Positions 1-64,000 of a DNA stretch of 64,000 nucleotides are shown here, one piece after another; the stretch's first letter is position 1; the number at the start of each line of letters is the position of its first letter. The notes beneath the pieces were generated by a model. The model was not told the DNA's origin, ran no database searches, and saw only the letters and a program-made list of their open reading frames with translations. The DNA comes from Ilumatobacteraceae bacterium (GTDB lineage Bacteria; Actinomycetota; Acidimicrobiia; Acidimicrobiales; Ilumatobacteraceae): positions 2,381,595-2,445,594 of the forward strand of contig JAWPMO010000001.1 of the NCBI GenBank assembly GCA_033344875.1, written 5' to 3'. The position numbers and the translations under genes were made by a program.

Positions 1-1
1 G

Positions 2-1633
2 CTCGAGATGATGACGACCGGCCGGCACATCAGCACCGGCGAGGCGCTCGAGAGCGGGCTCGTCGACGAGGTCGTCGAGGGCGGCACCGACGAACTGCGC
101 AACGCCGCGATCGCCTTCGCCGCACGGGCGGTCACAGAGGGCCTCCCGCTCGCGAAGGTCCGCGACCGCGACGACAAGGTGGCCGAGGCTCGCGGCAACG
201 ATCAGCTCTTCGCCGACTTCCGGAAGTCGATCGCCCGCAAGACGCGTGGCTTCCTCGCACCCGAGTACAACGTGCAGTGCGTCGAGGCCGCAGCGAACCT
301 TCCCTTCGACGAAGGGCTCAAGGTCGAGCGGCAGCTCTTCAACGAGCTGATGGCCGGGCCGCAGTCGGGCGCGCAGCGCTACTACTTCTTCGCCGAGCGC
401 GCCGCCAACAAGATCCCCGACATCCCCAAGGACACGCCGCTGATCGACATCCGGAAGGCCGGCGTCCTCGGTGCCGGCACGATGGGCGGCGGCATCGCGA
501 TGAACTTCGCGAACGCCGGCATCCCGGTGGTCATCGTCGAACGTGACCAGGACGCCCTCGACCGCGGCCTCGGCGTCGTGCGCAAGAACTACGAGCGCTC
601 GCGTTCGACCACACCCGAGCAGGTCGAACAGCGCATGTCGTTGATCTCCGGCTCGACGAGCAAGTCCGACTTCGCGGACTGCGACATCGTGATCGAGGCG
701 GTGTTCGAGGACATGGACCTCAAGAAATCGATCTTCCGTGAACTCGACGAGATCTGCAAGCCCGGCGCACTGCTCGCGTCCAACACGTCGGCGCTCGACA
801 TCAACGAGATCGCGACCGCGACGTCACGTCCCGAGAGCGTGATCGGGATGCACTTCTTCTCCCCCGCCAACGTGATGAAGCTGCTCGAGGTCGTGCGCGG
901 CGAGCAGTCGTCCGACTCGGTCGTCGCCACGGCCATGGCGGTCGGCAAGCGGGTCGGCAAGGTCGCCACGCTCGTCGGGGTGTGCCATGGGTTCGTCGGC
1001 AACCGGATGCTGTTCCAGCGCCGGATCGAAGCCGATCAGCTGGTGCTCGAGGGTGCCACCCCGGCGCAGATCGACCGGGTGCTGTACGACTTCGGATTCC
1101 CGATGGGTCCGTTCGCGATGGGCGACCTCGCCGGGCTCGACATCGGCTGGAAGGCCGAGGAGTCGACGAGCTCGACGATCCGTGAGCTGATGTGCGAGAG
1201 CGGTCGCCGAGGCCAGAAGAACGGTCGCGGCTACTACACGTACGACCCAGAGACCCGGGCGGCGACGCCCGACCCCGAGGTCGAGCAGATGATCAAGGAC
1301 TTCGCGATCGCCCAGGGGCACGAGCAGCGTGAAGTGACCGACCAGGAAGTGCTCGAACGGTGCCTCTACTCGATGGTCAACGAAGGAGCGAAGATCCTCG
1401 AGGAGGGCATCGCGATCCGCGGCAGCGACATCGACGTGGTCTGGGTCAACGGCTACGGCTGGCCCGTCTACCGAGGCGGCCCCATGTACTGGGCCGATTC
1501 GGTCGGCCTCTCCGACGTGGTCGAGCGGATCGAGCACTACGGCAACACGGTCGGCGGTCGCCACTGGGAGCTCTCGCCGCTCCTCGCTCGTCTCGCCGCG
1601 GACGACGGCAAGCTCCACCAGTTCTCGAACTGA
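2..1633 (+). CDS. 3-hydroxyacyl-CoA dehydrogenase / enoyl-CoA hydratase (FadB/FadJ-type), 5' partial
   Basis: C-terminal part of a trifunctional beta-oxidation protein; the frame is open to the left edge, so the start lies outside the window. The first ~100 residues match the end of a crotonase (enoyl-CoA hydratase) domain, with the typical '[19 protein letters not shown]' stretch. A Rossmann NAD site follows ([10 protein letters not shown], about residue 157), then the hydroxyacyl-CoA dehydrogenase catalytic His region ([17 protein letters not shown]) and two C-terminal 3HCDH repeats. It would hydrate 2-enoyl-CoA and oxidise 3-hydroxyacyl-CoA in the cytoplasm. The acyl-CoA ligase and SDR downstream on the same strand fit a lipid-oxidation neighbourhood. 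Confidence 0.93.
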
Positions 1634-1721
1634 GGTCGTGAGGGGCCGACTCGCCGCGCCGCGAGCCTCGGTCGGACCCCGCTGCGGTACGAGGGGCGGC
1701 GAGCTGCTACAAACCGTTGCT

Positions 1722-3398
1722 ATGTCGATGACCTTCCACGAGGCGTGTGCAGCGGTCTGTGCGCCGGGCACCATGTTCGAGATCCAGGAAACCGAGGTGC
1801 TCGGCGTCCCGACCAAGGTCTTCGCCGGGACGCCACCCAACCTCCGCTACCTCTACGCCCTCGCCGGCGGTCGCACCGACGACTTCATCGTCTACGAGGA
1901 CGACCGCTGGACCATGCCCGACGTGTTGGGCCTCGCGGGCAAGATCGGCCACGCGCTCGTCCACGAACTCGGTGTCGAGCACGGCGACCGCGTCGCGATC
2001 GCGATGCGGAACTATCCCGAGTGGATCGCCTCGTTCGTCGCGATCACGAGCGTCGGTGCGGTTGCGGTGCCGTTGAACGCCTGGTGGGCGACCGACGAGA
2101 TCGTGTACGCACTCGACGATTCCGGCGCCAAGGTGGTCTTCGCCGACGACGAACGCCTCGCCCGGATCGCCGACGCGCCGGCCGGAACGATCGACACCAC
2201 CGTGGTCGCCGTTCGGTCCGAGCGCCGACTCACCGACGGCGTGATCGCCCTCGACGACCTGCTTCGCGACGATGCCACGATGCCCGAGGTCGAGATCGCC
2301 CCCGACGACGACGTCACGATCCTCTACACCTCGGGCACCACCGGCCGTCCGAAGGGTGCGGTGTCGACGCACCGGGCGGTGTTGAGCGCGCTGCTGAGCT
2401 TCGCGGCTCGGGCAGCGGTCGCGGCCATCCGCGAGCCCGAGGAGCCCGATCCCGATGCGCCACAAACCGCGTTCATGCTGCCGATCCCGCTGTTCCACGT
2501 CACCGGCCTCGTGCCGGTGATGCTCGGCTCGTTCGTCAGCGGCGCCAAACTCGTCGTCACCCACAAGTGGAATCCCGACCGCGCCCTCGAACTGATCGAA
2601 CGCGAGCGGGTCACCAACTTCGTGGCCGTCCCGACGATGAGTTGGGACCTGCTCGAGGCGCCCACGTTCGCCGAACGTGACACATCGAGCCTGCGCTCGG
2701 TCGGCGGTGGCGGCGCTCCGATGCCGCCCGAGCTGGTCAAGCGCATCGACGACAACTTCAGCAAGGGCAGTCCCGGCCTCGGGTACGGCATGACCGAGAC
2801 CAACGCCTACGGACCGCAGAACGCCGGTGCCGACTTCCTCGCCAACCCCACGTCGACCGGTCGCGCCATCCCGATCATGGACATCAAGATCACCGATCCG
2901 CTCGGAGAGCCACTGCCGATCGGTGAGACCGGCGAGATCTGGTTCCGGGCACCGTCGCTGATCCGCGGCTACTGGAACCGTCCCGACGCCACCGCCGAGA
3001 CGATCGTCGACGGGTGGCTGCGCTCGGGCGACATCGGCCGCGTCGACGAGGACGGGTTCGTCTACGTCAGCGATCGCGCCAAGGACATGGTGCTGCGCGG
3101 CGGCGAGAACATCTACTGCGCCGAGGTCGAGGCCGCGATCTACGAGCACCCCGCCGTCTACGAGGCCGCCGTGTACGGCATCCCCGACGAACGACTCGGC
3201 GAACAACTCGCCTGCCACGTCATGGCGAAGCCGGGCGAGTCGTTGACGGTCGAGGAACTCCAGCACTTCGTCGGTGAACGCCTCGCCAAGTTCAAGGTCC
3301 CGACCACCGTCACCATCGTCGAGGACCAGCTGCCGCGGAACGCGTCCGGCAAGATCCTCAAGCGCGACCTCCGCGACGCCGTCGTCTCCGACGCGTGA
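1722..3398 (+). CDS. Acyl-CoA synthetase (AMP-forming, FadD-like)
   Basis: Class I adenylate-forming ligase of 558 aa, expected to activate a carboxylic acid to its CoA thioester via an acyl-adenylate. The P-loop-like motif ILYTSGTTGRPKGA is near residue 200, GYGMTET near residue 360, and the C-terminal hinge and lysine region (YVSDRAKDMVLRGGENIY; NASGKILKRDLR) is complete. The start was chosen at the first ATG of MSMTFHEAC, because the in-frame sequence upstream is low-complexity and lacks homology character; the next ATG, 6 nt on, is an alternative. It lies 88 nt after the beta-oxidation gene. Substrate cannot be told from sequence. Confidence 0.92.
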   Translation: MSMTFHEACAAVCAPGTMFEIQETEVLGVPTKVFAGTPPNLRYLYALAGGRTDDFIVYEDDRWTMPDVLGLAGKIGHALVHELGVEHGDRVAIAMRNYPEWIASFVAITSVGAVAVPLNAWWATDEIVYALDDSGAKVVFADDERLARIADAPAGTIDTTVVAVRSERRLTDGVIALDDLLRDDATMPEVEIAPDDDVTILYTSGTTGRPKGAVSTHRAVLSALLSFAARAAVAAIREPEEPDPDAPQTAFMLPIPLFHVTGLVPVMLGSFVSGAKLVVTHKWNPDRALELIERERVTNFVAVPTMSWDLLEAPTFAERDTSSLRSVGGGGAPMPPELVKRIDDNFSKGSPGLGYGMTETNAYGPQNAGADFLANPTSTGRAIPIMDIKITDPLGEPLPIGETGEIWFRAPSLIRGYWNRPDATAETIVDGWLRSGDIGRVDEDGFVYVSDRAKDMVLRGGENIYCAEVEAAIYEHPAVYEAAVYGIPDERLGEQLACHVMAKPGESLTVEELQHFVGERLAKFKVPTTVTIVEDQLPRNASGKILKRDLRDAVVSDA

Positions 3399-3443
3399 CC
3401 CGTCGCCTCCCGGCCTGAATCGTCGGCCGGCGGGCGCGGCGCG

Positions 3444-3449
3444 TACCGT
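3444..3449 (+). promoter_or_regulatory. Candidate -10 box (TACCGT) for a leaderless SDR transcript
   Basis: A TANNNT hexamer ends 7 nt before the ATG of the SDR, which would place the transcription start at or next to the A of ATG. No Shine-Dalgarno sequence is visible. The same arrangement occurs at several other starts in the window. Confidence 0.35.
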
Positions 3450-3456
3450 CGCCGAC

Positions 3457-4296
3457 ATGGAACTGAACGACAGGGTCGTGGTCATCACCGGCGGTGGGTC
3501 GGGCATCGGCGAAGCGCTCGCCAGAGCGGCGAACGACGCCGGTGCGCGCCACGTGGTGGTCGCCGACCTCAACGGCGGCGAGGCCCGGCGGGTCGCCGCC
3601 GACATCGGCGGCACCGGGGTCGAGATCGACGTCCGCGACGAGGCCGCGATCCAACGGCTCGTCGACGACACCCAGAGCGCGCACGGCCCGATCGACCTGT
3701 TCGTCTCGAACGCCGGCTACGTCACATCGGCGGGTCTCGAGGATCCCAACGAGTCGATCCAGAACATGTGGGACGTGCACTGCATGGCCCACATCTACGC
3801 CGCGCGCGCCGTGGTCCCGTCGATGATCGCCCGGGGCGAGGGGTACCTGCTCAACACCGCGTCGGCCGCCGGCCTGCTCACCCAGATCGGCTCGATGACC
3901 TACTCGATCACGAAGGCTGCTGCGGTGTCGCTCGGCGAGTGGCTGTCGGTCACCCACCACCACCAGGGCATCCGCGTCTCGGTCCTCTGCCCGCAGGCCG
4001 TCCGCACGAACATCATCGCCAACAGCCCGGATCATCGTGACCGCACCGAGGGCGACGCCTGGGAGGGCGGCGTGGCCAGCGGCGACGGCGTGCTCGAACC
4101 CGCCGACGTCGCCCGGTTGTGTCTCGAGGCGATCCGCGACGAGCGGTTCCTCGTCTTGCCGCATCCCGAGGTCGCGACGTACGTCGAACGCAAGGCCACC
4201 GACCGTGACCGCTGGCTCGCCGGCATGCGCCGCTACCAGTCGGCGCTCCACCCCGACGGCGTGCTCCCCGGCGACGCCATGGCCCCGAAGGTCTGA
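3457..4296 (+). CDS. Short-chain dehydrogenase/reductase
   Basis: Classical SDR of 279 aa. It has a TGGGSGIG cofactor loop at residues ~11-18, VADL after beta-2 (an acidic residue suggesting NAD(H)), a SNAG motif, and the active-site pair YSITK. A C-terminal extension of about 35 residues follows the usual core. The ATG was chosen because the protein then begins with the standard beta-1 strand (MELNDRVVVITGG); the open frame upstream is the overlapping end of the acyl-CoA ligase gene. It sits 58 nt after the ligase and may act on a lipid-derived alcohol or ketone. The substrate is unknown. It converges on the mrp operon. Confidence 0.88.
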   Translation: MELNDRVVVITGGGSGIGEALARAANDAGARHVVVADLNGGEARRVAADIGGTGVEIDVRDEAAIQRLVDDTQSAHGPIDLFVSNAGYVTSAGLEDPNESIQNMWDVHCMAHIYAARAVVPSMIARGEGYLLNTASAAGLLTQIGSMTYSITKAAAVSLGEWLSVTHHHQGIRVSVLCPQAVRTNIIANSPDHRDRTEGDAWEGGVASGDGVLEPADVARLCLEAIRDERFLVLPHPEVATYVERKATDRDRWLAGMRRYQSALHPDGVLPGDAMAPKV

Positions 4297-4317
4297 CCGC
4301 CGACGTGCGGTCGAGCG

Positions 4318-4656
4318 TCAGCCGTTCGGATCGGGTTCGGGGTCGGTCACGTCGAGCAGCTCGTCCTTGCCCTGCAGGTCGGGACGAGCGCGGTAGTACA
4401 CCGATCGCCCGAGCAGGTGTGCACTGACGGGTCCGGCGAGCAGCTGGAGCACCACGACGAGCGTCACCACCACGGTCGCGGGCACGGTTCGGATCGACAG
4501 CACCGTGCCGACCCCGATGCTCAGCAAGCCGAGCGCCGGCGCCTTCGCCGCCGCGTGCATGCGCGAGAACGTGTCGTGGAACCTCAGGACGCCCACCCCG
4601 GCCAGGGCGATGAACGCGGCACCGATGATCAAGAAGACGCCGGCGACGATCTCCAT
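4318..4656 (-). CDS. mrpG: Mrp antiporter subunit G
   Basis: Small membrane protein of 112 aa with three hydrophobic helices and the MrpG/PhaG/MnhG signature RFHDTFSRMHAAAKAPALG. It is the last gene of the six-gene Mrp multisubunit Na+(K+)/H+ antiporter operon. The ATG shares one base with the TGA of mrpF (TGATG), indicating translational coupling. The C-terminal tail (DPEPDPNG) is polar. The subunit is needed for assembly of the hetero-oligomeric antiporter in the cytoplasmic membrane; no ion-binding role of its own is established. Confidence 0.95.
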   Translation of the reverse strand: MEIVAGVFLIIGAAFIALAGVGVLRFHDTFSRMHAAAKAPALGLLSIGVGTVLSIRTVPATVVVTLVVVLQLLAGPVSAHLLGRSVYYRARPDLQGKDELLDVTDPEPDPNG

Positions 4657-4907
4657 CAGCTTCCTCGCTGTTCGATGTAGCGGGCGAGGACGCTCGTGCC
4701 GACGAACCCGAGCAACGCCACGACGAGGACCGTGTCGATACTGATCGACGACCCGGTGAACGAGGCATTGACCATCACCCCGGCCAGGATCGTGGCGAGC
4801 AACCCGTCGATGGCGATCACACGATCGGCGATGTTCGGACCGATCAGCATCCGCACCATGAACAGCGCGGCGGCGATCGCGAGGAGTACGTAGGCGATCG
4901 CGATCAT
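4656..4907 (-). CDS. mrpF: Mrp antiporter subunit F
   Basis: 83-aa protein with three membrane helices and the MrpF family pattern GPNIADRVIAIDGL, followed by the hydrophobic LVVALLGFVGTSVLARYIE end. Family length is about 85-95 aa. The start codon overlaps the mrpE stop (ATGA) and the stop overlaps the mrpG start. In-frame sequence upstream of this ATG belongs to mrpE in another frame. It acts as part of the Mrp complex, probably near MrpE/MrpG. Confidence 0.95.
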   Translation of the reverse strand: MIAIAYVLLAIAAALFMVRMLIGPNIADRVIAIDGLLATILAGVMVNASFTGSSISIDTVLVVALLGFVGTSVLARYIEQRGS

Positions 4908-5464
4908 GGCGTCGGCTCTCCCGTTGCGTTGCCCCGTGCACTCTCGGCCAACTGGGCCCGAGCCCTGGCCGAACCGAACGCGCGGACCGACAACTCCTCG
5001 ACGTGCAGCAGGTCGTGGCGGACGCGTTCGACGTCGTGGAGGTGCATCACGTTCACGTACAGCGTGGGAGGCGAGCCGAGCGACTCGATCGTGATCGAGC
5101 CGGGTGTCAGCGTGATCACGTTCGCGACGACCATCGCCGCCGTGGTCGACTCGGTCCGCAACGGCACCGCGACGACCCCGACGTTGATCCGGTTGCGAGG
5201 GGTCAGGATCTCCCAGGCGAGGTAGAGATTCGCCTCGACGAGCTTGAACAGCACGAAGCAGACGAAGTAGAGCGATGCCAACGGTCGGACCCGAACGCGG
5301 TCTTCGTCGCCGTGCTCGAGCACGCGAGGGGCACCGGCCACCACGAGCACGGCGGCGCCGACGAGCAACCCGGCGAGGACGTTCGCCACGCTGATGTCCT
5401 GCCAGAGCGCGACCCAGAGCATGGCCGACCACAGCAGAACACCGGAGAGCCGCATCGCGTTCAT
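4904..5464 (-). CDS. mrpE: Mrp antiporter subunit E
   Basis: 186-aa MrpE/PhaE/MnhE family protein. Hydrophobic N-terminal helices (MNAMRLSGVLLWSAMLWVALW) are followed by the family pattern around SLYFVCFVLFKLVEANLYLAWEIL and a cytoplasmic domain containing TLTPGSITIE and YVNVMHLHD. The C-terminal end is charged. The start was set by the ATGA overlap with mrpD. The subunit supports complex stability and antiport activity in known Mrp systems. Confidence 0.94.
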   Translation of the reverse strand: MNAMRLSGVLLWSAMLWVALWQDISVANVLAGLLVGAAVLVVAGAPRVLEHGDEDRVRVRPLASLYFVCFVLFKLVEANLYLAWEILTPRNRINVGVVAVPLRTESTTAAMVVANVITLTPGSITIESLGSPPTLYVNVMHLHDVERVRHDLLHVEELSVRAFGSARARAQLAESARGNATGEPTP

Positions 5465-6960
5465 GGCGAACGCTCCAACACCGCTTCGACGTAGCCCGAG
5501 GGATCGAGCAGGTCGTCCGCTGCCCGCTCGGCGACGTCGTACAGCAACCCGGCCCAGACCGACACGGCGATCGACGCGATGACGAGCATCGCGGTACCGA
5601 GCAGCATCGCCCACGGCGAACCGAGCCGACCCTCGTGCTTCGGCTCGACCGGGGGGTCGATCTCGCGGATGCCCCAGAACACGCCGGCCCAGATCTTCGT
5701 CATCGAGTACAACGTCAGCAGACCGACCGCGAGGCTCGCGGCCACGGCGACAGCGGCGCCCGCATCGAGGCCGGCGTCGACCAGTGCGAACTTGGCGAGG
5801 AACCCGGAGAACGGCGGCAGACCGGCGAGGCTGAGCGCCGGCACGGCGAACAGGAGTGCGATCACCGGTGCCGACCGGACGAGCCCGCCGACTTCGGACA
5901 GGCGACTCGAACCCGCCCGGCGGGCGACGAGACCGGTCACCAGGAACAGGGCGGTCTTCACGATGATGTGGTGCACGATGTAGAACACCGCACCCGCGAC
6001 ACCGGCAACGGTGAACAAACCGAGACCGAAGATCATGTAGCCGATCTGGCTGATGATGTGGAATGCCAGGATGCGCTTCATGTCGTCCTGGGCGATGGCG
6101 CCGAGCACGCCGACGACCATCGTGAGCACCGCCACGACGATCAGGACGGTACCCATCCAGTCGGGGGCGTCGAACAGCAGCGTCTGGGTGCGGATGATGG
6201 CGTAGACGCCCACCTTGGTGAGCAGGCCGGCGAAGATCGCGGTGACCGGACCCGGTGCCGTGGGGTAGCTGTCCGGCAGCCAGAAGAACAGCGGGAACAG
6301 CCCCGCCTTGATGGCGAACACGACGAGCAGCGACAGCGCGAATGCGGCGCGCACCGCCGGGTCGATCTCGGCGAGCCGGACGCTGAGGTCGGCCATGTTG
6401 ACGGTGCCGGTCGAGGCGTAGAGCAACGCGAGCACCGTGATGAACAACGTCGACGCCACCAGGCTGATGACCACGTAGCTCATGCCCGACCGCACCTGGT
6501 CGGGGCGACCGCCGAGCGTGATCAAAACGTAGCTGGCGGCCAGCATCATCTCGAACGCGACGAACAGGTTGAACAGGTCGGCGGTGACGAAGCTGGCCGC
6601 CACGCCGGCCGCGAGCACCAGGTACACGGGGTGGAACCCCACCCGCTGCTGTTCCTCGTCGGCCTCGCCGACGGCGAACACCATCACGGCGAACAAGGCC
6701 AGCGCAGACACGACCAGCATCAGACCCGCGAGACGGTCGACGACCAGCACGATGCCGAGGTCGGCCGACCAGCCGCCGGCATCGTGTGCGACGAAGCCGT
6801 CACGATCGGCCCGCACGAGGAGCAGCACGCTGATCACGAGGGTGGTCGCGAGCACCGACAGACTGATCCCGCGCTGCACGTTGCGATACCGGCCGACGAG
6901 GATCGACAGCGCGGCGCCCGCGAGTGGCAGCACGACCGGGAGTGGCACCAGTGCGCTCAT
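5461..6960 (-). CDS. mrpD: Mrp antiporter subunit D (NuoN/NuoM-like proton channel subunit)
   Basis: 499-aa polytopic membrane protein of the proton-pumping NADH-quinone oxidoreductase family. The conserved parts include an early TM-helix Glu (FVAFEMMLAASYVLITLGG), an internal Lys-rich helix (AIKAGLFPLFFWLPDSYPTAPGPVTAIFAGLLTKVGVYAI) and the motif QDDMKRILAFHIISQIGYM. These correspond to the charged half-channel residues of MrpD/NuoL-type subunits. The ATG overlaps the mrpC stop by 4 nt. Together with MrpA it forms the ion-conducting core that exchanges Na+ for H+. Confidence 0.96.
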   Translation of the reverse strand: MSALVPLPVVLPLAGAALSILVGRYRNVQRGISLSVLATTLVISVLLLVRADRDGFVAHDAGGWSADLGIVLVVDRLAGLMLVVSALALFAVMVFAVGEADEEQQRVGFHPVYLVLAAGVAASFVTADLFNLFVAFEMMLAASYVLITLGGRPDQVRSGMSYVVISLVASTLFITVLALLYASTGTVNMADLSVRLAEIDPAVRAAFALSLLVVFAIKAGLFPLFFWLPDSYPTAPGPVTAIFAGLLTKVGVYAIIRTQTLLFDAPDWMGTVLIVVAVLTMVVGVLGAIAQDDMKRILAFHIISQIGYMIFGLGLFTVAGVAGAVFYIVHHIIVKTALFLVTGLVARRAGSSRLSEVGGLVRSAPVIALLFAVPALSLAGLPPFSGFLAKFALVDAGLDAGAAVAVAASLAVGLLTLYSMTKIWAGVFWGIREIDPPVEPKHEGRLGSPWAMLLGTAMLVIASIAVSVWAGLLYDVAERAADDLLDPSGYVEAVLERSP

Positions 6961-7370
6961 GCCCCGTCCTCCGCGCTCGTCGCGTCGCCGGAGCTGTCGG
7001 TCGGCTCGAACTCGTCGAGGTCCTCGCGACGACGGGCGGCGAGTCGGTCTTCGAGGTCGTCTTCCACACGGTCGTCGCCGGTGATCTGCCAGCTCCGGAA
7101 GCCGAGGGCGAGCAACAGCGCCGTGACACCGAACGTGATGACCACCGCGGTGAGACCGAGCGCCTGGGGCAGCGGGTCGGAGTATGGGCCGTCGCCCGGA
7201 CCGATGATCGGTTCGCGGCCCGCTTCGCCGCCGGCGGTGATCAGCAACATGTTGGCCCCGTGCCCGAGCAGTCCGATGCCGATGATGATGCGCGACAGCC
7301 GCCGTTGCATCAACAGCCAGGCACCGCACGCGAACAGGAGCGCGGCGACGAACGCCAGGAGCACGGTCAT
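6957..7370 (-). CDS. mrpC: Mrp antiporter subunit C (NuoK-like)
   Basis: 137-aa protein with three predicted helices and the NuoK/MrpC pattern RLSRIIIGIGLLGHGANMLLI followed by DPLPQALGLTAVVITFGVTALLLAL. A C-terminal soluble tail of about 40 residues is rich in Asp and Glu. Its ATG overlaps the mrpA stop (ATGA). It is a structural ion-path subunit of the Mrp complex. Confidence 0.95.
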   Translation of the reverse strand: MTVLLAFVAALLFACGAWLLMQRRLSRIIIGIGLLGHGANMLLITAGGEAGREPIIGPGDGPYSDPLPQALGLTAVVITFGVTALLLALGFRSWQITGDDRVEDDLEDRLAARRREDLDEFEPTDSSGDATSAEDGA

Positions 7371-10192
7371 GCGGTCACCACCGCATCGGAACCGCCGTCG
7401 ACCGCAGCATCGTCGCCCTCCGCCTCGGCTGCCTCTTCGCCGAAGGCCTCGTACGCCATCAGGATCACACCGAGCACCACGAGGAACACGCCGATGTCGA
7501 AGGGCAGTGCCGAGGTGGTCTTGACCTTGCCGAGGACCGGCAGGTCGGCCTCCCAGAGTGCGTGTTCGAGCACCGACCCGCCGAGCGCGAGCGGCATGAT
7601 CGCCGTCGTCACCGCCGTGGCCAGACCGACCCCGAGCACCGTCCACGGGGCGACCGGCACGGACCGTCGCACTGCGGCGAGGCCACCCGCGATGTACCGC
7701 AGGCTGATCGCGGCGGCGGCGGTGAGCCCGCCGACGAACCCGCCACCCGGCTGGTTGTGACCGGCGAACAACAGGTACACGGCCACCACGAGGATGCTCG
7801 GGTACAGCAATCGCGCCGACGCATCGACCACCGGCAGGTGGGCGAACGGTGGTCGCTCGGTACCGGCGCCGTCACCGGGCCGGCGAGCGGCTCGCGCCAG
7901 TGCCACCAGACCGAGCGCGGCGACCGCCAGCACGGTGATCTCGCCCAACGTGTCGAAACCACGGAAGTCGACGAGGATCACGTTGACCACGTTGGATCCC
8001 TCGCCGTCGGGGACCGACCGCTCGATCATCTCGGCCGACACCGGCGCCTGCGAGACATCGCTGCGCGCCTGGGCGGCCACGAGCGCGAAGACGAAGATTC
8101 CGACGAACGTCATCCCGGCGACCACCAGCCGGATCGGCAGGCGGATCGCTGCCCGCTCGTCGACGAACTCGCGCGGGAGGAACCGGAGCACCAGCACGAA
8201 CAGGACGGTGGCGAGCGTCTCGATCGCGAACTGGGTCAGCGCCAGGTCGGGCGCACCCTGCACCACGTAGAACGCCGCCATCGCGAACCCGACCGCGCCG
8301 AGCATCAGCGCGGCGGCGATGCGACGGCGGGTGATCGAGGCACCGACCGCGGCGACGACCACCACGGCCACGATCGGAATGTGAACCCAGTTGCCGATCA
8401 GCACCGGGAAACCGTCGAGTCCGGCGAGCGCCGGCCCGAGCGGAGCGGCCACCGCCACCCCGATGATCACGACCAGGTACGCCGGCAGCGACCCGTTCTG
8501 CACGATGCCGGTGACCCGCCGCCCGAACTGCGACACCCCGCTGACCGTGGAGGTGAACGCCCGGTTGGCGTCGGGGATCCATGCGATGGGGCGGTGGGCG
8601 AGGCGTTGGAGCCGTTCGACCGATGACCGCACGAGCACGAGCGCGACACCTGCGGCGATGATGATCGTCGACAGCAGCAGCGCCGAGTTGAAGCCGGCCC
8701 AGAGGACGACGTGCTTCGGCTTCGCGTCGGTGTACAGCGTGGTGGTCGCGCCGCGCACGAGCGAATCGATCAGCCACGGGACGACACCGAACGCGATCGA
8801 CGCCAACCCGAGCAGCGCGGCCGGAGCGACGAAACGGCTCGCCGGCGGCGGTGCCGCACCTGGCTCGAGCACCAGATCGGGGTCGGCGTGGTCGACCAGC
8901 CGACCGCTCACGCCGAGCACGAACCGTGCCGAGTAGGCGAAGGTCAGCACCGACCCGACGACGACCACGGCCACGACGACCGGGGCACCCCCGAACTCGG
9001 CGTGCAGCAGCGCATCGAGCGCCTTTTCCTTGCCGATGAACCCGACGAGCGGCGGCACGCCCGCCATCGACGCGGCGGCGACGACCGAGATCGCGACGAC
9101 CGGCCACCACCCGCGGCCGAGGCCGGCGAGTCGACGGACGTCACGGGTGCCCGTCTGGTGGTCGACGATGCCGACGACCATGAACAGCGCCGCTTTGAAC
9201 GCGGCATGGGCGATCAGCACGACGAGCCCCGCCTGCGCGACCGCGTACACGCCGGTACCGAACAGCAGCATCAGGAACCCGAGCTGACTGACGGTGCCGT
9301 ACGCGAGCAGGAGCTTGAGGTCGTGCTGACGGAGGGCACGCCACGCCCCCGTGATCATCGTCGCCGATGCGACCGTGAGCACGATCGGCCGCCAGGTCGA
9401 CACCTCGCCGAGCACGGGGGCGAGGCGGGCGACGAGGAACACGCCGGCTTTCACCATCGTCGCGGCGTGCAGGTAGGTGCTGATGGGCGTGGGTGCGACC
9501 ATGGCCCCGGGGAGCCAGCCACCGAACGGCAGCTGGGCCGACTTCGTGAACGCCCCGATGAGCACCAGGACCACCCCGACGCCGGCGGCGGTGCCGGTCG
9601 GTGGCGCGGTGAGCAGCTCGCTGAGCCGGTAGGTCCCGGCGTCCTGTCCGATCACGACGAACCCGGCCAGCATCACGAGCCCGCCCATGCCGGTGATCAG
9701 GATCGCCGACAAGGCAGCGGCACGAGCTTGGGGCTGTTCGTCGTCGTTGCCGATCAGCAGATACGACGTGATCGACGTCAGCTCCCAGAACACGAACAGC
9801 GCCAACAGGTGGTCGGAGGCGGCGATGCCGAGCATGGCTCCGGCGAACAGGGTGAGCAGCCCGGCGAGCCGACCGATCGCCGGGCCGGGGTGGGAGAAGT
9901 AGCCGACGGCGTAGAGGCAGACGAGGAGTCCGACACCCGACACGATCAGGGCGAGGACGAGGCCCACCGCGTCGAGACGAAGGTCGAGGGAGAGGCCGAG
10001 TTGCGGCACCCAGTCGAACGAGCCGGTGATCGCGTCGCCGCGGACCAGGCTGCGAGCCCGCGAGCCGATGAGCACGAGCGTGACCGCCGGGGCGACGGCG
10101 GCCACGAGGAACGCGCGTGCACCGAGGCGTTGCCCGCCGCCGAGCAGCACGATGCCCAGGACGAGATGGAGCAGGAGGACGGCGAGCAGCAT
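7367..10192 (-). CDS. mrpA: Mrp antiporter subunit A fused to subunit B
   Basis: 941-aa polytopic protein. Residues ~1-500 are the NuoL-like antiporter core (FWELTSITSYLLIGN; AQLPFGGWLPGAMVAPTPISTYLHAATMVKAGVFL; HDLKLLLAYGTVSQLGF). Residues ~600-780 are the MrpA C-terminal NuoJ-like part. The last ~150 residues (LLYPSILVVAVYLLFAGHNQ, PGGGFVGGL) are an MrpB domain, so mrpA and mrpB are one gene, as in many actinobacteria. The ATG of MLLAVLLLHLVLG was chosen; a GTG 33 nt upstream is possible. First gene of the operon, divergent from the winged-helix/carbonic anhydrase pair. Confidence 0.96.
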   Translation of the reverse strand: MLLAVLLLHLVLGIVLLGGGQRLGARAFLVAAVAPAVTLVLIGSRARSLVRGDAITGSFDWVPQLGLSLDLRLDAVGLVLALIVSGVGLLVCLYAVGYFSHPGPAIGRLAGLLTLFAGAMLGIAASDHLLALFVFWELTSITSYLLIGNDDEQPQARAAALSAILITGMGGLVMLAGFVVIGQDAGTYRLSELLTAPPTGTAAGVGVVLVLIGAFTKSAQLPFGGWLPGAMVAPTPISTYLHAATMVKAGVFLVARLAPVLGEVSTWRPIVLTVASATMITGAWRALRQHDLKLLLAYGTVSQLGFLMLLFGTGVYAVAQAGLVVLIAHAAFKAALFMVVGIVDHQTGTRDVRRLAGLGRGWWPVVAISVVAAASMAGVPPLVGFIGKEKALDALLHAEFGGAPVVVAVVVVGSVLTFAYSARFVLGVSGRLVDHADPDLVLEPGAAPPPASRFVAPAALLGLASIAFGVVPWLIDSLVRGATTTLYTDAKPKHVVLWAGFNSALLLSTIIIAAGVALVLVRSSVERLQRLAHRPIAWIPDANRAFTSTVSGVSQFGRRVTGIVQNGSLPAYLVVIIGVAVAAPLGPALAGLDGFPVLIGNWVHIPIVAVVVVAAVGASITRRRIAAALMLGAVGFAMAAFYVVQGAPDLALTQFAIETLATVLFVLVLRFLPREFVDERAAIRLPIRLVVAGMTFVGIFVFALVAAQARSDVSQAPVSAEMIERSVPDGEGSNVVNVILVDFRGFDTLGEITVLAVAALGLVALARAARRPGDGAGTERPPFAHLPVVDASARLLYPSILVVAVYLLFAGHNQPGGGFVGGLTAAAAISLRYIAGGLAAVRRSVPVAPWTVLGVGLATAVTTAIMPLALGGSVLEHALWEADLPVLGKVKTTSALPFDIGVFLVVLGVILMAYEAFGEEAAEAEGDDAAVDGGSDAVVTA

Positions 10193-10257
10193 GGCGGGAG
10201 ATACCGGTCCGCCCGAAACTACCACGAGACATCTGCCTTCGGAAACGCATGATCGGA

Positions 10258-10286
10258 TTGACCTTTTGGGAAAGGTGTGTTCTGAT
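10258..10286 (+). promoter_or_regulatory. Promoter with internal palindrome ACCTTTTGGGAAAGGT
   Basis: A TTGACC -35 box at 10258-10263 and TCTGAT -10 at 10281-10286 are separated by 17 nt. The -10 ends 6 nt before the ATG at 10293, so transcription probably starts on the start codon (leaderless). A perfect inverted repeat, ACCTTT-N4-AAAGGT at 10261-10276, fills the -35/-10 spacer, the position expected for a repressor site. The natural candidate binder is the winged-helix protein encoded immediately downstream (autoregulation is inferred). Confidence 0.6.
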
Positions 10287-10292
10287 GCAGGC

Positions 10293-10682
10293 ATGGACCG
10301 GCAGCGGAACGGGAAGGATCGGCGGCGCGGCCCCGCCGCTTCTCGAACCGATTCGCGAGCGTGGACGTTCCTCACCAATCACGCGCACGTCCTCCTGGCG
10401 ATCAGCCGGAACCCCGAACTCCGCCAGCGCGAGATCGGCGACCTGGTCGGTATCACCGAAGGAGCGGCGCAGCGGATCCTCCACGAGCTCGAGGACGAGG
10501 GCTACCTCGCTCGCGAACGCGTGGGACGGCGCAACCGCTACGCCGTGATCGGCGGCGGACCGTTGCGCCACCCGCTCGAGGCCGGGCGCACGATCGAAGA
10601 ACTGATCGACGCCCTCCGCCCGGGTGTCGGCCGCACCGACCGCACCTCCCCCGACAGCACCAACGAATCGGAGCCACGATGA
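10293..10682 (+). CDS. Winged-helix (MarR/ArsR-like) transcriptional regulator
   Basis: 129-aa small DNA-binding protein. A basic N-terminal tail is followed by a winged helix: WTFLTNHAHVLLAISRNPELRQREIGDLVGITEGAAQRILHELEDEGYLARERVGRRNRY. The recognition helix is around ITEGAAQRILHEL and the wing is the RVGRRNRY turn. The C-terminus is Ser/Thr/Asp-rich. Its TGA overlaps the ATG of the carbonic anhydrase gene (ATGA), so the two are co-translated. It probably controls itself and the carbonic anhydrase through the palindrome in its promoter, and might also affect the divergent mrp operon. Ligand unknown. Confidence 0.85.
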   Translation: MDRQRNGKDRRRGPAASRTDSRAWTFLTNHAHVLLAISRNPELRQREIGDLVGITEGAAQRILHELEDEGYLARERVGRRNRYAVIGGGPLRHPLEAGRTIEELIDALRPGVGRTDRTSPDSTNESEPR

Positions 10683-11194
10683 CCAAGCGCAGCCCTCAGA
10701 TCGACGAACTCGTCGGACTCAACCGCGACTACGCCGCCGAGTTCCACGATGCCGGCCTCCAGGTCGAGCCGACACGCAACCTGGCCGTGGTCGCGTGCAT
10801 GGACTCCCGCATCGACACCTTCGCCGTCCTCGGCCTCGGCAACGGCGAAGCCCACATCATCCGCAACGCCGGCGGCGTCATCACCGACGACGTGATCCGG
10901 TCGCTGTGCCTGTCACAGCGCTTCCTCGGCACTCGCGAGATCGTCCTCGTCCATCACACCGACTGCGGCTTGCAGAAGGTGAACGAGGCCGAGTTCCGCG
11001 ACCAGCTCGCCGACGAACTCGGCCTCAAGCCCTGGTGGTCGCTCGAAGCCTTCCAGGATCCGTACGAGGACGTCCAGCAGTCGATCCGGCGACTCCGGCT
11101 GACGCCGTTCATCCCCCACAAGGACTCGATCACCGGGTTCGTGTACGACGTGACCGACGGACTCCTGCACCAGGTCGACGTCGAGCCGTCCTGA
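10679..11194 (+). CDS. Beta-class carbonic anhydrase
   Basis: 171-aa protein of the beta-carbonic anhydrase superfamily, which interconverts CO2 and bicarbonate in the cytosol. Zinc ligands and the Asp-Arg dyad are visible: C40-x-D42-x-R44 (VACMDSR) and H93-x-x-C96 (HHTDCG). NAGG at residues 63-66 also fits. The length is like the short mycobacterial type rather than plant forms. The start is fixed by the 4-nt overlap with the upstream regulator gene. Adjacency to a divergently transcribed Na+/H+ antiporter suggests a joint role in pH and bicarbonate balance, which is inference. Confidence 0.9.
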   Translation: MTKRSPQIDELVGLNRDYAAEFHDAGLQVEPTRNLAVVACMDSRIDTFAVLGLGNGEAHIIRNAGGVITDDVIRSLCLSQRFLGTREIVLVHHTDCGLQKVNEAEFRDQLADELGLKPWWSLEAFQDPYEDVQQSIRRLRLTPFIPHKDSITGFVYDVTDGLLHQVDVEPS

Positions 11195-11212
11195 GCGCGA
11201 CCCGGGCGGTGA

Positions 11213-12427
11213 TCAGCGGCCGCGGCGCGGCGGCGCCGGCAGGCGACTCGCCGACGCGGCACCGAAGAACGACACGGCGGCCGAGAGCACGAACACCCAG
11301 GTGAACGAACCGAGCAGGTCGGCGAGCAACCCCCCGATCTGTGGCGAGACCATCTGGGTCACCCCGAACGCCAGCGTGGCGGCGCTGAACGCCGGCCCGT
11401 ACGTGTCGACGTCGGTGTGGTCGACGACGTGGGCGATGATCAGCGCCGGCATGCCCGAGAACATCAGGCCGATCCCCACGCACGCGATCGCCACCCAGGG
11501 CTGCCGACCGGTCAGGAGCAGCAGCGTGCACGCCCCGAACCCGACGAACGCCCCGGTCAACGTCGCCCGGCGACCGATGCGATCGGACAGTGGTCCGAGC
11601 GTCGTCCCACCGAACACGGTCGCCGCACCGACCACGGAGAACATCGCCGACGCCTGACCGGAACTGAAACCGGAGTCGTCCTCGAGCCGCGCCACGAGGA
11701 ACCCGAGGACCAGGATGTAGGCGAATCCGAACGCGGCGTAGGCGACCGTGGCGGGGACCCACGACGTCACCGACCTGAGCGCTGCGATCCCACCGAATCC
11801 GCCGGTCATCGAGGGCCGATCGCCTCGGGATCGGATCAGTGCGAACGCCCCGACGACCACGACACAGGCGACCGCGAACTCGATGCGGTACACCAACTGC
11901 CAGTTGTCGGGACCGTCGCTCCGCCGATCGAGGAACGCCGCCAACTGGCCAGCGAACAGGATCCCGATGCCGATGCCCGACCCGACGAGACCGACCGCCA
12001 TGCCGGCTCGATGCGGCGGCAGCGCCCGCGCCGAGATCGCCGGTGCCGGAATCCAGATCACCGCTCCCCCGATCCCCATCGCGAACAGCGCCACGCCCAG
12101 CAACGGTCCGCTCGGAGCGAACGCTGCGAGCCCCAGCGCGAGGGTCGAGATCGAGAGCCCGATCCGCATCAACCCGACCAGCGTCACCCTCGATGCAGCC
12201 CATGACACGGCCAGGGTCCCGAGCAGGTAGGCGGTCACGTTCAGCGTGCCGAAGAAGCCGGCGAGCGTGTTGGAGCCGTCGAGCACGTCGTCGCGGGCCC
12301 CCGGCAGGACGACACCCCACGTGAACCGACCGAACGCCTGCGCCACACACACCGATGCCATCACGAGCACGATGACGACCCAGGCCCGCTCGCCGCGCAA
12401 CGTCGACGACGCCGCCGGCACGGTCAC
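11213..12427 (-). CDS. MFS transporter (YbfB/YjiJ-like)
   Basis: 404-aa major facilitator protein with 12 hydrophobic segments. The N-terminal pattern is AQAFGRFTWGVVLPGARDDV, and the inter-domain DRIGRR signature is present (LGPLSDRIGRRATL). The start is GTG, chosen because it overlaps the stop of the photolyase gene (GTGA) and leaves the protein beginning just before the first helix. Third gene of the DUF2071-photolyase-MFS unit. The substrate cannot be predicted; the YbfB/YjiJ group is poorly characterised. Confidence 0.85.
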   Translation of the reverse strand: MTVPAASSTLRGERAWVVIVLVMASVCVAQAFGRFTWGVVLPGARDDVLDGSNTLAGFFGTLNVTAYLLGTLAVSWAASRVTLVGLMRIGLSISTLALGLAAFAPSGPLLGVALFAMGIGGAVIWIPAPAISARALPPHRAGMAVGLVGSGIGIGILFAGQLAAFLDRRSDGPDNWQLVYRIEFAVACVVVVGAFALIRSRGDRPSMTGGFGGIAALRSVTSWVPATVAYAAFGFAYILVLGFLVARLEDDSGFSSGQASAMFSVVGAATVFGGTTLGPLSDRIGRRATLTGAFVGFGACTLLLLTGRQPWVAIACVGIGLMFSGMPALIIAHVVDHTDVDTYGPAFSAATLAFGVTQMVSPQIGGLLADLLGSFTWVFVLSAAVSFFGAASASRLPAPPRRGR

Positions 12428-13950
12428 AGGTCGCCTGCGTCGAGCGCGGCGACGACAAGAACGGCATGTTCGCGGACCGCGGGCAGATCGCCGAGTTGTC
12501 GCATCGCCGCCAACTGTCGCGCCATCCGGTGGTTCCCGGCGAACCGGTCGGCGTGGCGGGCGAGGAAGTCCCAGTAGAGGGTGGTGAACGGGCAGGCATC
12601 GTCGCCGGTCCGCTGCTTCGGATCGAACCGGCACCCACGACACGAGTCGCTCATCCGGTTGATGTACGCGCCACCGGATGCGTACGGCTTGGTCGCCATC
12701 CGTCCTCCGTCGGCATGCAACGCCATCCCCATCACGTTCGGCAGCATCACCCACTCGGCACCGTCGACGAAGCTCGCCCACATCCACTCCGTCATCGCCG
12801 CCGGGTCGACACCGGCGGTGAGTGCGAGGTTGCCGAAGACCATCAGCCGTTCGATGTGATGGGCGTACCCGTGATCGTGCAGGTGCGTGACCGCGTTGGC
12901 GACGCAGGCCATCTCGGTGGCTGCATCACCGGTGAACGCCGGCGGCACGGGCCGTGTCGCCCCGAGACCGTTGACGCCCCGGTAGTCGGGCATCCAGAGC
13001 CAGAACACGCCCCACACGTACTCGCGCCAACCGATGACCTGCCGCACGAACCCCTCGACCGAGTTGATCGGGGCATCGCCGGCCCACCAGGCACGCTCGG
13101 CGGCCTCGACGACCTCGCCGGGGTGCAGCAGGCCGAGGTTCATCGACGACGACAGCACCGAGTGCGCCAGCTTCCACTCGGCGGCGAGCATCGCGTCCTC
13201 GTGCGGGCCGAACGGAGCGAGACCGGTCGCGACGAACTCGTCGAGCCGGGCCAGCGCCTGAGCCCGCGTGACCGGCCAGGTGCCGTCGGGCGCCGCTCCC
13301 CAGCACGTGTCGGGAAGCCGGTCGATCACCTCGCGGTCGATCCCGTCCAACTCGAACCGGGTGATCTCCGGCCAGGCCCGCCCGTCCTTCGGGGGACGCT
13401 CACGGTTGTCGTGGTCGAAGTTCCACTGCCCGCCGGCGGGTTCGGCACCGTCGGGACCGTCCTCCATCAGCAGATCCAGGCGCCGCCGTTGCCACCGGTA
13501 GAAGTCCTCCATCTTGAACGAGTCGCGATCGGCTGTCCATTCGGCGAAGTCGTCGTAGTGGCAGGTGAACTGGTCGTTGCGCACGGTCTCGACGCCGAGG
13601 CCGTCGAGCAGGACACGGCCGTCCCAACTCATCGGCTCCATCGCGATCACCCGCCCGACGTCGAACTCGTCGCGGTGGGCGGTGACGCCGGCTGCGAGCG
13701 TGGCGGCACGCCGGACGTCGACGTCGAACCCCTCGGCCAGCAGTTCGTCCGCGAAGTGCAGCATCGCCGACAGCACCACGTGTAGACGTTGACGGTGCCA
13801 GCGTTTCGACGCGATCTTCCGCTCGCTCACCACGAGCAGCACCCGACATTCCCCCGGCTCGCGACCGGCGAGGGCGCCACCGTCTCGGCGCAGCTGATCG
13901 CCGAGCACCCACACGGTGGGAACGTCGCTCGACCCGCCGCCCACGGTCAC
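12424..13950 (-). CDS. Cryptochrome/photolyase family protein with Fe-S cluster, probable (6-4) photolyase
   Basis: 508 aa. The N-terminal Rossmann-like photolyase-related domain (TVWVLGDQLRRDGGAL, VLLVVSERK) is followed by the all-helical FAD-binding domain. Features match the bacterial FeS-BCP group (Agrobacterium PhrB): the HDHGYAHHIERLMVFGNLAL stretch with a His pair, and four cysteines, one in EMACV and three in SCRGC...DACPF near residues 433-449, suited to a [4Fe-4S] cluster. Likely a light-driven repair enzyme for (6-4) photoproducts. GTG start, overlapping the preceding DUF2071 gene by 4 nt; its stop overlaps the MFS start. Confidence 0.88.
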   Translation of the reverse strand: MTVGGGSSDVPTVWVLGDQLRRDGGALAGREPGECRVLLVVSERKIASKRWHRQRLHVVLSAMLHFADELLAEGFDVDVRRAATLAAGVTAHRDEFDVGRVIAMEPMSWDGRVLLDGLGVETVRNDQFTCHYDDFAEWTADRDSFKMEDFYRWQRRRLDLLMEDGPDGAEPAGGQWNFDHDNRERPPKDGRAWPEITRFELDGIDREVIDRLPDTCWGAAPDGTWPVTRAQALARLDEFVATGLAPFGPHEDAMLAAEWKLAHSVLSSSMNLGLLHPGEVVEAAERAWWAGDAPINSVEGFVRQVIGWREYVWGVFWLWMPDYRGVNGLGATRPVPPAFTGDAATEMACVANAVTHLHDHGYAHHIERLMVFGNLALTAGVDPAAMTEWMWASFVDGAEWVMLPNVMGMALHADGGRMATKPYASGGAYINRMSDSCRGCRFDPKQRTGDDACPFTTLYWDFLARHADRFAGNHRMARQLAAMRQLGDLPAVREHAVLVVAALDAGDL

Positions 13951-14708
13951 CGGCGCTCGCCCACCGGGTCGAACCAGGCGAGATCGACCGCGACCCCCGG
14001 CGAGTAGCAGGCCCGAGGTGGCCCGACCGGGGTGGGCAGACCGGCCGCTTCGAGCGCCGTGCCGTGCACCTTGAACCGGTCGATGCGATGGAGCGGCCAG
14101 CGTTCGTGTTCGACCGCCCCGTAGAGCAGTCGCCGACGGCGAGACGTGAGGAGCGCCCAGCGTGCCGACAGGAAGTGGTCGAGCGGTTCGACGTCGTCGG
14201 CGGGGATCGGTGCGCCCACGTCGAACTCGATTGACGCCGTGGCCCGTTCACAGTGCGGCCATCGTCGCCTCATCGTGTACCGGTGGCGGTCGCCGACGAC
14301 CTCGTGGGACGCGTGCGCCCAGCAGTACGGCAGCGAGAACACCGTTCGGGCGACGCCGACGATCGCGATCCGCGGCACGTCGAGCGAGAAGAACCAGATC
14401 GCGCGCCGGCCGAGCGCGTCGACGACGTACGTCCGCACGTTGGTCTCGATGAAGTGCGACAGGTACGGGATCGGGGGTGTCGGGCCGAGCTGGACCCGCC
14501 GCATCTCGAACGGGATCAGACCGACCCACGCCCGCCCGTCGAACGTGTCGACCCGGATGCCGTCGGGCAGCAGGCGCTGGACGTCCTCGGGGTCGTAGCT
14601 CCAGTGGAAGTACGCAAGTTCGTCCCACCGCTGGTGCAGGACGGCACGACCGCCGAGACGAGGCGGGTCGGGACTGACCGGTTCGATGGATCCAGCGTCG
14701 TCGAGCAC
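13947..14708 (-). CDS. DUF2071 family protein (YqjF-like)
   Basis: 253-aa protein with DUF2071 family features: WDELAYFHWSYDPEDVQRLLPDGIRVDTFDGRAWVGLIPFEM near the N-terminus, then FIETNVRTYV and IWFFSLD. Function is not established for the family. The start is GTG, 8 nt after a TACGCT box (14717-14722), so it may begin its own leaderless transcript although only 32 nt separate it from the sulfatase gene upstream. It is translationally coupled to the photolyase (GTGA). Confidence 0.85.
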   Translation of the reverse strand: MLDDAGSIEPVSPDPPRLGGRAVLHQRWDELAYFHWSYDPEDVQRLLPDGIRVDTFDGRAWVGLIPFEMRRVQLGPTPPIPYLSHFIETNVRTYVVDALGRRAIWFFSLDVPRIAIVGVARTVFSLPYCWAHASHEVVGDRHRYTMRRRWPHCERATASIEFDVGAPIPADDVEPLDHFLSARWALLTSRRRRLLYGAVEHERWPLHRIDRFKVHGTALEAAGLPTPVGPPRACYSPGVAVDLAWFDPVGERR

Positions 14709-14740
14709 CGACGTCGAGCGTACCGACGCACGACCGCCGG

Positions 14741-17314
14741 TCAGTCGGGCGCGGGGTCGGGCGTGTCGTGCGCGGCGAGGATCGTGAGCATCTCGCGGGC
14801 GACCATCGGTCCGGCGTTCTGGTTCTGTCCGGTGACGAGGTTGCCGTCGACGACCCAGTGGTTGGCGAGCGGGTCGCGGAACCTCGTCTCGCTCTCGAAC
14901 TCGGCGCCGACCCGGCGGAGTTCGGTCTCCGGGTGGTGCGGCGTCGACCCGATGCCGAGTTCACGCACCTGCTTGTCGGTCACCGCCGACACCCGCCGCC
15001 CGGCCACGAGCGGTTCGCCATCGGTCCCCCGAGCGTTGATCAGACCGAGCGGTCCGTGGCACACCCCGCCGATGATCTTGCCGGCGGCGTTCGCCGCGGT
15101 CATCTGGTCGGCCAGCGGTTGCGAGAAGCCGAAGTCGAATGCCGCGCCCCAGCCCCCGGCGAGGAACACGATGTCGTACTCGGTGATGTCGACATCGGCG
15201 ATCGACGGCGACTCGGTGACCTTGCGGCGGAACTCGTCGTCGGCGAGGAACCGGTCGTCCTCCGCGGTCCGGATCACCGGCTTGAGCGACATGGGATCGA
15301 CGGGGACGACACCGCCGAGCGGGCTGGCGACGTCGACGTCCATGCCGGCATCGAGGAACGCGTAGTACGGCACGGTCATCTCGCTCGCGAACACGCCGGT
15401 CGGCTTGCCGATGTCGAGGGTGCCGTGGTTGGTCGCCACGATCAGCGCTCGCCGCCCGGGCAGCGAGAACTCCTCCGCCGCAGGGTCGTCCGGGTGGAGA
15501 CCGAGTCGCTGCACGACCTTGCGGACGAGTCGGGCGGGCGGTGGTGGTCGTCGTGACACGGGTCCTCCGGTCGGCCGGCGGGTGGCGTAGGGCCACGGCT
15601 GGTTGCGTTCGGGAACGGCCCGCGCCCGTTCGGCCGCCAGAGCGGCGCGGAGCGCGGCGAACACGTCGGCGCAGGTGCCGTCGTGTGCTCGGTTCGCCGC
15701 TTCGATCGGATCGGCGTCGAGGTCGTAGAGCTCCCATTGGTCGGGCAGTGGGGTCGACCGGAACTGGTCGCCGGCAGGACCCGTGGCCGCCAGGTGGCGA
15801 CGGCCCGGTTCGGTCCAGGTCGCCGGATCGTCGAAGGTGCGGACCAGCTTCCAGAGCGTGCCGTCGACCCGCTGGACGATGCCTTCGAAGTTCGCGGCGA
15901 CGTGCGCCGGGACCCGGATCCGCAACGGCGCGGGTGGCCGCACGTCGCGGCCGAACCGCCGTGCCAGACCCGACGCTTCCGAGTCGCCCTCGAGCATGTT
16001 GTCGCGGGTCATCAGGTACACGCCACGCTCGGCGTCGGCACTGGTCGGGTCGTCGACGACCGGCATGAGGTTCGTGCCGGGCAACGGATGCACCTCGGAG
16101 AAGTCGCGCCGCAGTCGCTCACTCACGTCCGCCTGGTCGATTCCGGCTGCGGCGAGGAGTGTGGGCACGATGTCGACGTGCGAGGTCGGCGCCTCGGTGA
16201 CCGTGGCAGGGCTGGTGACCCGGGTTCCGATGCGGGCGATCGAGAACGGCACCCGCGTCGCCTCGTCGTAGAGGTTGAACCACTTCTGGTGCAGCCCGCC
16301 GTGGGCGCCGAGCAGTTCGCCGTGATCGGACGTGCGCACGATCACGGCCTCGTCGGAGCCACCGTCGGTCACGGCACGACGGACCCGGTCGAGCGGGCCG
16401 TCGACCTCCGCGTGCAGGCGGTAGTAGAGGTCGCGGTACTCCTGCGCCCGGTTGCGGTACGTCGCCGCGACGCGGGCGGCCGGGCCGTACGCCGACGGGT
16501 AGGCCGAGCGGTAGGCGATCTGGGCCGCCGGTTTGGCGGCGAGGTCCTCGGTGGCCGTCGGCGGCGCGGCGACCGGTGGCGGGTCGAGCGGCGAGGGGTC
16601 CAACGGGGTTCCCCGCCGCGCCCACGCCGGGAACAGCACGATGTCGTGAGGGTTCACGAAACTCGCGACGAGCAGGAACGGTCGCAGCGCCGCTGCGTCA
16701 CCGGCGCGGCGGCGGGCGTAGCGGTCGTGGAGCCAGGCGACGACGCGGTCGGCGATCAGCGGATCGCGTCGCACACCGGCGTTGGCGAGCGCTGCACCGT
16801 GGGGCTCGGGGCCGACCCATCCGTCGAACCCGAATGCGTCGAGTGGGTTGGCTTCCCGGTATCGGGCGTCCGCCGCGAGGTCGATGTTGCCGTGGTCGTC
16901 GTTGGTCGCCACCACGTTGCCGTCGTCGTCGATCAGGTCGGCGTGCGAGAGGTGCCACTTGCCGTCGTAGTGCGTGTCGTATCCCGCGGCACGGAACCAG
17001 TGCCCGAGCGTGGGCACTTCGCCCTCGGGAAGCCACCGCAGGCGCGAGTCGTCGGCCATCTTGCCGAGTCCGTCGGTCTGGGTGACGCCGTGGACGTCGG
17101 GATACTGCCCGGTGAAGATCGTCGGTCTGCTCGGCACGCACGCGAGCGAACCGGTGTAGTGACGACGGAAGTCGACCGCGTGGTCGTCGAACCAGGCTCG
17201 ACCGGGCAGCGCGCAGCGACGCCACTCGGTCACCGCATCGGACTCGTACGGGGGCGCGGCACGCTCCTCGTCGGTCATCAGGATGACGATGTCGGGTCGG
17301 TGCGGCCCGCTCAC
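14741..17314 (-). CDS. Sulfatase fused to a DJ-1/PfpI-like domain
   Basis: 857-aa two-domain protein. Residues 1-~560 are a type I sulfatase: RPDIVILMTDE supplies the early metal Asp, and the formylglycine motif C59-V-P-S-R is followed by PTIFTGQYPDVHGV. Residues ~605-857 are a DJ-1/PfpI domain with an AGGWGAAFDF elbow and the nucleophile-bearing GGVCHGP (Cys ~752). The frame between them has no stop, but an internal GTG at 15559 (residue ~586) is preceded by GGAGG, so a separate 272-aa PfpI protein could also be made. The start GTG overlaps the SRPBCC stop. The sulfatase would need formylglycine activation; no such activating gene is in the window. Confidence 0.85.
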   Translation of the reverse strand: MSGPHRPDIVILMTDEERAAPPYESDAVTEWRRCALPGRAWFDDHAVDFRRHYTGSLACVPSRPTIFTGQYPDVHGVTQTDGLGKMADDSRLRWLPEGEVPTLGHWFRAAGYDTHYDGKWHLSHADLIDDDGNVVATNDDHGNIDLAADARYREANPLDAFGFDGWVGPEPHGAALANAGVRRDPLIADRVVAWLHDRYARRRAGDAAALRPFLLVASFVNPHDIVLFPAWARRGTPLDPSPLDPPPVAAPPTATEDLAAKPAAQIAYRSAYPSAYGPAARVAATYRNRAQEYRDLYYRLHAEVDGPLDRVRRAVTDGGSDEAVIVRTSDHGELLGAHGGLHQKWFNLYDEATRVPFSIARIGTRVTSPATVTEAPTSHVDIVPTLLAAAGIDQADVSERLRRDFSEVHPLPGTNLMPVVDDPTSADAERGVYLMTRDNMLEGDSEASGLARRFGRDVRPPAPLRIRVPAHVAANFEGIVQRVDGTLWKLVRTFDDPATWTEPGRRHLAATGPAGDQFRSTPLPDQWELYDLDADPIEAANRAHDGTCADVFAALRAALAAERARAVPERNQPWPYATRRPTGGPVSRRPPPPARLVRKVVQRLGLHPDDPAAEEFSLPGRRALIVATNHGTLDIGKPTGVFASEMTVPYYAFLDAGMDVDVASPLGGVVPVDPMSLKPVIRTAEDDRFLADDEFRRKVTESPSIADVDITEYDIVFLAGGWGAAFDFGFSQPLADQMTAANAAGKIIGGVCHGPLGLINARGTDGEPLVAGRRVSAVTDKQVRELGIGSTPHHPETELRRVGAEFESETRFRDPLANHWVVDGNLVTGQNQNAGPMVAREMLTILAAHDTPDPAPD
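15547..15570 (-). promoter_or_regulatory. Internal ribosome-binding site and GTG inside the sulfatase-PfpI gene
   Basis: On the minus strand CCGGAGGACCC precedes GTG (15559-15557) with good spacing, in frame with the DJ-1/PfpI part of the long gene. Most genes of this operon start without so strong a Shine-Dalgarno, so this site may give a free PfpI-domain protein in addition to the fusion. Confidence 0.5.
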
Positions 17315-17763
17315 GAGGTGACGCTGCGATCGACGTCGGCGGCGAGGCCGGCCAACATCTCGTCCGCGGCCGATCCGAACTTGCGGGCGATCACCTTGGC
17401 GATCAGCTGCTGTGGTGGGCGCGGGCCGGCGTCGATGTCGGTCCGGACGGCCACATCGGTGCGATCGTCGGGCGAACCGGTGGTGAGGGTCCAGGTCGTG
17501 ACGACGGACCGGACGACCGGCGGCAGACCCGTGATCGAGTACGACAGCGTGGCGCCGGGGTCCCACACCTCGACGGTCTCGAGCAACGTGGTTCGCCCGG
17601 TCTGGATACGGCGGACCGCACCGATGCCCGTGGGCGTGTCGGTCATCGAGCACGAGTGGTCGACGTTGGACGCCCACCGGCTGATCCCCGGGAAGTCGGC
17701 CAGGACCGACCACACCGCGTCGAGCGGCGCAGCGACCGTCGCCCGCCGTTCGACGGTCGTCAT
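17311..17763 (-). CDS. SRPBCC (START-like) family protein
   Basis: 150-aa protein with the START/Bet v1-like opening TTVERRATVAAPLDAVWSVLADFPGISRWASNV, then RRIQTGRTTLLETVEVWDPGATLSYSITGLP. This fold binds hydrophobic ligands in a cavity; members act as polyketide cyclases, lipid carriers or hydratases, and no function can be assigned here. ATG overlaps the dehalogenase stop by 4 nt and its own stop overlaps the sulfatase-PfpI GTG, so it is translationally embedded in the operon. Confidence 0.85.
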   Translation of the reverse strand: MTTVERRATVAAPLDAVWSVLADFPGISRWASNVDHSCSMTDTPTGIGAVRRIQTGRTTLLETVEVWDPGATLSYSITGLPPVVRSVVTTWTLTTGSPDDRTDVAVRTDIDAGPRPPQQLIAKVIARKFGSAADEMLAGLAADVDRSVTS

Positions 17764-18668
17764 CGGGCGGCGACCGCGTCGAGAACGACCTGCACGAGCT
17801 GCGGTGCCGCGTCCTCCTGGAAGAAGTGGTTGGCACGCTCGACGGTGACGTGCGGCTGTCCGGCCGCGCCCGGCACGAGCGAACGGAACGGCTTGTCGCC
17901 GCCCGCGGTCACGGGGTCGCTGTCGCTGAAGCAGCAGATCAGCGGCTTCTCCCAGTTCGTGAACACGTCCCAGGCCGCCCGGTTCGCCTCGGCGGCGGGG
18001 TCGTCGGGGCTGGTGGGGACGAGCGCCGGGAAGATCCGGGCTCCCGCCTTGAACGTGTCGTCGGGGAACGGTGCGTCGTACGCGGCGACCTCGCCGGGAG
18101 CGAGTTCGGCCTGCGTCGCGCTCTGGAGGAGGAATCCGACGTCGAAGACCGGGGTCGTCTGGCTGAACTTCTGCCACGCCAGGAACGCGTCGCTCGGCGA
18201 GTGATCCCCCGTCGGCAGACCGGTGTTGCCGACGATGACCCGGGCGAACCGATCGGGATGCTCGGCGACGAGACGCAGGCCGACGAGACCTCCCCAGTCC
18301 TGACCGAAGAACGTCGCGTCGCGCAGGTCGAGGTGGTCGACGACCACCGCTCGCATCCACGCGACGTGGCGGGCGTACGTGTAGTCGGACTGTTCGGTCG
18401 GCTTGTCGCTCTTGCCGAATCCGACCAGGTCGGGCGCGATGCACCGGTGGCCGGCCTCGACGAGCGCCGGGATCATCTTCCGGTAGAGATAGCTCCACGA
18501 CGGTTCGCCGTGCATGAGCAGGATCGGGTGACCGTCACGGGGTCCCTCGTCGAGGTAGTGGACCCGCAGCGTGCCGCCGTCCTGGTCGTCGACGTCGACG
18601 TAGTGGGGAGCGAAGGGGTAGTCGGGGAGGTCGGCGAAACGTTCGTCGGGGGTACGGAGGGTGTGCAT
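17760..18668 (-). CDS. Haloalkane dehalogenase (HLD-I type alpha/beta hydrolase)
   Basis: 302 aa, the usual length for haloalkane dehalogenases. The nucleophile elbow GQDWGG carries Asp124 (not Ser) with the halide-binding Trp125 beside it; a cap-domain Trp165 (AFLAWQKF), the acid in FSDSDPVT (~Asp249/251) and base His281 (RANHFFQED) complete the site. The Trp in the cap and the acid position fit subfamily HLD-I (DhlA/DmbB-like). It would hydrolyse a carbon-halogen bond to an alcohol and halide in the cytosol. Only one base separates its ATG from the stop of the MBL gene. Confidence 0.9.
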   Translation of the reverse strand: MHTLRTPDERFADLPDYPFAPHYVDVDDQDGGTLRVHYLDEGPRDGHPILLMHGEPSWSYLYRKMIPALVEAGHRCIAPDLVGFGKSDKPTEQSDYTYARHVAWMRAVVVDHLDLRDATFFGQDWGGLVGLRLVAEHPDRFARVIVGNTGLPTGDHSPSDAFLAWQKFSQTTPVFDVGFLLQSATQAELAPGEVAAYDAPFPDDTFKAGARIFPALVPTSPDDPAAEANRAAWDVFTNWEKPLICCFSDSDPVTAGGDKPFRSLVPGAAGQPHVTVERANHFFQEDAAPQLVQVVLDAVAAR

Positions 18669-18669
18669 G

Positions 18670-19551
18670 TCACATACTTTCGCTGGGGTCGGTCGGTGGG
18701 GTCGTCGGGGCGACGGTGATCGTGTGCAAGTCGTCACCGAGTTCGATCGCGCCGTCGAAGTGTTCGGCGGCGAGGGCACGCCAATCGGCGCCGTCGCCGC
18801 CGGTGGGGATGGCCGGTACGTAGTGGGTGAGCACGAGCGTGCCGACGCCGGCGCGGGCGGCGGTCTGCGCCGCCTGCTCGGGCGAGGAGTGGTAGTCGAG
18901 CGTGTCCTGCAACCGCTGCAGCGGGACATCGGCGATGATGTCCTTGCGGATCACGGTGTGGACGACCGCGTCGGCGCCGTGGCACAGCGAGTCGAGCCCG
19001 ACGCACGGCACCGTGTCGCCGGCGGTCACGACCGAGGCACCGTCGTGGTCGAACCGGAACCCGATGCTCGGCTCGACCGGTTTGTGGTCGGTCGGGGCAC
19101 ACGTGATCGTCGTCTGAGCGCCCAGCGGCACCGGCCCGGACTCGACCTCGATCACGGAGACCGGCGGCGGTTCGTTCAGGTCCTCGTGGTGAGCGATCCG
19201 GTACTCGATGTCGGGCCCCAGCGACGCGAGGATGTGGTTGACGACGGCACGGGTGCCGACCGGGCCGACGATCGTCAGCGGCGTCGGCGTGAAGGTCATC
19301 ACCCATCGGGTGGTGATCACGTCGTTGAGGTCGGTGATGTGGTCGCTGTGCAGGTGGGTGATCAGCACGGCGGCGAGGTCGGCGGCGCCGAGCCCGGCCG
19401 CCGCGAGCCGCATCAGCACACCGCGGCCGGCATCGACGAGGTAGTGCTCGGCCTGCTCGCCCTCGCCCGTCGAGACGAGCGTCGACGGCCCGGCCCGGTC
19501 GGGGCTGGGCATCGGACTCCCGGTGCCGAGCAGGGTGATCGTGATGCTCAT
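18670..19551 (-). CDS. MBL-fold metallo-hydrolase (RNase Z / AtsA-type arylsulfatase-like)
   Basis: 293-aa metallo-beta-lactamase fold protein starting [15 protein letters not shown]. It has the HxHxDH zinc motif (ITHLHSDH), a later His region (APTDHKP), Asp in VVTAGDT and the C-terminal LTHYVP. The arrangement is of the ribonuclease Z-like branch, which also includes zinc-dependent arylsulfatases. Between two sulfatases an esterase or sulfatase role is plausible, but RNA processing or another hydrolysis is not excluded. Start overlaps the upstream sulfatase stop (ATGA). Confidence 0.85.
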
Positions 19552-21824
19552 TGGCGACTCATCTCGGCCGCGGCCTCGGCCTCGCGCGCGGCGAGATCGG
19601 CCGGCGACAGCAGCTGGATGACGACCTCGTGCAAGGTGCCGGCGAACGCGAACGGCGCTTCGTACCGATTCGACACCGGCGAGCCGTGGTCGTGGCCCAC
19701 GCTCGGCCCGACCGACGACATCATCCGCATGAACAGCGGCAGATCGATCGACCCCGCCGGCGCGCCGTCGATCTCGATCGCCATCCGCCCGACACGACCG
19801 TCGGCGCGACGAACCTGCACGACCACCGTCGAGTCGCCGACCGGCACGACCGCGTCGGACTCGAGGATCGTGTGCTCGTCGAAGGCGTTGTAGTCGACGA
19901 CCAGCCGGTCGTCCTGCACGAAGACCGACAGCCCCGCGTTCTGCGTCCCGGATGCGTAGAGCACGCCGTCGTCGCCCGCGGCACGGGTGAGCTCGGCGGT
20001 CAGGTCGAAGCTGCGACCCCCGATTGCGGCCGACGCCTGCCCGGGCATCGGTGACATCGGCGGTCGGTACACGTACCGGCGGTCTTCCGGGTGCGGCGAG
20101 TTCGGTCGGAACCGGGCGCCGAAGAGCTCGATGGTCCGGTCGTCGAGCGGGAGTACACCGTGCCGCTCGGCCTCCTGCCACCACAGCGCGATCAGCTCCT
20201 GCAACCGGTCGGGTTCGGCGGCAGCCAGATCATCGCACTCCGACCAGTCGTGATCGAGGCGGTACAGCTCCCACGGTTCGGTGTCGTAGTCGGCCCCCGC
20301 CGTGTGCTTGCACACCGCCTTCCACCATCCGTCCGCGAACCTGCCGACGACCGCGCGACTGCCCGCCATCTCGAAGTACTGGAGCGTGTTGGTGGCAGGG
20401 GCATCGGCATCGGCGAGCACCGAGGCGAACGAGTGCCCGGTGACCGGGAGTTGCTCGACACCCCGGTACGTGTCGGGCGGTGTGATCCCGACGAGTTCGT
20501 AGATCGTCGGTGCGATGTCGGCGACGTTGACGAACTGGTCGCGTTTCGATCCGGTCGATGCAGCGTCGATCGCACCCGGGGCGTGCACGATCATCGGCAC
20601 GTGCACGCCGCCCTCGTGCGTGTTCTGCTTGTACCACTTGAACGGCGAGTTGCCGCACTGTGCCCATCCCCACGGGTAGTTGGTGTGGCTGTGCGGCCCA
20701 CCGATGTCGTCGATACGGTCGATCACGTCGTCGGGCAGGTCGAAGATGCCGTTGAAGAACTTCATCTCGTGCATGACGCCGAACGGCCCACCCTCCTGTG
20801 ATGCCCCGTTGTCGGCGAGCACCACGAGGATCGTGTTGTCGAGCTGCCCCATGGCGCGGAGCCCGTCGACCAGCCGTCCGATCTGGTCGTCGGTGTGGTC
20901 GAGGAACGCGGCGAACGCCTCCTGCAAGCGGCAGGCCAGCCGCCGCTGGTTCTCGGGCAGGTCGTCCCACGCGTCGACACCGGGGTTGCGGGGAGCGAGT
21001 CGGGTGCCCTCGGGGATCACGCCCAGTTCGAGCTGCCGCTCGAACCAGCGCTGCCGGACGACGTCCCACCCGTCGTCGAAGGCGCCGCGGTACTTGTCGA
21101 GGTATGCCTGCGGTGCCTGGTGCGGTGCGTGGGTGGCACCGAACGGCACGTACGCGAAGAACGGTCGGTCGGGCCGCACGCCCTTGCTGTCGGAGACCAT
21201 CCGCAGGAGTTGGTCGACGAGGTCTTCCGACACGTGATAGCCGTCGTCGGGACCTCCCGGCGGCGTGATCGGGTGGTTGTCGCAGATCAGGTCGGGATGG
21301 AACTGGTCGGTCTCCCCCTCGAGGAACCCGTAGAAGCGGTCGAAGCCACGACCGAGCGGCCACTGGTCGAACGGACCGGCGGCCGAACACTGCTCCATCG
21401 GCGCGAGGTGCCACTTGCCGACGCAGAACGTGGCGTATCCGACATCGCGCACGACCTCGGCCACGGTGGCGGCGTGGTGGCTGATGTGGCCCAGCTGGTT
21501 CGGGAACCCGGTTCGGAAGTTCGACACGGCGCGCATCCCGACGGCGTGCTGCGAGCGACCGGTCAGCAGCGAGGCGCGGGTCGGCGAACAGAGCGGTGTC
21601 ACGTGGAAGTTGGTGAACTGCACGCCGCCGGCGGCGAGCGCGTCGACGTTCGGCGTGTCGATGTCGGAGCCGTAGCAACCGAACTGGGCGAACCCGGTGT
21701 CGTCGAGCAGCACGAGCACGACGTTCGGCGCCTCGGGGCCGGGGTGCGGCGGCTCGTCGTGCCAGGCCTCGGAGTCCGCGACGGTCCGCCCGATGCTGCC
21801 CTCGAATCGTGATGGTCGCGTCAT
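19548..21824 (-). CDS. Arylsulfatase (formylglycine-dependent)
   Basis: 758-aa type I sulfatase. The N-terminal [31 protein letters not shown] contains the paired metal Asp residues. The sulfatase signature CSPTR, followed by [14 protein letters not shown], provides the Cys converted to formylglycine, and GKWHLAP and the later LADNGASQ metal site are present. Length and order are like the large actinobacterial AtsA proteins. It hydrolyses sulfate esters; no signal peptide is evident, so a cytoplasmic site is likely. AAAGGA lies 5 nt before ATG. First gene of the eight-gene minus-strand run. Confidence 0.92.
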
Positions 21825-21860
21825 GGGATCCTTTCGCTCACCACCGACCGTAACTTATGC

Positions 21861-21871
21861 GAGTGCTACTC
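21861..21871. promoter_or_regulatory. Candidate operator GAGT-N3-ACTC between tetR and sulfatase
   Basis: A short perfect inverted repeat (extended imperfectly to GCGAGT-N3-ACTCTC) lies in the 67-nt divergent region. The sulfatase direction also shows TTGAGA-N17-TACGGT, which overlaps this site. Placement suggests binding by the TetR protein. Confidence 0.4.
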
Positions 21872-21891
21872 TCAACTGTTGGAGGCCCCGC

Positions 21892-22500
21892 ATGACCGAA
21901 CCAGTGCCCACCGACGACATCGACGGACGCACCCTTCGCCGCGAGCGCGGTCGATCCGCCGTCACCGACGCGATGATCGAACTCGTGCTCGAGGGTCACC
22001 TCCCACCCTCCGTCGAACAGCTGGCGTCACGTGCCGGCGTGTCGGTCGCGTCGGTCTTCCGGTACTTCGACGGCCTCGACGACCTCCGACGCGCCGCGAC
22101 CGAGGTGTACTTCGAGCGGTACGCCGACCTCTTCGAGATCCCGCAGATCGGTGAGGGCACCCGTGCCGACCGCATCGACCGCATCGTCGAGGTGCGGCTT
22201 CGGCTGTATCTCGTCGCCGGGCCGATGGGCCGCCTGGTCCGCATCCGCGCCCACGACGACGAGGCCGTCCGGGCCAGCCTGGCACGGCTGCGACTCACCT
22301 ACGCCGACCAGATCCGCCACCACTTCGACACCGAACTGGCGGCTCGATCCACCGAGGAGCAGTCCGACCTGGTCGGTCTCGCGGCGACGCTGACATCGTT
22401 CGAGTCGTGGGAGCAGCTCCGCGAGCACCTGGGCCGCACCGATGCCGACATCGCCCGGTCGTGGACGCAGGCGCTCACCCACCTGTTCACCGCCACCTGA
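21892..22500 (+). CDS. TetR-family transcriptional regulator
   Basis: 202 aa. An N-terminal HTH (LRRERGRSAVTDAMIELVLEG, then VEQLASRAGVSVASVFRYFDGLDDL) has the typical recognition helix ending in YF. A helical ligand domain follows. A strong GGAGG lies before the ATG. It is transcribed away from the sulfatase/dehalogenase operon and probably represses it, perhaps releasing on binding a substrate or product; the ligand is unknown. Confidence 0.9.
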   Translation: MTEPVPTDDIDGRTLRRERGRSAVTDAMIELVLEGHLPPSVEQLASRAGVSVASVFRYFDGLDDLRRAATEVYFERYADLFEIPQIGEGTRADRIDRIVEVRLRLYLVAGPMGRLVRIRAHDDEAVRASLARLRLTYADQIRHHFDTELAARSTEEQSDLVGLAATLTSFESWEQLREHLGRTDADIARSWTQALTHLFTAT

Positions 22501-22540
22501 CCGCGGTCGACCCGGCCCCGCTCGACCACCACCCAACCGA

Positions 22541-22546
22541 TACGAT
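22541..22546 (+). promoter_or_regulatory. Candidate -10 box (TACGAT), leaderless
   Basis: TACGAT ends exactly 6 nt before the GTG of the zinc-ribbon gene, with no Shine-Dalgarno sequence between. The same hexamer and spacing occur before glgC. Confidence 0.45.
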
Positions 22547-22552
22547 CGCGCC

Positions 22553-22771
22553 GTGCCGCGCTACGAGTTCCGATGCCGATCGTGTGACGACGTCTTCGAA
22601 GTGCGTCGCCCGATGAACGAGTCGGGCGACCCGGCATCGTGCCCGAGCGGCCACGCCGACACCGTCCGGCTGCTCTCGGTCTTCGCCCGGACCGGAGCCG
22701 CCGACGCGACGCGGGCCGGCGGCGCGCCGACCGGCGGCGGTTGCTGCGGTGGCAGCTGCGGCTGCGGCTGA
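22553..22771 (+). CDS. FmdB-like zinc-ribbon protein
   Basis: 72-aa protein beginning PRYEFRCRSCDDVFEVRRPM, the FmdB/CxxC putative regulatory family, with paired cysteines C-x-x-C and a CPSGH second half. The tail is glycine- and cysteine-rich (GGGCCGGSCGCG). The GTG start matches the family N-terminus and the putative leaderless promoter. It precedes the MFS gene by 6 nt. Function is unknown; the zinc ribbon suggests nucleic-acid or protein binding. Confidence 0.82.
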   Translation: MPRYEFRCRSCDDVFEVRRPMNESGDPASCPSGHADTVRLLSVFARTGAADATRAGGAPTGGGCCGGSCGCG

Positions 22772-22777
22772 GCCGCC

Positions 22778-23893
22778 GTGCCCGAGTTCCGGCCGCCGGT
22801 CGTCGCCTATCTGTCGACGTTCCTGATCGTCGGGTTCTCGCTGAGCGTCCTCGGTCCGGCGTTGACCGAACTCCGCGATCGGACCGGGAGCGACATCGCC
22901 GACATCGGCATCCTGTTCGTCGGCCAGAGTCTCGGCTACATCGTCGGGTCGCTGTTCGGCGGGCGCCTCTACGACCGGTTCGACGGACACCGCGTGGCCG
23001 GCGCATCGCTGGTGCTGATGGCGGTCGGGCTGGCGCTCCTGCCCCAGTTCGATCACCGGAGCGGGTTGTTCCTCGCAGTCGCCGTGCTCGGCGCCGGCGC
23101 GGCGACCACCGACATCGGGGCCAACACCCTGCTGCTGTGGCAGCTCGGGCCCGCGAGCGGTCGAGCGATGAACATGCTGCACCTGTGCTTCGGGATCGGT
23201 GCGCTCTCGGCCCCACTCCTCGTGCACGTCGGCCTCGACCTGTCAGTGCGCGGCGCGGCCGTCGCGTGTCTCGCACTCGCCACGTGGCTCGTCGCCGTGC
23301 CGGCGCCGACCGCGCCCGCGGCGCGCGACGAGCACGTCGTGCACGACCGGCCGATGCTCGCGATCCTGGCGCTGTTCTTCCTGCTGTACGTCGGGCTCGA
23401 GGTCGGGTTCGCCGGCTGGGTGCAGACGTATGGCGAGGAGATCGAGTTCAGCGAACTCGCTGCGACGTGGTTGACCACCACGTTCTGGATCGGATTCACC
23501 GCCGGCCGGCTGCTGGCCAGTGCGTTGGGACACCGTTTCCGTCCCAAGGTGCTGCTGATGGCGTCGTGCAGCCTCACGATCGGGGCGGCGCTCGTGCTGA
23601 TCGTCGGCGACGGCCGGACCGCTCCGGTCTGGGTCGGCGCGGCGCTGATGGGTGTGGCGACGGCACCCCAGTTCCCGGTGATGCTGACCTACCTCGAGCG
23701 GCGGATCACCGTCACCGGCGCTGCGACGGCGTGGTTCGTCGGCGGCGCCGGCGTCGGCGGACTGGTCTTCCCGTGGCTGATCGGTCGATGGTTCGACACC
23801 AGCGGGGCGTCGACCCTGCCCTGGGCGATGCTGGTCCTCGGCCTGCTGACGTTCGGGTCGTTCGGGCTGTCGAACCGCCGTCTCGGCGGCTGA
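22778..23893 (+). CDS. MFS transporter
   Basis: 371-aa membrane protein with about 12 hydrophobic segments. The first half contains LFGGRLYDRFDGHRVAGASL, the DR-x5-R-like loop of the major facilitator superfamily, and the second half GHRFRPKVLLMASCSL. The overall look is of the FucP/sugar-type branch, but the substrate is not inferable. GTG start, 6 nt after the zinc-ribbon stop, so the two form a small operon. It converges with the isomerase gene. Confidence 0.82.
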   Translation: MPEFRPPVVAYLSTFLIVGFSLSVLGPALTELRDRTGSDIADIGILFVGQSLGYIVGSLFGGRLYDRFDGHRVAGASLVLMAVGLALLPQFDHRSGLFLAVAVLGAGAATTDIGANTLLLWQLGPASGRAMNMLHLCFGIGALSAPLLVHVGLDLSVRGAAVACLALATWLVAVPAPTAPAARDEHVVHDRPMLAILALFFLLYVGLEVGFAGWVQTYGEEIEFSELAATWLTTTFWIGFTAGRLLASALGHRFRPKVLLMASCSLTIGAALVLIVGDGRTAPVWVGAALMGVATAPQFPVMLTYLERRITVTGAATAWFVGGAGVGGLVFPWLIGRWFDTSGASTLPWAMLVLGLLTFGSFGLSNRRLGG

Positions 23894-23906
23894 CGATCCG
23901 CGCCGA

Positions 23907-24692
23907 TCACATCGTGAAGGCGAGATTGCGGGCGGCGCGTTCGCCGAGTTCGGCGTCGCCCTCCCACGCGATGCGACCGTCGTCGATCGGCAGCTGCGGA
24001 TCGATCCGACCGCACGCGAGCAGCGCGAACGTCGTCGAGTCGGTGCGCAACGTCACATCGGGCGATTCCAACATCGCCACCTGCGCAGCCCGTCCGTCGA
24101 CGGCGACGTGGAACATCCGGTCGATCGGGCCGGTCAGGTCGATCGTGATACCGGCGCCGTCGGGCAGACCCACCTTGCGACCGACGATGTAGCCGAGCGA
24201 CATCTCGATCTCACGGATCGCCGCCTCGGCGGCGGGGCCGGTCTCGTGACCCGGCCGACCGAGCGGCACGCGGATGTCCTGCTCGTGCACCCAGAAGTCG
24301 AACACCCGGATGTCCATGAACCGCCCGTAGGTGCCGGGTCCGACCGGCGTCATGCAGGGCAGGTCGAACTCGTCGTCGGACATCGCCGCCAACTCGGCTC
24401 GGCGCCCGGCGATCACGTCGCGGTATCGCGCGAGCACCTCGGTGTCACTCAGGGCGGCGACCTCCTGCATCCACTCCCCCGCCTTCGCGAACGGCAGCGT
24501 CTCGGTCAGCGAGCCCGGGGCCTCGCCCAGGAGCATGTGCTCGATCGCGCCGAGGTGCTCCAACACCCCGCGCACCGACCAGTCGGGGCACAGCGACTGC
24601 GTCGTCCACTGGTCGGTGGTCAGGTCTTCGAACAGATCGTCGAGCGACGCCCAGCAGCGGTTGAGCTGATCGACCGCGGGTCGGTGGTTCAT
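23907..24692 (-). CDS. Mycothiol-dependent maleylpyruvate isomerase family protein (DinB-like)
   Basis: 261 aa with the MDMPI N-terminal fold: the metal His in [18 protein letters not shown], the middle metal residues in [13 protein letters not shown], and a C-terminal domain after residue ~165. Family members transfer or isomerise with mycothiol, and many are uncharacterised S-transferases. The start overlaps the DsbA-like gene stop (ATGA), so the two products probably act on one substrate. Confidence 0.85.
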
Positions 24693-25459
24693 GAGGTGCT
24701 CCCTGTGGATGGCGGTGTTGCGGTCGAACGATCCCGATCGGCGGCGCCGACGACCTCGAAGCCGTCATCGGTGAAGCCGACCTCGACCCCACGGTTGATG
24801 CTCACCCAGTCGCGAGCCTCGAGATAGGGCCGGAATGCCTCGGCGATGCGGCGTTCGATCGCCTTCGTCTTCGGTTGCTGCAGTTCGTAGAGGTCGGGGA
24901 ACTCGGTCCAGGCCGTGACCGCGTGCCACAGGCGCACCGCCGCGTCGCCCGTCGGCGGGTCGATCAGCACCGGTCCGAACAGGCAGTGATCACCGAAGAA
25001 CAGCGTCGGCACGCCGTACCCGCCGGCGGCCACCACTCGATCGTGATCGTTGCGAACATCGTCGTGGGTGGTCGGGTCGGCGATCGCCGCATCGACGAGC
25101 GCCGGGTCGAGATCGAGCCGTTCGAGCAGATGGCGGGCCACCGCCGGCTCGTGTGGCCGGTTGCCGTCCTCGTGCAAGGCCTTGCCCGCGATCGCGTACC
25201 AGCGTCCGAGGTCGTCGTTGCTCGTGCGTCGGAGCAGGGCCCCGATCCGCATCAGCGACCAGCCGTACGACCACTCGCGTTCCCACGGGTGCTTCTTGCC
25301 ATCGACCCGGTTGATCTCCTCGAGGCTGAAGAACTTCCAGGTGATCTCGAGGTCGAGTTGCCGACCGACGTCCCGGATCCACTTCGACGTCTGATAGGCG
25401 TACGGACACAGGACATCGAAATGGAAATCGATACCGGTGGGTGCTGGCGGTGCGCTCAC
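24689..25459 (-). CDS. DsbA-family (HCCA isomerase-like) oxidoreductase
   Basis: 256-aa thioredoxin-fold protein. [17 protein letters not shown] shows a CPYA in place of CxxC, so it has one active-site Cys at most. The helical insertion and cis-Pro region ([18 protein letters not shown]) match the 2-hydroxychromene-2-carboxylate isomerase/FrnE branch. GTG start preceded by GGAGGAG. It is coupled to the mycothiol-dependent isomerase downstream; a thiol-conjugate transformation is plausible. It lies 120 nt downstream of hutI and is probably separate from the hut operon. Confidence 0.82.
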
Positions 25460-25579
25460 GTGACTCCTCCACGTCGGATCCGTTCATCGTGGCACCCGCC
25501 CCCCGTCGACGGCGACCCGGGCGTCAGCCGAGCACCTGCCGGACTCGTCGTCGCAGGGTAGGCCCGACGTCGGCGGAAC

Positions 25580-26779
25580 TCACGACCGCGCCGCGTCCCC
25601 GAGCGGGCCGATCGTGGCGCGGATCAGCGGCACGCCCGGCCGGTAGGCCAGGTGATGGTGCGTCGGAGCATCCAGCACGACCGCGTGACCCGCGGCGCCG
25701 GGAGCCAGGTGCCCGACGTCGTAGCGGCGGAGCGCGCGTGCGCCGCCCGACGTGACCGCCTGGACCGCCTCGTCGATCGTCATCCGCATCTCGCGAACGG
25801 CGAGCGCGATGCAGAACGAGATCGACGTCGTGTAGCTCGACCCGGGGTTGCAGTTCGAGGCGATCGCGACCCGCACGCCGGCATCGATCGCACGCCGGGC
25901 ATCGGGATACGGCTGACGGGTCGAGAAGTCGGCGGCCGGGAGGAACGTCGCGACCGTGTCGCTCGCAGCGAGCGCCTCGATGTCGGCGTCGCTCAGGTAC
26001 GTGCAGTGATCGACCGACGCACAACCGCACTCGACGGCGAGCTGCACCCCCGGTCCGTGGCCGAGTTGGTTGCCGTGCAGCCGCAGTCCGAGGCCCGCCA
26101 CGCGTCCGGCGTCGAGCACGGCGCGGCACTGGTCGGCGTCGAACGCCCCCGTCTCGCAGAACGCGTCGACCCACGCCGCGTGCGGGGCCGAGTGCGCGAG
26201 CATCTCGTTGCACACCAGGTCGACGTACTCGTCGGCGCGCCCGGCGTACTCGTGCGGGAGCAGGTGGGCGCCGAGGAACGTCGTCTCCGGCGTGTGCGCG
26301 TGGGCGATCTCGAGCGACCGTCGCTCGTCGTCGACGTTCAGGCCGTAGCCGGACTTGATCTCGATCGTGGTCGTACCCGCCCGATGCGCCTCGTCGAGAC
26401 GTTGCCGGACGAGCCGATCGAGCTCGGCCGTCGACGCCGTTCGTGTGGCCTCGGTCGTGACCCGGATCCCGCCACCGTCGTACGGTTCGCCCGCCATGCG
26501 TGCGGTGAACTCCGCCGAACGATCACCGGCGAAGACGAGATGCGTGTGGGAGTCGACGAATCCGGGCAGCACACAGGCCCCCGCGGCGTCGATGCGCTCG
26601 TCGCCGACGGCACCGGCGGGGCCGACGGACACGACGCGCCCGTCGACGATCACCACGGCGGCCCGTTCGACGATGCCGAGCGGTCCGCGGCCGAGTTCCG
26701 GTTGGTTGGTGATCAGCGAACCGATGTTGTCGATGACGAGCGCGCGGCCCGCGTCGACCGTTGCCGAGTCGGCAGCCAT
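25580..26779 (-). CDS. hutI: Imidazolonepropionase
   Basis: 399-aa amidohydrolase-superfamily enzyme of histidine catabolism, converting 4-imidazolone-5-propionate to N-formimino-L-glutamate. The HutI signature is present: [21 protein letters not shown] (metal HxH), [30 protein letters not shown] and [13 protein letters not shown]. Length is typical (about 400). It starts 4 nt after the hutF stop and is the last gene of the hutU-def-hutF-hutI unit. Confidence 0.97.
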
Positions 26780-26783
26780 CCCG

Positions 26784-28130
26784 TCAGTCTCCCATCAGCT
26801 CGGGGATGATGTCGTCGAGTTCGGCGGAGACGTCGACCGCCAGGTGTCGGCCGTCGGCGACCACCGGGCGCCCGTCGATCAGCACGTCGGTGACGTCGGC
26901 CGCCACGGCGGAGAAAACGACCGCTTCGAGCAACGCGCGCTCGCCGGTGCCGGCCAGACGAGGCGTCGACGTCGACACGGTGACGAGGTCGGCTCGGCGA
27001 CCGACCTGGATCGACCCGGCGTCGTCCCAGCCGAGGCACCGATGGCCGGCGACGGTGGCGGCGGCGAGCAGCGAGGCCGCCGGGTGCACGCCGCGCCGGC
27101 CCGAACGCAGCCGCTCGTCGAGTTCGACCGCCCGCGCCTCCTCGAACAGGTCGATGATCGCGTGCGAGTCGCTACCCAGTGAGAGGTCGACACCGGCGTC
27201 CACCAACCGGGCCGTCGGCCCGACGCCGTCGCCGAGGTCGCGTTCGGTGGTCGGGCACATGCACACGACCAACCCCTCGAGTGCCCGGATGTCGTCCGGG
27301 GTCAGGTGCGTGGCGTGGACGGCGGTGAACCGGACGTCGAGCAGACCCGCCTCGCGCAGTACCGAGACCGGTGTGACGCCGTATGCGGCGAGGCACCGTT
27401 CGTTCTCCTCGACCTGCTCGGACACGTGGGCGTGCACCGGCAGATCGCGCCCGCGCGCCCACGTCGCGACCTCGCGCATCGCGGCCGGGTCGACGGCACG
27501 GACCGAGTGGATTCCCGCTCCGAGCCGGGCGACTCCGGTGCCGATCGTCGAGTCGATGCCGTCGACCCGGTCGATCCAGGCCGCCACCGATCCGTCGGTG
27601 AAGCGTCGCTGCGCCCCGCTCGGCGCGCGATGACCGTCGGCGTCGAGTCCACCGTGGAGGTACAGCGTGTCGAGCAGCGTGATGCGGAGGCCGGCTGCCG
27701 ATGCCGCCTCGACCAGCGCGGCCGCCATCACGTTCGGATCGTCGTACGGCCGGCCGTCGGGCCGGTGGTGCAGGTAGTGGAACTCACCGACGCACGAGAT
27801 CCCCGCCATCGCCATCTCGGCGAACGTCGCGCGCGCGAGCCGGAGGTAGCGGTCGGGGTCGAGCCGTTCGGCGGCGGCGTACATGAGTTCCCGCCACGTC
27901 CAGAACGTTCCACCGTGGCGCTGGGTCCGTGACCGGAGCGAGCGATGGAACGCGTGGCTGTGTGCGTTGGCCAGGCCCGGGACCGTCACCCCGGCCAACC
28001 GGTGGTCACCGGCCGACGGAGCGGCACCGACCTGGACCGAGTGGAAGCGCCCGGCATCGACCGTGATGCGCACCGACGGTTCAACCGCTCCGTCGACCAG
28101 CGCGTGTTCGCACCAGTACCCGGCGTTCAT
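26784..28130 (-). CDS. hutF: Formimidoylglutamate deiminase
   Basis: 448-aa amidohydrolase that deiminates N-formimino-L-glutamate to N-formyl-L-glutamate plus ammonia. Motifs: [21 protein letters not shown] (metal HxH and FIGlu-specific HutF stretch), [26 protein letters not shown] and SLGSDSHA. The ATG of [14 protein letters not shown] was chosen as it overlaps the deformylase stop (ATGA); the longer upstream frame lies within that gene. HutF implies the five-step pathway, which needs a formylglutamate deformylase; no recognisable hutG is in the window. Confidence 0.96.
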
Positions 28131-28698
28131 GACCCGACGCGCTCGACGAACTCCGTGATGCGTTCGACGAAGGCGTCCCGATGGAACGCCTCGAACTCGG
28201 CCCACGTCGACAGCGTGGTCGGATCGCTCACCCGGTCGACGAACAACACACCGTCGAGGTGATCGCACTCGTGCTGCCACGTGCCGGCGGTGAGCCCGCG
28301 CTCGACCTGGTCGTGCTCGACGCCGTCACGGTCGAGATACCGAATCCTGACGTTGACGTTGCGTTGCACGTTGCCCCGCAGCGGGACCGACAGACACCCT
28401 TCGTTGATCTCGACCAGTTCGTCGTCGAGCGGCTCGATCACCGGGTTGATCGCGACGGTCAGCGGGATCCGCGGCTTGTAGGGATACCGAGGGTTGTCGG
28501 TGACCTCCATCACCGCGATCCGGAGCCCCTCGCCGACCTGCGGGGCGGCGATCCCGGCGCCGTCGGCATCGTGCATCGTGTCGATCAGGTCGTCGATCAG
28601 CGACTGGATCCGCTCGGTCGAGATCTGGTCGACCGGTACCGGACGGGCCACCTCGCGGAGCGTCGGATGCCCGATCGACAGGATGGGTCGGACGGCCA

Positions 28699-28699
<1 letters not shown>
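28127..28699 (-). CDS. def: Peptide deformylase homologue within the hut operon
   Basis: 190-aa metallo-deformylase with all three family motifs intact: GAGIAAPQ, EGCLS and QHECDH (HExxH). It therefore should be catalytically competent at removing a formyl group. It is embedded between hutU (TGATG overlap) and hutF (ATGA overlap), not beside fmt or a translation gene where a housekeeping def usually lies. Since HutF yields N-formyl-L-glutamate and no HutG is seen, it may serve as an N-formylglutamate deformylase. The alternative is that it is an ordinary fMet deformylase that happens to sit here. Confidence 0.88.
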
Positions 28700-30363
<1,664 letters not shown>

Positions 30364-30436
30364 GACGAAACGTCCCTTCCCGCTCGGCCACTCGGACGAC
30401 CGGCGCGTCCTTGCAGTCTGGGCGGCCGTGTCCTAG

Positions 30437-30452
30437 GTTGTCAACTCACAAC
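30437..30452. promoter_or_regulatory. Candidate hut operator 1 (GTTGT-N6-ACAAC) overlapping hutU promoter
   Basis: The inverted repeat overlaps a perfect minus-strand -35 TTGACA (30444-30439) of hutU; a weak -10 CAGACT follows 18 nt on. Together with the second repeat 6 nt away it forms a pair suited to an IclR-type dimer of dimers. Confidence 0.45.
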
Positions 30453-30458
30453 ATTCAT

Positions 30459-30473
30459 TGTCATGTGGTGACA
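30459..30473. promoter_or_regulatory. Candidate hut operator 2 (TGTCA-N5-TGACA)
   Basis: A perfect 5-bp inverted repeat lies between hutU and the IclR gene, centred about 54 nt before the regulator start. The half-site TGTCA/TGACA recurs in a larger palindrome just downstream of hutH (32756-32780). Confidence 0.45.
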
Positions 30474-30519
30474 GTCGCGACACCGCACGGCCGATCCGTA
30501 CGAGAAAGCGAGCTGCTCG

Positions 30520-31215
30520 ATGACGCTCACCACCGACGACCGACGCGATCCGACCGACCACGCCGTGCCGAGATCGGTCGGACGGGTGCTCGACCTGCTC
30601 GAGGTCGTGCTCGGCACGCCCGGGTGCACACTCACCAACGCCGCCGACGCGTGTGAACTCACGCCCACGACCGCGCTGCGACACCTCCGTGCACTCGAGG
30701 CGCGCGGCTACGTCGAGCGCGACCGGTCCGGCATCTACTCGGTCGGGCCGACCATGTCACGGCTGACCGCAGCCCTCGGCGACGACGATCCGATCCGCCG
30801 ACTCGTCGCGGCCGCCCAGCCCCACCTCGACGCCCTCGCCGCGTCGACCGGCGAATCCGCCTACCTCGCCGTGAGCGACGGACGGACCGCCACCTACGTC
30901 GCCGCCGCCGAGAGCGACCGCGCGATCCGCCACGTCGGGTGGGTCGGCCAGAACGTCCCGCTCGACGGCACCGCACTCGGGGCCGCGCTCGCCGCGCCCG
31001 GCACCTGCGCCACCAGGACCGGGGCGGTCGAACCGGACATCACGGCCGTCTCCGTCGCGCTCCCGGTACCCGGCACCGTCGGCGTGGCGCTGTCCGTGAT
31101 CGGGCCGCAGCACCGATTCGACGAGACCAATCGGCGCGAGCACGAACGGGCCCTGCTCCGCTCGGCAGCCACGCTGAGCCGACACCTCGGTGCGAGCGAC
31201 GAGGTCGCATCATGA
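30520..31215 (+). CDS. IclR-family regulator of the hut locus
   Basis: 231 aa. The N-terminal winged helix (RSVGRVLDLLEVVLGTPGCTLTNAADACELTPTTALRHLRALEARGYVERD) is followed by an effector domain (ALAASTGESAYLAVSDGRTATYVA, AIRHVGWVGQNVPLDGTALGAAL, then VALPVPGTVGVALSVIG). It lacks the long Arg-rich C-terminus of some members. Its stop overlaps the hutH ATG (ATGA), so regulator and first pathway enzyme are co-made. Probably senses histidine or urocanate and controls both divergent hut transcripts. Confidence 0.9.
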   Translation: MTLTTDDRRDPTDHAVPRSVGRVLDLLEVVLGTPGCTLTNAADACELTPTTALRHLRALEARGYVERDRSGIYSVGPTMSRLTAALGDDDPIRRLVAAAQPHLDALAASTGESAYLAVSDGRTATYVAAAESDRAIRHVGWVGQNVPLDGTALGAALAAPGTCATRTGAVEPDITAVSVALPVPGTVGVALSVIGPQHRFDETNRREHERALLRSAATLSRHLGASDEVAS

Positions 31216-32735
31216 TCGACCTCGACGGACCCGACGTCACGATCGACGACGTCGTACGGGTCGCCCGATACTGGGACAGCGTCGCGCTGACCCCGGCCGC
31301 GATCGACCGGATGTCGGCGGCCCGAGCCGTGGTCGAACGACTCGCCGAGGGCGAACCGAAGTACGGGATCTCCACCGGGTTCGGCGCGCTCGCGACCGTG
31401 TCGATCCCCGCCGACCGGCGCCGAGCCCTCCAACTCGCACTCATCCGATCACACGCGGCGGGCATGGGCGAGCCGGTCGAGACCGAGGTCGTGCGCGCGA
31501 TGGTGTTCCTGCGGGCCCGAACGCTCGCGATGGGCCACAGCGGAGCTCGCCCACTCGTCGCTCAGGCGATGGTCGATCTCGTCAACGCCGGTATCACGCC
31601 GATCGTGCCCGAGTACGGCTCGCTCGGGGCGAGCGGCGACCTGGCACCGCTCGCGCACGGGGCACTGGCGTTGCTCGGCGAAGGTGAGGTCCGCCACGAT
31701 GGCCGCACCCGACCGGCGGCCGACGCACTCCGCGACGCCGGACTCGCGCCGATCCGGCTCGCCGAGAAGGAAGGGCTCGCGGTCACCAACGGCACCGACG
31801 CGATCCTCGGCATGCTCTGTCTGGCCGTCGACGACACACGACGGCTGCTCACCCAGGCCGACATGGTGGCCGCCATGACGGTCGAAGGGCTCTTGGCGAC
31901 CGACGCGCCGTTCGCCGCCGACCTCCAGGCGCTGCGACCGCACCTCGGCCAGGCGACCAGTGCCCACAACCTGCGCACGATGCTGGCCGACTCCCCGATC
32001 GTCGCGAGCCACACGAACGACGATCCCCGCGTCCAGGACGCCTACTCGATCCGGTGCACACCGTCGGTCCACGGCGCCGCGCGCGACACGCTCGACCACG
32101 CCCGGCGCGTGGTCGAGGTCGAGTTGGCCTCGGCGATCGACAACCCGATGGTGCTCGCCGACGGTCGTGTCGAGTCGTGCGGCAACTTCCACGGGGCACC
32201 GCTCGGGTTCGTCGCCGACTTCCTCGCGATCGCGCTCGCCGAGATCGGCGCGATCTCCGAACGCCGGATCGACCGGATGCTCGACCGCACACGCAGCCAC
32301 GGTCTGCCGCCGTTCCTGGCCCACGAGGTCGGCGTCGACAGTGGCCTGATGATCGGGCACTACACGGCGGCGGCGATGGCGTCGGACAACAAGCGGCTCG
32401 CCGCCCCCGCCTCGGTCGACTCCCTACCCACGTCGGGCATGCAGGAGGACCACGTGTCGATGGCATGGCTCGCGGCGCGCAAACTCCGCAAGGTGGTCGA
32501 CAACGTCCGCCGCATCCTCGCCGTCGAGTACGTGTGTGCGGCTCGGGCGATCGAACTCCGGGCCCCGCTCGAGCCGGCTCCCGCCACCGGTGTCGCGCTC
32601 GCCTCGCTGCGCACCGTCGTGCCGGGAGTCGGCCCGGATCGGTACCTGTCGCCCGAACTCGGCGCCGTCGAACAGCTGCTCGGTGATGGGGCGATCGACG
32701 CCGCGCTCGGCGACGCCGGGGTGATGCTGCGGTAG
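31212..32735 (+). CDS. hutH: Histidine ammonia-lyase
   Basis: 507-aa HutH, which eliminates ammonia from L-histidine to give urocanate. The MIO prosthetic group forms from Ala140-Ser141-Gly142 in GSLGASGDLAPLAH. Other signatures: YGISTGFGALA (catalytic Tyr region), EGLAVTNGTDAILG, QDAYSIRCTPSVHGA and ATGVALASL near the end. Start ATG overlaps the IclR stop; upstream in-frame sequence is the regulator gene in another frame. Divergent from hutU. Confidence 0.97.
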   Translation: MIDLDGPDVTIDDVVRVARYWDSVALTPAAIDRMSAARAVVERLAEGEPKYGISTGFGALATVSIPADRRRALQLALIRSHAAGMGEPVETEVVRAMVFLRARTLAMGHSGARPLVAQAMVDLVNAGITPIVPEYGSLGASGDLAPLAHGALALLGEGEVRHDGRTRPAADALRDAGLAPIRLAEKEGLAVTNGTDAILGMLCLAVDDTRRLLTQADMVAAMTVEGLLATDAPFAADLQALRPHLGQATSAHNLRTMLADSPIVASHTNDDPRVQDAYSIRCTPSVHGAARDTLDHARRVVEVELASAIDNPMVLADGRVESCGNFHGAPLGFVADFLAIALAEIGAISERRIDRMLDRTRSHGLPPFLAHEVGVDSGLMIGHYTAAAMASDNKRLAAPASVDSLPTSGMQEDHVSMAWLAARKLRKVVDNVRRILAVEYVCAARAIELRAPLEPAPATGVALASLRTVVPGVGPDRYLSPELGAVEQLLGDGAIDAALGDAGVMLR

Positions 32736-32755
32736 CGCCGACGATTGGTCTCCGG

Positions 32756-32780
32756 TGTCACCGGGTACACGCGGGTGACA
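32756..32780. repeat. Inverted repeat TGTCACC-N11-GGTGACA
   Basis: A perfect 7-bp inverted repeat lies 21 nt after the hutH stop and 26 nt before the FAS1 gene start. It could be a hutH terminator stem (no T-run follows) or an operator for the FAS1 gene; the TGTCA/TGACA half-sites resemble hut operator 2. Confidence 0.5.
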
Positions 32781-32805
32781 TCCGCCCGACAGAGAGGAAA
32801 CCCCC

Positions 32806-33441
32806 GTGTCACCCACCTACTCCCCCCACTCGCCCGCCACGACGCCCCGCCCGGCCCGCCGATTTCGCCGTGCGTTGGCCATCGGCGCCGTCGTGTCGCT
32901 CGCAGCAGCCTGCGGCGGCGACGACGACACCCTCGAGGGAGCGGCCGACGACCTCAGCGCCGATCTCAGCGCCGATGACGTCGAGGATGCCGCCGACGAC
33001 GTCGCAGATGCCGCCGACGACATCGCCGACGACGCCGAGTCCGGCGCAGCGGATCTCGCGGACGCGCTTCGGGACAACGGTCTCGGATCGATCGCGACGG
33101 CCGTTTCGGCGATCGATTTCGGCGAGATCACCGACACCCCCGAGTTCACGTTCTTCGCCCCGAACGACGAGGCGTTCACCGCTCTGACGTCCGACGAACT
33201 GACCGACCTGCTGGCTCAGCCCACCGAGATCGCCGACGTGCTGCGCAATCACACGATCGGCGAGCGCGTTGCGGCCGGCGACCTCACCGACGGCATGGAG
33301 CTCACCACCGAGGCCGGCAACGTGTTGACCGTCTCGATCGACGGCGACACCGTCATGGTCGGCGACGCCACCGTGGTCACGACCGACGTCGACGTCGACG
33401 ACGGCGTCGTCCACGTCGTCGACGCACTCATCGTCCCCTGA
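32806..33441 (+). CDS. FAS1 (fasciclin) domain lipoprotein
   Basis: 211-aa predicted exported lipoprotein. A Pro/Arg-rich leader and hydrophobic ALAIGAVVSL end in the lipobox LAAAC (Cys36). An acidic linker of about 45 residues is made of degenerate ADD/DAADD repeats. Residues ~88-211 form a FAS1 domain (FTFFAPNDEAFTAL, LRNHTIGERV, VVHVVDALIVP). GTG start with AGAGGAAA upstream. FAS1 proteins mediate adhesion or extracellular-matrix contacts; the ligand is unknown. Confidence 0.9.
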   Translation: MSPTYSPHSPATTPRPARRFRRALAIGAVVSLAAACGGDDDTLEGAADDLSADLSADDVEDAADDVADAADDIADDAESGAADLADALRDNGLGSIATAVSAIDFGEITDTPEFTFFAPNDEAFTALTSDELTDLLAQPTEIADVLRNHTIGERVAAGDLTDGMELTTEAGNVLTVSIDGDTVMVGDATVVTTDVDVDDGVVHVVDALIVP

Positions 33442-33469
33442 TCGAAGCCTCTCGACCGACGACCGGATG

Positions 33470-35320
33470 TCACCCCTGGCGGAAGATCAGCAACGCCAGG
33501 GGTGGCAGGTCGACGATCACCGAGGCGTCGAAACCGTGGGTCGCCTCGCCATCCGCGACCAGCCGCTCCGGGGCGGCCATGCCGGAGCCGCCGTACCCGG
33601 GATCGTCGCTGTTGGCGAGCAGTTCCCACGTACCACCGGTCGCACCCAGGCGGTAGCCGTGACGAGGCGCCGGCGTGTTGTTCATCACCACGAGAACCGT
33701 GTCGTCGCCGTCGGAACGCAGGAACGCGAGCACGCTCTGCTCGTGGTCGTCGTTGACGACCCACCGGAACCCAGCCGGGTCGCGATCGACCCGATGCAGC
33801 GCCGGCACCTCGCGATACAGCTCGTTGATCCGGCGCACCCAGCCCTGGACACCGGCGTGTGCCGCGTCGCCCAACACCGGCCACGGCAGCTCGGCTTCGT
33901 GGTTCCACTCGTCGGGCGAGCCGAACTCGCCACCCATGAACAGGAGCTTCTTGCCGGGCGCCGTCCACTGGTAGCCGAGCAGCAGACGGAGGTTCGCGAA
34001 CTGCTGCCAGCGGTCGCCGGGCATCTTGGTGAGCAGGCTGCCCTTGCCGTGCACGACCTCGTCGTGGGAGAGCGGCAGGACGTAGTTCTCCGAGGCCTGG
34101 TACACCGACCGGAACGTGATCCGGTCGTGGTGCCACTGTCGATGGATCGGGTCCTGCGACAGGTATTCGAGCGTGTCGTGCATCCAACCCATGTCCCACT
34201 TGAACGCGAACCCGAGACCGCCTGCGTCGGCAGGGTTGGTGACACCGGGCCACGCCGTCGACTCCTCGGCCACCATCAGCACGTCGGGGAACGCGCCGTA
34301 CACCGTGCGGTTGAGATCTTGCAGGAACGCGACCGCCTCGAGGTTCTCGTTGCCGCCGTGGATGTTCGGAATCCACTCGCCGTCTTCGCGGGAGTAGTCG
34401 AGGTAGAGCATCGAAGCGACCGCGTCGACGCGCAGCCCGTCGACGTGGAATTCGTCGAGCCAGAAGTGGGCCGACGAGAGCAGGAACGACCGGACCTCGG
34501 GCCGCCCGTAGTTGAACACGAACGACTTCCAGTCGGGGTGGAAACCCTGCTTCGGATCGGCGTGCTCGTACAGATGGGTCCCGTCGAAGTAGCCGAGCGC
34601 GGCTTCGTCGGTCGGGAAGTGCGACGGCACCCAGTCGAGGATCACGCCGACCCCCGCCTGGTGCAGGATGTCGACGAGTTGCATCACGTCGTCGGGGCGG
34701 CCGTAGCGCGCCGTCGGCGCGAAGTACCCGGTGCTCTGGTACCCCCATGACCCGTAGAACGGGTGCTCCATGATCGGGAGCAGCTCGACGTGTGTGAAGC
34801 CCATGTCGACGCAGTAGTCGGCGAGTTGGCGGGCGAGCGCCTCGTACCCACCCGGCTCGTAGCGCCACGAGCCCAGGTGCACCTCGTAGGTGGAGATCGC
34901 AGCGTCGTGACGGTTGCGTTCGCCGCGGCCGGTCATCCAATCGGCGTCGCTCCAGTCGTGGGACGCCGCCGCGATGATCGAGGCCGTCTCGGGAGCGATC
35001 TGCGAAGCCCGGGCGAACGGGTCGGACTTCGCGACGTGGTGCACACCGTCGGCCGACACCACCGAGAACTTGTAGAGGTCGCCGACCGAGTAGCCGTCGA
35101 ACGTGCCGCGCCACACGCCGGACGTGTCGGGCTCGAGCGCGTGTTCGCCGGGACGCCACCCGTTGCGCTCGGACACGACCGACACGGCGGACGCGTTGGG
35201 TGCCCACACCCGGAAGGTCGTCGCCGACCCGGTCGGGTGGGCGCCCATCACCTCCCAGAGTCGGGTGTGGCTCCCGGCGGCCAGATGCCACGCATCGTCA
35301 GCATCGAACGCCCTCGTCAT
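33470..35320 (-). CDS. glgB: 1,4-alpha-glucan branching enzyme
   Basis: 616-aa GH13 branching enzyme, making alpha-1,6 branches in glycogen. A CBM48/N-domain (residues ~1-125, TTFRVWAPNASAVSVV) precedes the catalytic barrel: DGLRVDAVASMLYLDYSR (nucleophile Asp), MVAEESTAWPGV (acid Glu) and LPLSHDEVVHGKGSL (transition-state Asp). It lacks the extra N-terminal domain of the 730-aa E. coli type. Divergent from glgC across 45 nt. Confidence 0.96.
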   Translation of the reverse strand: MTRAFDADDAWHLAAGSHTRLWEVMGAHPTGSATTFRVWAPNASAVSVVSERNGWRPGEHALEPDTSGVWRGTFDGYSVGDLYKFSVVSADGVHHVAKSDPFARASQIAPETASIIAAASHDWSDADWMTGRGERNRHDAAISTYEVHLGSWRYEPGGYEALARQLADYCVDMGFTHVELLPIMEHPFYGSWGYQSTGYFAPTARYGRPDDVMQLVDILHQAGVGVILDWVPSHFPTDEAALGYFDGTHLYEHADPKQGFHPDWKSFVFNYGRPEVRSFLLSSAHFWLDEFHVDGLRVDAVASMLYLDYSREDGEWIPNIHGGNENLEAVAFLQDLNRTVYGAFPDVLMVAEESTAWPGVTNPADAGGLGFAFKWDMGWMHDTLEYLSQDPIHRQWHHDRITFRSVYQASENYVLPLSHDEVVHGKGSLLTKMPGDRWQQFANLRLLLGYQWTAPGKKLLFMGGEFGSPDEWNHEAELPWPVLGDAAHAGVQGWVRRINELYREVPALHRVDRDPAGFRWVVNDDHEQSVLAFLRSDGDDTVLVVMNNTPAPRHGYRLGATGGTWELLANSDDPGYGGSGMAAPERLVADGEATHGFDASVIVDLPPLALLIFRQG

Positions 35321-35353
35321 CGGCCGGCCCCCGGGTACCTCATCGCAACAGCC

Positions 35354-35359
35354 TACGAT
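35354..35359 (+). promoter_or_regulatory. Candidate -10 box (TACGAT) of leaderless glgC
   Basis: TACGAT ends 6 nt before the glgC ATG, with no Shine-Dalgarno between, in the 45-nt divergent region shared with glgB. No good -35 is visible. Confidence 0.45.
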
Positions 35360-35365
35360 GATGTC

Positions 35366-36601
35366 ATGTCCACGGCTTCAAACGACCGAGTGCTCAGCAT
35401 CGTCCTCGCCGGTGGAGAGGGCAAACGACTCATGCCCCTCACGCTCGACCGCGCCAAACCGGCGGTCCCCTTCGGCGGCAAATACCGCCTGATCGACTTC
35501 GCGATCTCGAACCTCGTCAACGGCGGGTTCCGCAAGGTCGTCGTGCTGACGCAGTACAAGAGCCACAGCCTCGACGTGCACATCTCGCTGACCTGGCAGC
35601 TGTCGACGTTGCTCGGCAACTACGTCACCACCGTCCCGGCCCAGATGCGGAAAGGCCCCCGGTGGTTCACCGGTTCGGCCGACGCCCTGTTCCAGAACAT
35701 GAACCTGCTCGACGACATGCGCCCCGACCACGTGATCGTGTTCGGCGCCGACCACATCTACCGCCTCGACCCGCGTCAGATGCTCGACTTCCATCGCGAA
35801 CAGGGTGCCGGTGTCACCGTTGCGGGCATCCGTGTGCCGGCCGAGGAGGCGTTCCAGTTCGGGGTGATCGAAAAGGAGGACGACTCCACCAAGATCGTCA
35901 AGTTCCACGAGAAGAACCCCGACGCACCGCGACTCGCCGACGCACCACACCAGGTCCTCGCGTCGATGGGCAACTACATCTTCGACGCCGAGGTGTTCCG
36001 CGAGATCATGACCGCCGACGCGAACGACGAGAACTCCAAGCACGACGTCGGCGGCGACATCATCCCGAAACTCGTCGCCGCCGGCCAAGCGCACGTGTAC
36101 GACTACACGACCAATGTCGTGCCGGGCGAGACCGGGCAGGAGGACCACTACTGGCGCGACGTCGGGACCCTGGACTCCTACTTCGATGCGCACATGGATC
36201 TCGTCGCGCGACTCCCGGCGTTCGACCTCTACAACCACGACTGGCCGATCTTCACCCGGACGCTCACCGAACCTCCGGCGAAGATCACCGAGGGCGACAG
36301 CGGTCCGAGCAGCATCTCCAACTCGATCCTCGCGAGCGGTGTGATCGTCTCCGGGGGCATCGTCAACAGCTCGGTGCTGTCGGGCGGGGTCACCGTGACC
36401 GACGCCGAAGTGCAGGACTCGGTGTTGATGCAGGGCGTGCAGGTCGGCTTGGGGGCTCGTTTGCGGCGCTGCATCATCGACAAGAACGTCGTGATCCCGC
36501 CCGGGTTCGAGATCGGTCACGACCTCGACGCCGACCGCGAACGCTTCACCGTCTCCGACGGCGGCGTCGTCGCCGTCGCCAAGAACACGATCATCGCCTG
36601 A
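35366..36601 (+). CDS. glgC: Glucose-1-phosphate adenylyltransferase
   Basis: 411-aa ADP-glucose pyrophosphorylase, producing ADP-glucose for glycogen synthase. Nucleotidyltransferase motif [44 protein letters not shown]-terminal left-handed beta-helix with [20 protein letters not shown] chosen to match the GlgC N-terminus; no RBS is visible, which agrees with leaderless expression. The stop codon and last codons lie within a 30-bp tandem duplication. Confidence 0.96.
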
Positions 36602-36642
36602 CCATCCGGATCGAACACGATCATCGCCTGACCATCCGGATC
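36583..36642. repeat. 30-bp perfect tandem duplication at the 3' end of glgC
   Basis: Copies 36583-36612 and 36613-36642 are identical. The unit starts GAACACGATCATCGCCTGAC and ends ATCCGGATC. The first copy contains the last five codons and stop of glgC; the second is non-coding. It marks the left edge of the segment that separates the glycogen genes. Confidence 0.95.
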
Positions 36643-37114
36643 CCGGCCTGAATCCGGTCGTCGGGCCCGGCAGACGGCGTTCGCGCTGTCGCCGCTGGTT
36701 CGGCAGGGCGCCAGAACGACGACGTCGCGCCGAAGGGCGTTGACCCGACGATCACAGTCGGAACTCGTCGCACCGACCGGTACAGCACGGGCGAAGAACG
36801 GGTCGAACCCATGACTTCGGTCCGTACCGAACCCGACCAGCAGCGTCTGGCTCCACTGGAACTCGGCCGAGAGCGCCGCCCGGCCTGACGCCGACTCTCG
36901 GCGCCGACCTCGCCGTGCCCTCCCCGGGTTCGCGTCCGCCCCGAGTCGACCCCGTCGCACGCTGGTCGGTGACGATGAAGCGAGCAGTTCGTTATAAGAC
37001 TATGATCATTGCAACATTACGCCGGACGTGCCGGGGCACGAGGGCGGACGGTCCAGACAATGCCGCGCGGGCGAACCACGGGTTCGTCAGCGAGTCGACG
37101 AGTGGGGATCTCGA
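36643..37114. other. Gene-poor spacer at the left edge of the catabolic island
   Basis: No convincing gene on either strand. It holds an 8-bp inverted repeat (GCCGAGAG 36866-36873 / CTCTCGGC 36895-36902) that could terminate glgC transcription. An AT-rich promoter-like tract around 36990-37020 carries motif A and TATAAG/TATGAT boxes for the molybdenum-hydroxylase gene. Confidence 0.6.
36999..37014. promoter_or_regulatory. Island motif A (minus strand TTGCAATGATCATAGT)
   Basis: One of five similar AT-rich sites at island promoters. Read on the plus strand it contains TATGAT, a good -10, about 100 nt before the first Mo-hydroxylase gene, so a bound repressor would cover the -10. Confidence 0.55.
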
Positions 37115-39484
37115 GTGAGAACGCAACCGGTCATCAGAAAAGAGGATCATCGGCTGCTGGTGGGCACGGCCGACTTCGTCGACGATCTCGGTGGCGACGA
37201 CACGCTCCACCTGGCGTTCGCACGCTCGATCAACGCCCACGCCCTGATCCGAGGAATCGACATCCAGTCGGCGAGCTCAGCCCCGGGAATCATCGGCGTG
37301 TATCTCGGCACGGACGTCGGTATCGCTCCCCAACGGGGATACCACTCACTCGATGCTGCGTTCGACCGCCCGCCGCTCGCCATCGAGCGTGTCCGATTCG
37401 TCGGTGAGCCCCTCGCCGCGGTCGTCGCACGATCACGGTCACTTGCGGCCGATGCCGCAGAGCTCGTCGAGGTCGACTACGAGTCACTCCCCGTCGTCGT
37501 CGATCAGGAGGTTGCGGCCGAGCCGGACGCACCGCAGTTGTTCCCTGATCATGGGACCAACGTCGCACTGGAGATGAGCTTCGGAGAACCCGACGAGATC
37601 TTCGACGACGTCGATCACGTCATCTCGGCGCGTTTCGTGAACCAGCGTCTCGCCTGTAGTCCGATGGAACCGAACTCGGTGTACGTGGAGCCGGGCGCCG
37701 ACGGTCGTCTGTCGGTCTGGCTGTCGACACAGCGTCCGCATGCGGCACGAGACGCGATCGCCCGAGCGCTCGAGCTGCCGTCGGAAGCAATCCGAGTGAT
37801 CGCGCCACACGTGGGCGGCGGTTTCGGAGGAAAGTTCGAGGTCTATCCGGAGCTGTTCGTCGCTGTCTGGGTCGCTCATCGACTCGGACGGTCGGTCAAG
37901 TACATCGAAGCGCGCACCGAGAACCTGATGAACATGCCGCATGGCCGAGGGCAGATCCAAGACGTCGAACTCGGACTGCACGACGACGGGACGTTCCACG
38001 GGCTGCGAGTCCGCGTCTTCGCCGACGCCGGGGCATACCCGTCGCTCGGCGCGCTCATTCCCAACGCGACACAACGTGTCCTGGCCGGACAGTACCGATT
38101 CGAACAGATTGCCTTCTCGGCCAAGAGTGTCGCCACCAACACGACGCCTGTGGGCGCGTACCGGGGTGCCGGGAGACCGGAAGCGATCACACTCCTCGAG
38201 CGAATCATCGACATCGCCGCCGACGAGCTGGGCGTCGACCCGATCGAACTTCGCCGCCGCAACATGTTCAGCGCCGACGAGTTCCCCGTCGTGACCGCCA
38301 CGGGAGCCGAATACGACACCGGGTCGTACGCCGAAGCGCTCGAGCATGCGCTCGAGACCGCCGGTTACGCCGACCTTCGATCGCGCCAAGCCGAGCAACG
38401 CCGTGCCGGGTCGAGCACCGTGCTCGGCATCGGAGTCGCGAACTGGGTCGACGCGACACCGTTCCAGCTCACACGGGAGTACGCGTCGCTCGCGCTCGAG
38501 GTCGTCGACGGTCGCGTGGAGGCACAGCTGGCCGTCGGGACTTCCGACCACGGCCAAGGCCACGACACGACGTTCTCGGGCGTCGTCGAGCGACTGCTCG
38601 GCATCTCCACCGACTGCGTGACCTACACCCGACCCGACACCGACGTGATCCCGCGAGGTGACGGCACCGGTAGCGCCCGCTCCGCGCAGGTGGGGGGTGG
38701 CGCGTCCCATGCCGCCGGCATGGAGATGATCCGACTCGCGCGCTTGATCGCCGGCGACCTGTTGGAAGCCGACCCCGAGGACGTGGCGTTCGATCCGACC
38801 GGCACGTTCGCGGTGCAAGGTGTTCCCTCACGAACTGTCGATCTCGTCGACGTCGTCGAGGCGGCCCGAACCCATGACGGCCTCTCGCCGACGACGCGCC
38901 AAGCTGTCGGCGGTGAGGGCCTTCGGGTCGCGATCGACTGGGAGCAGGTCGGCTCGACGTACCCGTCCGGTTCTCACGTGGCGGTCGTCGACGTCGATAC
39001 GCAGACCGGATCGGTCGCACTCCGACGCTTCATCGCCGTCGACGACTGCGGTGTGGCCATCGAGCCGACCCTGGTTCGGGGCCAACAGCACGGGGGGACG
39101 GTTCAAGGGATCAGCCAGGCCCTCTTCGAAGGGGTGCACTACGATCGGGACGGCAACCCGCTGACGTCGACGTTCATCGACTACTTGCTGCCCTCCGCCG
39201 CAGACGTGCCCTCCTTGGAAGTCGATCTGATCGAAACGCCCACCTTCATGAATCCCCTGGGCGCGAAGGGCATCGGTCAAGGCGGTGCGATCGGCGCGGC
39301 TGCGGCCGTCCAGAACGCCGTGGTCGATGCGGTGAGCCACCTCGGTGTCCGCCACATCGACATGCCGCTGTCCCCATTTCGGGTGTGGTCAGCGATCCAC
39401 GACGTTCAATCGGATCGATGTGGCGAGCAAACGAGCGCGGCGACGAAGCAGACGACCAACAAGGAGCAGTCATGGGCAGAGTAG
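37115..39484 (+). CDS. Molybdenum hydroxylase large subunit with Gln at the catalytic Glu position
   Basis: 789-aa xanthine-oxidase-family molybdopterin protein (XDH/CoxL-like). Mo-pterin motifs: [20 protein letters not shown] (form II type, not AYRCSFR), [13 protein letters not shown]. The C-terminal motif normally reading G-E-x-G is GIGQGGAIG here: codon CAA at 39278-39280 gives Gln722 where the family's base-catalytic Glu lies. No small [2Fe-2S] or medium FAD subunit gene is adjacent. GTG start after GGGGAT; the gene overlaps the following SDR by 13 nt. Substrate unknown; it may be impaired as a hydroxylase. Confidence 0.88.
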
Positions 39485-40218
39485 ACGGCAAAGTGGTACT
39501 GATCTCGGGTGGGGCGAGAGGACAAGGTGCCCACGAAGCGGCCCTGTTGATCGACGAAGGTGCCAGCGTGATGATCGGCGACATTCGACAAGAGGAGGGC
39601 AGCGCCGTCGCGACGCGTCTCGGAGACCGTTGCCGGTACGTTCCGCTCGACGTCACGGACGAATCCGACTGGGAGCGCGCCGTCGATGCGACGCTCGACA
39701 CCTGGGGACGACTGGACGTCCTCGTGAACAACGCCGGCATCGTCGACATGACGCCGATCGAGGACACGACGCGTGAGGCCTATGAACGAATCATCGCTGT
39801 CAACCAGACCGGAACGTTCCTCGGTATGCGCAGCGTCATCGATGCCATGAAAGACAACGGAGGCTCGATCATCAACATCTCGTCCACGGCCGGGCTGATG
39901 GGTGTCCCCGGAGTCATGGCCTACTCGGCCAGCAAGTGGGCGGTGCGTGGCATGACCAAGAGTGCGGCCCTCGAACTGGCGCGATACGGCATCCGGGTCA
40001 ACTCGGTACACCCCGGGGTGATCGACACCGACATGGTGCGCGACCCGAACGTGAACAGCCACGATGCGGATGCCGCCTGCGCGAAGTTTCCGATACCGAG
40101 GATCGGTCGCCCCGAAGAGTGCGCCAACATGGTGCTCTTCCTCGCGAGCGACGAGAGCAGCTACTCGACCGGGGCCGAGTTCGTTCTCGACGGCGGCTAC
40201 ACAGTGGGACGCTTCTGA
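39472..40218 (+). CDS. Short-chain dehydrogenase/reductase
   Basis: 248-aa SDR of the classical 3-hydroxysteroid/glucose-dehydrogenase-like type. SGGARGQGAHEA cofactor loop, GDIR after beta-2 (NAD preference), NNAGIVD, NISSTAGLMG, and catalytic YSASK. GGAG precedes the ATG. It begins inside the last codons of the molybdenum-hydroxylase gene, so the two are coupled. Likely oxidises a hydroxyl product in the island pathway. Confidence 0.9.
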   Translation: MGRVDGKVVLISGGARGQGAHEAALLIDEGASVMIGDIRQEEGSAVATRLGDRCRYVPLDVTDESDWERAVDATLDTWGRLDVLVNNAGIVDMTPIEDTTREAYERIIAVNQTGTFLGMRSVIDAMKDNGGSIINISSTAGLMGVPGVMAYSASKWAVRGMTKSAALELARYGIRVNSVHPGVIDTDMVRDPNVNSHDADAACAKFPIPRIGRPEECANMVLFLASDESSYSTGAEFVLDGGYTVGRF

Positions 40219-40275
40219 CAGGACGAGGTCCAACCCCGACGGTCCCAACTTCGTAGCACCGGCTCTCCGAACCTG

Positions 40276-40311
40276 GGCGGCTTCATTCGGTTCACTCCCG
40301 GCGAAGCCGCC
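40276..40311. terminator. Bidirectional terminator-like hairpin
   Basis: GGCGGCTTC / GAAGCCGCC, a perfect 9-bp stem with an 18-nt loop, lies between the convergent SDR and CoA-lyase genes. No T-run, as is usual in this GC-rich sequence. Confidence 0.55.
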
Positions 40312-40352
40312 ACGGTTCGATGTGGCGCTGCGACGAGTTCACGCCACGGCCG

Positions 40353-41291
40353 TCACGATTCGACCATGCCGAGCTGTCGCGCCCACTCGAGGTTCTGGCG
40401 AGCAGAGCCCACGTGGGCGAGGTGCACGATATGGCCCTCGCCGTCGTTCGGGTCGCCGTAGAGAATTGGTGCGCCGTCCCCGTTCTCCGCCTCCGTCGCG
40501 AGCCGGTCGAGATCTTGCCAGTAGCGGAGCTCGTCCTCGGTCGGTGAGAAGATCTCGTGCGTGAGGTCGAGGTGCTTCGGGGTCTCGAGCATCATGCCGT
40601 AGTAACCGAGGTTCCGGAGCGACACCGCCCAGCGGCGCATGCCGTCCAGATCGTCGACCTTTCCTCCCCACATGCCGCTGATGGGGTACCGGATCCCTGC
40701 GGCCCGGCAATCGAGCAGCGCCTTGGACCGGAGGTGGAACGTCTCGTCGGCCTCGGGCGTCCATCGATAACCCAGCGACTGGTGGATGTCGCCGAATCGA
40801 GAGATCGCACCACCCATGTAGGTGACTCTCGGCGATGCGGATGCGATGTCGAACGCGTTCCGAACCGACAGCGCGGTCTCGAGGATCGGGTAGATGAGCG
40901 TGGACCCCTGCTCTCTCCCGGTCTCGGCTTCTGCGCACGTCAGGATGGCGTCGGCTGCGATGACGTCGTTCGCTCCCTGGATCTTCGGGAGCAACACCCC
41001 GGCGATCGGTCCGCGCAGGACTGCCAGGAGGTCGCGCAGCATGAACCCGCTCGCCACCGACTGGACCCGAACGAACATCCGCGTCGGGACATCCGGTGCG
41101 AGGGAGGCCAGGTAGTCGCCGACGTGCGTGCGCACCGACGCCCGCTCGCTCTCGCTGAACGGGGTGCGCGGCTCTTCGATGTCGATCACCACGGCGTCGG
41201 ATCCCAGAGTATGTGCCTCCTCGACGGACGTCTCCAGATGCCCGGGGACGAACAGCAGGCTCCTGATCGGTGGCACGGACGGTTTGTTCAT
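40353..41291 (-). CDS. HpcH/HpaI (citrate lyase beta-like) CoA-ester lyase/aldolase
   Basis: 312-aa TIM-barrel aldolase of the HpcH/HpaI-CitE group. RSLLFVPGH at the start, DAVVIDIEEPRTPFSESERASVR, RVQSV, GVLLPKIQGANDV, and YPILETALSVRNAFDIA with the metal-ligand Glu. Such enzymes cleave 3-hydroxyacyl-CoA (malyl- or citramalyl-CoA type) or 4-hydroxy-2-oxo acids. The ATG overlaps the CoA-ligase stop and is preceded by AAGGAGAG, supporting sequential use: ligase then lyase. Confidence 0.86.
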   Translation of the reverse strand: MNKPSVPPIRSLLFVPGHLETSVEEAHTLGSDAVVIDIEEPRTPFSESERASVRTHVGDYLASLAPDVPTRMFVRVQSVASGFMLRDLLAVLRGPIAGVLLPKIQGANDVIAADAILTCAEAETGREQGSTLIYPILETALSVRNAFDIASASPRVTYMGGAISRFGDIHQSLGYRWTPEADETFHLRSKALLDCRAAGIRYPISGMWGGKVDDLDGMRRWAVSLRNLGYYGMMLETPKHLDLTHEIFSPTEDELRYWQDLDRLATEAENGDGAPILYGDPNDGEGHIVHLAHVGSARQNLEWARQLGMVES

Positions 41292-42892
41292 CGGTCTCTC
41301 CTTGGGGTTGTCTGATCGGTCTGCGCAGCGATGTCGCGCAGGACGAATTTCTGGACCTTGCCGCTCGCCGTTCGAGGCAACTCGTCGACGATCTCGACTC
41401 GCTCGGGGAACTTCTGGCGTGCGAGGCCGCGCTGCTCCAGGTACGCGACCAGCAACGGCAACGTGGGCACGGCATCGTTGGCCGCCACGACGAACGCGCA
41501 CGCACGTTCGCCCATCCGCTCGTCCGGCATGGCAACGATCGCGATGTCCTTCACCGCGGGATGGTCGAGGAGCACCTCCTCCACCTCCCGCACGCTGATG
41601 TTCTCACCACCACGGATGATGATGTCCTTCTTCCGCCCATGGATCGTGATCGCTCCGTCGGGACCGATGGCAGCGAGGTCGCCGGTTCGAACCCATCCGT
41701 CGGTCGTGAACGCGTCCGCGTTGAGAGATGCGTCGAGATACCCCAGGAACCGTTCAGGTCCACGTGCCTCGAGTTCACCCACGCCGTCGTCAGCATCGGT
41801 GATCCGGCAGGTGATCTCACCGATCGGCGGACCGTCGGTCTCGGCGGCGAGTTCGGCCGAGCCCTCCGGACCGGTACAGCTCACGGTGGGGAACTCCGAC
41901 GATCCATACACCCGGACGACCGTTGCGTCCAACACGTCACGCGCCCGTCTGACGAGATCGGGAGGAACGTCAGCGCCGCCGCACGCGAACGCCGTCAGTG
42001 GACAGTCGCCGGGATCGGATTCGTAGTTCGAGGTCAGACCTGCGAGAAACGGGGTCGCGCCCACGGTGAATCGGCACCGTTCGCGATCGATGAGGTCTCG
42101 CGCCGTGGACGCATCCCAGATGTCGAGCAACGCCGCCGTGGTCCCGAGCATGGGAGGCAGGAGCACGCCGTACAGGAACCCGGTGATGTGGGTCACCGGC
42201 GAACCCATGAACACGATCGATTCTCCATCGAGCCGGAACAGGTCGACGATCGACACGTTCTCGTGATGAAGAGTTCGGTGATCGTGCAGCACGCCCTTCG
42301 GGTCGGCCGTGGTCCCCGAGGTGTAGAGGAGCAGCGCGATGTCGTCAACCCGGCCATGGTCGGCGCCGTCCGGCTCCCCTGATGCGAGCAGTTCGTCGAA
42401 ACTCAGGTAGCCCGCCGGCAGTGGGCCTTCCGGTCGCACGACGATCACGGTCGGAGCGTGCTCATCACGACGGAGGACGCGCTCGCACATCGCGACATAG
42501 TCGAACCCGCGGAACCGATGGGGAATCAGCAGGACTCGCGGTCGAGCCTGGCCCACGATGAACGCCACCTCCCGGTCGCGGTAGATCGGCACCACGGGAT
42601 TCACTGCGGCGCCCGTCCGCAGCGTCGCGTGGATCGCGACGGTCGTCTCCCACCAGTTCGGGAGTTCCAGCGTCACGACGTCACCACGTGTGACGCCGAT
42701 CGAACGCAGCCCCCCGACGAGTCGTCGGACGTCGCTGTACAGCCCGGCGTTCGTGATACGACGAGTGCCCTCGACGAGGGCCGGGGCATCCGGTGCATGC
42801 GATGCTGCCGTGGCGACGTACGAACCGAGGGTTGGCCAGTCCCGCTCGAGCCGTAGCAGCGCCGCGTCGGGAGGGAAGGTGCCGCTCATCAT
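41288..42892 (-). CDS. AMP-dependent acyl-CoA ligase
   Basis: 534-aa adenylate-forming ligase. LLYTSGTTADPKGVLHDHRT (AMP-binding P-loop), VRVYGSSEFPT, WVRTGDLAAIGPDGAITIHGRKKDIIIRGGENIS and the catalytic Lys region PRTASGKVQKFVLRD. The first of two tandem ATGs is given; the second is one codon on. It presumably activates a carboxylate intermediate in the island pathway; cyclohexane-carboxylate or short-chain acids are possible. It is distinct from the ligase at 1.7 kb. Confidence 0.92.
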   Translation of the reverse strand: MMSGTFPPDAALLRLERDWPTLGSYVATAASHAPDAPALVEGTRRITNAGLYSDVRRLVGGLRSIGVTRGDVVTLELPNWWETTVAIHATLRTGAAVNPVVPIYRDREVAFIVGQARPRVLLIPHRFRGFDYVAMCERVLRRDEHAPTVIVVRPEGPLPAGYLSFDELLASGEPDGADHGRVDDIALLLYTSGTTADPKGVLHDHRTLHHENVSIVDLFRLDGESIVFMGSPVTHITGFLYGVLLPPMLGTTAALLDIWDASTARDLIDRERCRFTVGATPFLAGLTSNYESDPGDCPLTAFACGGADVPPDLVRRARDVLDATVVRVYGSSEFPTVSCTGPEGSAELAAETDGPPIGEITCRITDADDGVGELEARGPERFLGYLDASLNADAFTTDGWVRTGDLAAIGPDGAITIHGRKKDIIIRGGENISVREVEEVLLDHPAVKDIAIVAMPDERMGERACAFVVAANDAVPTLPLLVAYLEQRGLARQKFPERVEIVDELPRTASGKVQKFVLRDIAAQTDQTTPRRDR

Positions 42893-42927
42893 CTGGGCGT
42901 CACTCGATTCTCAGCGTCGTGACCACG

Positions 42928-43848
42928 TCAGGCGAACGGCGTGACCAAGTGCTCGACGAGCCACGCGCGTCCCTGCTCCGCAGCGACCTCCAGACGGGAC
43001 TTGTTGCTGTACAGCGTCATATGGCTGGTTTCGTCGAAGATGAACAGACGCTTCTTCGCGGTCGACAACGAGTTGTAGACGCGGATCTCGTCGTCCCACA
43101 TCGTGATGTCGTCCTTCTCGGCCACGGTCATCAGCGTCGGGACGTTCAGGATCCGGGGGGCGAATCCTGCGGCGTCGTAGCTGAGCAGCAGCTCGACCGA
43201 CTCGACCGTGTTGAAGTGTTCGTGGTTCGGCGCCTCGGTCTCTTTCAGTTTCACGAACGCATCGGTGACCTCGGGGAATGGCCATGTCACGAGTTCGTCA
43301 TTCGGGTTGGTCGACGACATCGGCAGAACGCCGCCCTCGCCCGTCTCGAACCGCTTGCGACGATCTTCGGCAATGAGTTCCTGGAGTTCCCTGAACCGCA
43401 ACGATCCGTGGACCAGCCGCATGGTCGACAAACCGTCGATCACGGGAATGTTGGAGACGATGCACTTGACGCGCGGGTCGGTCGCCCCGACGACGAGCAC
43501 GTGCCCGCCACTGTACGAGATGCCCCAGATCCCGATCCGGGAGCTGTCGAGTTCGCTGCGGGTCTCGGCGTAGCTGATGGCGTTCTTGTAGTCCTCGATC
43601 TGCTTCCACGGGTCGAGATGTTGGCGCGGCGTCCCGTCGCTGTCGCCCATGTACCGGTAGTCGAAGACGAGTGCCGCCACGCCGGCCGCGGCGAACACCT
43701 TGGCGTAGTCGGGCTGGACGAGTTCTTTGACGTAGCACCATCCACCCGCCATGACGACGACCGGGAACGGGCCCTCCCCTTCGTCGGGAAGGTACAGGTG
43801 ACCTCGCAGGGTGGTGCCTTCGCTGCTGAACTCAACGTCTTGACGCAT
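42928..43848 (-). CDS. Alpha/beta hydrolase
   Basis: 306-aa hydrolase with a central beta-sheet pattern (GPFPVVVMAGGW), nucleophile elbow GISYSGG (Ser), acid region VAEKDDITM and His near the end (DETSHMTLYS). Resembles dienelactone hydrolase/acetyl-xylan esterase-like or polyketide-type hydrolases. ATG of MRQDVEF chosen: island motif B and a 103-nt gap lie upstream, so this gene probably starts its own transcript leading to the ligase and lyase. Substrate unknown. Confidence 0.85.
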   Translation of the reverse strand: MRQDVEFSSEGTTLRGHLYLPDEGEGPFPVVVMAGGWCYVKELVQPDYAKVFAAAGVAALVFDYRYMGDSDGTPRQHLDPWKQIEDYKNAISYAETRSELDSSRIGIWGISYSGGHVLVVGATDPRVKCIVSNIPVIDGLSTMRLVHGSLRFRELQELIAEDRRKRFETGEGGVLPMSSTNPNDELVTWPFPEVTDAFVKLKETEAPNHEHFNTVESVELLLSYDAAGFAPRILNVPTLMTVAEKDDITMWDDEIRVYNSLSTAKKRLFIFDETSHMTLYSNKSRLEVAAEQGRAWLVEHLVTPFA

Positions 43849-43941
43849 GGTCGATCCCCTCTGTATTTCGTCGCGGCCGTCCTTCGCCGGTTGGCGATGG
43901 CCCGTCGCCGATTGTGCCACCTGGACGCTGTGTTGTCAAAG

Positions 43942-43954
43942 AATAGTATGATTA
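43942..43954. promoter_or_regulatory. Island motif B (AATAGTATGATTA)
   Basis: A divergent copy of the shared motif at the stop codon of the amidohydrolase, upstream of the hydrolase-ligase-lyase genes. On the minus strand it supplies TACTAT as a possible -10. Confidence 0.4.
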
Positions 43955-45427
43955 CGGATTTGACGGGATGGTCGCGTCGACGACGCCGCGCTCTCGGCGC
44001 GACGCATCCGCGACGGCCGTGCCCTCGAAGAACGCCGGGTTGGCCTGGGTGAACATCTCGTGGGCGTTGGTGAAGGTGAACTCCCGGAAGTCGCGATCGT
44101 CGATCAAGCCCTTCGCGACGAGACCGTGCGCCTCGGCAACAACGCTCGACATGTCCTCCACGTCCCAGTGGGCGATGTCGGAGCTGAACACGGGCTTCAA
44201 ACGCGCCCCGAACGCATTGGCGGGCGAGAACGCGAACGCAACCGTTCGGTCGTCGGCTTCGCACCCGAAGTAGAACGGCTCCACGAACAGGTCGCGGATG
44301 TCCTCTTTCGATTCGATGCCCACGTGGACAAACTCGTCGAGCTGCTCCGGCGGCACCCCGAACGTCGGGATCGTTCGGATCGCGTCGGACGTCGCTTCGG
44401 ACGGGAAGAGGCCGTCGCCGTACTCCCGCACGAGAGCGTCGAACTCGTGCCAATCGACCGTCGCCGGGTCGAGGTTGGCTCGGAGCGCATCGAGATTGCG
44501 CTTCTCCCAGTGTTCGACGATGTCGGCCAAGAGGGTGGAGGCCCAACCGACACCACACTCGAGGAACGCGACGTTGAGGTCGGGATGGCGGCGCGTGACG
44601 CCGCCCAGGAACAGCGATTTGCACATGCGAGCCATTCGCTCACCGAAGAAGCCGATGTGGTTGTACACGTAGCTGGAGATGGAGGTGAACGTGTGGGGCA
44701 CCATGTTCCCAAGGCCGCCATGAACGTTCGCGACGAACCCGTTGTCGACCAGCGATCTCCAGACGGGGTCATAGTCGTACGCCGAGTCGAGCCCAAACAT
44801 GTCGAACCAGTGGGTTTGGTTCGGCATGAGCCACGGCGACTGGCGTCCGAGTTCGGGATCGGGGATCTGTCGCAACACGCCCTCTGGCAGACCGACGGTC
44901 GTGAACCCCAGTTGCTTGCAGTGCTCGATCTCGGCGACCGCTTCATCGGGCGTGTGCATCGGGATCAGGCCGGCGACCGCGATTCGGTCTCGGTAGGGCC
45001 CGTACGTGTGGGCGAGGAACTCGTTGTACCCGTGACACACCCCGGCCCGCATGTCGCCGTCAGCGATCCCGGGCATCCCCATCGCCTTCGTCGGGAACAG
45101 GACCGAGAAGTCGATCCCGAACTCGTCGAGGCGCTCATGCAGCAACTTGGGGAGCGCCGCCGTCGCCAGGTCGAGTGTGTTCCCGGCCGGCGTCCCCCAC
45201 CAGGCGCTCTGCGGAATCCTGCCCTGGAGTCGGTCCTCCCACGAGGCGCCGCCCACAATCGCTCCGAGTGGCGAACCCTCGCTCACGTATCGGTCGAACA
45301 GATCGGGACCGAGGCTTTCGCGAATGTACGGCAGCGCCGCTGGAAGATACTCGAGCACATGACCGTCGACATCGATGACGGGATGGTCGAGCGAGGCGCG
45401 GACATCGCGCGAGCGAGCGTGGTTCAT
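43952..45427 (-). CDS. Amidohydrolase family 2 protein
   Basis: 491-aa TIM-barrel metal-dependent hydrolase/decarboxylase (amidohydrolase-2, ACMSD-like superfamily). VIDVDGHVLEYLP at the N-terminus (one His rather than HxH), FLECGVGWASTLLADIVEHW mid-protein, VFSSDIAHWD and the family's C-terminal TNAHEMFTQANPAFFEG. It ends in TAA within motif B. A second amidohydrolase-2 (52.7 kb) belongs to the same island. Possibly opens or decarboxylates a ring compound. Confidence 0.85.
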   Translation of the reverse strand: MNHARSRDVRASLDHPVIDVDGHVLEYLPAALPYIRESLGPDLFDRYVSEGSPLGAIVGGASWEDRLQGRIPQSAWWGTPAGNTLDLATAALPKLLHERLDEFGIDFSVLFPTKAMGMPGIADGDMRAGVCHGYNEFLAHTYGPYRDRIAVAGLIPMHTPDEAVAEIEHCKQLGFTTVGLPEGVLRQIPDPELGRQSPWLMPNQTHWFDMFGLDSAYDYDPVWRSLVDNGFVANVHGGLGNMVPHTFTSISSYVYNHIGFFGERMARMCKSLFLGGVTRRHPDLNVAFLECGVGWASTLLADIVEHWEKRNLDALRANLDPATVDWHEFDALVREYGDGLFPSEATSDAIRTIPTFGVPPEQLDEFVHVGIESKEDIRDLFVEPFYFGCEADDRTVAFAFSPANAFGARLKPVFSSDIAHWDVEDMSSVVAEAHGLVAKGLIDDRDFREFTFTNAHEMFTQANPAFFEGTAVADASRRERGVVDATIPSNP

Positions 45428-45480
45428 GTTGGTCTCCTCAGTAGTGCGGGATGAAGATCGGTTGCTGTGTCACTGCTGCG

Positions 45481-46242
45481 TCATCGGATGTCATCGACGA
45501 GCGTTCCGCCTCGGGCGAGGGCGCTCTCCTCGACCGGTGGCTGATCCCGCGCATAGGTCTGAACGGACGCCTCGGCCCTGAAGTTCAAGAATGCATATCC
45601 GTCCGGTCCACCGCTCAGCGCATACCTGACATCGCGCGGGATGAACAAGGCGGTACCAGCGCCGTATCGATGCGCGCCCATCGTCACACCACCCTCCAGG
45701 AGATAGATGACCTCGTGGGCCGAGTGACTGTGCGGAGGACCGTTCTTGTCCGCCTCGGCCTGGGCAACGTGCAGCAGTGTCAGTGGGCATCGTTCGTCGG
45801 ATGAATCACCGAACCAGCGGGCCTGCACACCCTCTCGGCTTCCCGACTCATAGCGGGCTCGCTCACCGATCACCAGGATCTCGGGAGCGACGTCGCCGCC
45901 GGAGTGTGGCTCGCCGCCTCCGAAATGAGCCAGCCGGGTCGCACCCACGGCGGTGGCGTCCAAGGTCTGACCTCCGCCGATCATCACCGCACCGTCGGGA
46001 GGGCATTCTCGACCGTCGTGGAGACGCAGTCCACCGCGCTCGACGAACACCGCGGCTCCAGGCGGACGCGCCACGATGGTCACCCGGGCAGAGTCGGCCA
46101 GGGTGGTGACGGCCAACCAGAGCCCCGAGGTCTCGGAGGTGAGCAGCCGACTCTCGATCACGGCCGACGCCGACGACCCCGGGACGGCATATTCCGCGGC
46201 GGGAGTCGCCTCGTCCACGCGCTGTGCTTCGAACTTCGCCAT
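45481..46242 (-). CDS. Cupin-domain protein
   Basis: 253 aa, apparently bicupin. The C-terminal cupin is clear: GPPHSHSAHEVIYLLEGGVTMGAHRYGAGTALFIPRDVRYAL with metal-binding His and Glu, while the N-terminal half is a degenerate cupin. ATG of MAKFEAQ chosen over a longer frame because GGGAGG precedes it. Could be a small dioxygenase, isomerase or sensor. First gene downstream of motif C. Confidence 0.75.
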   Translation of the reverse strand: MAKFEAQRVDEATPAAEYAVPGSSASAVIESRLLTSETSGLWLAVTTLADSARVTIVARPPGAAVFVERGGLRLHDGRECPPDGAVMIGGGQTLDATAVGATRLAHFGGGEPHSGGDVAPEILVIGERARYESGSREGVQARWFGDSSDERCPLTLLHVAQAEADKNGPPHSHSAHEVIYLLEGGVTMGAHRYGAGTALFIPRDVRYALSGGPDGYAFLNFRAEASVQTYARDQPPVEESALARGGTLVDDIR

Positions 46243-46270
46243 CCCGACCCTCCCCCTCGCGAACACTCAA

Positions 46271-46298
46271 ACTATGTAAGCCTTGCAATGATTGTCAA
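46271..46298 (-). promoter_or_regulatory. Promoter of the cupin operon with island motif C
   Basis: On the minus strand TTGACA (46298-46293) and CATAGT (46276-46271) are 16 nt apart. Motif C (plus strand TTGCAATGATTGTCAA, 46283-46298) overlaps the -35 and spacer and has a flanking CCTTG...CAAGG inverted repeat and a CAAT-G-ATTG core. Confidence 0.65.
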
Positions 46299-46396
46299 GG
46301 CTCGCGGACGAGCACCACCGGTGGACGGCAGGAGGACCGACGACCGTTCGCATCGAGCCGTCTGCGGCAGGTCGCATCCCGACGGTCTCGACCGCG

Positions 46397-46434
46397 AGTG
46401 ACGACCGATCATCGCAGTGACGACCGATCATCGC
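46397..46434. repeat. 19-bp tandem duplication
   Basis: Two consecutive copies of AGTGACGACCGATCATCGC lie between the cupin operon promoter and the end of the GntR gene. Function unknown; possibly a replication slip. Confidence 0.9.
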
Positions 46435-46479
46435 AGCGCGAAACACTCGAGTCCGCGAACGCCGGACTCGTTTGTGGCG

Positions 46480-47247
46480 CTACTGATCAGGCAGTCGGTC
46501 GGTGGCACGGACCACGCGTCCGTCGAGCCCGGCGGCGCCGTAGGTCTCCGGATGCGCACAGTGGTCACCGACCAAGATGAGAGCGCGAGACGCGTCGCCG
46601 GCGTCGATCGCTTCCAGGATCTCCTGATGGGCACTCAACCCGTCGCGTCGTAGTTCCGGATCGGGTGACTCGGAGGTCGTCACGCGACGCGACCAGGCCG
46701 CGTCCTGCTGTGACCACAGTTCCTCGAGTGTCCCGACCAACATGATGAGCGAATGGTTACCGCAACACGAGACGAGCGCCCGATGGAATCCTCGTGCGTG
46801 GCTCTCGAACAGACGCACGTCCTCGTCCATCGATTCCAACGCCGCGTCCTGCGCAGCCTGGAGAATCGGCGTGACAGCGGTCTGGCGGTCGGGCCGCTGC
46901 GCGCAGAGGCGTGCGCACAGCGCTTGGAGATGACCGAGCGCGACCGCGACATCGGCGATGTCGACGGATCGCGACTGGAGCACCAACCCGAGCGTGAAGG
47001 CCGCCCCTTCGGCGGTCGGGCGGTGCACGACCGCCCCACCGACGTTGCCGCGACGCACCGTGATCAACCCTTCGCTCTCGAGAATCCGGAGCGCCTCGCG
47101 CACCGACGGAGCGCTGACGTTGAACTCGGTCACGAGTCGGTCCAGCGTCGGCAGCGTCGCCCCGTCTTCGAGGTCGCCGTCGACGATCCGCTCCCGGAGT
47201 GATCGTGCCACCAGATCGGCAAGTCGGGGTTGACGCAGTTGGCTCAT
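46480..47247 (-). CDS. GntR-family regulator with FCD domain
   Basis: 255 aa. The N-terminal winged helix (LADLVARSLRERIVDGDLEDGATLPTLDRLVTEFNVSAPSVREALRILESEGLITVRRGNVGGAVV) is typical of FadR-type GntR proteins, followed by a helical FCD ligand domain with the His residues of metal/organic-acid sensors (FHRALVSCCGNHSL, HQEILEAI). ATG of MSQLRQPRLADL chosen to match the family N-terminus. It is the only regulator of the island, and the shared motif at five promoter regions is its likely binding site. Ligand unknown, probably a carboxylate intermediate. Confidence 0.9.
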   Translation of the reverse strand: MSQLRQPRLADLVARSLRERIVDGDLEDGATLPTLDRLVTEFNVSAPSVREALRILESEGLITVRRGNVGGAVVHRPTAEGAAFTLGLVLQSRSVDIADVAVALGHLQALCARLCAQRPDRQTAVTPILQAAQDAALESMDEDVRLFESHARGFHRALVSCCGNHSLIMLVGTLEELWSQQDAAWSRRVTTSESPDPELRRDGLSAHQEILEAIDAGDASRALILVGDHCAHPETYGAAGLDGRVVRATDRLPDQ

Positions 47248-47356
47248 GGGTTCGGTCGCTGTGCCCGGGCAGTCGACGCCGGACCGACAGGGAGTGTACC
47301 GCTTCCGGTTCGGTGGACGGAACGATCTACCCGCGCCACCTGCGGTGGACACGCCC

Positions 47357-49003
47357 TCATGACGCGTGATCCCGCAGCACTCGGCCGGGCCGGCGCTCCG
47401 CCAAGTCGTCACCGTCCCTGCGGATCGGCTCACCGTTGACCCAGATGTGGCGGATACCGACGCTCGGCGAGACCAGGCGGTCCGCGCCTCCGGGCAGATC
47501 GGTGACCCGGACAGCCGGGCCGGCGCCCACCTCGGAGGGGTCGAAGACGACCAGGTCCGCCCAAGCCCCCACGGCGACGACGCCTCGTCCGACGATCCCG
47601 TACACCTCGGCCGGATGAGACGTCAGTTTGCGCACGGCCTCCTCCAAGGTCAACACACCACGCTCGCGAACCCAGTAACCGAGCAGATACGTCGCGTAGT
47701 TGGCGTCGCACAGCTGACTGGTGTGCGCCCCCGCATCGGAAAGGCCGAGCAGGAACCGGGGTTGCTGCAGGAGTTCGGCGACCTGATCTTCGTCGTCATT
47801 GATCATCACGACACGGAAACGCGTCTCGAGATTCTCGGCGATGGCGAGATCGAGCATCACGTCGAAGGAATCAACACCCCCGCGCGTCCGGCCGATCTCG
47901 CTCAAGGTCAGACCGCCAACCATCTCTGCGTGCAACGACGACTCGTCGATCGTTGCCTGGTCGAGTTTGTCGCCCCATCGTTCCCGCACACTGCGGCGAG
48001 CCTCTCGGCGCCACTCGGGGTCGGCGTACAGTTCGGCGCGCCGTTCACGAGGCAGCTCCAGCACGCGATCGAACCCCGTCACGTTCGCGAGCGGAGACGG
48101 GTCGGCCAATGTCACCTGCACGACGATCGGTCGGCACGCGATCTGCGGATGGACCGTCCCCTCCGATGCGAGGGAGCGCTCCGTCAGCGAGTTCGCCCAG
48201 TCGGGGTTTCCGGCAATGCTGAGCAGCGCCGCCCACGTGATCGGTCGATCGACCTCGGCCGCGAGCTCGGCGAACTCCTCCACGAAGAAGTCCGGCCCCC
48301 AAGTCGCTTCGAACGTGCCACGTCGCCGGCTCCCGAGCACGCCGACGAGGGTCTGCAGTTCCGCACGGGTCGCAAGTCGACTCGGGACGGGCCGGCCGTA
48401 CGCACCGAGGTGCGTCTCCGAGCGCGACGAGGAGAACCCGACGGCACCAGCCGAGAGCGCCTCGCTGACCAGGTCGGCCATGGTCGCGATCTCGGCGGCG
48501 GTCGCAGCACGCTCGGAAGCGTCGCCCCCCATCACGAACGTGCGAAGCGGCGTGTGGCCGAGCATCGCCGCAACGTTGAGCCGGATCGGCCCAGACTCGA
48601 TCGCGTCGAGGTACTCGGGAAACGTCGTGAAGTCCCATGGAATCCCCTCGGATAGCGCTGCGAACGGCATGCCCTCGACATTTTCGAGAGTTCGCATGAT
48701 CGTCTCTCGATCGGCGGCACGAGTCGGCGCGATCCCGAAGCCGCAGTTGCCCATGATCACGGTGGTCACTCCGTGCCAGCACGAGGGTGTGAGGTCTCGG
48801 TCCCACAGGACCTGTGCGTCATAGTGGGTATGGGGGTCGATGAAGCCTGGAGCGAGGACCAATCCGTCGAGGTCGACTTCCTCGTCACCGGCCGCGACAT
48901 CGCCGATGGCGGCGACCTTTCCGTCGAGCACCCCGACGTCGGTGACGCGACCCGGCGATCCGGTCCCGTCGAACAGATGTGCATTACGGAGGACGAGGTC
49001 CAT
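47357..49003 (-). CDS. N-acyl-D-amino-acid deacylase-type amidohydrolase
   Basis: 548-aa D-aminoacylase-family amidohydrolase. LAPGFIDPHTHYDAQVLWDRDLTPSCWHGVTTVIMGNCGFGIAP with HxH metal ligands, LLGLSDAGAHTSQLCDANYATYLLGYWVRE with Asp/His, and the C-terminal LVVFDPSEVGAGPAVRVTDLP. It hydrolyses N-acyl or amide bonds; within this island a cyclic amide or D-amino-acid derivative is conceivable. Start has AAGGAA upstream. The gene reads away from the second Mo-hydroxylase. Confidence 0.88.
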   Translation of the reverse strand: MDLVLRNAHLFDGTGSPGRVTDVGVLDGKVAAIGDVAAGDEEVDLDGLVLAPGFIDPHTHYDAQVLWDRDLTPSCWHGVTTVIMGNCGFGIAPTRAADRETIMRTLENVEGMPFAALSEGIPWDFTTFPEYLDAIESGPIRLNVAAMLGHTPLRTFVMGGDASERAATAAEIATMADLVSEALSAGAVGFSSSRSETHLGAYGRPVPSRLATRAELQTLVGVLGSRRRGTFEATWGPDFFVEEFAELAAEVDRPITWAALLSIAGNPDWANSLTERSLASEGTVHPQIACRPIVVQVTLADPSPLANVTGFDRVLELPRERRAELYADPEWRREARRSVRERWGDKLDQATIDESSLHAEMVGGLTLSEIGRTRGGVDSFDVMLDLAIAENLETRFRVVMINDDEDQVAELLQQPRFLLGLSDAGAHTSQLCDANYATYLLGYWVRERGVLTLEEAVRKLTSHPAEVYGIVGRGVVAVGAWADLVVFDPSEVGAGPAVRVTDLPGGADRLVSPSVGIRHIWVNGEPIRRDGDDLAERRPGRVLRDHAS

Positions 49004-49042
49004 GTGAGTTCCTTCCTGCGCACCCGAAGGCACGGCCAAAAC

Positions 49043-49054
49043 TTACAATGATTA
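49043..49054. promoter_or_regulatory. Island motif D (TTACAATGATTA)
   Basis: Exact 12-mer also present as motif E at 52612-52623. Lies 40 nt upstream of the D-aminoacylase start in the divergent region with the second Mo-hydroxylase. Confidence 0.65.
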
Positions 49055-49125
49055 CTGCGACACACGCCATCCTGCCAGATTCGCCGCACCATCAGGGCTG
49101 GCACCGGGCGAACCGCTTTCCATAT

Positions 49126-49159
49126 ATTGATTGCGCTGATTGATTGACATGAATTGATT
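49126..49159. repeat. Three ATTGATT direct repeats
   Basis: Copies at 49126-49132, 49139-49145 and 49153-49159, spaced 13 and 14 bp, stand before the second Mo-hydroxylase gene start. Spacing does not match a helical turn, but the array could be an activator site. Confidence 0.6.
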
Positions 49160-49178
49160 CGAATGGAAGGCTCCGCTG

Positions 49179-51482
49179 GTGGAAGCCGAAGGGACACCAA
49201 GAGCAGGGCATCCGGGAGCCGCTGTGCGGCGACAGGAAGACCGTGAACTCCTCATCGGGAGCAGGGAGTTCATCGCCGACCTCGCCGTCGACGATGCGCT
49301 GGCCGTCGCCTTCGTGCGCTCAGATCTCGCCCACGGCACGATCGAATCGATCGATGTTTCGGCGGCGACTCAGGTCCCCGGCGTCAGAGCCGTGCTCACT
49401 GCATCCGACCTCGACGTGAGGGCGAGCCTGCCGCCGTTCACCGAGTCATTGGTCGATGACGAGTTCCGGCGACCGCCGATCGCCACCGACAAGGTCAGGT
49501 TCGTGGGCGAGATCGTCGCCATGGTCGTCGCCGACTCGTGGCCTGCGGCGCTCGACGCGGTCGACGTCGTCGAGGTGCGAATCACACCGCTCGAGATGGT
49601 GGTCAACGCCGACGACGCAACCCGCGCCGACGCACCGCTCCTCTTTCCGGGTCGACCCTCGAACGTCGCGATCCACAACGAGTTCAACGTCGACGCCGAG
49701 CCGGTGTCCGACGGGATGCGCAGTCTGTCGTTCTCGACCACGAATCACCGGATGGCGGCTGCCCCGATGGAGGGACTCGCGATCGTGTCGATCCCCGGGC
49801 CCGGGCCATCCCTCACCGTCCACGTCTCGACGCAGGTTCCCCATTGGACGCGCGACCATCTCGCCAAAGAGCTCGACCTGCCGACCGATGCGGTGCGAGT
49901 CGTCGCTCCTGCGGTGGGTGGCGGCTTCGGCTCGAAGACCGCCTGGGAGGTCGAGTACCTGCTCGTCGCAGCCGCTGCCCGCCTGCTCGACAGAACATTG
50001 CGGTACATCCAGACCCGTTCGGAGAACCTCATGACCGCGCACGCACGGGGTCAACGCCACGACGTCACGCTCGCGTTCGACGACGACGGCGTGGTGCACT
50101 CCCTCGACGTCCGGGCGTTCTGCGACTGCGGCGCCTACCCAACGGTCGGAGCACTGCTGCCGGCGATGACCCAGCTGATGAGCGTCGGGGTGTACCGCAT
50201 CCCGCGGGTGACCTGGGTCCGAGACTCGATCGTGACCAACACCGCCCCCACCGGCGCGTTTCGCGGCGCCGGACGGCCGGAGGCGACCGCGATGATCGAA
50301 CGCGCGCTCGACCTCGTCGCCGGCGACCTCGGCATCGATCCCATCGAGGCGCGACGTCGCAACCTGATCCCGAACGACGCGTTCCCGTACACGACGCCGA
50401 CCGGGGCAACGTACGACTCCGGGGACTACGGCACATGCCTCGACCTCGTCGCCGAACTCGGCGATTACCAAGGTCTCCGCGCCGAGCAACGTCGCCGTCG
50501 ACTCACCGATGGGACCAGCCATCTCGGCCTCGGGCTTTCCTGCTACGTCGAGGTCACCGCCGGACAGGGAGGCACCGAGTTCGCCGAGATTCGGATCACG
50601 GCCGAGGGCCGACTCGACGTCGCGGTCGGGACGATGTCGCACGGCCAGGGGCACGCGACGACCTACACCCAACTCGTGTCGTCCGAACTCGACGTCCCCG
50701 CGTCGATGATCCGGATCGTGCAGGGAGACACCGCGCTCGTCGAATCGGGACACGGCACCCAGGGTTCGCGATCGATCCAGCTCGGTGGCAGCTCGGTCCA
50801 CGACGCCGCCCAGCGATTCTGGACCAAGGTGTCGACGCTGGTCGCCGAACAGTTGGAGACGAGCCCGGATGACATCGTGTCGTTCGGCGAATCAGGCGTC
50901 GGCGTTCGCGGCGTTCCGCACTCAACTCTCGCATGGCCCGAAATTCATGCCCTCTCGTCCGGTCGGGACGGGACCACGAGCGGGCTCCCGACACGCGGTG
51001 AGGTGACCCAGGTCGGCGGGTCGTTCCCGTTCGGGGCCCATCTGGCGGTGGCCGAGGTAGATGAGGAGACCGGTCGGGTCGACCTGGTCGGGTACTACGC
51101 CGTCGACGACTGCGGCACGATCATCAACCCGCTCTTGGCCGAGGGCCAGTTACACGGGGGGATCGTCTCGGGCATTGCGCAGGCGCTCTTCGAGTCGGTC
51201 GAATATGACGACAACGGCACCCCGTTGACGACGTCGTTCGCGACGTACGCCAAGCCGTCTGCGGCTGACGTGCCGAGCATCCACCTGCGCAGCTCGGTCA
51301 CGCCCTCCCCGCTCAACCCGCTGGGCGCCAAGGGCATCGGAGAGTCGGGCACGGTGGGCGCCACCCCTGCCGTCCAGAACGCGGTGATCGACGCCGTCGC
51401 GCACCTGGGTGTCCGTCACATCGACATGCCACTGTCGCCGGAAACGGTCTGGAGCGCGATCCGAAGGGCACGATCCACATGA
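49179..51482 (+). CDS. Molybdenum hydroxylase large subunit (XDH/CoxL-like)
   Basis: 767-aa paralogue of the protein at 37.1 kb. [38 protein letters not shown] and a normal catalytic GIGESGTVG (Glu722, the same position as Gln722 in the paralogue). No small or medium subunit gene is nearby. GTG start, GGAAGG upstream. The alcohol dehydrogenase ATG overlaps its stop (ATGA). Likely hydroxylates an aldehyde or heterocycle using a Mo-pterin cofactor. Confidence 0.9.
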   Translation: MEAEGTPRAGHPGAAVRRQEDRELLIGSREFIADLAVDDALAVAFVRSDLAHGTIESIDVSAATQVPGVRAVLTASDLDVRASLPPFTESLVDDEFRRPPIATDKVRFVGEIVAMVVADSWPAALDAVDVVEVRITPLEMVVNADDATRADAPLLFPGRPSNVAIHNEFNVDAEPVSDGMRSLSFSTTNHRMAAAPMEGLAIVSIPGPGPSLTVHVSTQVPHWTRDHLAKELDLPTDAVRVVAPAVGGGFGSKTAWEVEYLLVAAAARLLDRTLRYIQTRSENLMTAHARGQRHDVTLAFDDDGVVHSLDVRAFCDCGAYPTVGALLPAMTQLMSVGVYRIPRVTWVRDSIVTNTAPTGAFRGAGRPEATAMIERALDLVAGDLGIDPIEARRRNLIPNDAFPYTTPTGATYDSGDYGTCLDLVAELGDYQGLRAEQRRRRLTDGTSHLGLGLSCYVEVTAGQGGTEFAEIRITAEGRLDVAVGTMSHGQGHATTYTQLVSSELDVPASMIRIVQGDTALVESGHGTQGSRSIQLGGSSVHDAAQRFWTKVSTLVAEQLETSPDDIVSFGESGVGVRGVPHSTLAWPEIHALSSGRDGTTSGLPTRGEVTQVGGSFPFGAHLAVAEVDEETGRVDLVGYYAVDDCGTIINPLLAEGQLHGGIVSGIAQALFESVEYDDNGTPLTTSFATYAKPSAADVPSIHLRSSVTPSPLNPLGAKGIGESGTVGATPAVQNAVIDAVAHLGVRHIDMPLSPETVWSAIRRARST

Positions 51483-52594
51483 CCACCGCCAGAGCCGCCG
51501 TCCTGCGTGAAGCAGGGTCACCCCTCACGCTCGAGACGATCCGCATCGACCCACCGAAGGACGGCGAGGTCATCGTCGAGATGGGTGCCGTCGGGCTGTG
51601 CGGCTCGGACCGATTCGTGCTCGATGGCCACTACCCGGTCGAGCCCCCAGCGGTCTGTGGTCACGAAGGGGCCGGCAAGGTCCTCGAGGTCGGTCCCGGC
51701 GTCACCGGACTGACGCCGGGCGACCACGTCGTGCAGATCTTCATCGGCCCCTGCGGCGATTGTGGGCCGTGTCGTCGGGGCCTCAAGACGTTCTGTCGGA
51801 CGGGGATGCACCCGTCCGGACGCCTCCGCGACGGGACGTTCAGAATGTTCGCCGGGGACGAGCCGATCGGCACCTATCTGGGTCTCGGCAGTTTCTCGAC
51901 CACCACGGTCACTCCGGCGCGGCACCTCGTCAAGGTTCCTGCCGACGTGCCGTGGGAGATCGCCGCACTCGTCTCGTGCGGGGTCTCGACCGGCGTTGGC
52001 GCAGCAGTGAACGTCGCTCGTGTCCGGCCGGGCGACTCGGTGCTCGTCGTCGGGCTCGGCGGGGTCGGCGCATCGGCCGTGATGGGCGCCGTGCTCGCCG
52101 GCGCCGCGCGCGTCGTGGTGAGCGAGGTCAGCCCCGACAAGCTGGCGATGGCCACGACCTTCGGCGCGACCGACACGGTCGATGTGACGCAGGTCGATCT
52201 GGTCGAAGCGATCGCCGACCTCACCGACGGCAACGGTGTCGACGCCGTGCTCCTGACTCCCGACCGAGTTCGGGCAGCGCACCACATCGACGCCGTCAAC
52301 TGCCTCGGTCCTGGCGGCGTGGTCGTCCAGGTCGGCGGAACGGCGGTTGACCTCGACGTGATCCCGGTCTCACCGAACGCGCTGCTTTCCCAGCAGAAGT
52401 CGATCACCGGCACCGTCATCGGAGGGCCGGATCCGGCGCGTGACGTGCGGCGCTGGATCGAACTGTATCGAGCAGGCCGACTGCCGATCGATCGGCTGAT
52501 CACCCGCAGGTACGCATTCGATGACATCAACGTGGGGTTCGACGACCTGAAGGCCGGCACCAATGTGCGCGGCGTCATTTCATTCGCGCCTTGA
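51479..52594 (+). CDS. Zinc-dependent alcohol dehydrogenase (MDR)
   Basis: 371-aa medium-chain dehydrogenase. Catalytic-zinc site CGSDRFVLDGHYP and GHEGAGKV, structural-zinc CGDCGPCRRGLKTFC, and NAD-binding VLVVGLGGVGASAVMGAVLAG. Resembles the class III/arylalcohol branch. Start overlaps the Mo-hydroxylase stop. Likely supplies or removes the aldehyde/ketone partner of that enzyme. Confidence 0.9.
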   Translation: MTTARAAVLREAGSPLTLETIRIDPPKDGEVIVEMGAVGLCGSDRFVLDGHYPVEPPAVCGHEGAGKVLEVGPGVTGLTPGDHVVQIFIGPCGDCGPCRRGLKTFCRTGMHPSGRLRDGTFRMFAGDEPIGTYLGLGSFSTTTVTPARHLVKVPADVPWEIAALVSCGVSTGVGAAVNVARVRPGDSVLVVGLGGVGASAVMGAVLAGAARVVVSEVSPDKLAMATTFGATDTVDVTQVDLVEAIADLTDGNGVDAVLLTPDRVRAAHHIDAVNCLGPGGVVVQVGGTAVDLDVIPVSPNALLSQQKSITGTVIGGPDPARDVRRWIELYRAGRLPIDRLITRRYAFDDINVGFDDLKAGTNVRGVISFAP

Positions 52595-52623
52595 CACGTT
52601 CCCCCCATACATTACAATGATTA
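52591..52623 (+). promoter_or_regulatory. Promoter with island motif E
   Basis: TTGACA (52591-52596), 16-nt spacer, TACAAT (52613-52618). Motif E, TTACAATGATTA (52612-52623), covers the -10. The leader to the GTG at 52680 is about 55 nt and carries AGGAGA. Confidence 0.7.
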
Positions 52624-52679
52624 GTAGAACACCGGGCTGCGCCGATGGCGGCCGGCCGACACAGACAGGAGACACACCC

Positions 52680-53825
52680 GTGACCATGATCACCGAGGCG
52701 CAGGACGCCCAGGCCGGGCGAGAGCGCCAGCACCATCCGTACCACTTGATCTCGGCAGACAGTCACGTCAACGAGCCGGCCGACCTCTGGGTCAGTCGTG
52801 TGGCCGCCAAGTTCCGGGATCGCGTGCCGCGTGTCGAACGGTTCGAGCAGGGCGATGCGTGGGTGATCGAGGGGCTCGACGGGCCGATGCCGATCGGTCT
52901 GAACGCGTGTGCCGGGCAAGACCCGCGCCTGCGCCAGAACTGGGTTCGCTTCGACGAGATCCGCACCGGTGGGTGGGATCCGGCTGCACGGGTCCAGGAG
53001 ATCGAGGTGGCGGGTGTCGACGCAGAGGTGCTGTACCCGACGCCGCGCCTCTCGCACGCCATCTTCGCGACGACCGAGCCTGACTTCCACCTCGCCCAGG
53101 TCCAGGCGTACAACGACTGGCTGCACGAGTACGCGTCCTACGATCTCCGGAAATTCCGGGCCCTGCCGATCCTGCCCAATCGGGGCGTCGACCAAGCGTT
53201 GGCCGAGATCGAGCGAGTCGGGGGTCGGCCATCGACCGGTGGCTTCGTGATCGGGGCGTACCCCTCCGGCGAGCTCACGCCACAGCCCGAGGACGACCCC
53301 GTCTTCGCTGCGCTCGAGGAGCGGAACATCACCCTCAACATCCATGTCTCCCTCAAGAACACGATGCCCGTTCAGAAGAACCTGCTCGCGCTGCCGGCAG
53401 CCGGTCGGTTCACCGGAGCGACGACACACCTCATCGATCTGATCTTCTCGGGCGTGTTCGACCGGTTCCCTGCGCTGCAACTCGTGTTCGCCGAGGTGGA
53501 CTGCGGTTGGCTCCCCTACTTCAAGGAGCAGTTGGACGACGGGTTCAGTCGCTATCGGTTCCGGTTCGACCTGGCCAAGCTCCCGAGCGAATACATCCAG
53601 GAGCACGTCCACTTCAGCTGGGTGACCGACACGTTCGGCATCGACAACCGTCACCACATCGGCGTCGAGCGCATGCTCTGGTCGAGCGACTACCCACACG
53701 GCAGCTCGAACTACCCGGACGCATGGTCCCCGACCATGGCTGCCATGGCCGGCGTTCCGCTCGCTGAACGGAATCTGATGCTCAAGGGGAACGCACAGCG
53801 CCTCTACAAGTTCCCCAACCCGTGA
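52680..53825 (+). CDS. Amidohydrolase family 2 protein
   Basis: 381-aa metal-dependent hydrolase/decarboxylase. HLISADSHVNEPADLW at the N-terminus, GVDAEVLYPTP, RKFRALPILP, HVSLKNTMP, and MLWSSDYPHGSSNYPDAW with the conserved Asp and His near the C-terminus. GTG chosen over the ATG two codons on because AGGAGA sits at good spacing to it. Transcribed from the motif E promoter. Confidence 0.87.
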   Translation: MTMITEAQDAQAGRERQHHPYHLISADSHVNEPADLWVSRVAAKFRDRVPRVERFEQGDAWVIEGLDGPMPIGLNACAGQDPRLRQNWVRFDEIRTGGWDPAARVQEIEVAGVDAEVLYPTPRLSHAIFATTEPDFHLAQVQAYNDWLHEYASYDLRKFRALPILPNRGVDQALAEIERVGGRPSTGGFVIGAYPSGELTPQPEDDPVFAALEERNITLNIHVSLKNTMPVQKNLLALPAAGRFTGATTHLIDLIFSGVFDRFPALQLVFAEVDCGWLPYFKEQLDDGFSRYRFRFDLAKLPSEYIQEHVHFSWVTDTFGIDNRHHIGVERMLWSSDYPHGSSNYPDAWSPTMAAMAGVPLAERNLMLKGNAQRLYKFPNP

Positions 53826-53835
53826 CGTCGTCGCA

Positions 53836-53892
53836 GCCGGGGAGGGGCGCCGACCGCGTCGCCGTCGTGCCAGCACGGCGAACCTCCCCGGC
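53836..53892. terminator. Nested hairpin between amidohydrolase and SDR
   Basis: Outer stem GCCGGGGAGG / CCTCCCCGGC (10 bp, perfect) encloses an inner CGCCGT / ACGGCG stem (53860-53880). Likely a strong terminator or processing site; no T-run. Confidence 0.55.
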
Positions 53893-53937
53893 CGACGATC
53901 ACCCTCGCGCCGGATGTCCCGGCGCGGAACGGTCGAC

Positions 53938-54732
53938 ATGACGGACGACTCCGGGACCGGCGGCGAGTTCGACGGCCTGACGATGGTCGTCACCGGCGGC
54001 AACGGAGGAATCGGGCTCGCTCTCGCGGAAGCAGTCGGCTCGGCCGGGGCCAGCGTCGCGATCTGGGGTCGCAATCCGACCAAGAACACAGCTGCGCTCG
54101 CACATCTCGAGGCACTCGGTATCGAAGCGCTCGCGGTCTCGTGCGACGTGAGTGACGAGGAGCAGGTCACCGCCGCCATGGCGGCGACCGTCTCGCGCTT
54201 CGGGCGGGTCGATTCCCTGTTCGCCAATGCCGGCATCGGCGGCCGGGAGGTCCCGTTCGTCGACCTGCCGATGGAGGAATGGCGATCGGTCATGGCGGTC
54301 GACCTCGACGGCGTGTTCCTCACGTTTCGCGAGGGTGCGCGTCAGATGGTGGCCCAGGGAGACGGCGGTGCGCTGGTCGCTGTCTCATCGATCGTGTCGA
54401 GATTCGGCGCACCGCGCAAAGCTGCCTACGGAGCAGCGAAGCCGGCCGTCGAGGGCCTCGTTCGTTCGCTCGCGGTCGAGTTGGCCGGCGCAGGGATCCG
54501 ATGCAATGCCCTTGCACCCGGATGGACCGACACCGACATGGTTGCACCGTCGGGAAGCTTCGGAGGATCCGCGTACGACCGCTTCCGTGAGGCGACGTTG
54601 CGGCGGACACCGGTCCGGCGGTGGGGTCAGCCGGCCGACCTCCACGCGGCCGCCCGATTCCTCGCAGACCCGCGCGCCACCTTCCACACCGGCGACGTGA
54701 TCGTCGTCGACGGCGGCTACTCGATCGCTTGA
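53938..54732 (+). CDS. Short-chain dehydrogenase/reductase
   Basis: 264-aa SDR. TGGNGGIGLALA cofactor loop, WGRN after beta-2 (Arg suggests NADP is possible), ANAGIGG, and catalytic YGAAK. The shorter ATG (MTDDSGTGG) is given; an ATG 24 nt upstream in frame is an alternative. Follows the nested hairpin. Confidence 0.85.
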   Translation: MTDDSGTGGEFDGLTMVVTGGNGGIGLALAEAVGSAGASVAIWGRNPTKNTAALAHLEALGIEALAVSCDVSDEEQVTAAMAATVSRFGRVDSLFANAGIGGREVPFVDLPMEEWRSVMAVDLDGVFLTFREGARQMVAQGDGGALVAVSSIVSRFGAPRKAAYGAAKPAVEGLVRSLAVELAGAGIRCNALAPGWTDTDMVAPSGSFGGSAYDRFREATLRRTPVRRWGQPADLHAAARFLADPRATFHTGDVIVVDGGYSIA

Positions 54733-54777
54733 GCAACTTGCCGACGGAGCGCGGCGAGGGTCGGGCTCGCGCCCGGG

Positions 54778-55689
54778 TCAACCGACGTCGAGGCTCACGA
54801 CCGAGAACTCCCGAGAGCTCTTGGTGGCGGATTCGATCGGCTCTCCACACACCGGCGTCGGGACCACGCGCCCGGCGGCGACCGTGGCGACCGCCCGGCT
54901 GTTGCCGTGCGGACCATGCCACGACATCGACACGTGCCAACGCGCGTCACCGTCGACCTCGCTGTGCACGTCGTCGAGCACGCAGTCGACCCACGACGTC
55001 CCGACATGCAGGGCGATCTCCCGCTCGGCAGATTGCTCCCACGGGTCGAGCGCGTTCGAACCGCGGTAGTACCGACGAGCGTCGGCATCGAGCCACGATC
55101 CCTCGATGACCGCGCCGAGCACGGTCTCGTCCATGTGCGCCCACATGCGGCCGTCGTGGGGCGTGAGGCATGTCGGCGCGAATCGGTGGCCACCGAGATG
55201 GCTGCTCCGTCGGATGCGAACGGCGGGCCACTTCGTCTGCGCGACCATCTGTAACTTCACGCCGAGCTTCCCGCAGCACCGGTCCCGCCGTCCATGGCCG
55301 CAGACCAACACGTCGAACGGCGCTGGGTCGCCGGACTCGAACTCGTCCTCGTTCAGGAGACGCGGCAGGACGTCGACCAGAGACGAGCGGTCGACGAGGT
55401 GATCGGTTCCCACGAGTTCGGACAACGAGCGCCGACGGTAGATCGTGACCAAAGCGCGTTCCGGATCTTGCACGGTGACCTCGGTCGCCAGAACCGTGGT
55501 GAACCGACCGAGTTCCGAGGCGAACACCGGCATGGTCTTGATGTCCGCCGGCCACGGACCGGGAGTCTCCACGAGGACGATCGTGTCCGCTCGACCGGCG
55601 GAACCGACGGGATCGACGTGATTCGTCTGCGTCCAGTCGGAGCAGCGCACCGGCATCCCTCCGTCAGGCCGGCACTCGATCGTCGTCAT
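54778..55689 (-). CDS. Sucrase/ferredoxin-like [2Fe-2S] protein
   Basis: 303-aa thioredoxin-like ferredoxin family protein (sucrase/ferredoxin-like). The Cys/His cluster region VCGHGRRDRCCGKLG, followed by SSHLGGHRFAPT, matches that family. Might transfer electrons for the island oxidoreductases, for example the molybdenum hydroxylases that lack their own Fe-S subunit; this is speculative. It is last in a minus-strand trio and its start overlaps the DapA-like stop by 4 nt. Confidence 0.82.
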   Translation of the reverse strand: MTTIECRPDGGMPVRCSDWTQTNHVDPVGSAGRADTIVLVETPGPWPADIKTMPVFASELGRFTTVLATEVTVQDPERALVTIYRRRSLSELVGTDHLVDRSSLVDVLPRLLNEDEFESGDPAPFDVLVCGHGRRDRCCGKLGVKLQMVAQTKWPAVRIRRSSHLGGHRFAPTCLTPHDGRMWAHMDETVLGAVIEGSWLDADARRYYRGSNALDPWEQSAEREIALHVGTSWVDCVLDDVHSEVDGDARWHVSMSWHGPHGNSRAVATVAAGRVVPTPVCGEPIESATKSSREFSVVSLDVG

Positions 55690-56615
55690 TCGCCAGCGCC
55701 ACGCAAGCCGGACAACTCGTCGATGTCGAGAGCGCCGAGGATCGCTTCGACCTCACTGCATTCGTCGTCCCCGAGTTCGAGGAACGGCGGCCGCAGGTGG
55801 TGTCCTGGCAGACCGAGCACCCTCATCACCGTCTTCAGGTAGCGCATGCTTCCTCCCGGCCACCGATTGGCGCTGAAGAAGCGCAGCACGTCACGAAATG
55901 CTGCCTGCGAGGCTCGCAGGTCACCGTTCGCGTGTGAACGCACGACGTCGACACACGTCGCCGGAATGATGTTGCCGTCCGTACTGAGGAAGCCCTGGCC
56001 GCCGAGCGCGAGGATCGTCAACGCCTGCATCGGTCCCCCGACGTGAACGTCGCAGCGGTCGTCGACCACGTCAACGAGCGCTGACACGTACCTGACGTCA
56101 GGATTGGTGACGTTGATGCCGCGAATCCTGTCGCCGTAGTCGACGAGCAGCCGATCGAGTACGGGAAGCGGCACGACGTACCCGTTGTAGATGTGGCTCG
56201 ACACGACGCAGTCGATCGTCGAACCGTCGAGAATCGTGCGGAAGTAGCACTCGAGCTCGCGTTCGGTCGGGATGTTCGCATGACCGCTGTCGACGCAGTA
56301 GAGCTGCATGGCCTGCATCCCCGTGGCCTCGGCGATCCGAACCAGTTCGAGGTAGTCGAGCGCGGTGTGTGTCTCGACGCCCATCGCCCTGACGCTCACG
56401 TCTGCTCCGACCGCATCGACCGCAGCCCCGTACAGCGCTTCGGTCTCGTCGGCGTCGAGGGTGTACCCCTCGCCCGGCGACGAGCTTCCGACGTAGACGC
56501 CCATGCCGGACGCGGCAAGCCGTACCAGGTGGGACCGCCACGCTTCCAGATCGAGGCGGCCGGCAGCGTCGAACGGCGTCACGGTGCAGGTGAAGGTCGA
56601 CGGTGCACGCGTCAT
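55686..56615 (-). CDS. Dihydrodipicolinate synthase family protein lacking the Schiff-base Lys
   Basis: 309-aa DapA/NanA-like TIM barrel. FTCTVTPFDAAGRLD, GSSSPGEGYTL in the GTTGE position, and Tyr143 (SHIYNGYV) match. The usual GIKEA motif reads RGINVTNP here, so the Schiff-base lysine is Asn168 (AAC codon). It should therefore not work as a normal lysine-dependent aldolase; a metal- or acid-base-catalysed reaction, or a non-enzymatic role, is possible. Coupled to AhpD-like and ferredoxin-like genes. Confidence 0.82.
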   Translation of the reverse strand: MTRAPSTFTCTVTPFDAAGRLDLEAWRSHLVRLAASGMGVYVGSSSPGEGYTLDADETEALYGAAVDAVGADVSVRAMGVETHTALDYLELVRIAEATGMQAMQLYCVDSGHANIPTERELECYFRTILDGSTIDCVVSSHIYNGYVVPLPVLDRLLVDYGDRIRGINVTNPDVRYVSALVDVVDDRCDVHVGGPMQALTILALGGQGFLSTDGNIIPATCVDVVRSHANGDLRASQAAFRDVLRFFSANRWPGGSMRYLKTVMRVLGLPGHHLRPPFLELGDDECSEVEAILGALDIDELSGLRGAGE

Positions 56616-57223
56616 GGTGCTGCGTCGGAGTCGCCGTGGTAGTGCCGCGACCCGTCCCACCCGCGTTCGGAGAGCAGCGCAGATGCGAACTTGTAGACCG
56701 GTTCCTCGAGATCGGTCTCCATCGTGTCGTTCCATCGGTTCCAGAAGCCGAACATCGACACCGTGATCACCATCTCGGCGATCTGGGGGTCGTCGAAATG
56801 CTGACGCAGGGCGTCGAAGTGCGATCCGTCCACCGCACTCGGTTGTTGGACCATCGCCAGCGCCAACCGGAGTGCCGCACGCTCGGCCTCGGTGAACAGT
56901 TCGGACGTCTCGAATTCCCAGATGGCGCGAAGCTTCTCGTCGGACACACCGAAGCTCGACGCGGTCTTTGCCGTGTGGGCCTCGCAGAAGCGGCAGACGA
57001 CAGCGCTGCTCGACAGATGGCTCATCAACACCTTGAGGCTCGGGTCGACGCCGTTCATCTTCCTGAGCGCAGCAGACACCTCGGTCATGGCCCGAAGAAA
57101 GTCCGGCTGATGTCCGAGGGTCAGATAGGCAGTGGGCAGATAGCCGGCCAACGACTCGAGGGTCTGGAAGAAGCCTTCGAACTCGGCCAGTTCCTCACGC
57201 GGGCGAGGCGCCAGGTTGCTCAT
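56612..57223 (-). CDS. AhpD-like carboxymuconolactone decarboxylase/peroxidase-related protein
   Basis: 203-aa helical protein. The redox centre CRFCEAH (CxxCxxH) is that of AhpD-like peroxidases/alkylhydroperoxidases. The C-terminal part (FGFWNRWNDTMETDLE) is typical of the peroxidase-related subgroup. ATG of MSNLAPRPREELAEF chosen; a longer frame is possible. Probably removes peroxides formed during island catabolism. Confidence 0.8.
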   Translation of the reverse strand: MSNLAPRPREELAEFEGFFQTLESLAGYLPTAYLTLGHQPDFLRAMTEVSAALRKMNGVDPSLKVLMSHLSSSAVVCRFCEAHTAKTASSFGVSDEKLRAIWEFETSELFTEAERAALRLALAMVQQPSAVDGSHFDALRQHFDDPQIAEMVITVSMFGFWNRWNDTMETDLEEPVYKFASALLSERGWDGSRHYHGDSDAAP

Positions 57224-57461
57224 GAGCTCACCGCCTCGATCAGAGGGAGGGTCGACGGCTGGGCTGCAGGCGATGTCATCGCAGTGGTCCAGGACTGCGT
57301 AGGTCATCGAGCTGCTGACGCTCTACGAGACCCCGCTCGCGGCTTGTTCTGGTCATGTCACCCTGCTTCCCCGGTGCGGACGGAAGCTCCATCATCACAC
57401 CATTAATTTGATACTTGCAAACTTATAGTAGATTGAAGAAGGCTGCAAGGAGGACGTCAAC

Positions 57462-58259
57462 ATGGCCCAGCTCACCAACGAGATCGCACTCGTGACCGGC
57501 GCAACAGGCGGACTCGGACGCATCATCGCGCTGACGCTCGCCCGCCGGGGTGCCGCCGTCGCCGTACACGGACGTGACGACGAGCGCGGGGCACGTCTGG
57601 TGGCGGACATTCGACACTCCGGAGGAACGGCAGACTTCTTCGCTGCCGACCTCACGTCATCGGACGCGGCGACCAGGATGGTCGACGCTGTCGTGAGCAC
57701 ATTCGGCCGACTGTCGATCCTCGTCAACAGCGCCTACGCGAGTGATGACATGGCTGACGACGCTTCGGTCGGCGAGATCACCGACGAAGCGTGGGACAAC
57801 ATCCTCACGGGCAACCTGACGACCAGCCTCTGGGTCACCCGAGCGGCACTGACGACGATGACCGAACGGGGTCGAGGCTCGATCGTCAACATCAGCGCAC
57901 GCGCCGGCGTGGTCGGCACCCCCGGCATGGCTGCGCACGCAGCATCGAAGGGCGCGATCAACGCGCTGACCAGGTCGATCGCGGTCGACTACGCAGACAG
58001 AGGAATTCGGTGCAACGCGGTGGTTCCCGGCCACATTCTTCACGAGGTCAGGGACGCCAACGCCTCGGCCGAACGGATCGCATCGCTCGAAGCCATGCAA
58101 CTGACCCGGCTGGCGACACCAGAAGACGTCGCCAACAGCGTCGCATTCCTCGCGGGACCCGACGCGGAGGTGCTGACCGGTGTGCTTCTGCCTGTCGACG
58201 GGGGAAGCACTGCTGCACGCGCCGCAGTCGTCGGAGGTCCCGATCCGCGCTGCTCGTAG
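57462..58259 (+). CDS. SDR-family protein with His in place of the catalytic Tyr
   Basis: 265 aa. TGATGGLGR loop and HGRDD after beta-2 are normal, but NNAG is NSAY and the YxxxK active site reads H159-AAS-K163 (CAC codon), in a context (MAAHAASKGAINAL) that otherwise aligns exactly. It likely lost standard SDR chemistry or uses His. AAGGAGG precedes the ATG, one of the strongest RBSs here. Its AT-rich upstream region (TTGATACTTGCAAACTTATAG) differs from motifs A-E. Confidence 0.8.
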   Translation: MAQLTNEIALVTGATGGLGRIIALTLARRGAAVAVHGRDDERGARLVADIRHSGGTADFFAADLTSSDAATRMVDAVVSTFGRLSILVNSAYASDDMADDASVGEITDEAWDNILTGNLTTSLWVTRAALTTMTERGRGSIVNISARAGVVGTPGMAAHAASKGAINALTRSIAVDYADRGIRCNAVVPGHILHEVRDANASAERIASLEAMQLTRLATPEDVANSVAFLAGPDAEVLTGVLLPVDGGSTAARAAVVGGPDPRCS

Positions 58260-58310
58260 GACTCGCTCGTCGTCGATGCCGACAACGCTCGATCGCGTAT
58301 CCGGCTCGGC

Positions 58311-59687
58311 TCAGCTCCCCGGCACCAGTTCGCGGTAGAGGTCGACGAACTCCCGCGCCGGGTCGGTCCACGACCAGTCGGGGGTCATGCCGCGACGCTG
58401 GATCGCCTTGCGGCGGCCGGCGTGGCGCCAGGCCCGCAGCCCTCGGTGGAGCGCGTCGACCACGCCGCTCTCGTCGAGCGCGGCTGCGACGAAGCCGGTG
58501 CCGTCGCGATGCGCGTCGGCGTCACGGACCGTGTCGACCAGGCCGCCGACGCCGGTGACCACCGGGATCGTGCCGTATGCCATCGCCTGCATCTGCGCCA
58601 GACCGCACGGTTCGAACCGACTCGGCATCAGCAGGAGGTCACCGCCGGCGAACAGCAGGTGTGAGAGCGGCGCGTCGTAGCCGTTGAAGAACCAGAATCG
58701 GTCGGGCTGCGTCTCGGCCAACCACTCGCCCCACGAGGCGAGCCGGGGGTCGCCGGACCCGAGGACGACCATGCGTGCCTTCATGCCCTCGAGGAACCGG
58801 GCCGCCTCGAACGCGAGATCGACACCCTTCTGGTCGACCAGCCGCGTGACGATGACGACCAACGGCTCGTCGGTGTCGGCCCACCCGGCACGTTCGATCA
58901 GTGCCGCCCGGGCGGTCGTCTTGCCGGTGAGGTCGTCGACGTCGAACTGCGGCGCGAAGGCGTCGGTCGCCGGGTTCCAGGCGCGGGTGTCGATGCCGTT
59001 GAGGATGCCGCGCAGGTCGCCGCCACGCTCGGCCAGTACCTGTTGCAGGCCCATGCCGGCCGCGTCGGTCGTGATCTCGGCGGCGTAGTTGGGGCTGACG
59101 GCGACGACACGATCGGCGAGTCGGATCGCTCCGGCGAGGCCGTTGACGGCGTCGCCCCACGAGTACGCCTCGCGGTGGCTGGGGAGGCGATGCAGCCAGT
59201 CGGCTCCCGCCCACCCCTGGTGGGCGAGGTTGTGGATCGTCATCACCGTCGGGATGCCGTCGCCGAGGAACGCCGGCGTCAGCGCGGTGTGCCAGTCGTT
59301 GAGCTGCACGAGGTCGACGTCGAGCGCACGGGCGAGCGCGGCGACGGCGGCCGAGAAGGCAGCGAAGCGTGCGTCGTTGTCGGCCCAGCCCTCGCCGTGT
59401 TCGTCGACGTACGGGTCGGGCCGGACGATGCCCGGCACGTCGACGACTGCCAAGCGACCCGCCTCCGGGTGATCACCGAGTCGAGCCGATGCGGGCGACG
59501 CCCAGTCGGGTACCGAGAGCTCGATGTGCTCCTCGTTCTCGAGCGCGAACGCCGAGTACCCGGGCAGGACCGTGATCACGTCGACACCCTGCCCGCGCAG
59601 GCCGGCGGCCAGACCTGCCGCGGCCTCTCCGAGGCCGCCGGCGCTCGCGAGCGGTCGCAGCTCGGCGGTGGCGAAGAGCACTCTCAT
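58311..59687 (-). CDS. glgA: Glycogen synthase (GT5)
   Basis: 458-aa ADP-glucose glycogen synthase: LNDWHTAL, MTIHNLAHQGWAG, VVAVSPNYAAEI, GILNGIDTRAWNP, VTRLVDQKGVDL and PSRFEPCGLAQMQAMAYG (acceptor Glu). In the N-terminal KxGGLGD loop, which binds ADP-glucose, the Lys is replaced (ASAGGLGE). ATG chosen at MRVLFATAE; it overlaps the glgX stop. Makes the alpha-1,4-glucan chain used by GlgB and GlgX. Confidence 0.9.
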   Translation of the reverse strand: MRVLFATAELRPLASAGGLGEAAAGLAAGLRGQGVDVITVLPGYSAFALENEEHIELSVPDWASPASARLGDHPEAGRLAVVDVPGIVRPDPYVDEHGEGWADNDARFAAFSAAVAALARALDVDLVQLNDWHTALTPAFLGDGIPTVMTIHNLAHQGWAGADWLHRLPSHREAYSWGDAVNGLAGAIRLADRVVAVSPNYAAEITTDAAGMGLQQVLAERGGDLRGILNGIDTRAWNPATDAFAPQFDVDDLTGKTTARAALIERAGWADTDEPLVVIVTRLVDQKGVDLAFEAARFLEGMKARMVVLGSGDPRLASWGEWLAETQPDRFWFFNGYDAPLSHLLFAGGDLLLMPSRFEPCGLAQMQAMAYGTIPVVTGVGGLVDTVRDADAHRDGTGFVAAALDESGVVDALHRGLRAWRHAGRRKAIQRRGMTPDWSWTDPAREFVDLYRELVPGS

Positions 59688-61813
59688 GTGCCGCTCGGCA
59701 GGATCTCGTCGCGTTCGAGGAGGACCAGCGTCCATGCCTCGACCTTCCAGTCGTCGCTCGTCTCGATGACCTCGTCGATCGAATCGGGGTCGGAGGTGTC
59801 GACGACGACCCGCCATCGGCTCCCGCCCAGACCGACCGGCACCGTGAAACCGAGCGGATCGGAGCCGGCGTTGCACATCACGAGGAAACTGCGGTCGAGC
59901 GGACGTTCGGGTTCCGGTCCGTGGGGACCGATCGCGTTGCCGTTGAGGAACACCGAGATCGCCCTCGCATGGTCGACGTGCCAGTCGTCGCGATGCATCG
60001 GCTCGCCGTCGGGCCGGAACCATCCGATGTCGTCGAGCTGGCTCCCCATCGTACGCTGCCCCTCGAAGAAGTGGCGACGGCTGAAGACCGGGTGTGCCGC
60101 GCGCAGGGCGATGAGCCGCTTCGTGAAGTCGAGCAGATGCTCGTCGACCGCCGACCAGTCGTGCCACGACAGTTCGTTGTCCTGGCAGTACGCGTTGTTG
60201 TTGCCGTGCTGGGTGCGACCGATCTCGTCGCCGCCCGAGATCATCGGCACCCCCTGCGACAGTGCGAGTGTGGCCAGCATCGAACGCACACGTCGACGGC
60301 GATTCTCGTTGATCGTCTCGTCGGCCGTCGGGCCCTCGGCACCGCCGTTCCACGACCGGTTGTCGTTGTGGCCGTCGCGGTTCTTCTCGCCGTTGGCCTC
60401 ATTGTGCTTCCGCTCGTAGGCGACCAGGTCGGCGAGGGTGTAGCCGTCGTGAGCGGTGACGAAGTTGATGCCGGCCGAAGGTCGGCGACCGCCTCGGTCG
60501 AACAGGTCGGCACTGCCGGTGAACCGACTGGCGAACGCTCCCAGTGCGCCGGGTGTGCCTTTCCAGAAGTCACGGATGTCGTCGCGGAACCTGCCGTTCC
60601 ACTCGGACCACTCGGGCGGGAAGTTGCCCAACTGGTAACCACCTGGGCCCACGTCCCACGGCTCGGCGATCAGCTTCACGCGGCCGACGACCGGGTCTTG
60701 GTGGACGATGTCGAAGAACGCCGAACGGGGGTCGAAATGGTTGGTGTCGCGGCCGAGCGTGGTGGCGAGGTCGAACCGGAAACCGTCCACGTGCATGTCG
60801 GTGACCCAGTAACGAAGGCTGTCGAGGACGAGCCGCAGCGCGGCGGGGTGCTGCACGTTGAGGCTGTTGCCGGTCCCGGTGAAGTCGACGTAGCGGCTGC
60901 GGTCGTCGTACGAGAGTCGGTAGTAGGTCTCGTTGTCGATGCCACGCAACGACAGCGACGGTCCGCGCTCGTTGCCCTCGTTGGTGTGGTTGTAGACCAC
61001 GTCGAGGATGACTTCGATGCCCGCGGCATGGAGGGCCTTGACCAGACCCTTGAACTCGGTGACCTGCTCACCGCGCTGGCCCGTCGCGGCGTATGCGCTG
61101 TGCGGGGCCATGAAGCCGATCGTCGAGTATCCCCAGTAGTTCCGGAAACCGCGTTCGGCGAGGAACCCTTCGGTCAGGAAGTGGTGCACGGGCATCAGCT
61201 CGACCGCGGTCACGCCGAGTGTCGTGAGGTGATCGAGGACCGCCGGGTGTGCCATGCCGGCGTACGTGCCGCGCAACTCGACCGGGACATCGGGATGGGT
61301 CATCGAGAGGCCGCGAACGTGCGCCTCGTACAACACCGATTGGTGGAGCGGGGTGTCGGGTGGCGTGTCGTCACCCCAGTCGAACGACCGGTCGACGACG
61401 ATGCACTTGGGCATGAGCGGCGCGCTGTCGTCGGTGTTGGGCTCGAGCGGATCGGCCGGGTCGTACCCGAGCAAGGCTTCACCCGCGACGACGTCACCCT
61501 CGATCGCGAGCGCGTACGGGTCGATCAGGAGCTTGGCCGGGTTGGCACGCTCGCCGTGGTGGGGGTTCCACGGGCCGTGCACCCGGAAGCCGTACCGCTG
61601 CCCCGGCTCGACCCCGGCGACGTAACCGTGATGGGTGCACGCGGTGTGATCCGGGAGCTCGAACCGCTGCTCGCGGCCGTCGTCGTCGAAGACGCAGAAC
61701 TCCACCTTCGTGGCCGACTCGGAATAGAGCGCCACGTTGACGCCGTCGCCGTCGTAGGTCACCCCGAGCGGGTGCGGGACGCCGTAGGTCGCTGCGGAAG
61801 TTGTGGTGGCCAT
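59684..61813 (-). CDS. glgX: Glycogen debranching enzyme
   Basis: 709-aa GH13 isoamylase-type enzyme that cuts alpha-1,6 branches. GVTYDGDGVNVALYSESATKVEFCVF (N-terminal CBM48), VYNHTNEG, DGFRFDLATTLG (nucleophile), LIAEPWDVGPGGYQLG (acid), FVTAHDGYTLADLV and GGDEIGRTQHGNNNAYCQD. First gene of the glgX-glgA pair. Upstream are a TATCAT -10 (61862-61857) and a 24-bp palindrome at the predicted start of transcription. Confidence 0.95.
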   Translation of the reverse strand: MATTTSAATYGVPHPLGVTYDGDGVNVALYSESATKVEFCVFDDDGREQRFELPDHTACTHHGYVAGVEPGQRYGFRVHGPWNPHHGERANPAKLLIDPYALAIEGDVVAGEALLGYDPADPLEPNTDDSAPLMPKCIVVDRSFDWGDDTPPDTPLHQSVLYEAHVRGLSMTHPDVPVELRGTYAGMAHPAVLDHLTTLGVTAVELMPVHHFLTEGFLAERGFRNYWGYSTIGFMAPHSAYAATGQRGEQVTEFKGLVKALHAAGIEVILDVVYNHTNEGNERGPSLSLRGIDNETYYRLSYDDRSRYVDFTGTGNSLNVQHPAALRLVLDSLRYWVTDMHVDGFRFDLATTLGRDTNHFDPRSAFFDIVHQDPVVGRVKLIAEPWDVGPGGYQLGNFPPEWSEWNGRFRDDIRDFWKGTPGALGAFASRFTGSADLFDRGGRRPSAGINFVTAHDGYTLADLVAYERKHNEANGEKNRDGHNDNRSWNGGAEGPTADETINENRRRRVRSMLATLALSQGVPMISGGDEIGRTQHGNNNAYCQDNELSWHDWSAVDEHLLDFTKRLIALRAAHPVFSRRHFFEGQRTMGSQLDDIGWFRPDGEPMHRDDWHVDHARAISVFLNGNAIGPHGPEPERPLDRSFLVMCNAGSDPLGFTVPVGLGGSRWRVVVDTSDPDSIDEVIETSDDWKVEAWTLVLLERDEILPSGT

Positions 61814-61830
61814 GGGGTTCGCTCCGGTCT

Positions 61831-61854
61831 CGTGACCCGTGCCGAGGGGTCACG
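61831..61854. promoter_or_regulatory. Candidate operator CGTGACCC-N8-GGGTCACG upstream of glgX
   Basis: A perfect 8-bp inverted repeat, 24 bp in all, lies 18 nt before the glgX ATG and just downstream of TATCAT on the minus strand. Suits a repressor site controlling glgXA; it may also form an mRNA hairpin. Confidence 0.6.
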
Positions 61855-61873
61855 ACATGATAGTGGCGAACCG

Positions 61874-62020
61874 TCAGGCGTCGGGTGGGTCGCCCGCCTC
61901 GGCGCCGAGGTCGTCGGCCAACTCCTCGAGCTGTTCGACCTGCCCGGCCGGTGTCGTCTGCTGCTCCGGGACGGCTTCGTCCGAAGCCGGCGGTCTGGGA
62001 TCGTTCGGTGCTGCGCTCAT
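61874..62020 (-). CDS. Small acidic proline-rich hypothetical protein
   Basis: 48 aa, begins MSAAPNDPRPPASDEAV and is rich in Pro, Glu and Asp with no helix or motif. Family unknown. No clear RBS. Its codon use is like neighbouring genes but the small size leaves doubt that it is expressed. Confidence 0.4.
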   Translation of the reverse strand: MSAAPNDPRPPASDEAVPEQQTTPAGQVEQLEELADDLGAEAGDPPDA

Positions 62021-62060
62021 GTCGACGCGGTACCCACGCCGCCCCGGCACCAAACGGTGG

Positions 62061-62717
62061 TCAGCCGCGGAAACCCACCTCGGCGTGTGATCCGTCGCAC
62101 AGCGGCTTGTTGCCCGAGGCGCCGCAGCGGCAGAGCGTGACCCGGTTGCGCGTCTCGATCGGTCGTCCGTCGGCGCGCTCGATCGGGACACCACCCGTCA
62201 CCCACAGCGGGCCGTCGGTGATGACGTCGATCTCGACCGGGAGAACCGGTTCGACCGTCTCGCCCTCGACCTCGTAGGTGAGCGCCCCGGACGGGCACCG
62301 TTCGATCATCGCCATCACCTGGCTGCGCACGATCGTGTCGTCGGTCTTGCGTGCCATCTTCCACACGTTCGACGCCTTGTTGCCACAGAAGCCGGCGTGC
62401 TCGCAGATCCCTCGGTCATCGTGCACGGTGATGCCCGTACCGGGATACGCCTTGCTGCGCTCGTCGTAGGTGTCGGCCGGTGCGGTCTCGGTGCCGTCGA
62501 ACTCGGCTCGGGCGTGGGTGCCGTCGCAGAAGGGCTTGTTGGCCGACTGGCCGCAGCGGCACAGCGCGTACCGGTCCTTCGACTCGATCTCGGTCCCCGT
62601 CCGCCACGCGAGCGACTCGCCGTGCTCGGACACGATGATCTCCCGCCGCCGGAGCGGGACATCTCCTGCGACGAGGTACGGACCGTCGGCCGTGATCGTG
62701 ATCCGTGGTTCGGCCAT
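62061..62717 (-). CDS. CDGSH iron-sulfur protein with two CDGSH zinc-finger-like motifs
   Basis: 218 aa. Two CDGSH-type motifs, CRCGQSANKPFCDGTH near residue ~54 and CRCGASGNKPLCDGSH near the C-terminus (each binds a [2Fe-2S] cluster with 3 Cys and 1 His), flank a middle divergent ferredoxin-like part (GICEHAGFCG...CPSGAL). AGGAGG precedes the ATG. An electron-transfer or redox-sensing role is likely. Confidence 0.88.
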   Translation of the reverse strand: MAEPRITITADGPYLVAGDVPLRRREIIVSEHGESLAWRTGTEIESKDRYALCRCGQSANKPFCDGTHARAEFDGTETAPADTYDERSKAYPGTGITVHDDRGICEHAGFCGNKASNVWKMARKTDDTIVRSQVMAMIERCPSGALTYEVEGETVEPVLPVEIDVITDGPLWVTGGVPIERADGRPIETRNRVTLCRCGASGNKPLCDGSHAEVGFRG

Positions 62718-62812
62718 GGTGCGTCCTCCTGCGTGGCGGTCTGACACCCGCAGTCTGCCAGAGCGGCGAAGCGGCGTCGCCTGGCGGTACTCATCGCACC
62801 GATCGCTCCGGT

Positions 62813-62899
62813 GATCTCGACGCTGCAGTCGAGCACGACCAGATCGGGATCTGCGAGGTGCTTCTGCAACCATGCGACGTCGACGAGCGTGTCGATCAA
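62813..62899 (-). pseudogene. Remnant of a rhodanese-type sulfurtransferase
   Basis: The frame starting at TTG (62899-62897, overlapping the quinone-oxidoreductase stop) reads IDTLVDVAWLQKHLADP, DLVVLDCSVEI, which resembles the start of mercaptopyruvate/thiosulfate sulfurtransferases, then loses homology. The rest of the enzyme is missing; the downstream CDGSH gene follows. Probably a deletion remnant, though a short coupled ORF is possible. Confidence 0.5.
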
Positions 62900-63891
62900 C
62901 CGGCCTCGTCGATCACGTCGATCAGCACCTTGCCCTCGGAGTGGCCTTCGGCGAGGTAGCGGATCGCGTCGGCGGTCTCGGCCAGTGGGTAGGTGCGGTC
63001 GATCACCGACCGCAGTTGGCCCTGCTCGACCATCCGGGAGAGCGCGGCGAGTTCGTCGGCGGTTTCCTTTGCGGTGAACGTGACGGCCTTCTGGCCGCCG
63101 ATCAGGAACCTGATCTTCGCCCTGATCGAACGGGCGATGGGGCCGAGCAGGCGGTTCTTCTTCGGGCCGCTGACGATCACGAGCACACCGTCGTCGGTCA
63201 GCAGGCGGCGGCAGTCGGCCAACGACCGGTTGCCGACGTTGTCGAGGATCGCGTCGTACGTTCGGCCGGAAGCGGCGGCCTCGGCGACGACGTCGGTCGT
63301 GGTGTAGTCGATCACTCGGTCGGCTCCGAGCGACCGGACGATCTCGACGTTGTGCGTGCCGCACACGGCGGTGACCTCGGCGCCGAGCGCCTTCGCGATC
63401 TGCACGGCGTAGTTACCGACACCGCCACCTGCGCCGTTGATCAGGATCGATCGCCCCGGGCCGGCCTCGGCGTGGTCGCGGAGGCCCTGCAGGGCGGTGA
63501 CGGCGGCGACGGGCATCGCCGCCGCGTCGCCCATCGTCATGCCGGCCGGCAGCGGTGCCAGCGCGGTCTCCTTGCACACGACGTACTCGGCGAACGCACC
63601 GTTGCCGCCACCGAACACCTCGTCGCCCGGAGCGAACCCGGTGATCGACGAGCCGACCGCCTCGACGACACCGGCGAGATCGACACCCCGTCGTGGCTGC
63701 TTCGGCGTGCGGAGGCCGGCCATCAGGCGCAGCAGCCACGGTGTCCCCGTCAGGAAGTGCCAGTCGAGCGGGTTGGTCGCTGCGACGTGGACACGGACGA
63801 GCACCTGGTCGTCGGTCGGCTCAGGCCGCTCGACGTCGCGGAGTTCGAGCTGGTCGGGGCCGCCGTAGCCGCGCTGTTCGATCGCCTTCAT
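62896..63891 (-). CDS. NAD(P)-dependent quinone oxidoreductase-like alcohol dehydrogenase
   Basis: 331-aa zinc-lacking MDR protein: MKAIEQRGYGGPDQLELRDVERPEPTDDQVLVRVHVAATNPLDWHFLTG and cofactor site SILINGAGGGVGNYAVQIAKALGAEVTAVCG, with the VIDYTTTDV stretch typical of the quinone-reductase group. Starts at ATG. Substrate unknown. Its TGA overlaps the TTG of the rhodanese remnant, suggesting a former operon. Confidence 0.88.
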   Translation of the reverse strand: MKAIEQRGYGGPDQLELRDVERPEPTDDQVLVRVHVAATNPLDWHFLTGTPWLLRLMAGLRTPKQPRRGVDLAGVVEAVGSSITGFAPGDEVFGGGNGAFAEYVVCKETALAPLPAGMTMGDAAAMPVAAVTALQGLRDHAEAGPGRSILINGAGGGVGNYAVQIAKALGAEVTAVCGTHNVEIVRSLGADRVIDYTTTDVVAEAAASGRTYDAILDNVGNRSLADCRRLLTDDGVLVIVSGPKKNRLLGPIARSIRAKIRFLIGGQKAVTFTAKETADELAALSRMVEQGQLRSVIDRTYPLAETADAIRYLAEGHSEGKVLIDVIDEAG

Positions 63892-64000
63892 CGCGACCAG
63901 CGTGCCAGCTCGGCACCCGGGTGCGTGTACTGCGCCCTACCGATCGCGGCGACGCTGTTCGACGCGCTCGCGTTGCGACCGCCGGACGCCCGAGCGGCAC
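63892..64000. other. Window edge, nothing recognised
   Basis: No ORF or motif with recognisable content in the last ~110 bases; a gene could begin or end beyond the edge. Confidence 0.4.

Follow-up and report, generated by a model that had tools for sequence, protein, structure and literature searches.

How a run of catabolic genes came to lie in the middle of a glycogen locus is the question raised by this stretch of the Ilumatobacteraceae chromosome. The initial annotation had described a catabolic block splitting the glycogen genes, with glgB and glgC to its left and glgA and glgX to its right, and this order was recovered at agreeing coordinates (Table 1) in the window, the whole 64-kb stretch analysed. 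The interval between the end of glgC and the start of glgA (36602-58310) holds 17 called genes, none for glycogen metabolism, and each of the 17 has a Pfam match to an enzyme or regulator family, which for the cupin-like gene stays below cut-off. Genes were called with an ad hoc codon-model script, which makes their starts approximate and may have overlooked very small ones. The best explanation, to which we assign a probability of roughly 0.8, is that a catabolic module with its own regulation, about 21.7 kb long, was inserted at the convergent 3'-3' junction between glgC and the glgX-glgA pair.

Table 1. Features of the glycogen locus and the intervening block (window positions)
Feature	Position	Strand	Remarks
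glgB, 1,4-alpha-glucan branching enzyme, left flank	33470..35320	-	NCBIfam equivalog over cut-off
glgC, ADP-glucose pyrophosphorylase, last gene before island	35390..36601	+	Pfam NTP_transferase, GlmU-like hexapeptide on longer frame 34763-36601; strong matches in relatives 56-64% identical
Perfect 30-bp tandem duplication	36583-36612 + 36613-36642		First copy spans the 3' end of glgC with its stop codon
Proposed operator site upstream of I01-I02	37003..37014	-	Pattern search
I01 XDH1, form II CoxL-like Mo-hydroxylase large subunit	37115..39484	+	AYRGAGR motif; Gln (codon 39278-39280) at catalytic Glu position; start codon by eye
I02 SDR1, short-chain dehydrogenase	39472..40218	+	NCBIfam ChcB1 best but below cut-off; start by eye
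I03 CitE/HpcH-type lyase	40353..41291	-	Paralog 60% identical at 3.464 Mb
I04 acyl-CoA ligase	41288..42892	-	Nearest model cyclohexanecarboxylate-CoA ligase, below cut-off
I05 alpha/beta hydrolase	42928..43848	-	Profile matches
I06 amidohydrolase (Amidohydro_2)	43952..45427	-	No match in 9/9 congeners
I07 cupin-like protein	45481..46242	-	Pfam cupin matches below cut-off; paralogs in second region
Proposed operator site, 1 mismatch, upstream of I07	46283..46294	+	Pattern search
I08 GntR-family regulator with FCD domain	46480..47211	-	Three paralogs with similar HTH
I09 D-aminoacylase-type amidohydrolase (Amidohydro_3)	47357..49003	-	Profile matches
Proposed operator site between divergent I09 and I10	49043..49054	+	Pattern search
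I10 XDH2, form II CoxL-like large subunit	49179..51482	+	Catalytic Glu present
I11 zinc alcohol dehydrogenase	51479..52594	+	NDMA-dependent type, below cut-off
Proposed operator site upstream of I12	52612..52623	+	Pattern search
I12 amidohydrolase (Amidohydro_2)	52680..53825	+	Profile match
I13 SDR2, short-chain dehydrogenase	53938..54732	+	Profile match
I14 sucrase/ferredoxin-like protein	54778..55650	-	At most 44% identical elsewhere in order sample
I15 DHDPS-family aldolase/lyase	55686..56504	-	Frame open to 56735
I16 carboxymuconolactone decarboxylase/AhpD-like protein	56612..57223	-	Profile matches
I17 SDR3, short-chain dehydrogenase, last island gene	57462..58259	+	Profile match
glgA, glycogen synthase, first gene after island	58311..59681	-	GC3 0.90, core-like
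glgX, glycogen debranching enzyme	59684..61813	-	Same strand as glgA, 2 bp upstream of glgA

Inspection of GC3 and codon use revealed the departure from the flanks that an island reading predicts. The GC3 of the island was 0.816 (17 genes) against 0.897 in the window flanks (32 genes), with abrupt steps from 0.91 in glgC to 0.79 at the left edge and from 0.77 to 0.90 in glgA at the right, and a codon model placed all 17 island genes, as against 3 of the 32 flank genes, in a low-GC3 class. Consistent with the AT-rich promoters noted in the initial annotation, the window's five 60-mers richest in AT (starting at 57392, 49111, 52575, 43911 and 36970) all lie inside the island.

The island differs from the core composition, not from the whole chromosome, so that the earlier island reading held with an amendment: the block is foreign to its surroundings and at home in codon use with a catabolic region at 3.45-3.51 Mb. 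Chromosomal GC3 was 0.870 (sd 0.044; 292 genes sampled in 20 stretches of 20 kb, evenly spaced); 14% of the sampled genes fall below the island's mean, which is therefore not extreme genome-wide, and equally low values were found in 3 of the 20 stretches (3.10, 3.35 and 3.60 Mb) and in the 3.45-3.51 Mb region. Low-GC3 DNA does not form an unbroken zone, because the stretch at 3.17-3.19 Mb, between low-GC3 stretches, is core-like. The codon-use distance of the island was 0.193 to the 3.45-3.51 Mb region and 0.482 to the core, on a scale where random 17-gene samples lie 0.174 (core) or 0.197 (low-GC3 class) from their own class. Its distance from three other low-GC3 stretches was 0.345, indicating a resemblance to the 3.45-3.51 Mb region and not to low-GC3 DNA in general.

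Comparison of glg gene order was based on 25 relatives with a strong GlgC match. In line with the contiguity predicted at the outset, glgA or glgX lies directly beside glgC in 17 of these: glgA and glgC are head to tail in twelve, convergent in one and divergent in one, the last with a more distant GlgA (38-41%), and glgC and glgX are convergent in three. Convergent glgC and glgX with no insert, and also with no glgA there, were seen in the congeners G001, G004 and G005; glgC and glgA are convergent and abutting only in G052, which belongs to another family. Beside GlgC, six relatives show no match to GlgA or GlgX at thresholds of E 1e-10 or 1e-8; one of them (G050) has a GlgA-like match of 26%. 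Only four of the nine congeners reach 90% completeness with no more than 5% contamination, and congener GlgC is only 58-64% identical, so genes may have been lost, or contigs may be missing, in congeners.

No mobile-element feature supports a self-moving island. As first annotated, integrase and att site are absent: the Pfam matches of the 17 island genes include no integrase, transposase or conjugation gene, no tRNA was found in the 64-kb window, and local alignments of the two edges for att-like or inverted repeats scored 20 and 20 against shuffled 95% levels of 27 and 26. The 30-bp tandem duplication reported at the left edge is exact and correctly placed, but it repeats the 3' end of glgC, and its reading as an att scar is unproven because the two copies adjoin and none lies at the far edge. 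The island was thus found to have neither the mobility machinery of its own nor the defined ends of an integrative element or transposon. Many genomic islands carry no integrase, transposase or conjugation genes, so their absence lowers mainly the claim of a mobile element. The best plasmid matches were 39% for I06 and 46% for I09 (two proteins tested), and PHROGs gave only weak regulator and hydrolase matches (five frames tested), which favours neither a plasmid nor a phage origin.

The block does show the composition contrast with its flanks, and the absence from the same place in relatives with contiguous flanks, that mark a genomic island. It resembles metabolic (catabolic) genomic islands in being an accessory catabolic gene block with a composition step at both ends, a patchy distribution and intact flanking core genes. 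By contrast, it has no integrase, transposase or conjugation genes, no tRNA target and no flanking direct repeats as boundaries, and its codon use matches another region of its own genome.

The island encodes its own regulator, as had been claimed. The GntR HTH and FCD domains of I08 both score over the Pfam cut-off, and three paralogs with a similar HTH lie in the 3.45-3.51 Mb catabolic region, which also shares with the island a palindrome near ATCATTGCAATGAT. The exact sequence TTRCAATGATYA occurs three times in the whole genome, always in the island. With up to two mismatches, the palindrome was found at nine places, four of them at 3.45-3.51 Mb, versus none for a reversed control, and palindrome-like sites lie at 1969339 and 2207381; a 12-base search gave nine matches versus one for its reversed control. 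Because the three exact island sites supplied the 12-base pattern and two second-region sites supplied the palindrome, recovery of these source sites is by construction. At two mismatches the window has two further 12-base matches, at 25044 and at 52681 (the start of I12), neither of which counts as an island promoter site. The shared site precedes units spread over about 16 kb of the island. On these sequence patterns, I08 is predicted to pair with the palindrome near ATCATTGCAATGAT as its operator at four island sites; it would have been brought along with the module and would bind ahead of the island transcription units. Its two domains liken I08 to the FCD-type GntR regulators. Classical FadR-like members recognize an operator of the TGGTNNNACCA type, from which the proposed island operator differs.

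The two Mo-hydroxylases of the island, XDH1 and XDH2, are orphan form II CoxL-like large subunits. Both share with form II proteins the AYRGAGR-type active-site loop (AYRGAGR or AFRGAGR) and a C-terminal GAKGIG[E/Q] motif; the CoxL of solved CO dehydrogenases is their best PDB match. The catalytic Glu of the GxGE motif is kept in XDH2 and is Gln in XDH1, a position occupied by Glu in 43 of 43 aligned rows, in which some genes appear twice. The residue check, which covered these large subunits, bears out the "several altered enzymes" annotated earlier for one case, XDH1. PMC7645674 describes form II with a coxSLM order. The island departs from such form II CoxL in this substitution and in its gene content, no Fe-S or FAD subunit (coxS/coxM) being matched in the 64-kb window at E 1e-4. 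Orphan status elsewhere was checked for 11 top matches in other genomes, one of which had an Fe-S subunit within 1.5 kb. The large-subunit clade is widespread, with a member at E <= 1e-180 in 65 of 148 order genomes, this one among them. In the tree, XDH1 and XDH2 have branches of 1.08 and 1.14 (median 0.34) and no congener partner; of the genome's four remaining form II large subunits, three pair with G001 genes. The six are dispersed over the genome, two in the island, and a coxS-coxM pair at 1.678-1.687 Mb has no large subunit nearby but is accompanied by maturation-type genes (MoxR-like ATPase, CoxE, XdhC, MobA-like and CoxG). It is conceivable, if rather doubtful, that all six share this single pair as a hub, with XDH1 and XDH2 as interchangeable spokes and XDH1 as an altered-chemistry spoke or decoy.

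No named pathway was assigned: among the NCBIfam matches listed, island proteins fell below curated cut-offs, except for SDR1 with a general SDR subfamily model. The enzyme families would be compatible with organic acid use via hydroxylation (Mo-hydroxylases), dehydrogenation (SDRs and ADH), CoA activation, C-C cleavage and hydrolysis.

Because the block resembles the second breakdown-gene region of the same chromosome, it is best regarded as a relocated or acquired module and not as a self-moving element. It would have entered between the 3' ends of glgC and the glgX-glgA pair, breaking no gene, by a route that may have been repair-linked, for example, or IS-mediated with later loss; its source may be the chromosome's own low-GC3 catabolic regions or an outside gene pool that also filled them. 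Movement of a native low-GC3 piece to the glg locus within the chromosome, with no new horizontal transfer, is a serious contender with the odds against it. The codon use and the common regulator family and palindrome point that way, as do paralogs of I03, I06, I07, I08 and I12 at 3.45-3.51 Mb. Those paralogs, however, are only 31-60% identical, so no recent copy remains there; moreover, I06 has no match in any of nine congeners at E 1e-20, I09 has only distant ones (best 39%), and the XDH1 and XDH2 branches are long. Horizontal transfer from another lineage, which we place not far short of an even chance, has the lack of any I06 match in the congeners in its favour. I06 was matched in 42 of 298 order-sample genomes, own included (E 1e-30), with no other genome of the family among them, and I14 in 57 of 248, own included (E 1e-10), again with no other family member. 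The identity of I06 is 53-63% in genomes of other Acidimicrobiales families and 57-59% in G400 and G380, which belong to the same family but a different genus and also carry I09; in outside genomes I06 mostly has I09 within 10 kb. Among the 199 other genomes of the family that were searched, 2 had I09 matches of at least 60%; distant homologs are common, occurring at E <= 1e-60 in 161 of 200 family genomes when this one is counted. No intact copy of the module was found elsewhere. Against transfer, no single donor was found, the nearest genomes sharing 3 of the 17 genes at 50% or more; GC3 around the I06-I09 pair (0.82-0.93 in G400, 0.90-0.99 in G236) is mostly above that of the island; and plasmids offer nothing close.

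Accretion of several separate insertions at the junction, in place of one module, is unlikely. I06, I09 and I02 do recur together in outside genomes without the rest of the block, and the set of genomes matching I14 is a different one, but the uniform low-GC3 codon class and the site shared across about 16 kb argue for a single unit. An ancestral arrangement, in which old genes between glgC and glgA disappeared from relatives and no insertion took place, is very improbable. A split glg pair is not unique to this genome, since other genes separate glgC and glgA in 2 of the 25 relatives: amidase-like and LLM-like genes between convergent glgC and glgA in G047 (3.6 kb; another family), and sugar transport and galactokinase-like genes in G035 (13.2 kb), all named by eye. 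These genes nevertheless matched none of the island genes at the search thresholds applied, and the ancestral reading sits poorly with the composition steps at both edges and the contiguous arrangement in most relatives.

A literature search found no paper on the island, the palindrome or hub sharing, although such work may exist elsewhere. The inserted module would represent a catabolic unit lodged at a 3'-3' junction, where it does no harm to the core carbohydrate locus around it and has no mobility gene, and its regulator family and palindrome recur in a second chromosomal region. If the hub reading is true, orphan CoxL-like large subunits would serve one electron-transfer pair as exchangeable catalytic parts.

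The initial annotation had described a catabolic block that splits a set of glycogen genes, and the split proved real: on the single 4.97-Mb contig holding the window, 17 enzyme and regulator genes (own gene caller) lie between glgC and glgA. This 21.7-kb island encodes two Mo-hydroxylase large subunits (XDH1 and XDH2), three short-chain dehydrogenases, a zinc alcohol dehydrogenase, three amidohydrolases, an alpha/beta hydrolase, a CitE-type lyase, a DHDPS-family lyase, an acyl-CoA ligase, cupin-like, sucrase/ferredoxin-like and carboxymuconolactone-decarboxylase-like proteins, and one GntR/FCD regulator. The best models for the acyl-CoA ligase and the first short-chain dehydrogenase, both well below cut-off, were cyclohexanecarboxylate-CoA ligase and trans-4-hydroxycyclohexanecarboxylate dehydrogenase, respectively; an alicyclic or aromatic acid would be our guess at the substrate.

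Coordinates of the glycogen genes, the island and related features
Feature	Position	Strand	Basis
glgB	33470-35320	-	Pfam/NCBIfam
glgC	35390-36601	+	Pfam/NCBIfam
Island	36602-58310		
XDH1 Gln codon (CAA)	39278-39280		
Tandem repeat inside island	46397-46436		
glgA	58311-59681	-	Pfam/NCBIfam
glgX	59684-61813	-	Pfam/NCBIfam
Second catabolic region (L104-L107)	G000:C1 3448219-3511999		
Cox-type set (coxS to CoxG)	L264:6476-15470; G000:C1 about 1678475-1687469		
Further orphan large subunit	L257:5351-7627; G000:C1 about 2448128-2450404		
XDH-type pieces	L153:18299-18737		
Block between glgA and glgC in G035	L256:5365-18460		

The 30-bp tandem duplication noted earlier at the left edge consists of exact copies and contains the glgC stop codon. 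No mobility genes were found among the Pfam matches for the island and no tRNA within the 64-kb window, and similarity between the left and right edges was not above that of shuffled sequence. Between the cupin-like and GntR genes, the island contains another perfect tandem repeat, with a 19-bp unit in 2.1 copies.

As the initial annotation had anticipated, composition and codon use differ from the flanks. Mean GC3 was 0.816 for the 17 island genes versus 0.897 for 32 flanking genes and 0.870 for a genome reference (292 genes, 20 evenly spaced stretches), with abrupt steps at both edges (0.91 in glgC to 0.79; 0.77 to 0.90 in glgA). Three of the 20 sampled stretches were also low in GC3 (0.820, 0.813 and 0.785 at 3.10, 3.35 and 3.60 Mb), as was a second catabolic region at 3.448-3.512 Mb (0.823); in contrast to these low-GC3 stretches, the stretch at 3.17-3.19 Mb appeared core-like. 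The synonymous codon-use distance of the island was 0.193 to the 3.45-3.51 Mb region, 0.345 to the three low-GC3 stretches and 0.482 to the core. For random 17-gene samples, the distance to the class they belong to was 0.174 in the core and 0.197 in the low-GC3 class. All 17 island genes favoured a low-GC3 codon model, as did 3 of the 32 genes in the flanks and 36 of the 249 in the core. The island is thus foreign where it lies but not to the chromosome.

The Amidohydro_2 amidohydrolase I06 had no match in any of nine congeners; of these nine, four have a completeness of 90% or more and a contamination of 5% or less. The D-aminoacylase-type amidohydrolase I09 reached 39% at best in congeners; among 199 other family genomes, two (G400 and G380, both of another genus) had matches of at least 60%. 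In the order samples, the genomes with a match to I06 (42 of 298, own included) or to the sucrase/ferredoxin-like protein I14 (57 of 248, own included) comprised no other member of the family; the I06 sample evidently lacked G400 and G380, since both carry I06. I09 (at least 57%) lay within 10 kb of I06 (at least 55%) at six of seven places inspected with flanks (G236, G298, G038, G400, G380 and locus L154, but not G160). The neighbours of these outside pairs are otherwise unlike the island, so none of these places offers a donor for the whole block.

The prediction that the glg genes would be contiguous in relatives was borne out in 17 of the 25 that matched GlgC strongly (E below 1e-80), out of 60 searched. 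GlgA abuts GlgC in 14 of these, 12 head to tail, one convergently (G052) and one divergently (G019, with a GlgA of 38-41%), and GlgX abuts GlgC convergently, with no intervening GlgA, in three congeners (G001, G004 and G005). The GlgA-GlgC pair is split on one contig in two relatives, by 3.6 kb (G047) and 13.2 kb (G035). For the other six (G002, G003, G007, G009, G050, with a 26% GlgA-like match only, and G059), the stretches examined showed neither GlgA nor GlgX next to GlgC. Elsewhere, G005 has a 39% GlgA match on a different contig, and G001 and G004 have weak matches only. The 13-kb block of G035, which belongs to another genus, is high in GC3, looks by eye like sugar transport and galactose use, and is an independent split of the glgA-glgC pair.

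Three AT-rich intergenic regions of the island share TTRCAATGATYA, which occurs exactly three times genome-wide, every time in the island. Recovery of these three is no test because the pattern was drawn from them; the absence of other exact sites is the actual test. One mismatch added six places, including one inside the island ahead of the cupin-like gene I07, versus one for the reversed control. Two of these, at 3.46 and 3.51 Mb, gave rise to the palindrome ATYATTGCAATRAT, found with at most two mismatches at nine places versus none for the reversed control. The island has two of these places and the 3.449-3.511 Mb interval four; another, at 3.159 Mb, stands directly before an acyl-CoA-ligase-like gene, and two more lie elsewhere. 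The 3.45-3.51 Mb region also encodes three paralogs of the island GntR protein, which align to it at 50, 43 and 41% identity and have a similar helix-turn-helix, as well as a 60% CitE paralog and paralogs of the cupin and amidohydrolase types. The regulator would bind at these predicted sites. At ∼64 kb, this second catabolic region combines low GC3, three GntR paralogs and a shared palindrome.

The AYRGAGR-type motif that defines form II CoxL (PMC7645674) is present in both XDH1 and XDH2. The catalytic Glu is kept in XDH2; XDH1 has Gln where Glu stands in 43 of 43 aligned rows, which include XDH2 and some genes counted twice. The Gln may be a real change or a sequencing error. Six clade members were present in the genome at E ≤ 1e-180, and no Fe-S or FAD subunit matches were found around any of them (stretches of 17 to 64 kb). 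The genome has five Fe-S subunit matches and, for FAD subunits, three over cut-off and one below. Two FAD/Fe-S sets adjoin large subunits only ∼30% similar, one Fe-S match neighbours a large subunit of 29% but no FAD subunit, and no large subunit was found near another. In the 8 kb after the remaining coxS-coxM pair (1.6785-1.6798 Mb) come MoxR-like, CoxE, XdhC, MobA-like and CoxG genes, with no large subunit in the surrounding 18-kb stretch. In G073, from another family, a clade member directly adjoins a coxS 70% identical to the 1.68-Mb coxS; this 5.2-kb locus also has a MoxR-like gene and, by eye, an enolase-like gene, as occurs near the own pair, and no coxM was seen in it. Among 11 top matches from other genomes (L235-L245, 1.5-kb flanks), G073 alone had an Fe-S subunit match, and no such match was present in five longer stretches of G001, G019 and G021. 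In a 24-row tree, three of the four members outside the island have a G001 gene (congener) as partner, and XDH1 and XDH2 sit on long branches with no partner. This suggests that the orphan large subunits may share one hub.

Another orphan large subunit of form II lies ∼2.5 kb past the right end of the window and groups with the coxS-adjoining copy of G073. At locus L153, an XDH-type large subunit is matched over residues 605-750 only, by pieces of 56-65% identity that look like a remnant.

The initial interpretation holds, with a correction on the origin of the island, which is a genomic island of an already known kind; the parts that deserve another look are the predicted regulon spanning two loci and the orphan subunits of Mo-hydroxylases.
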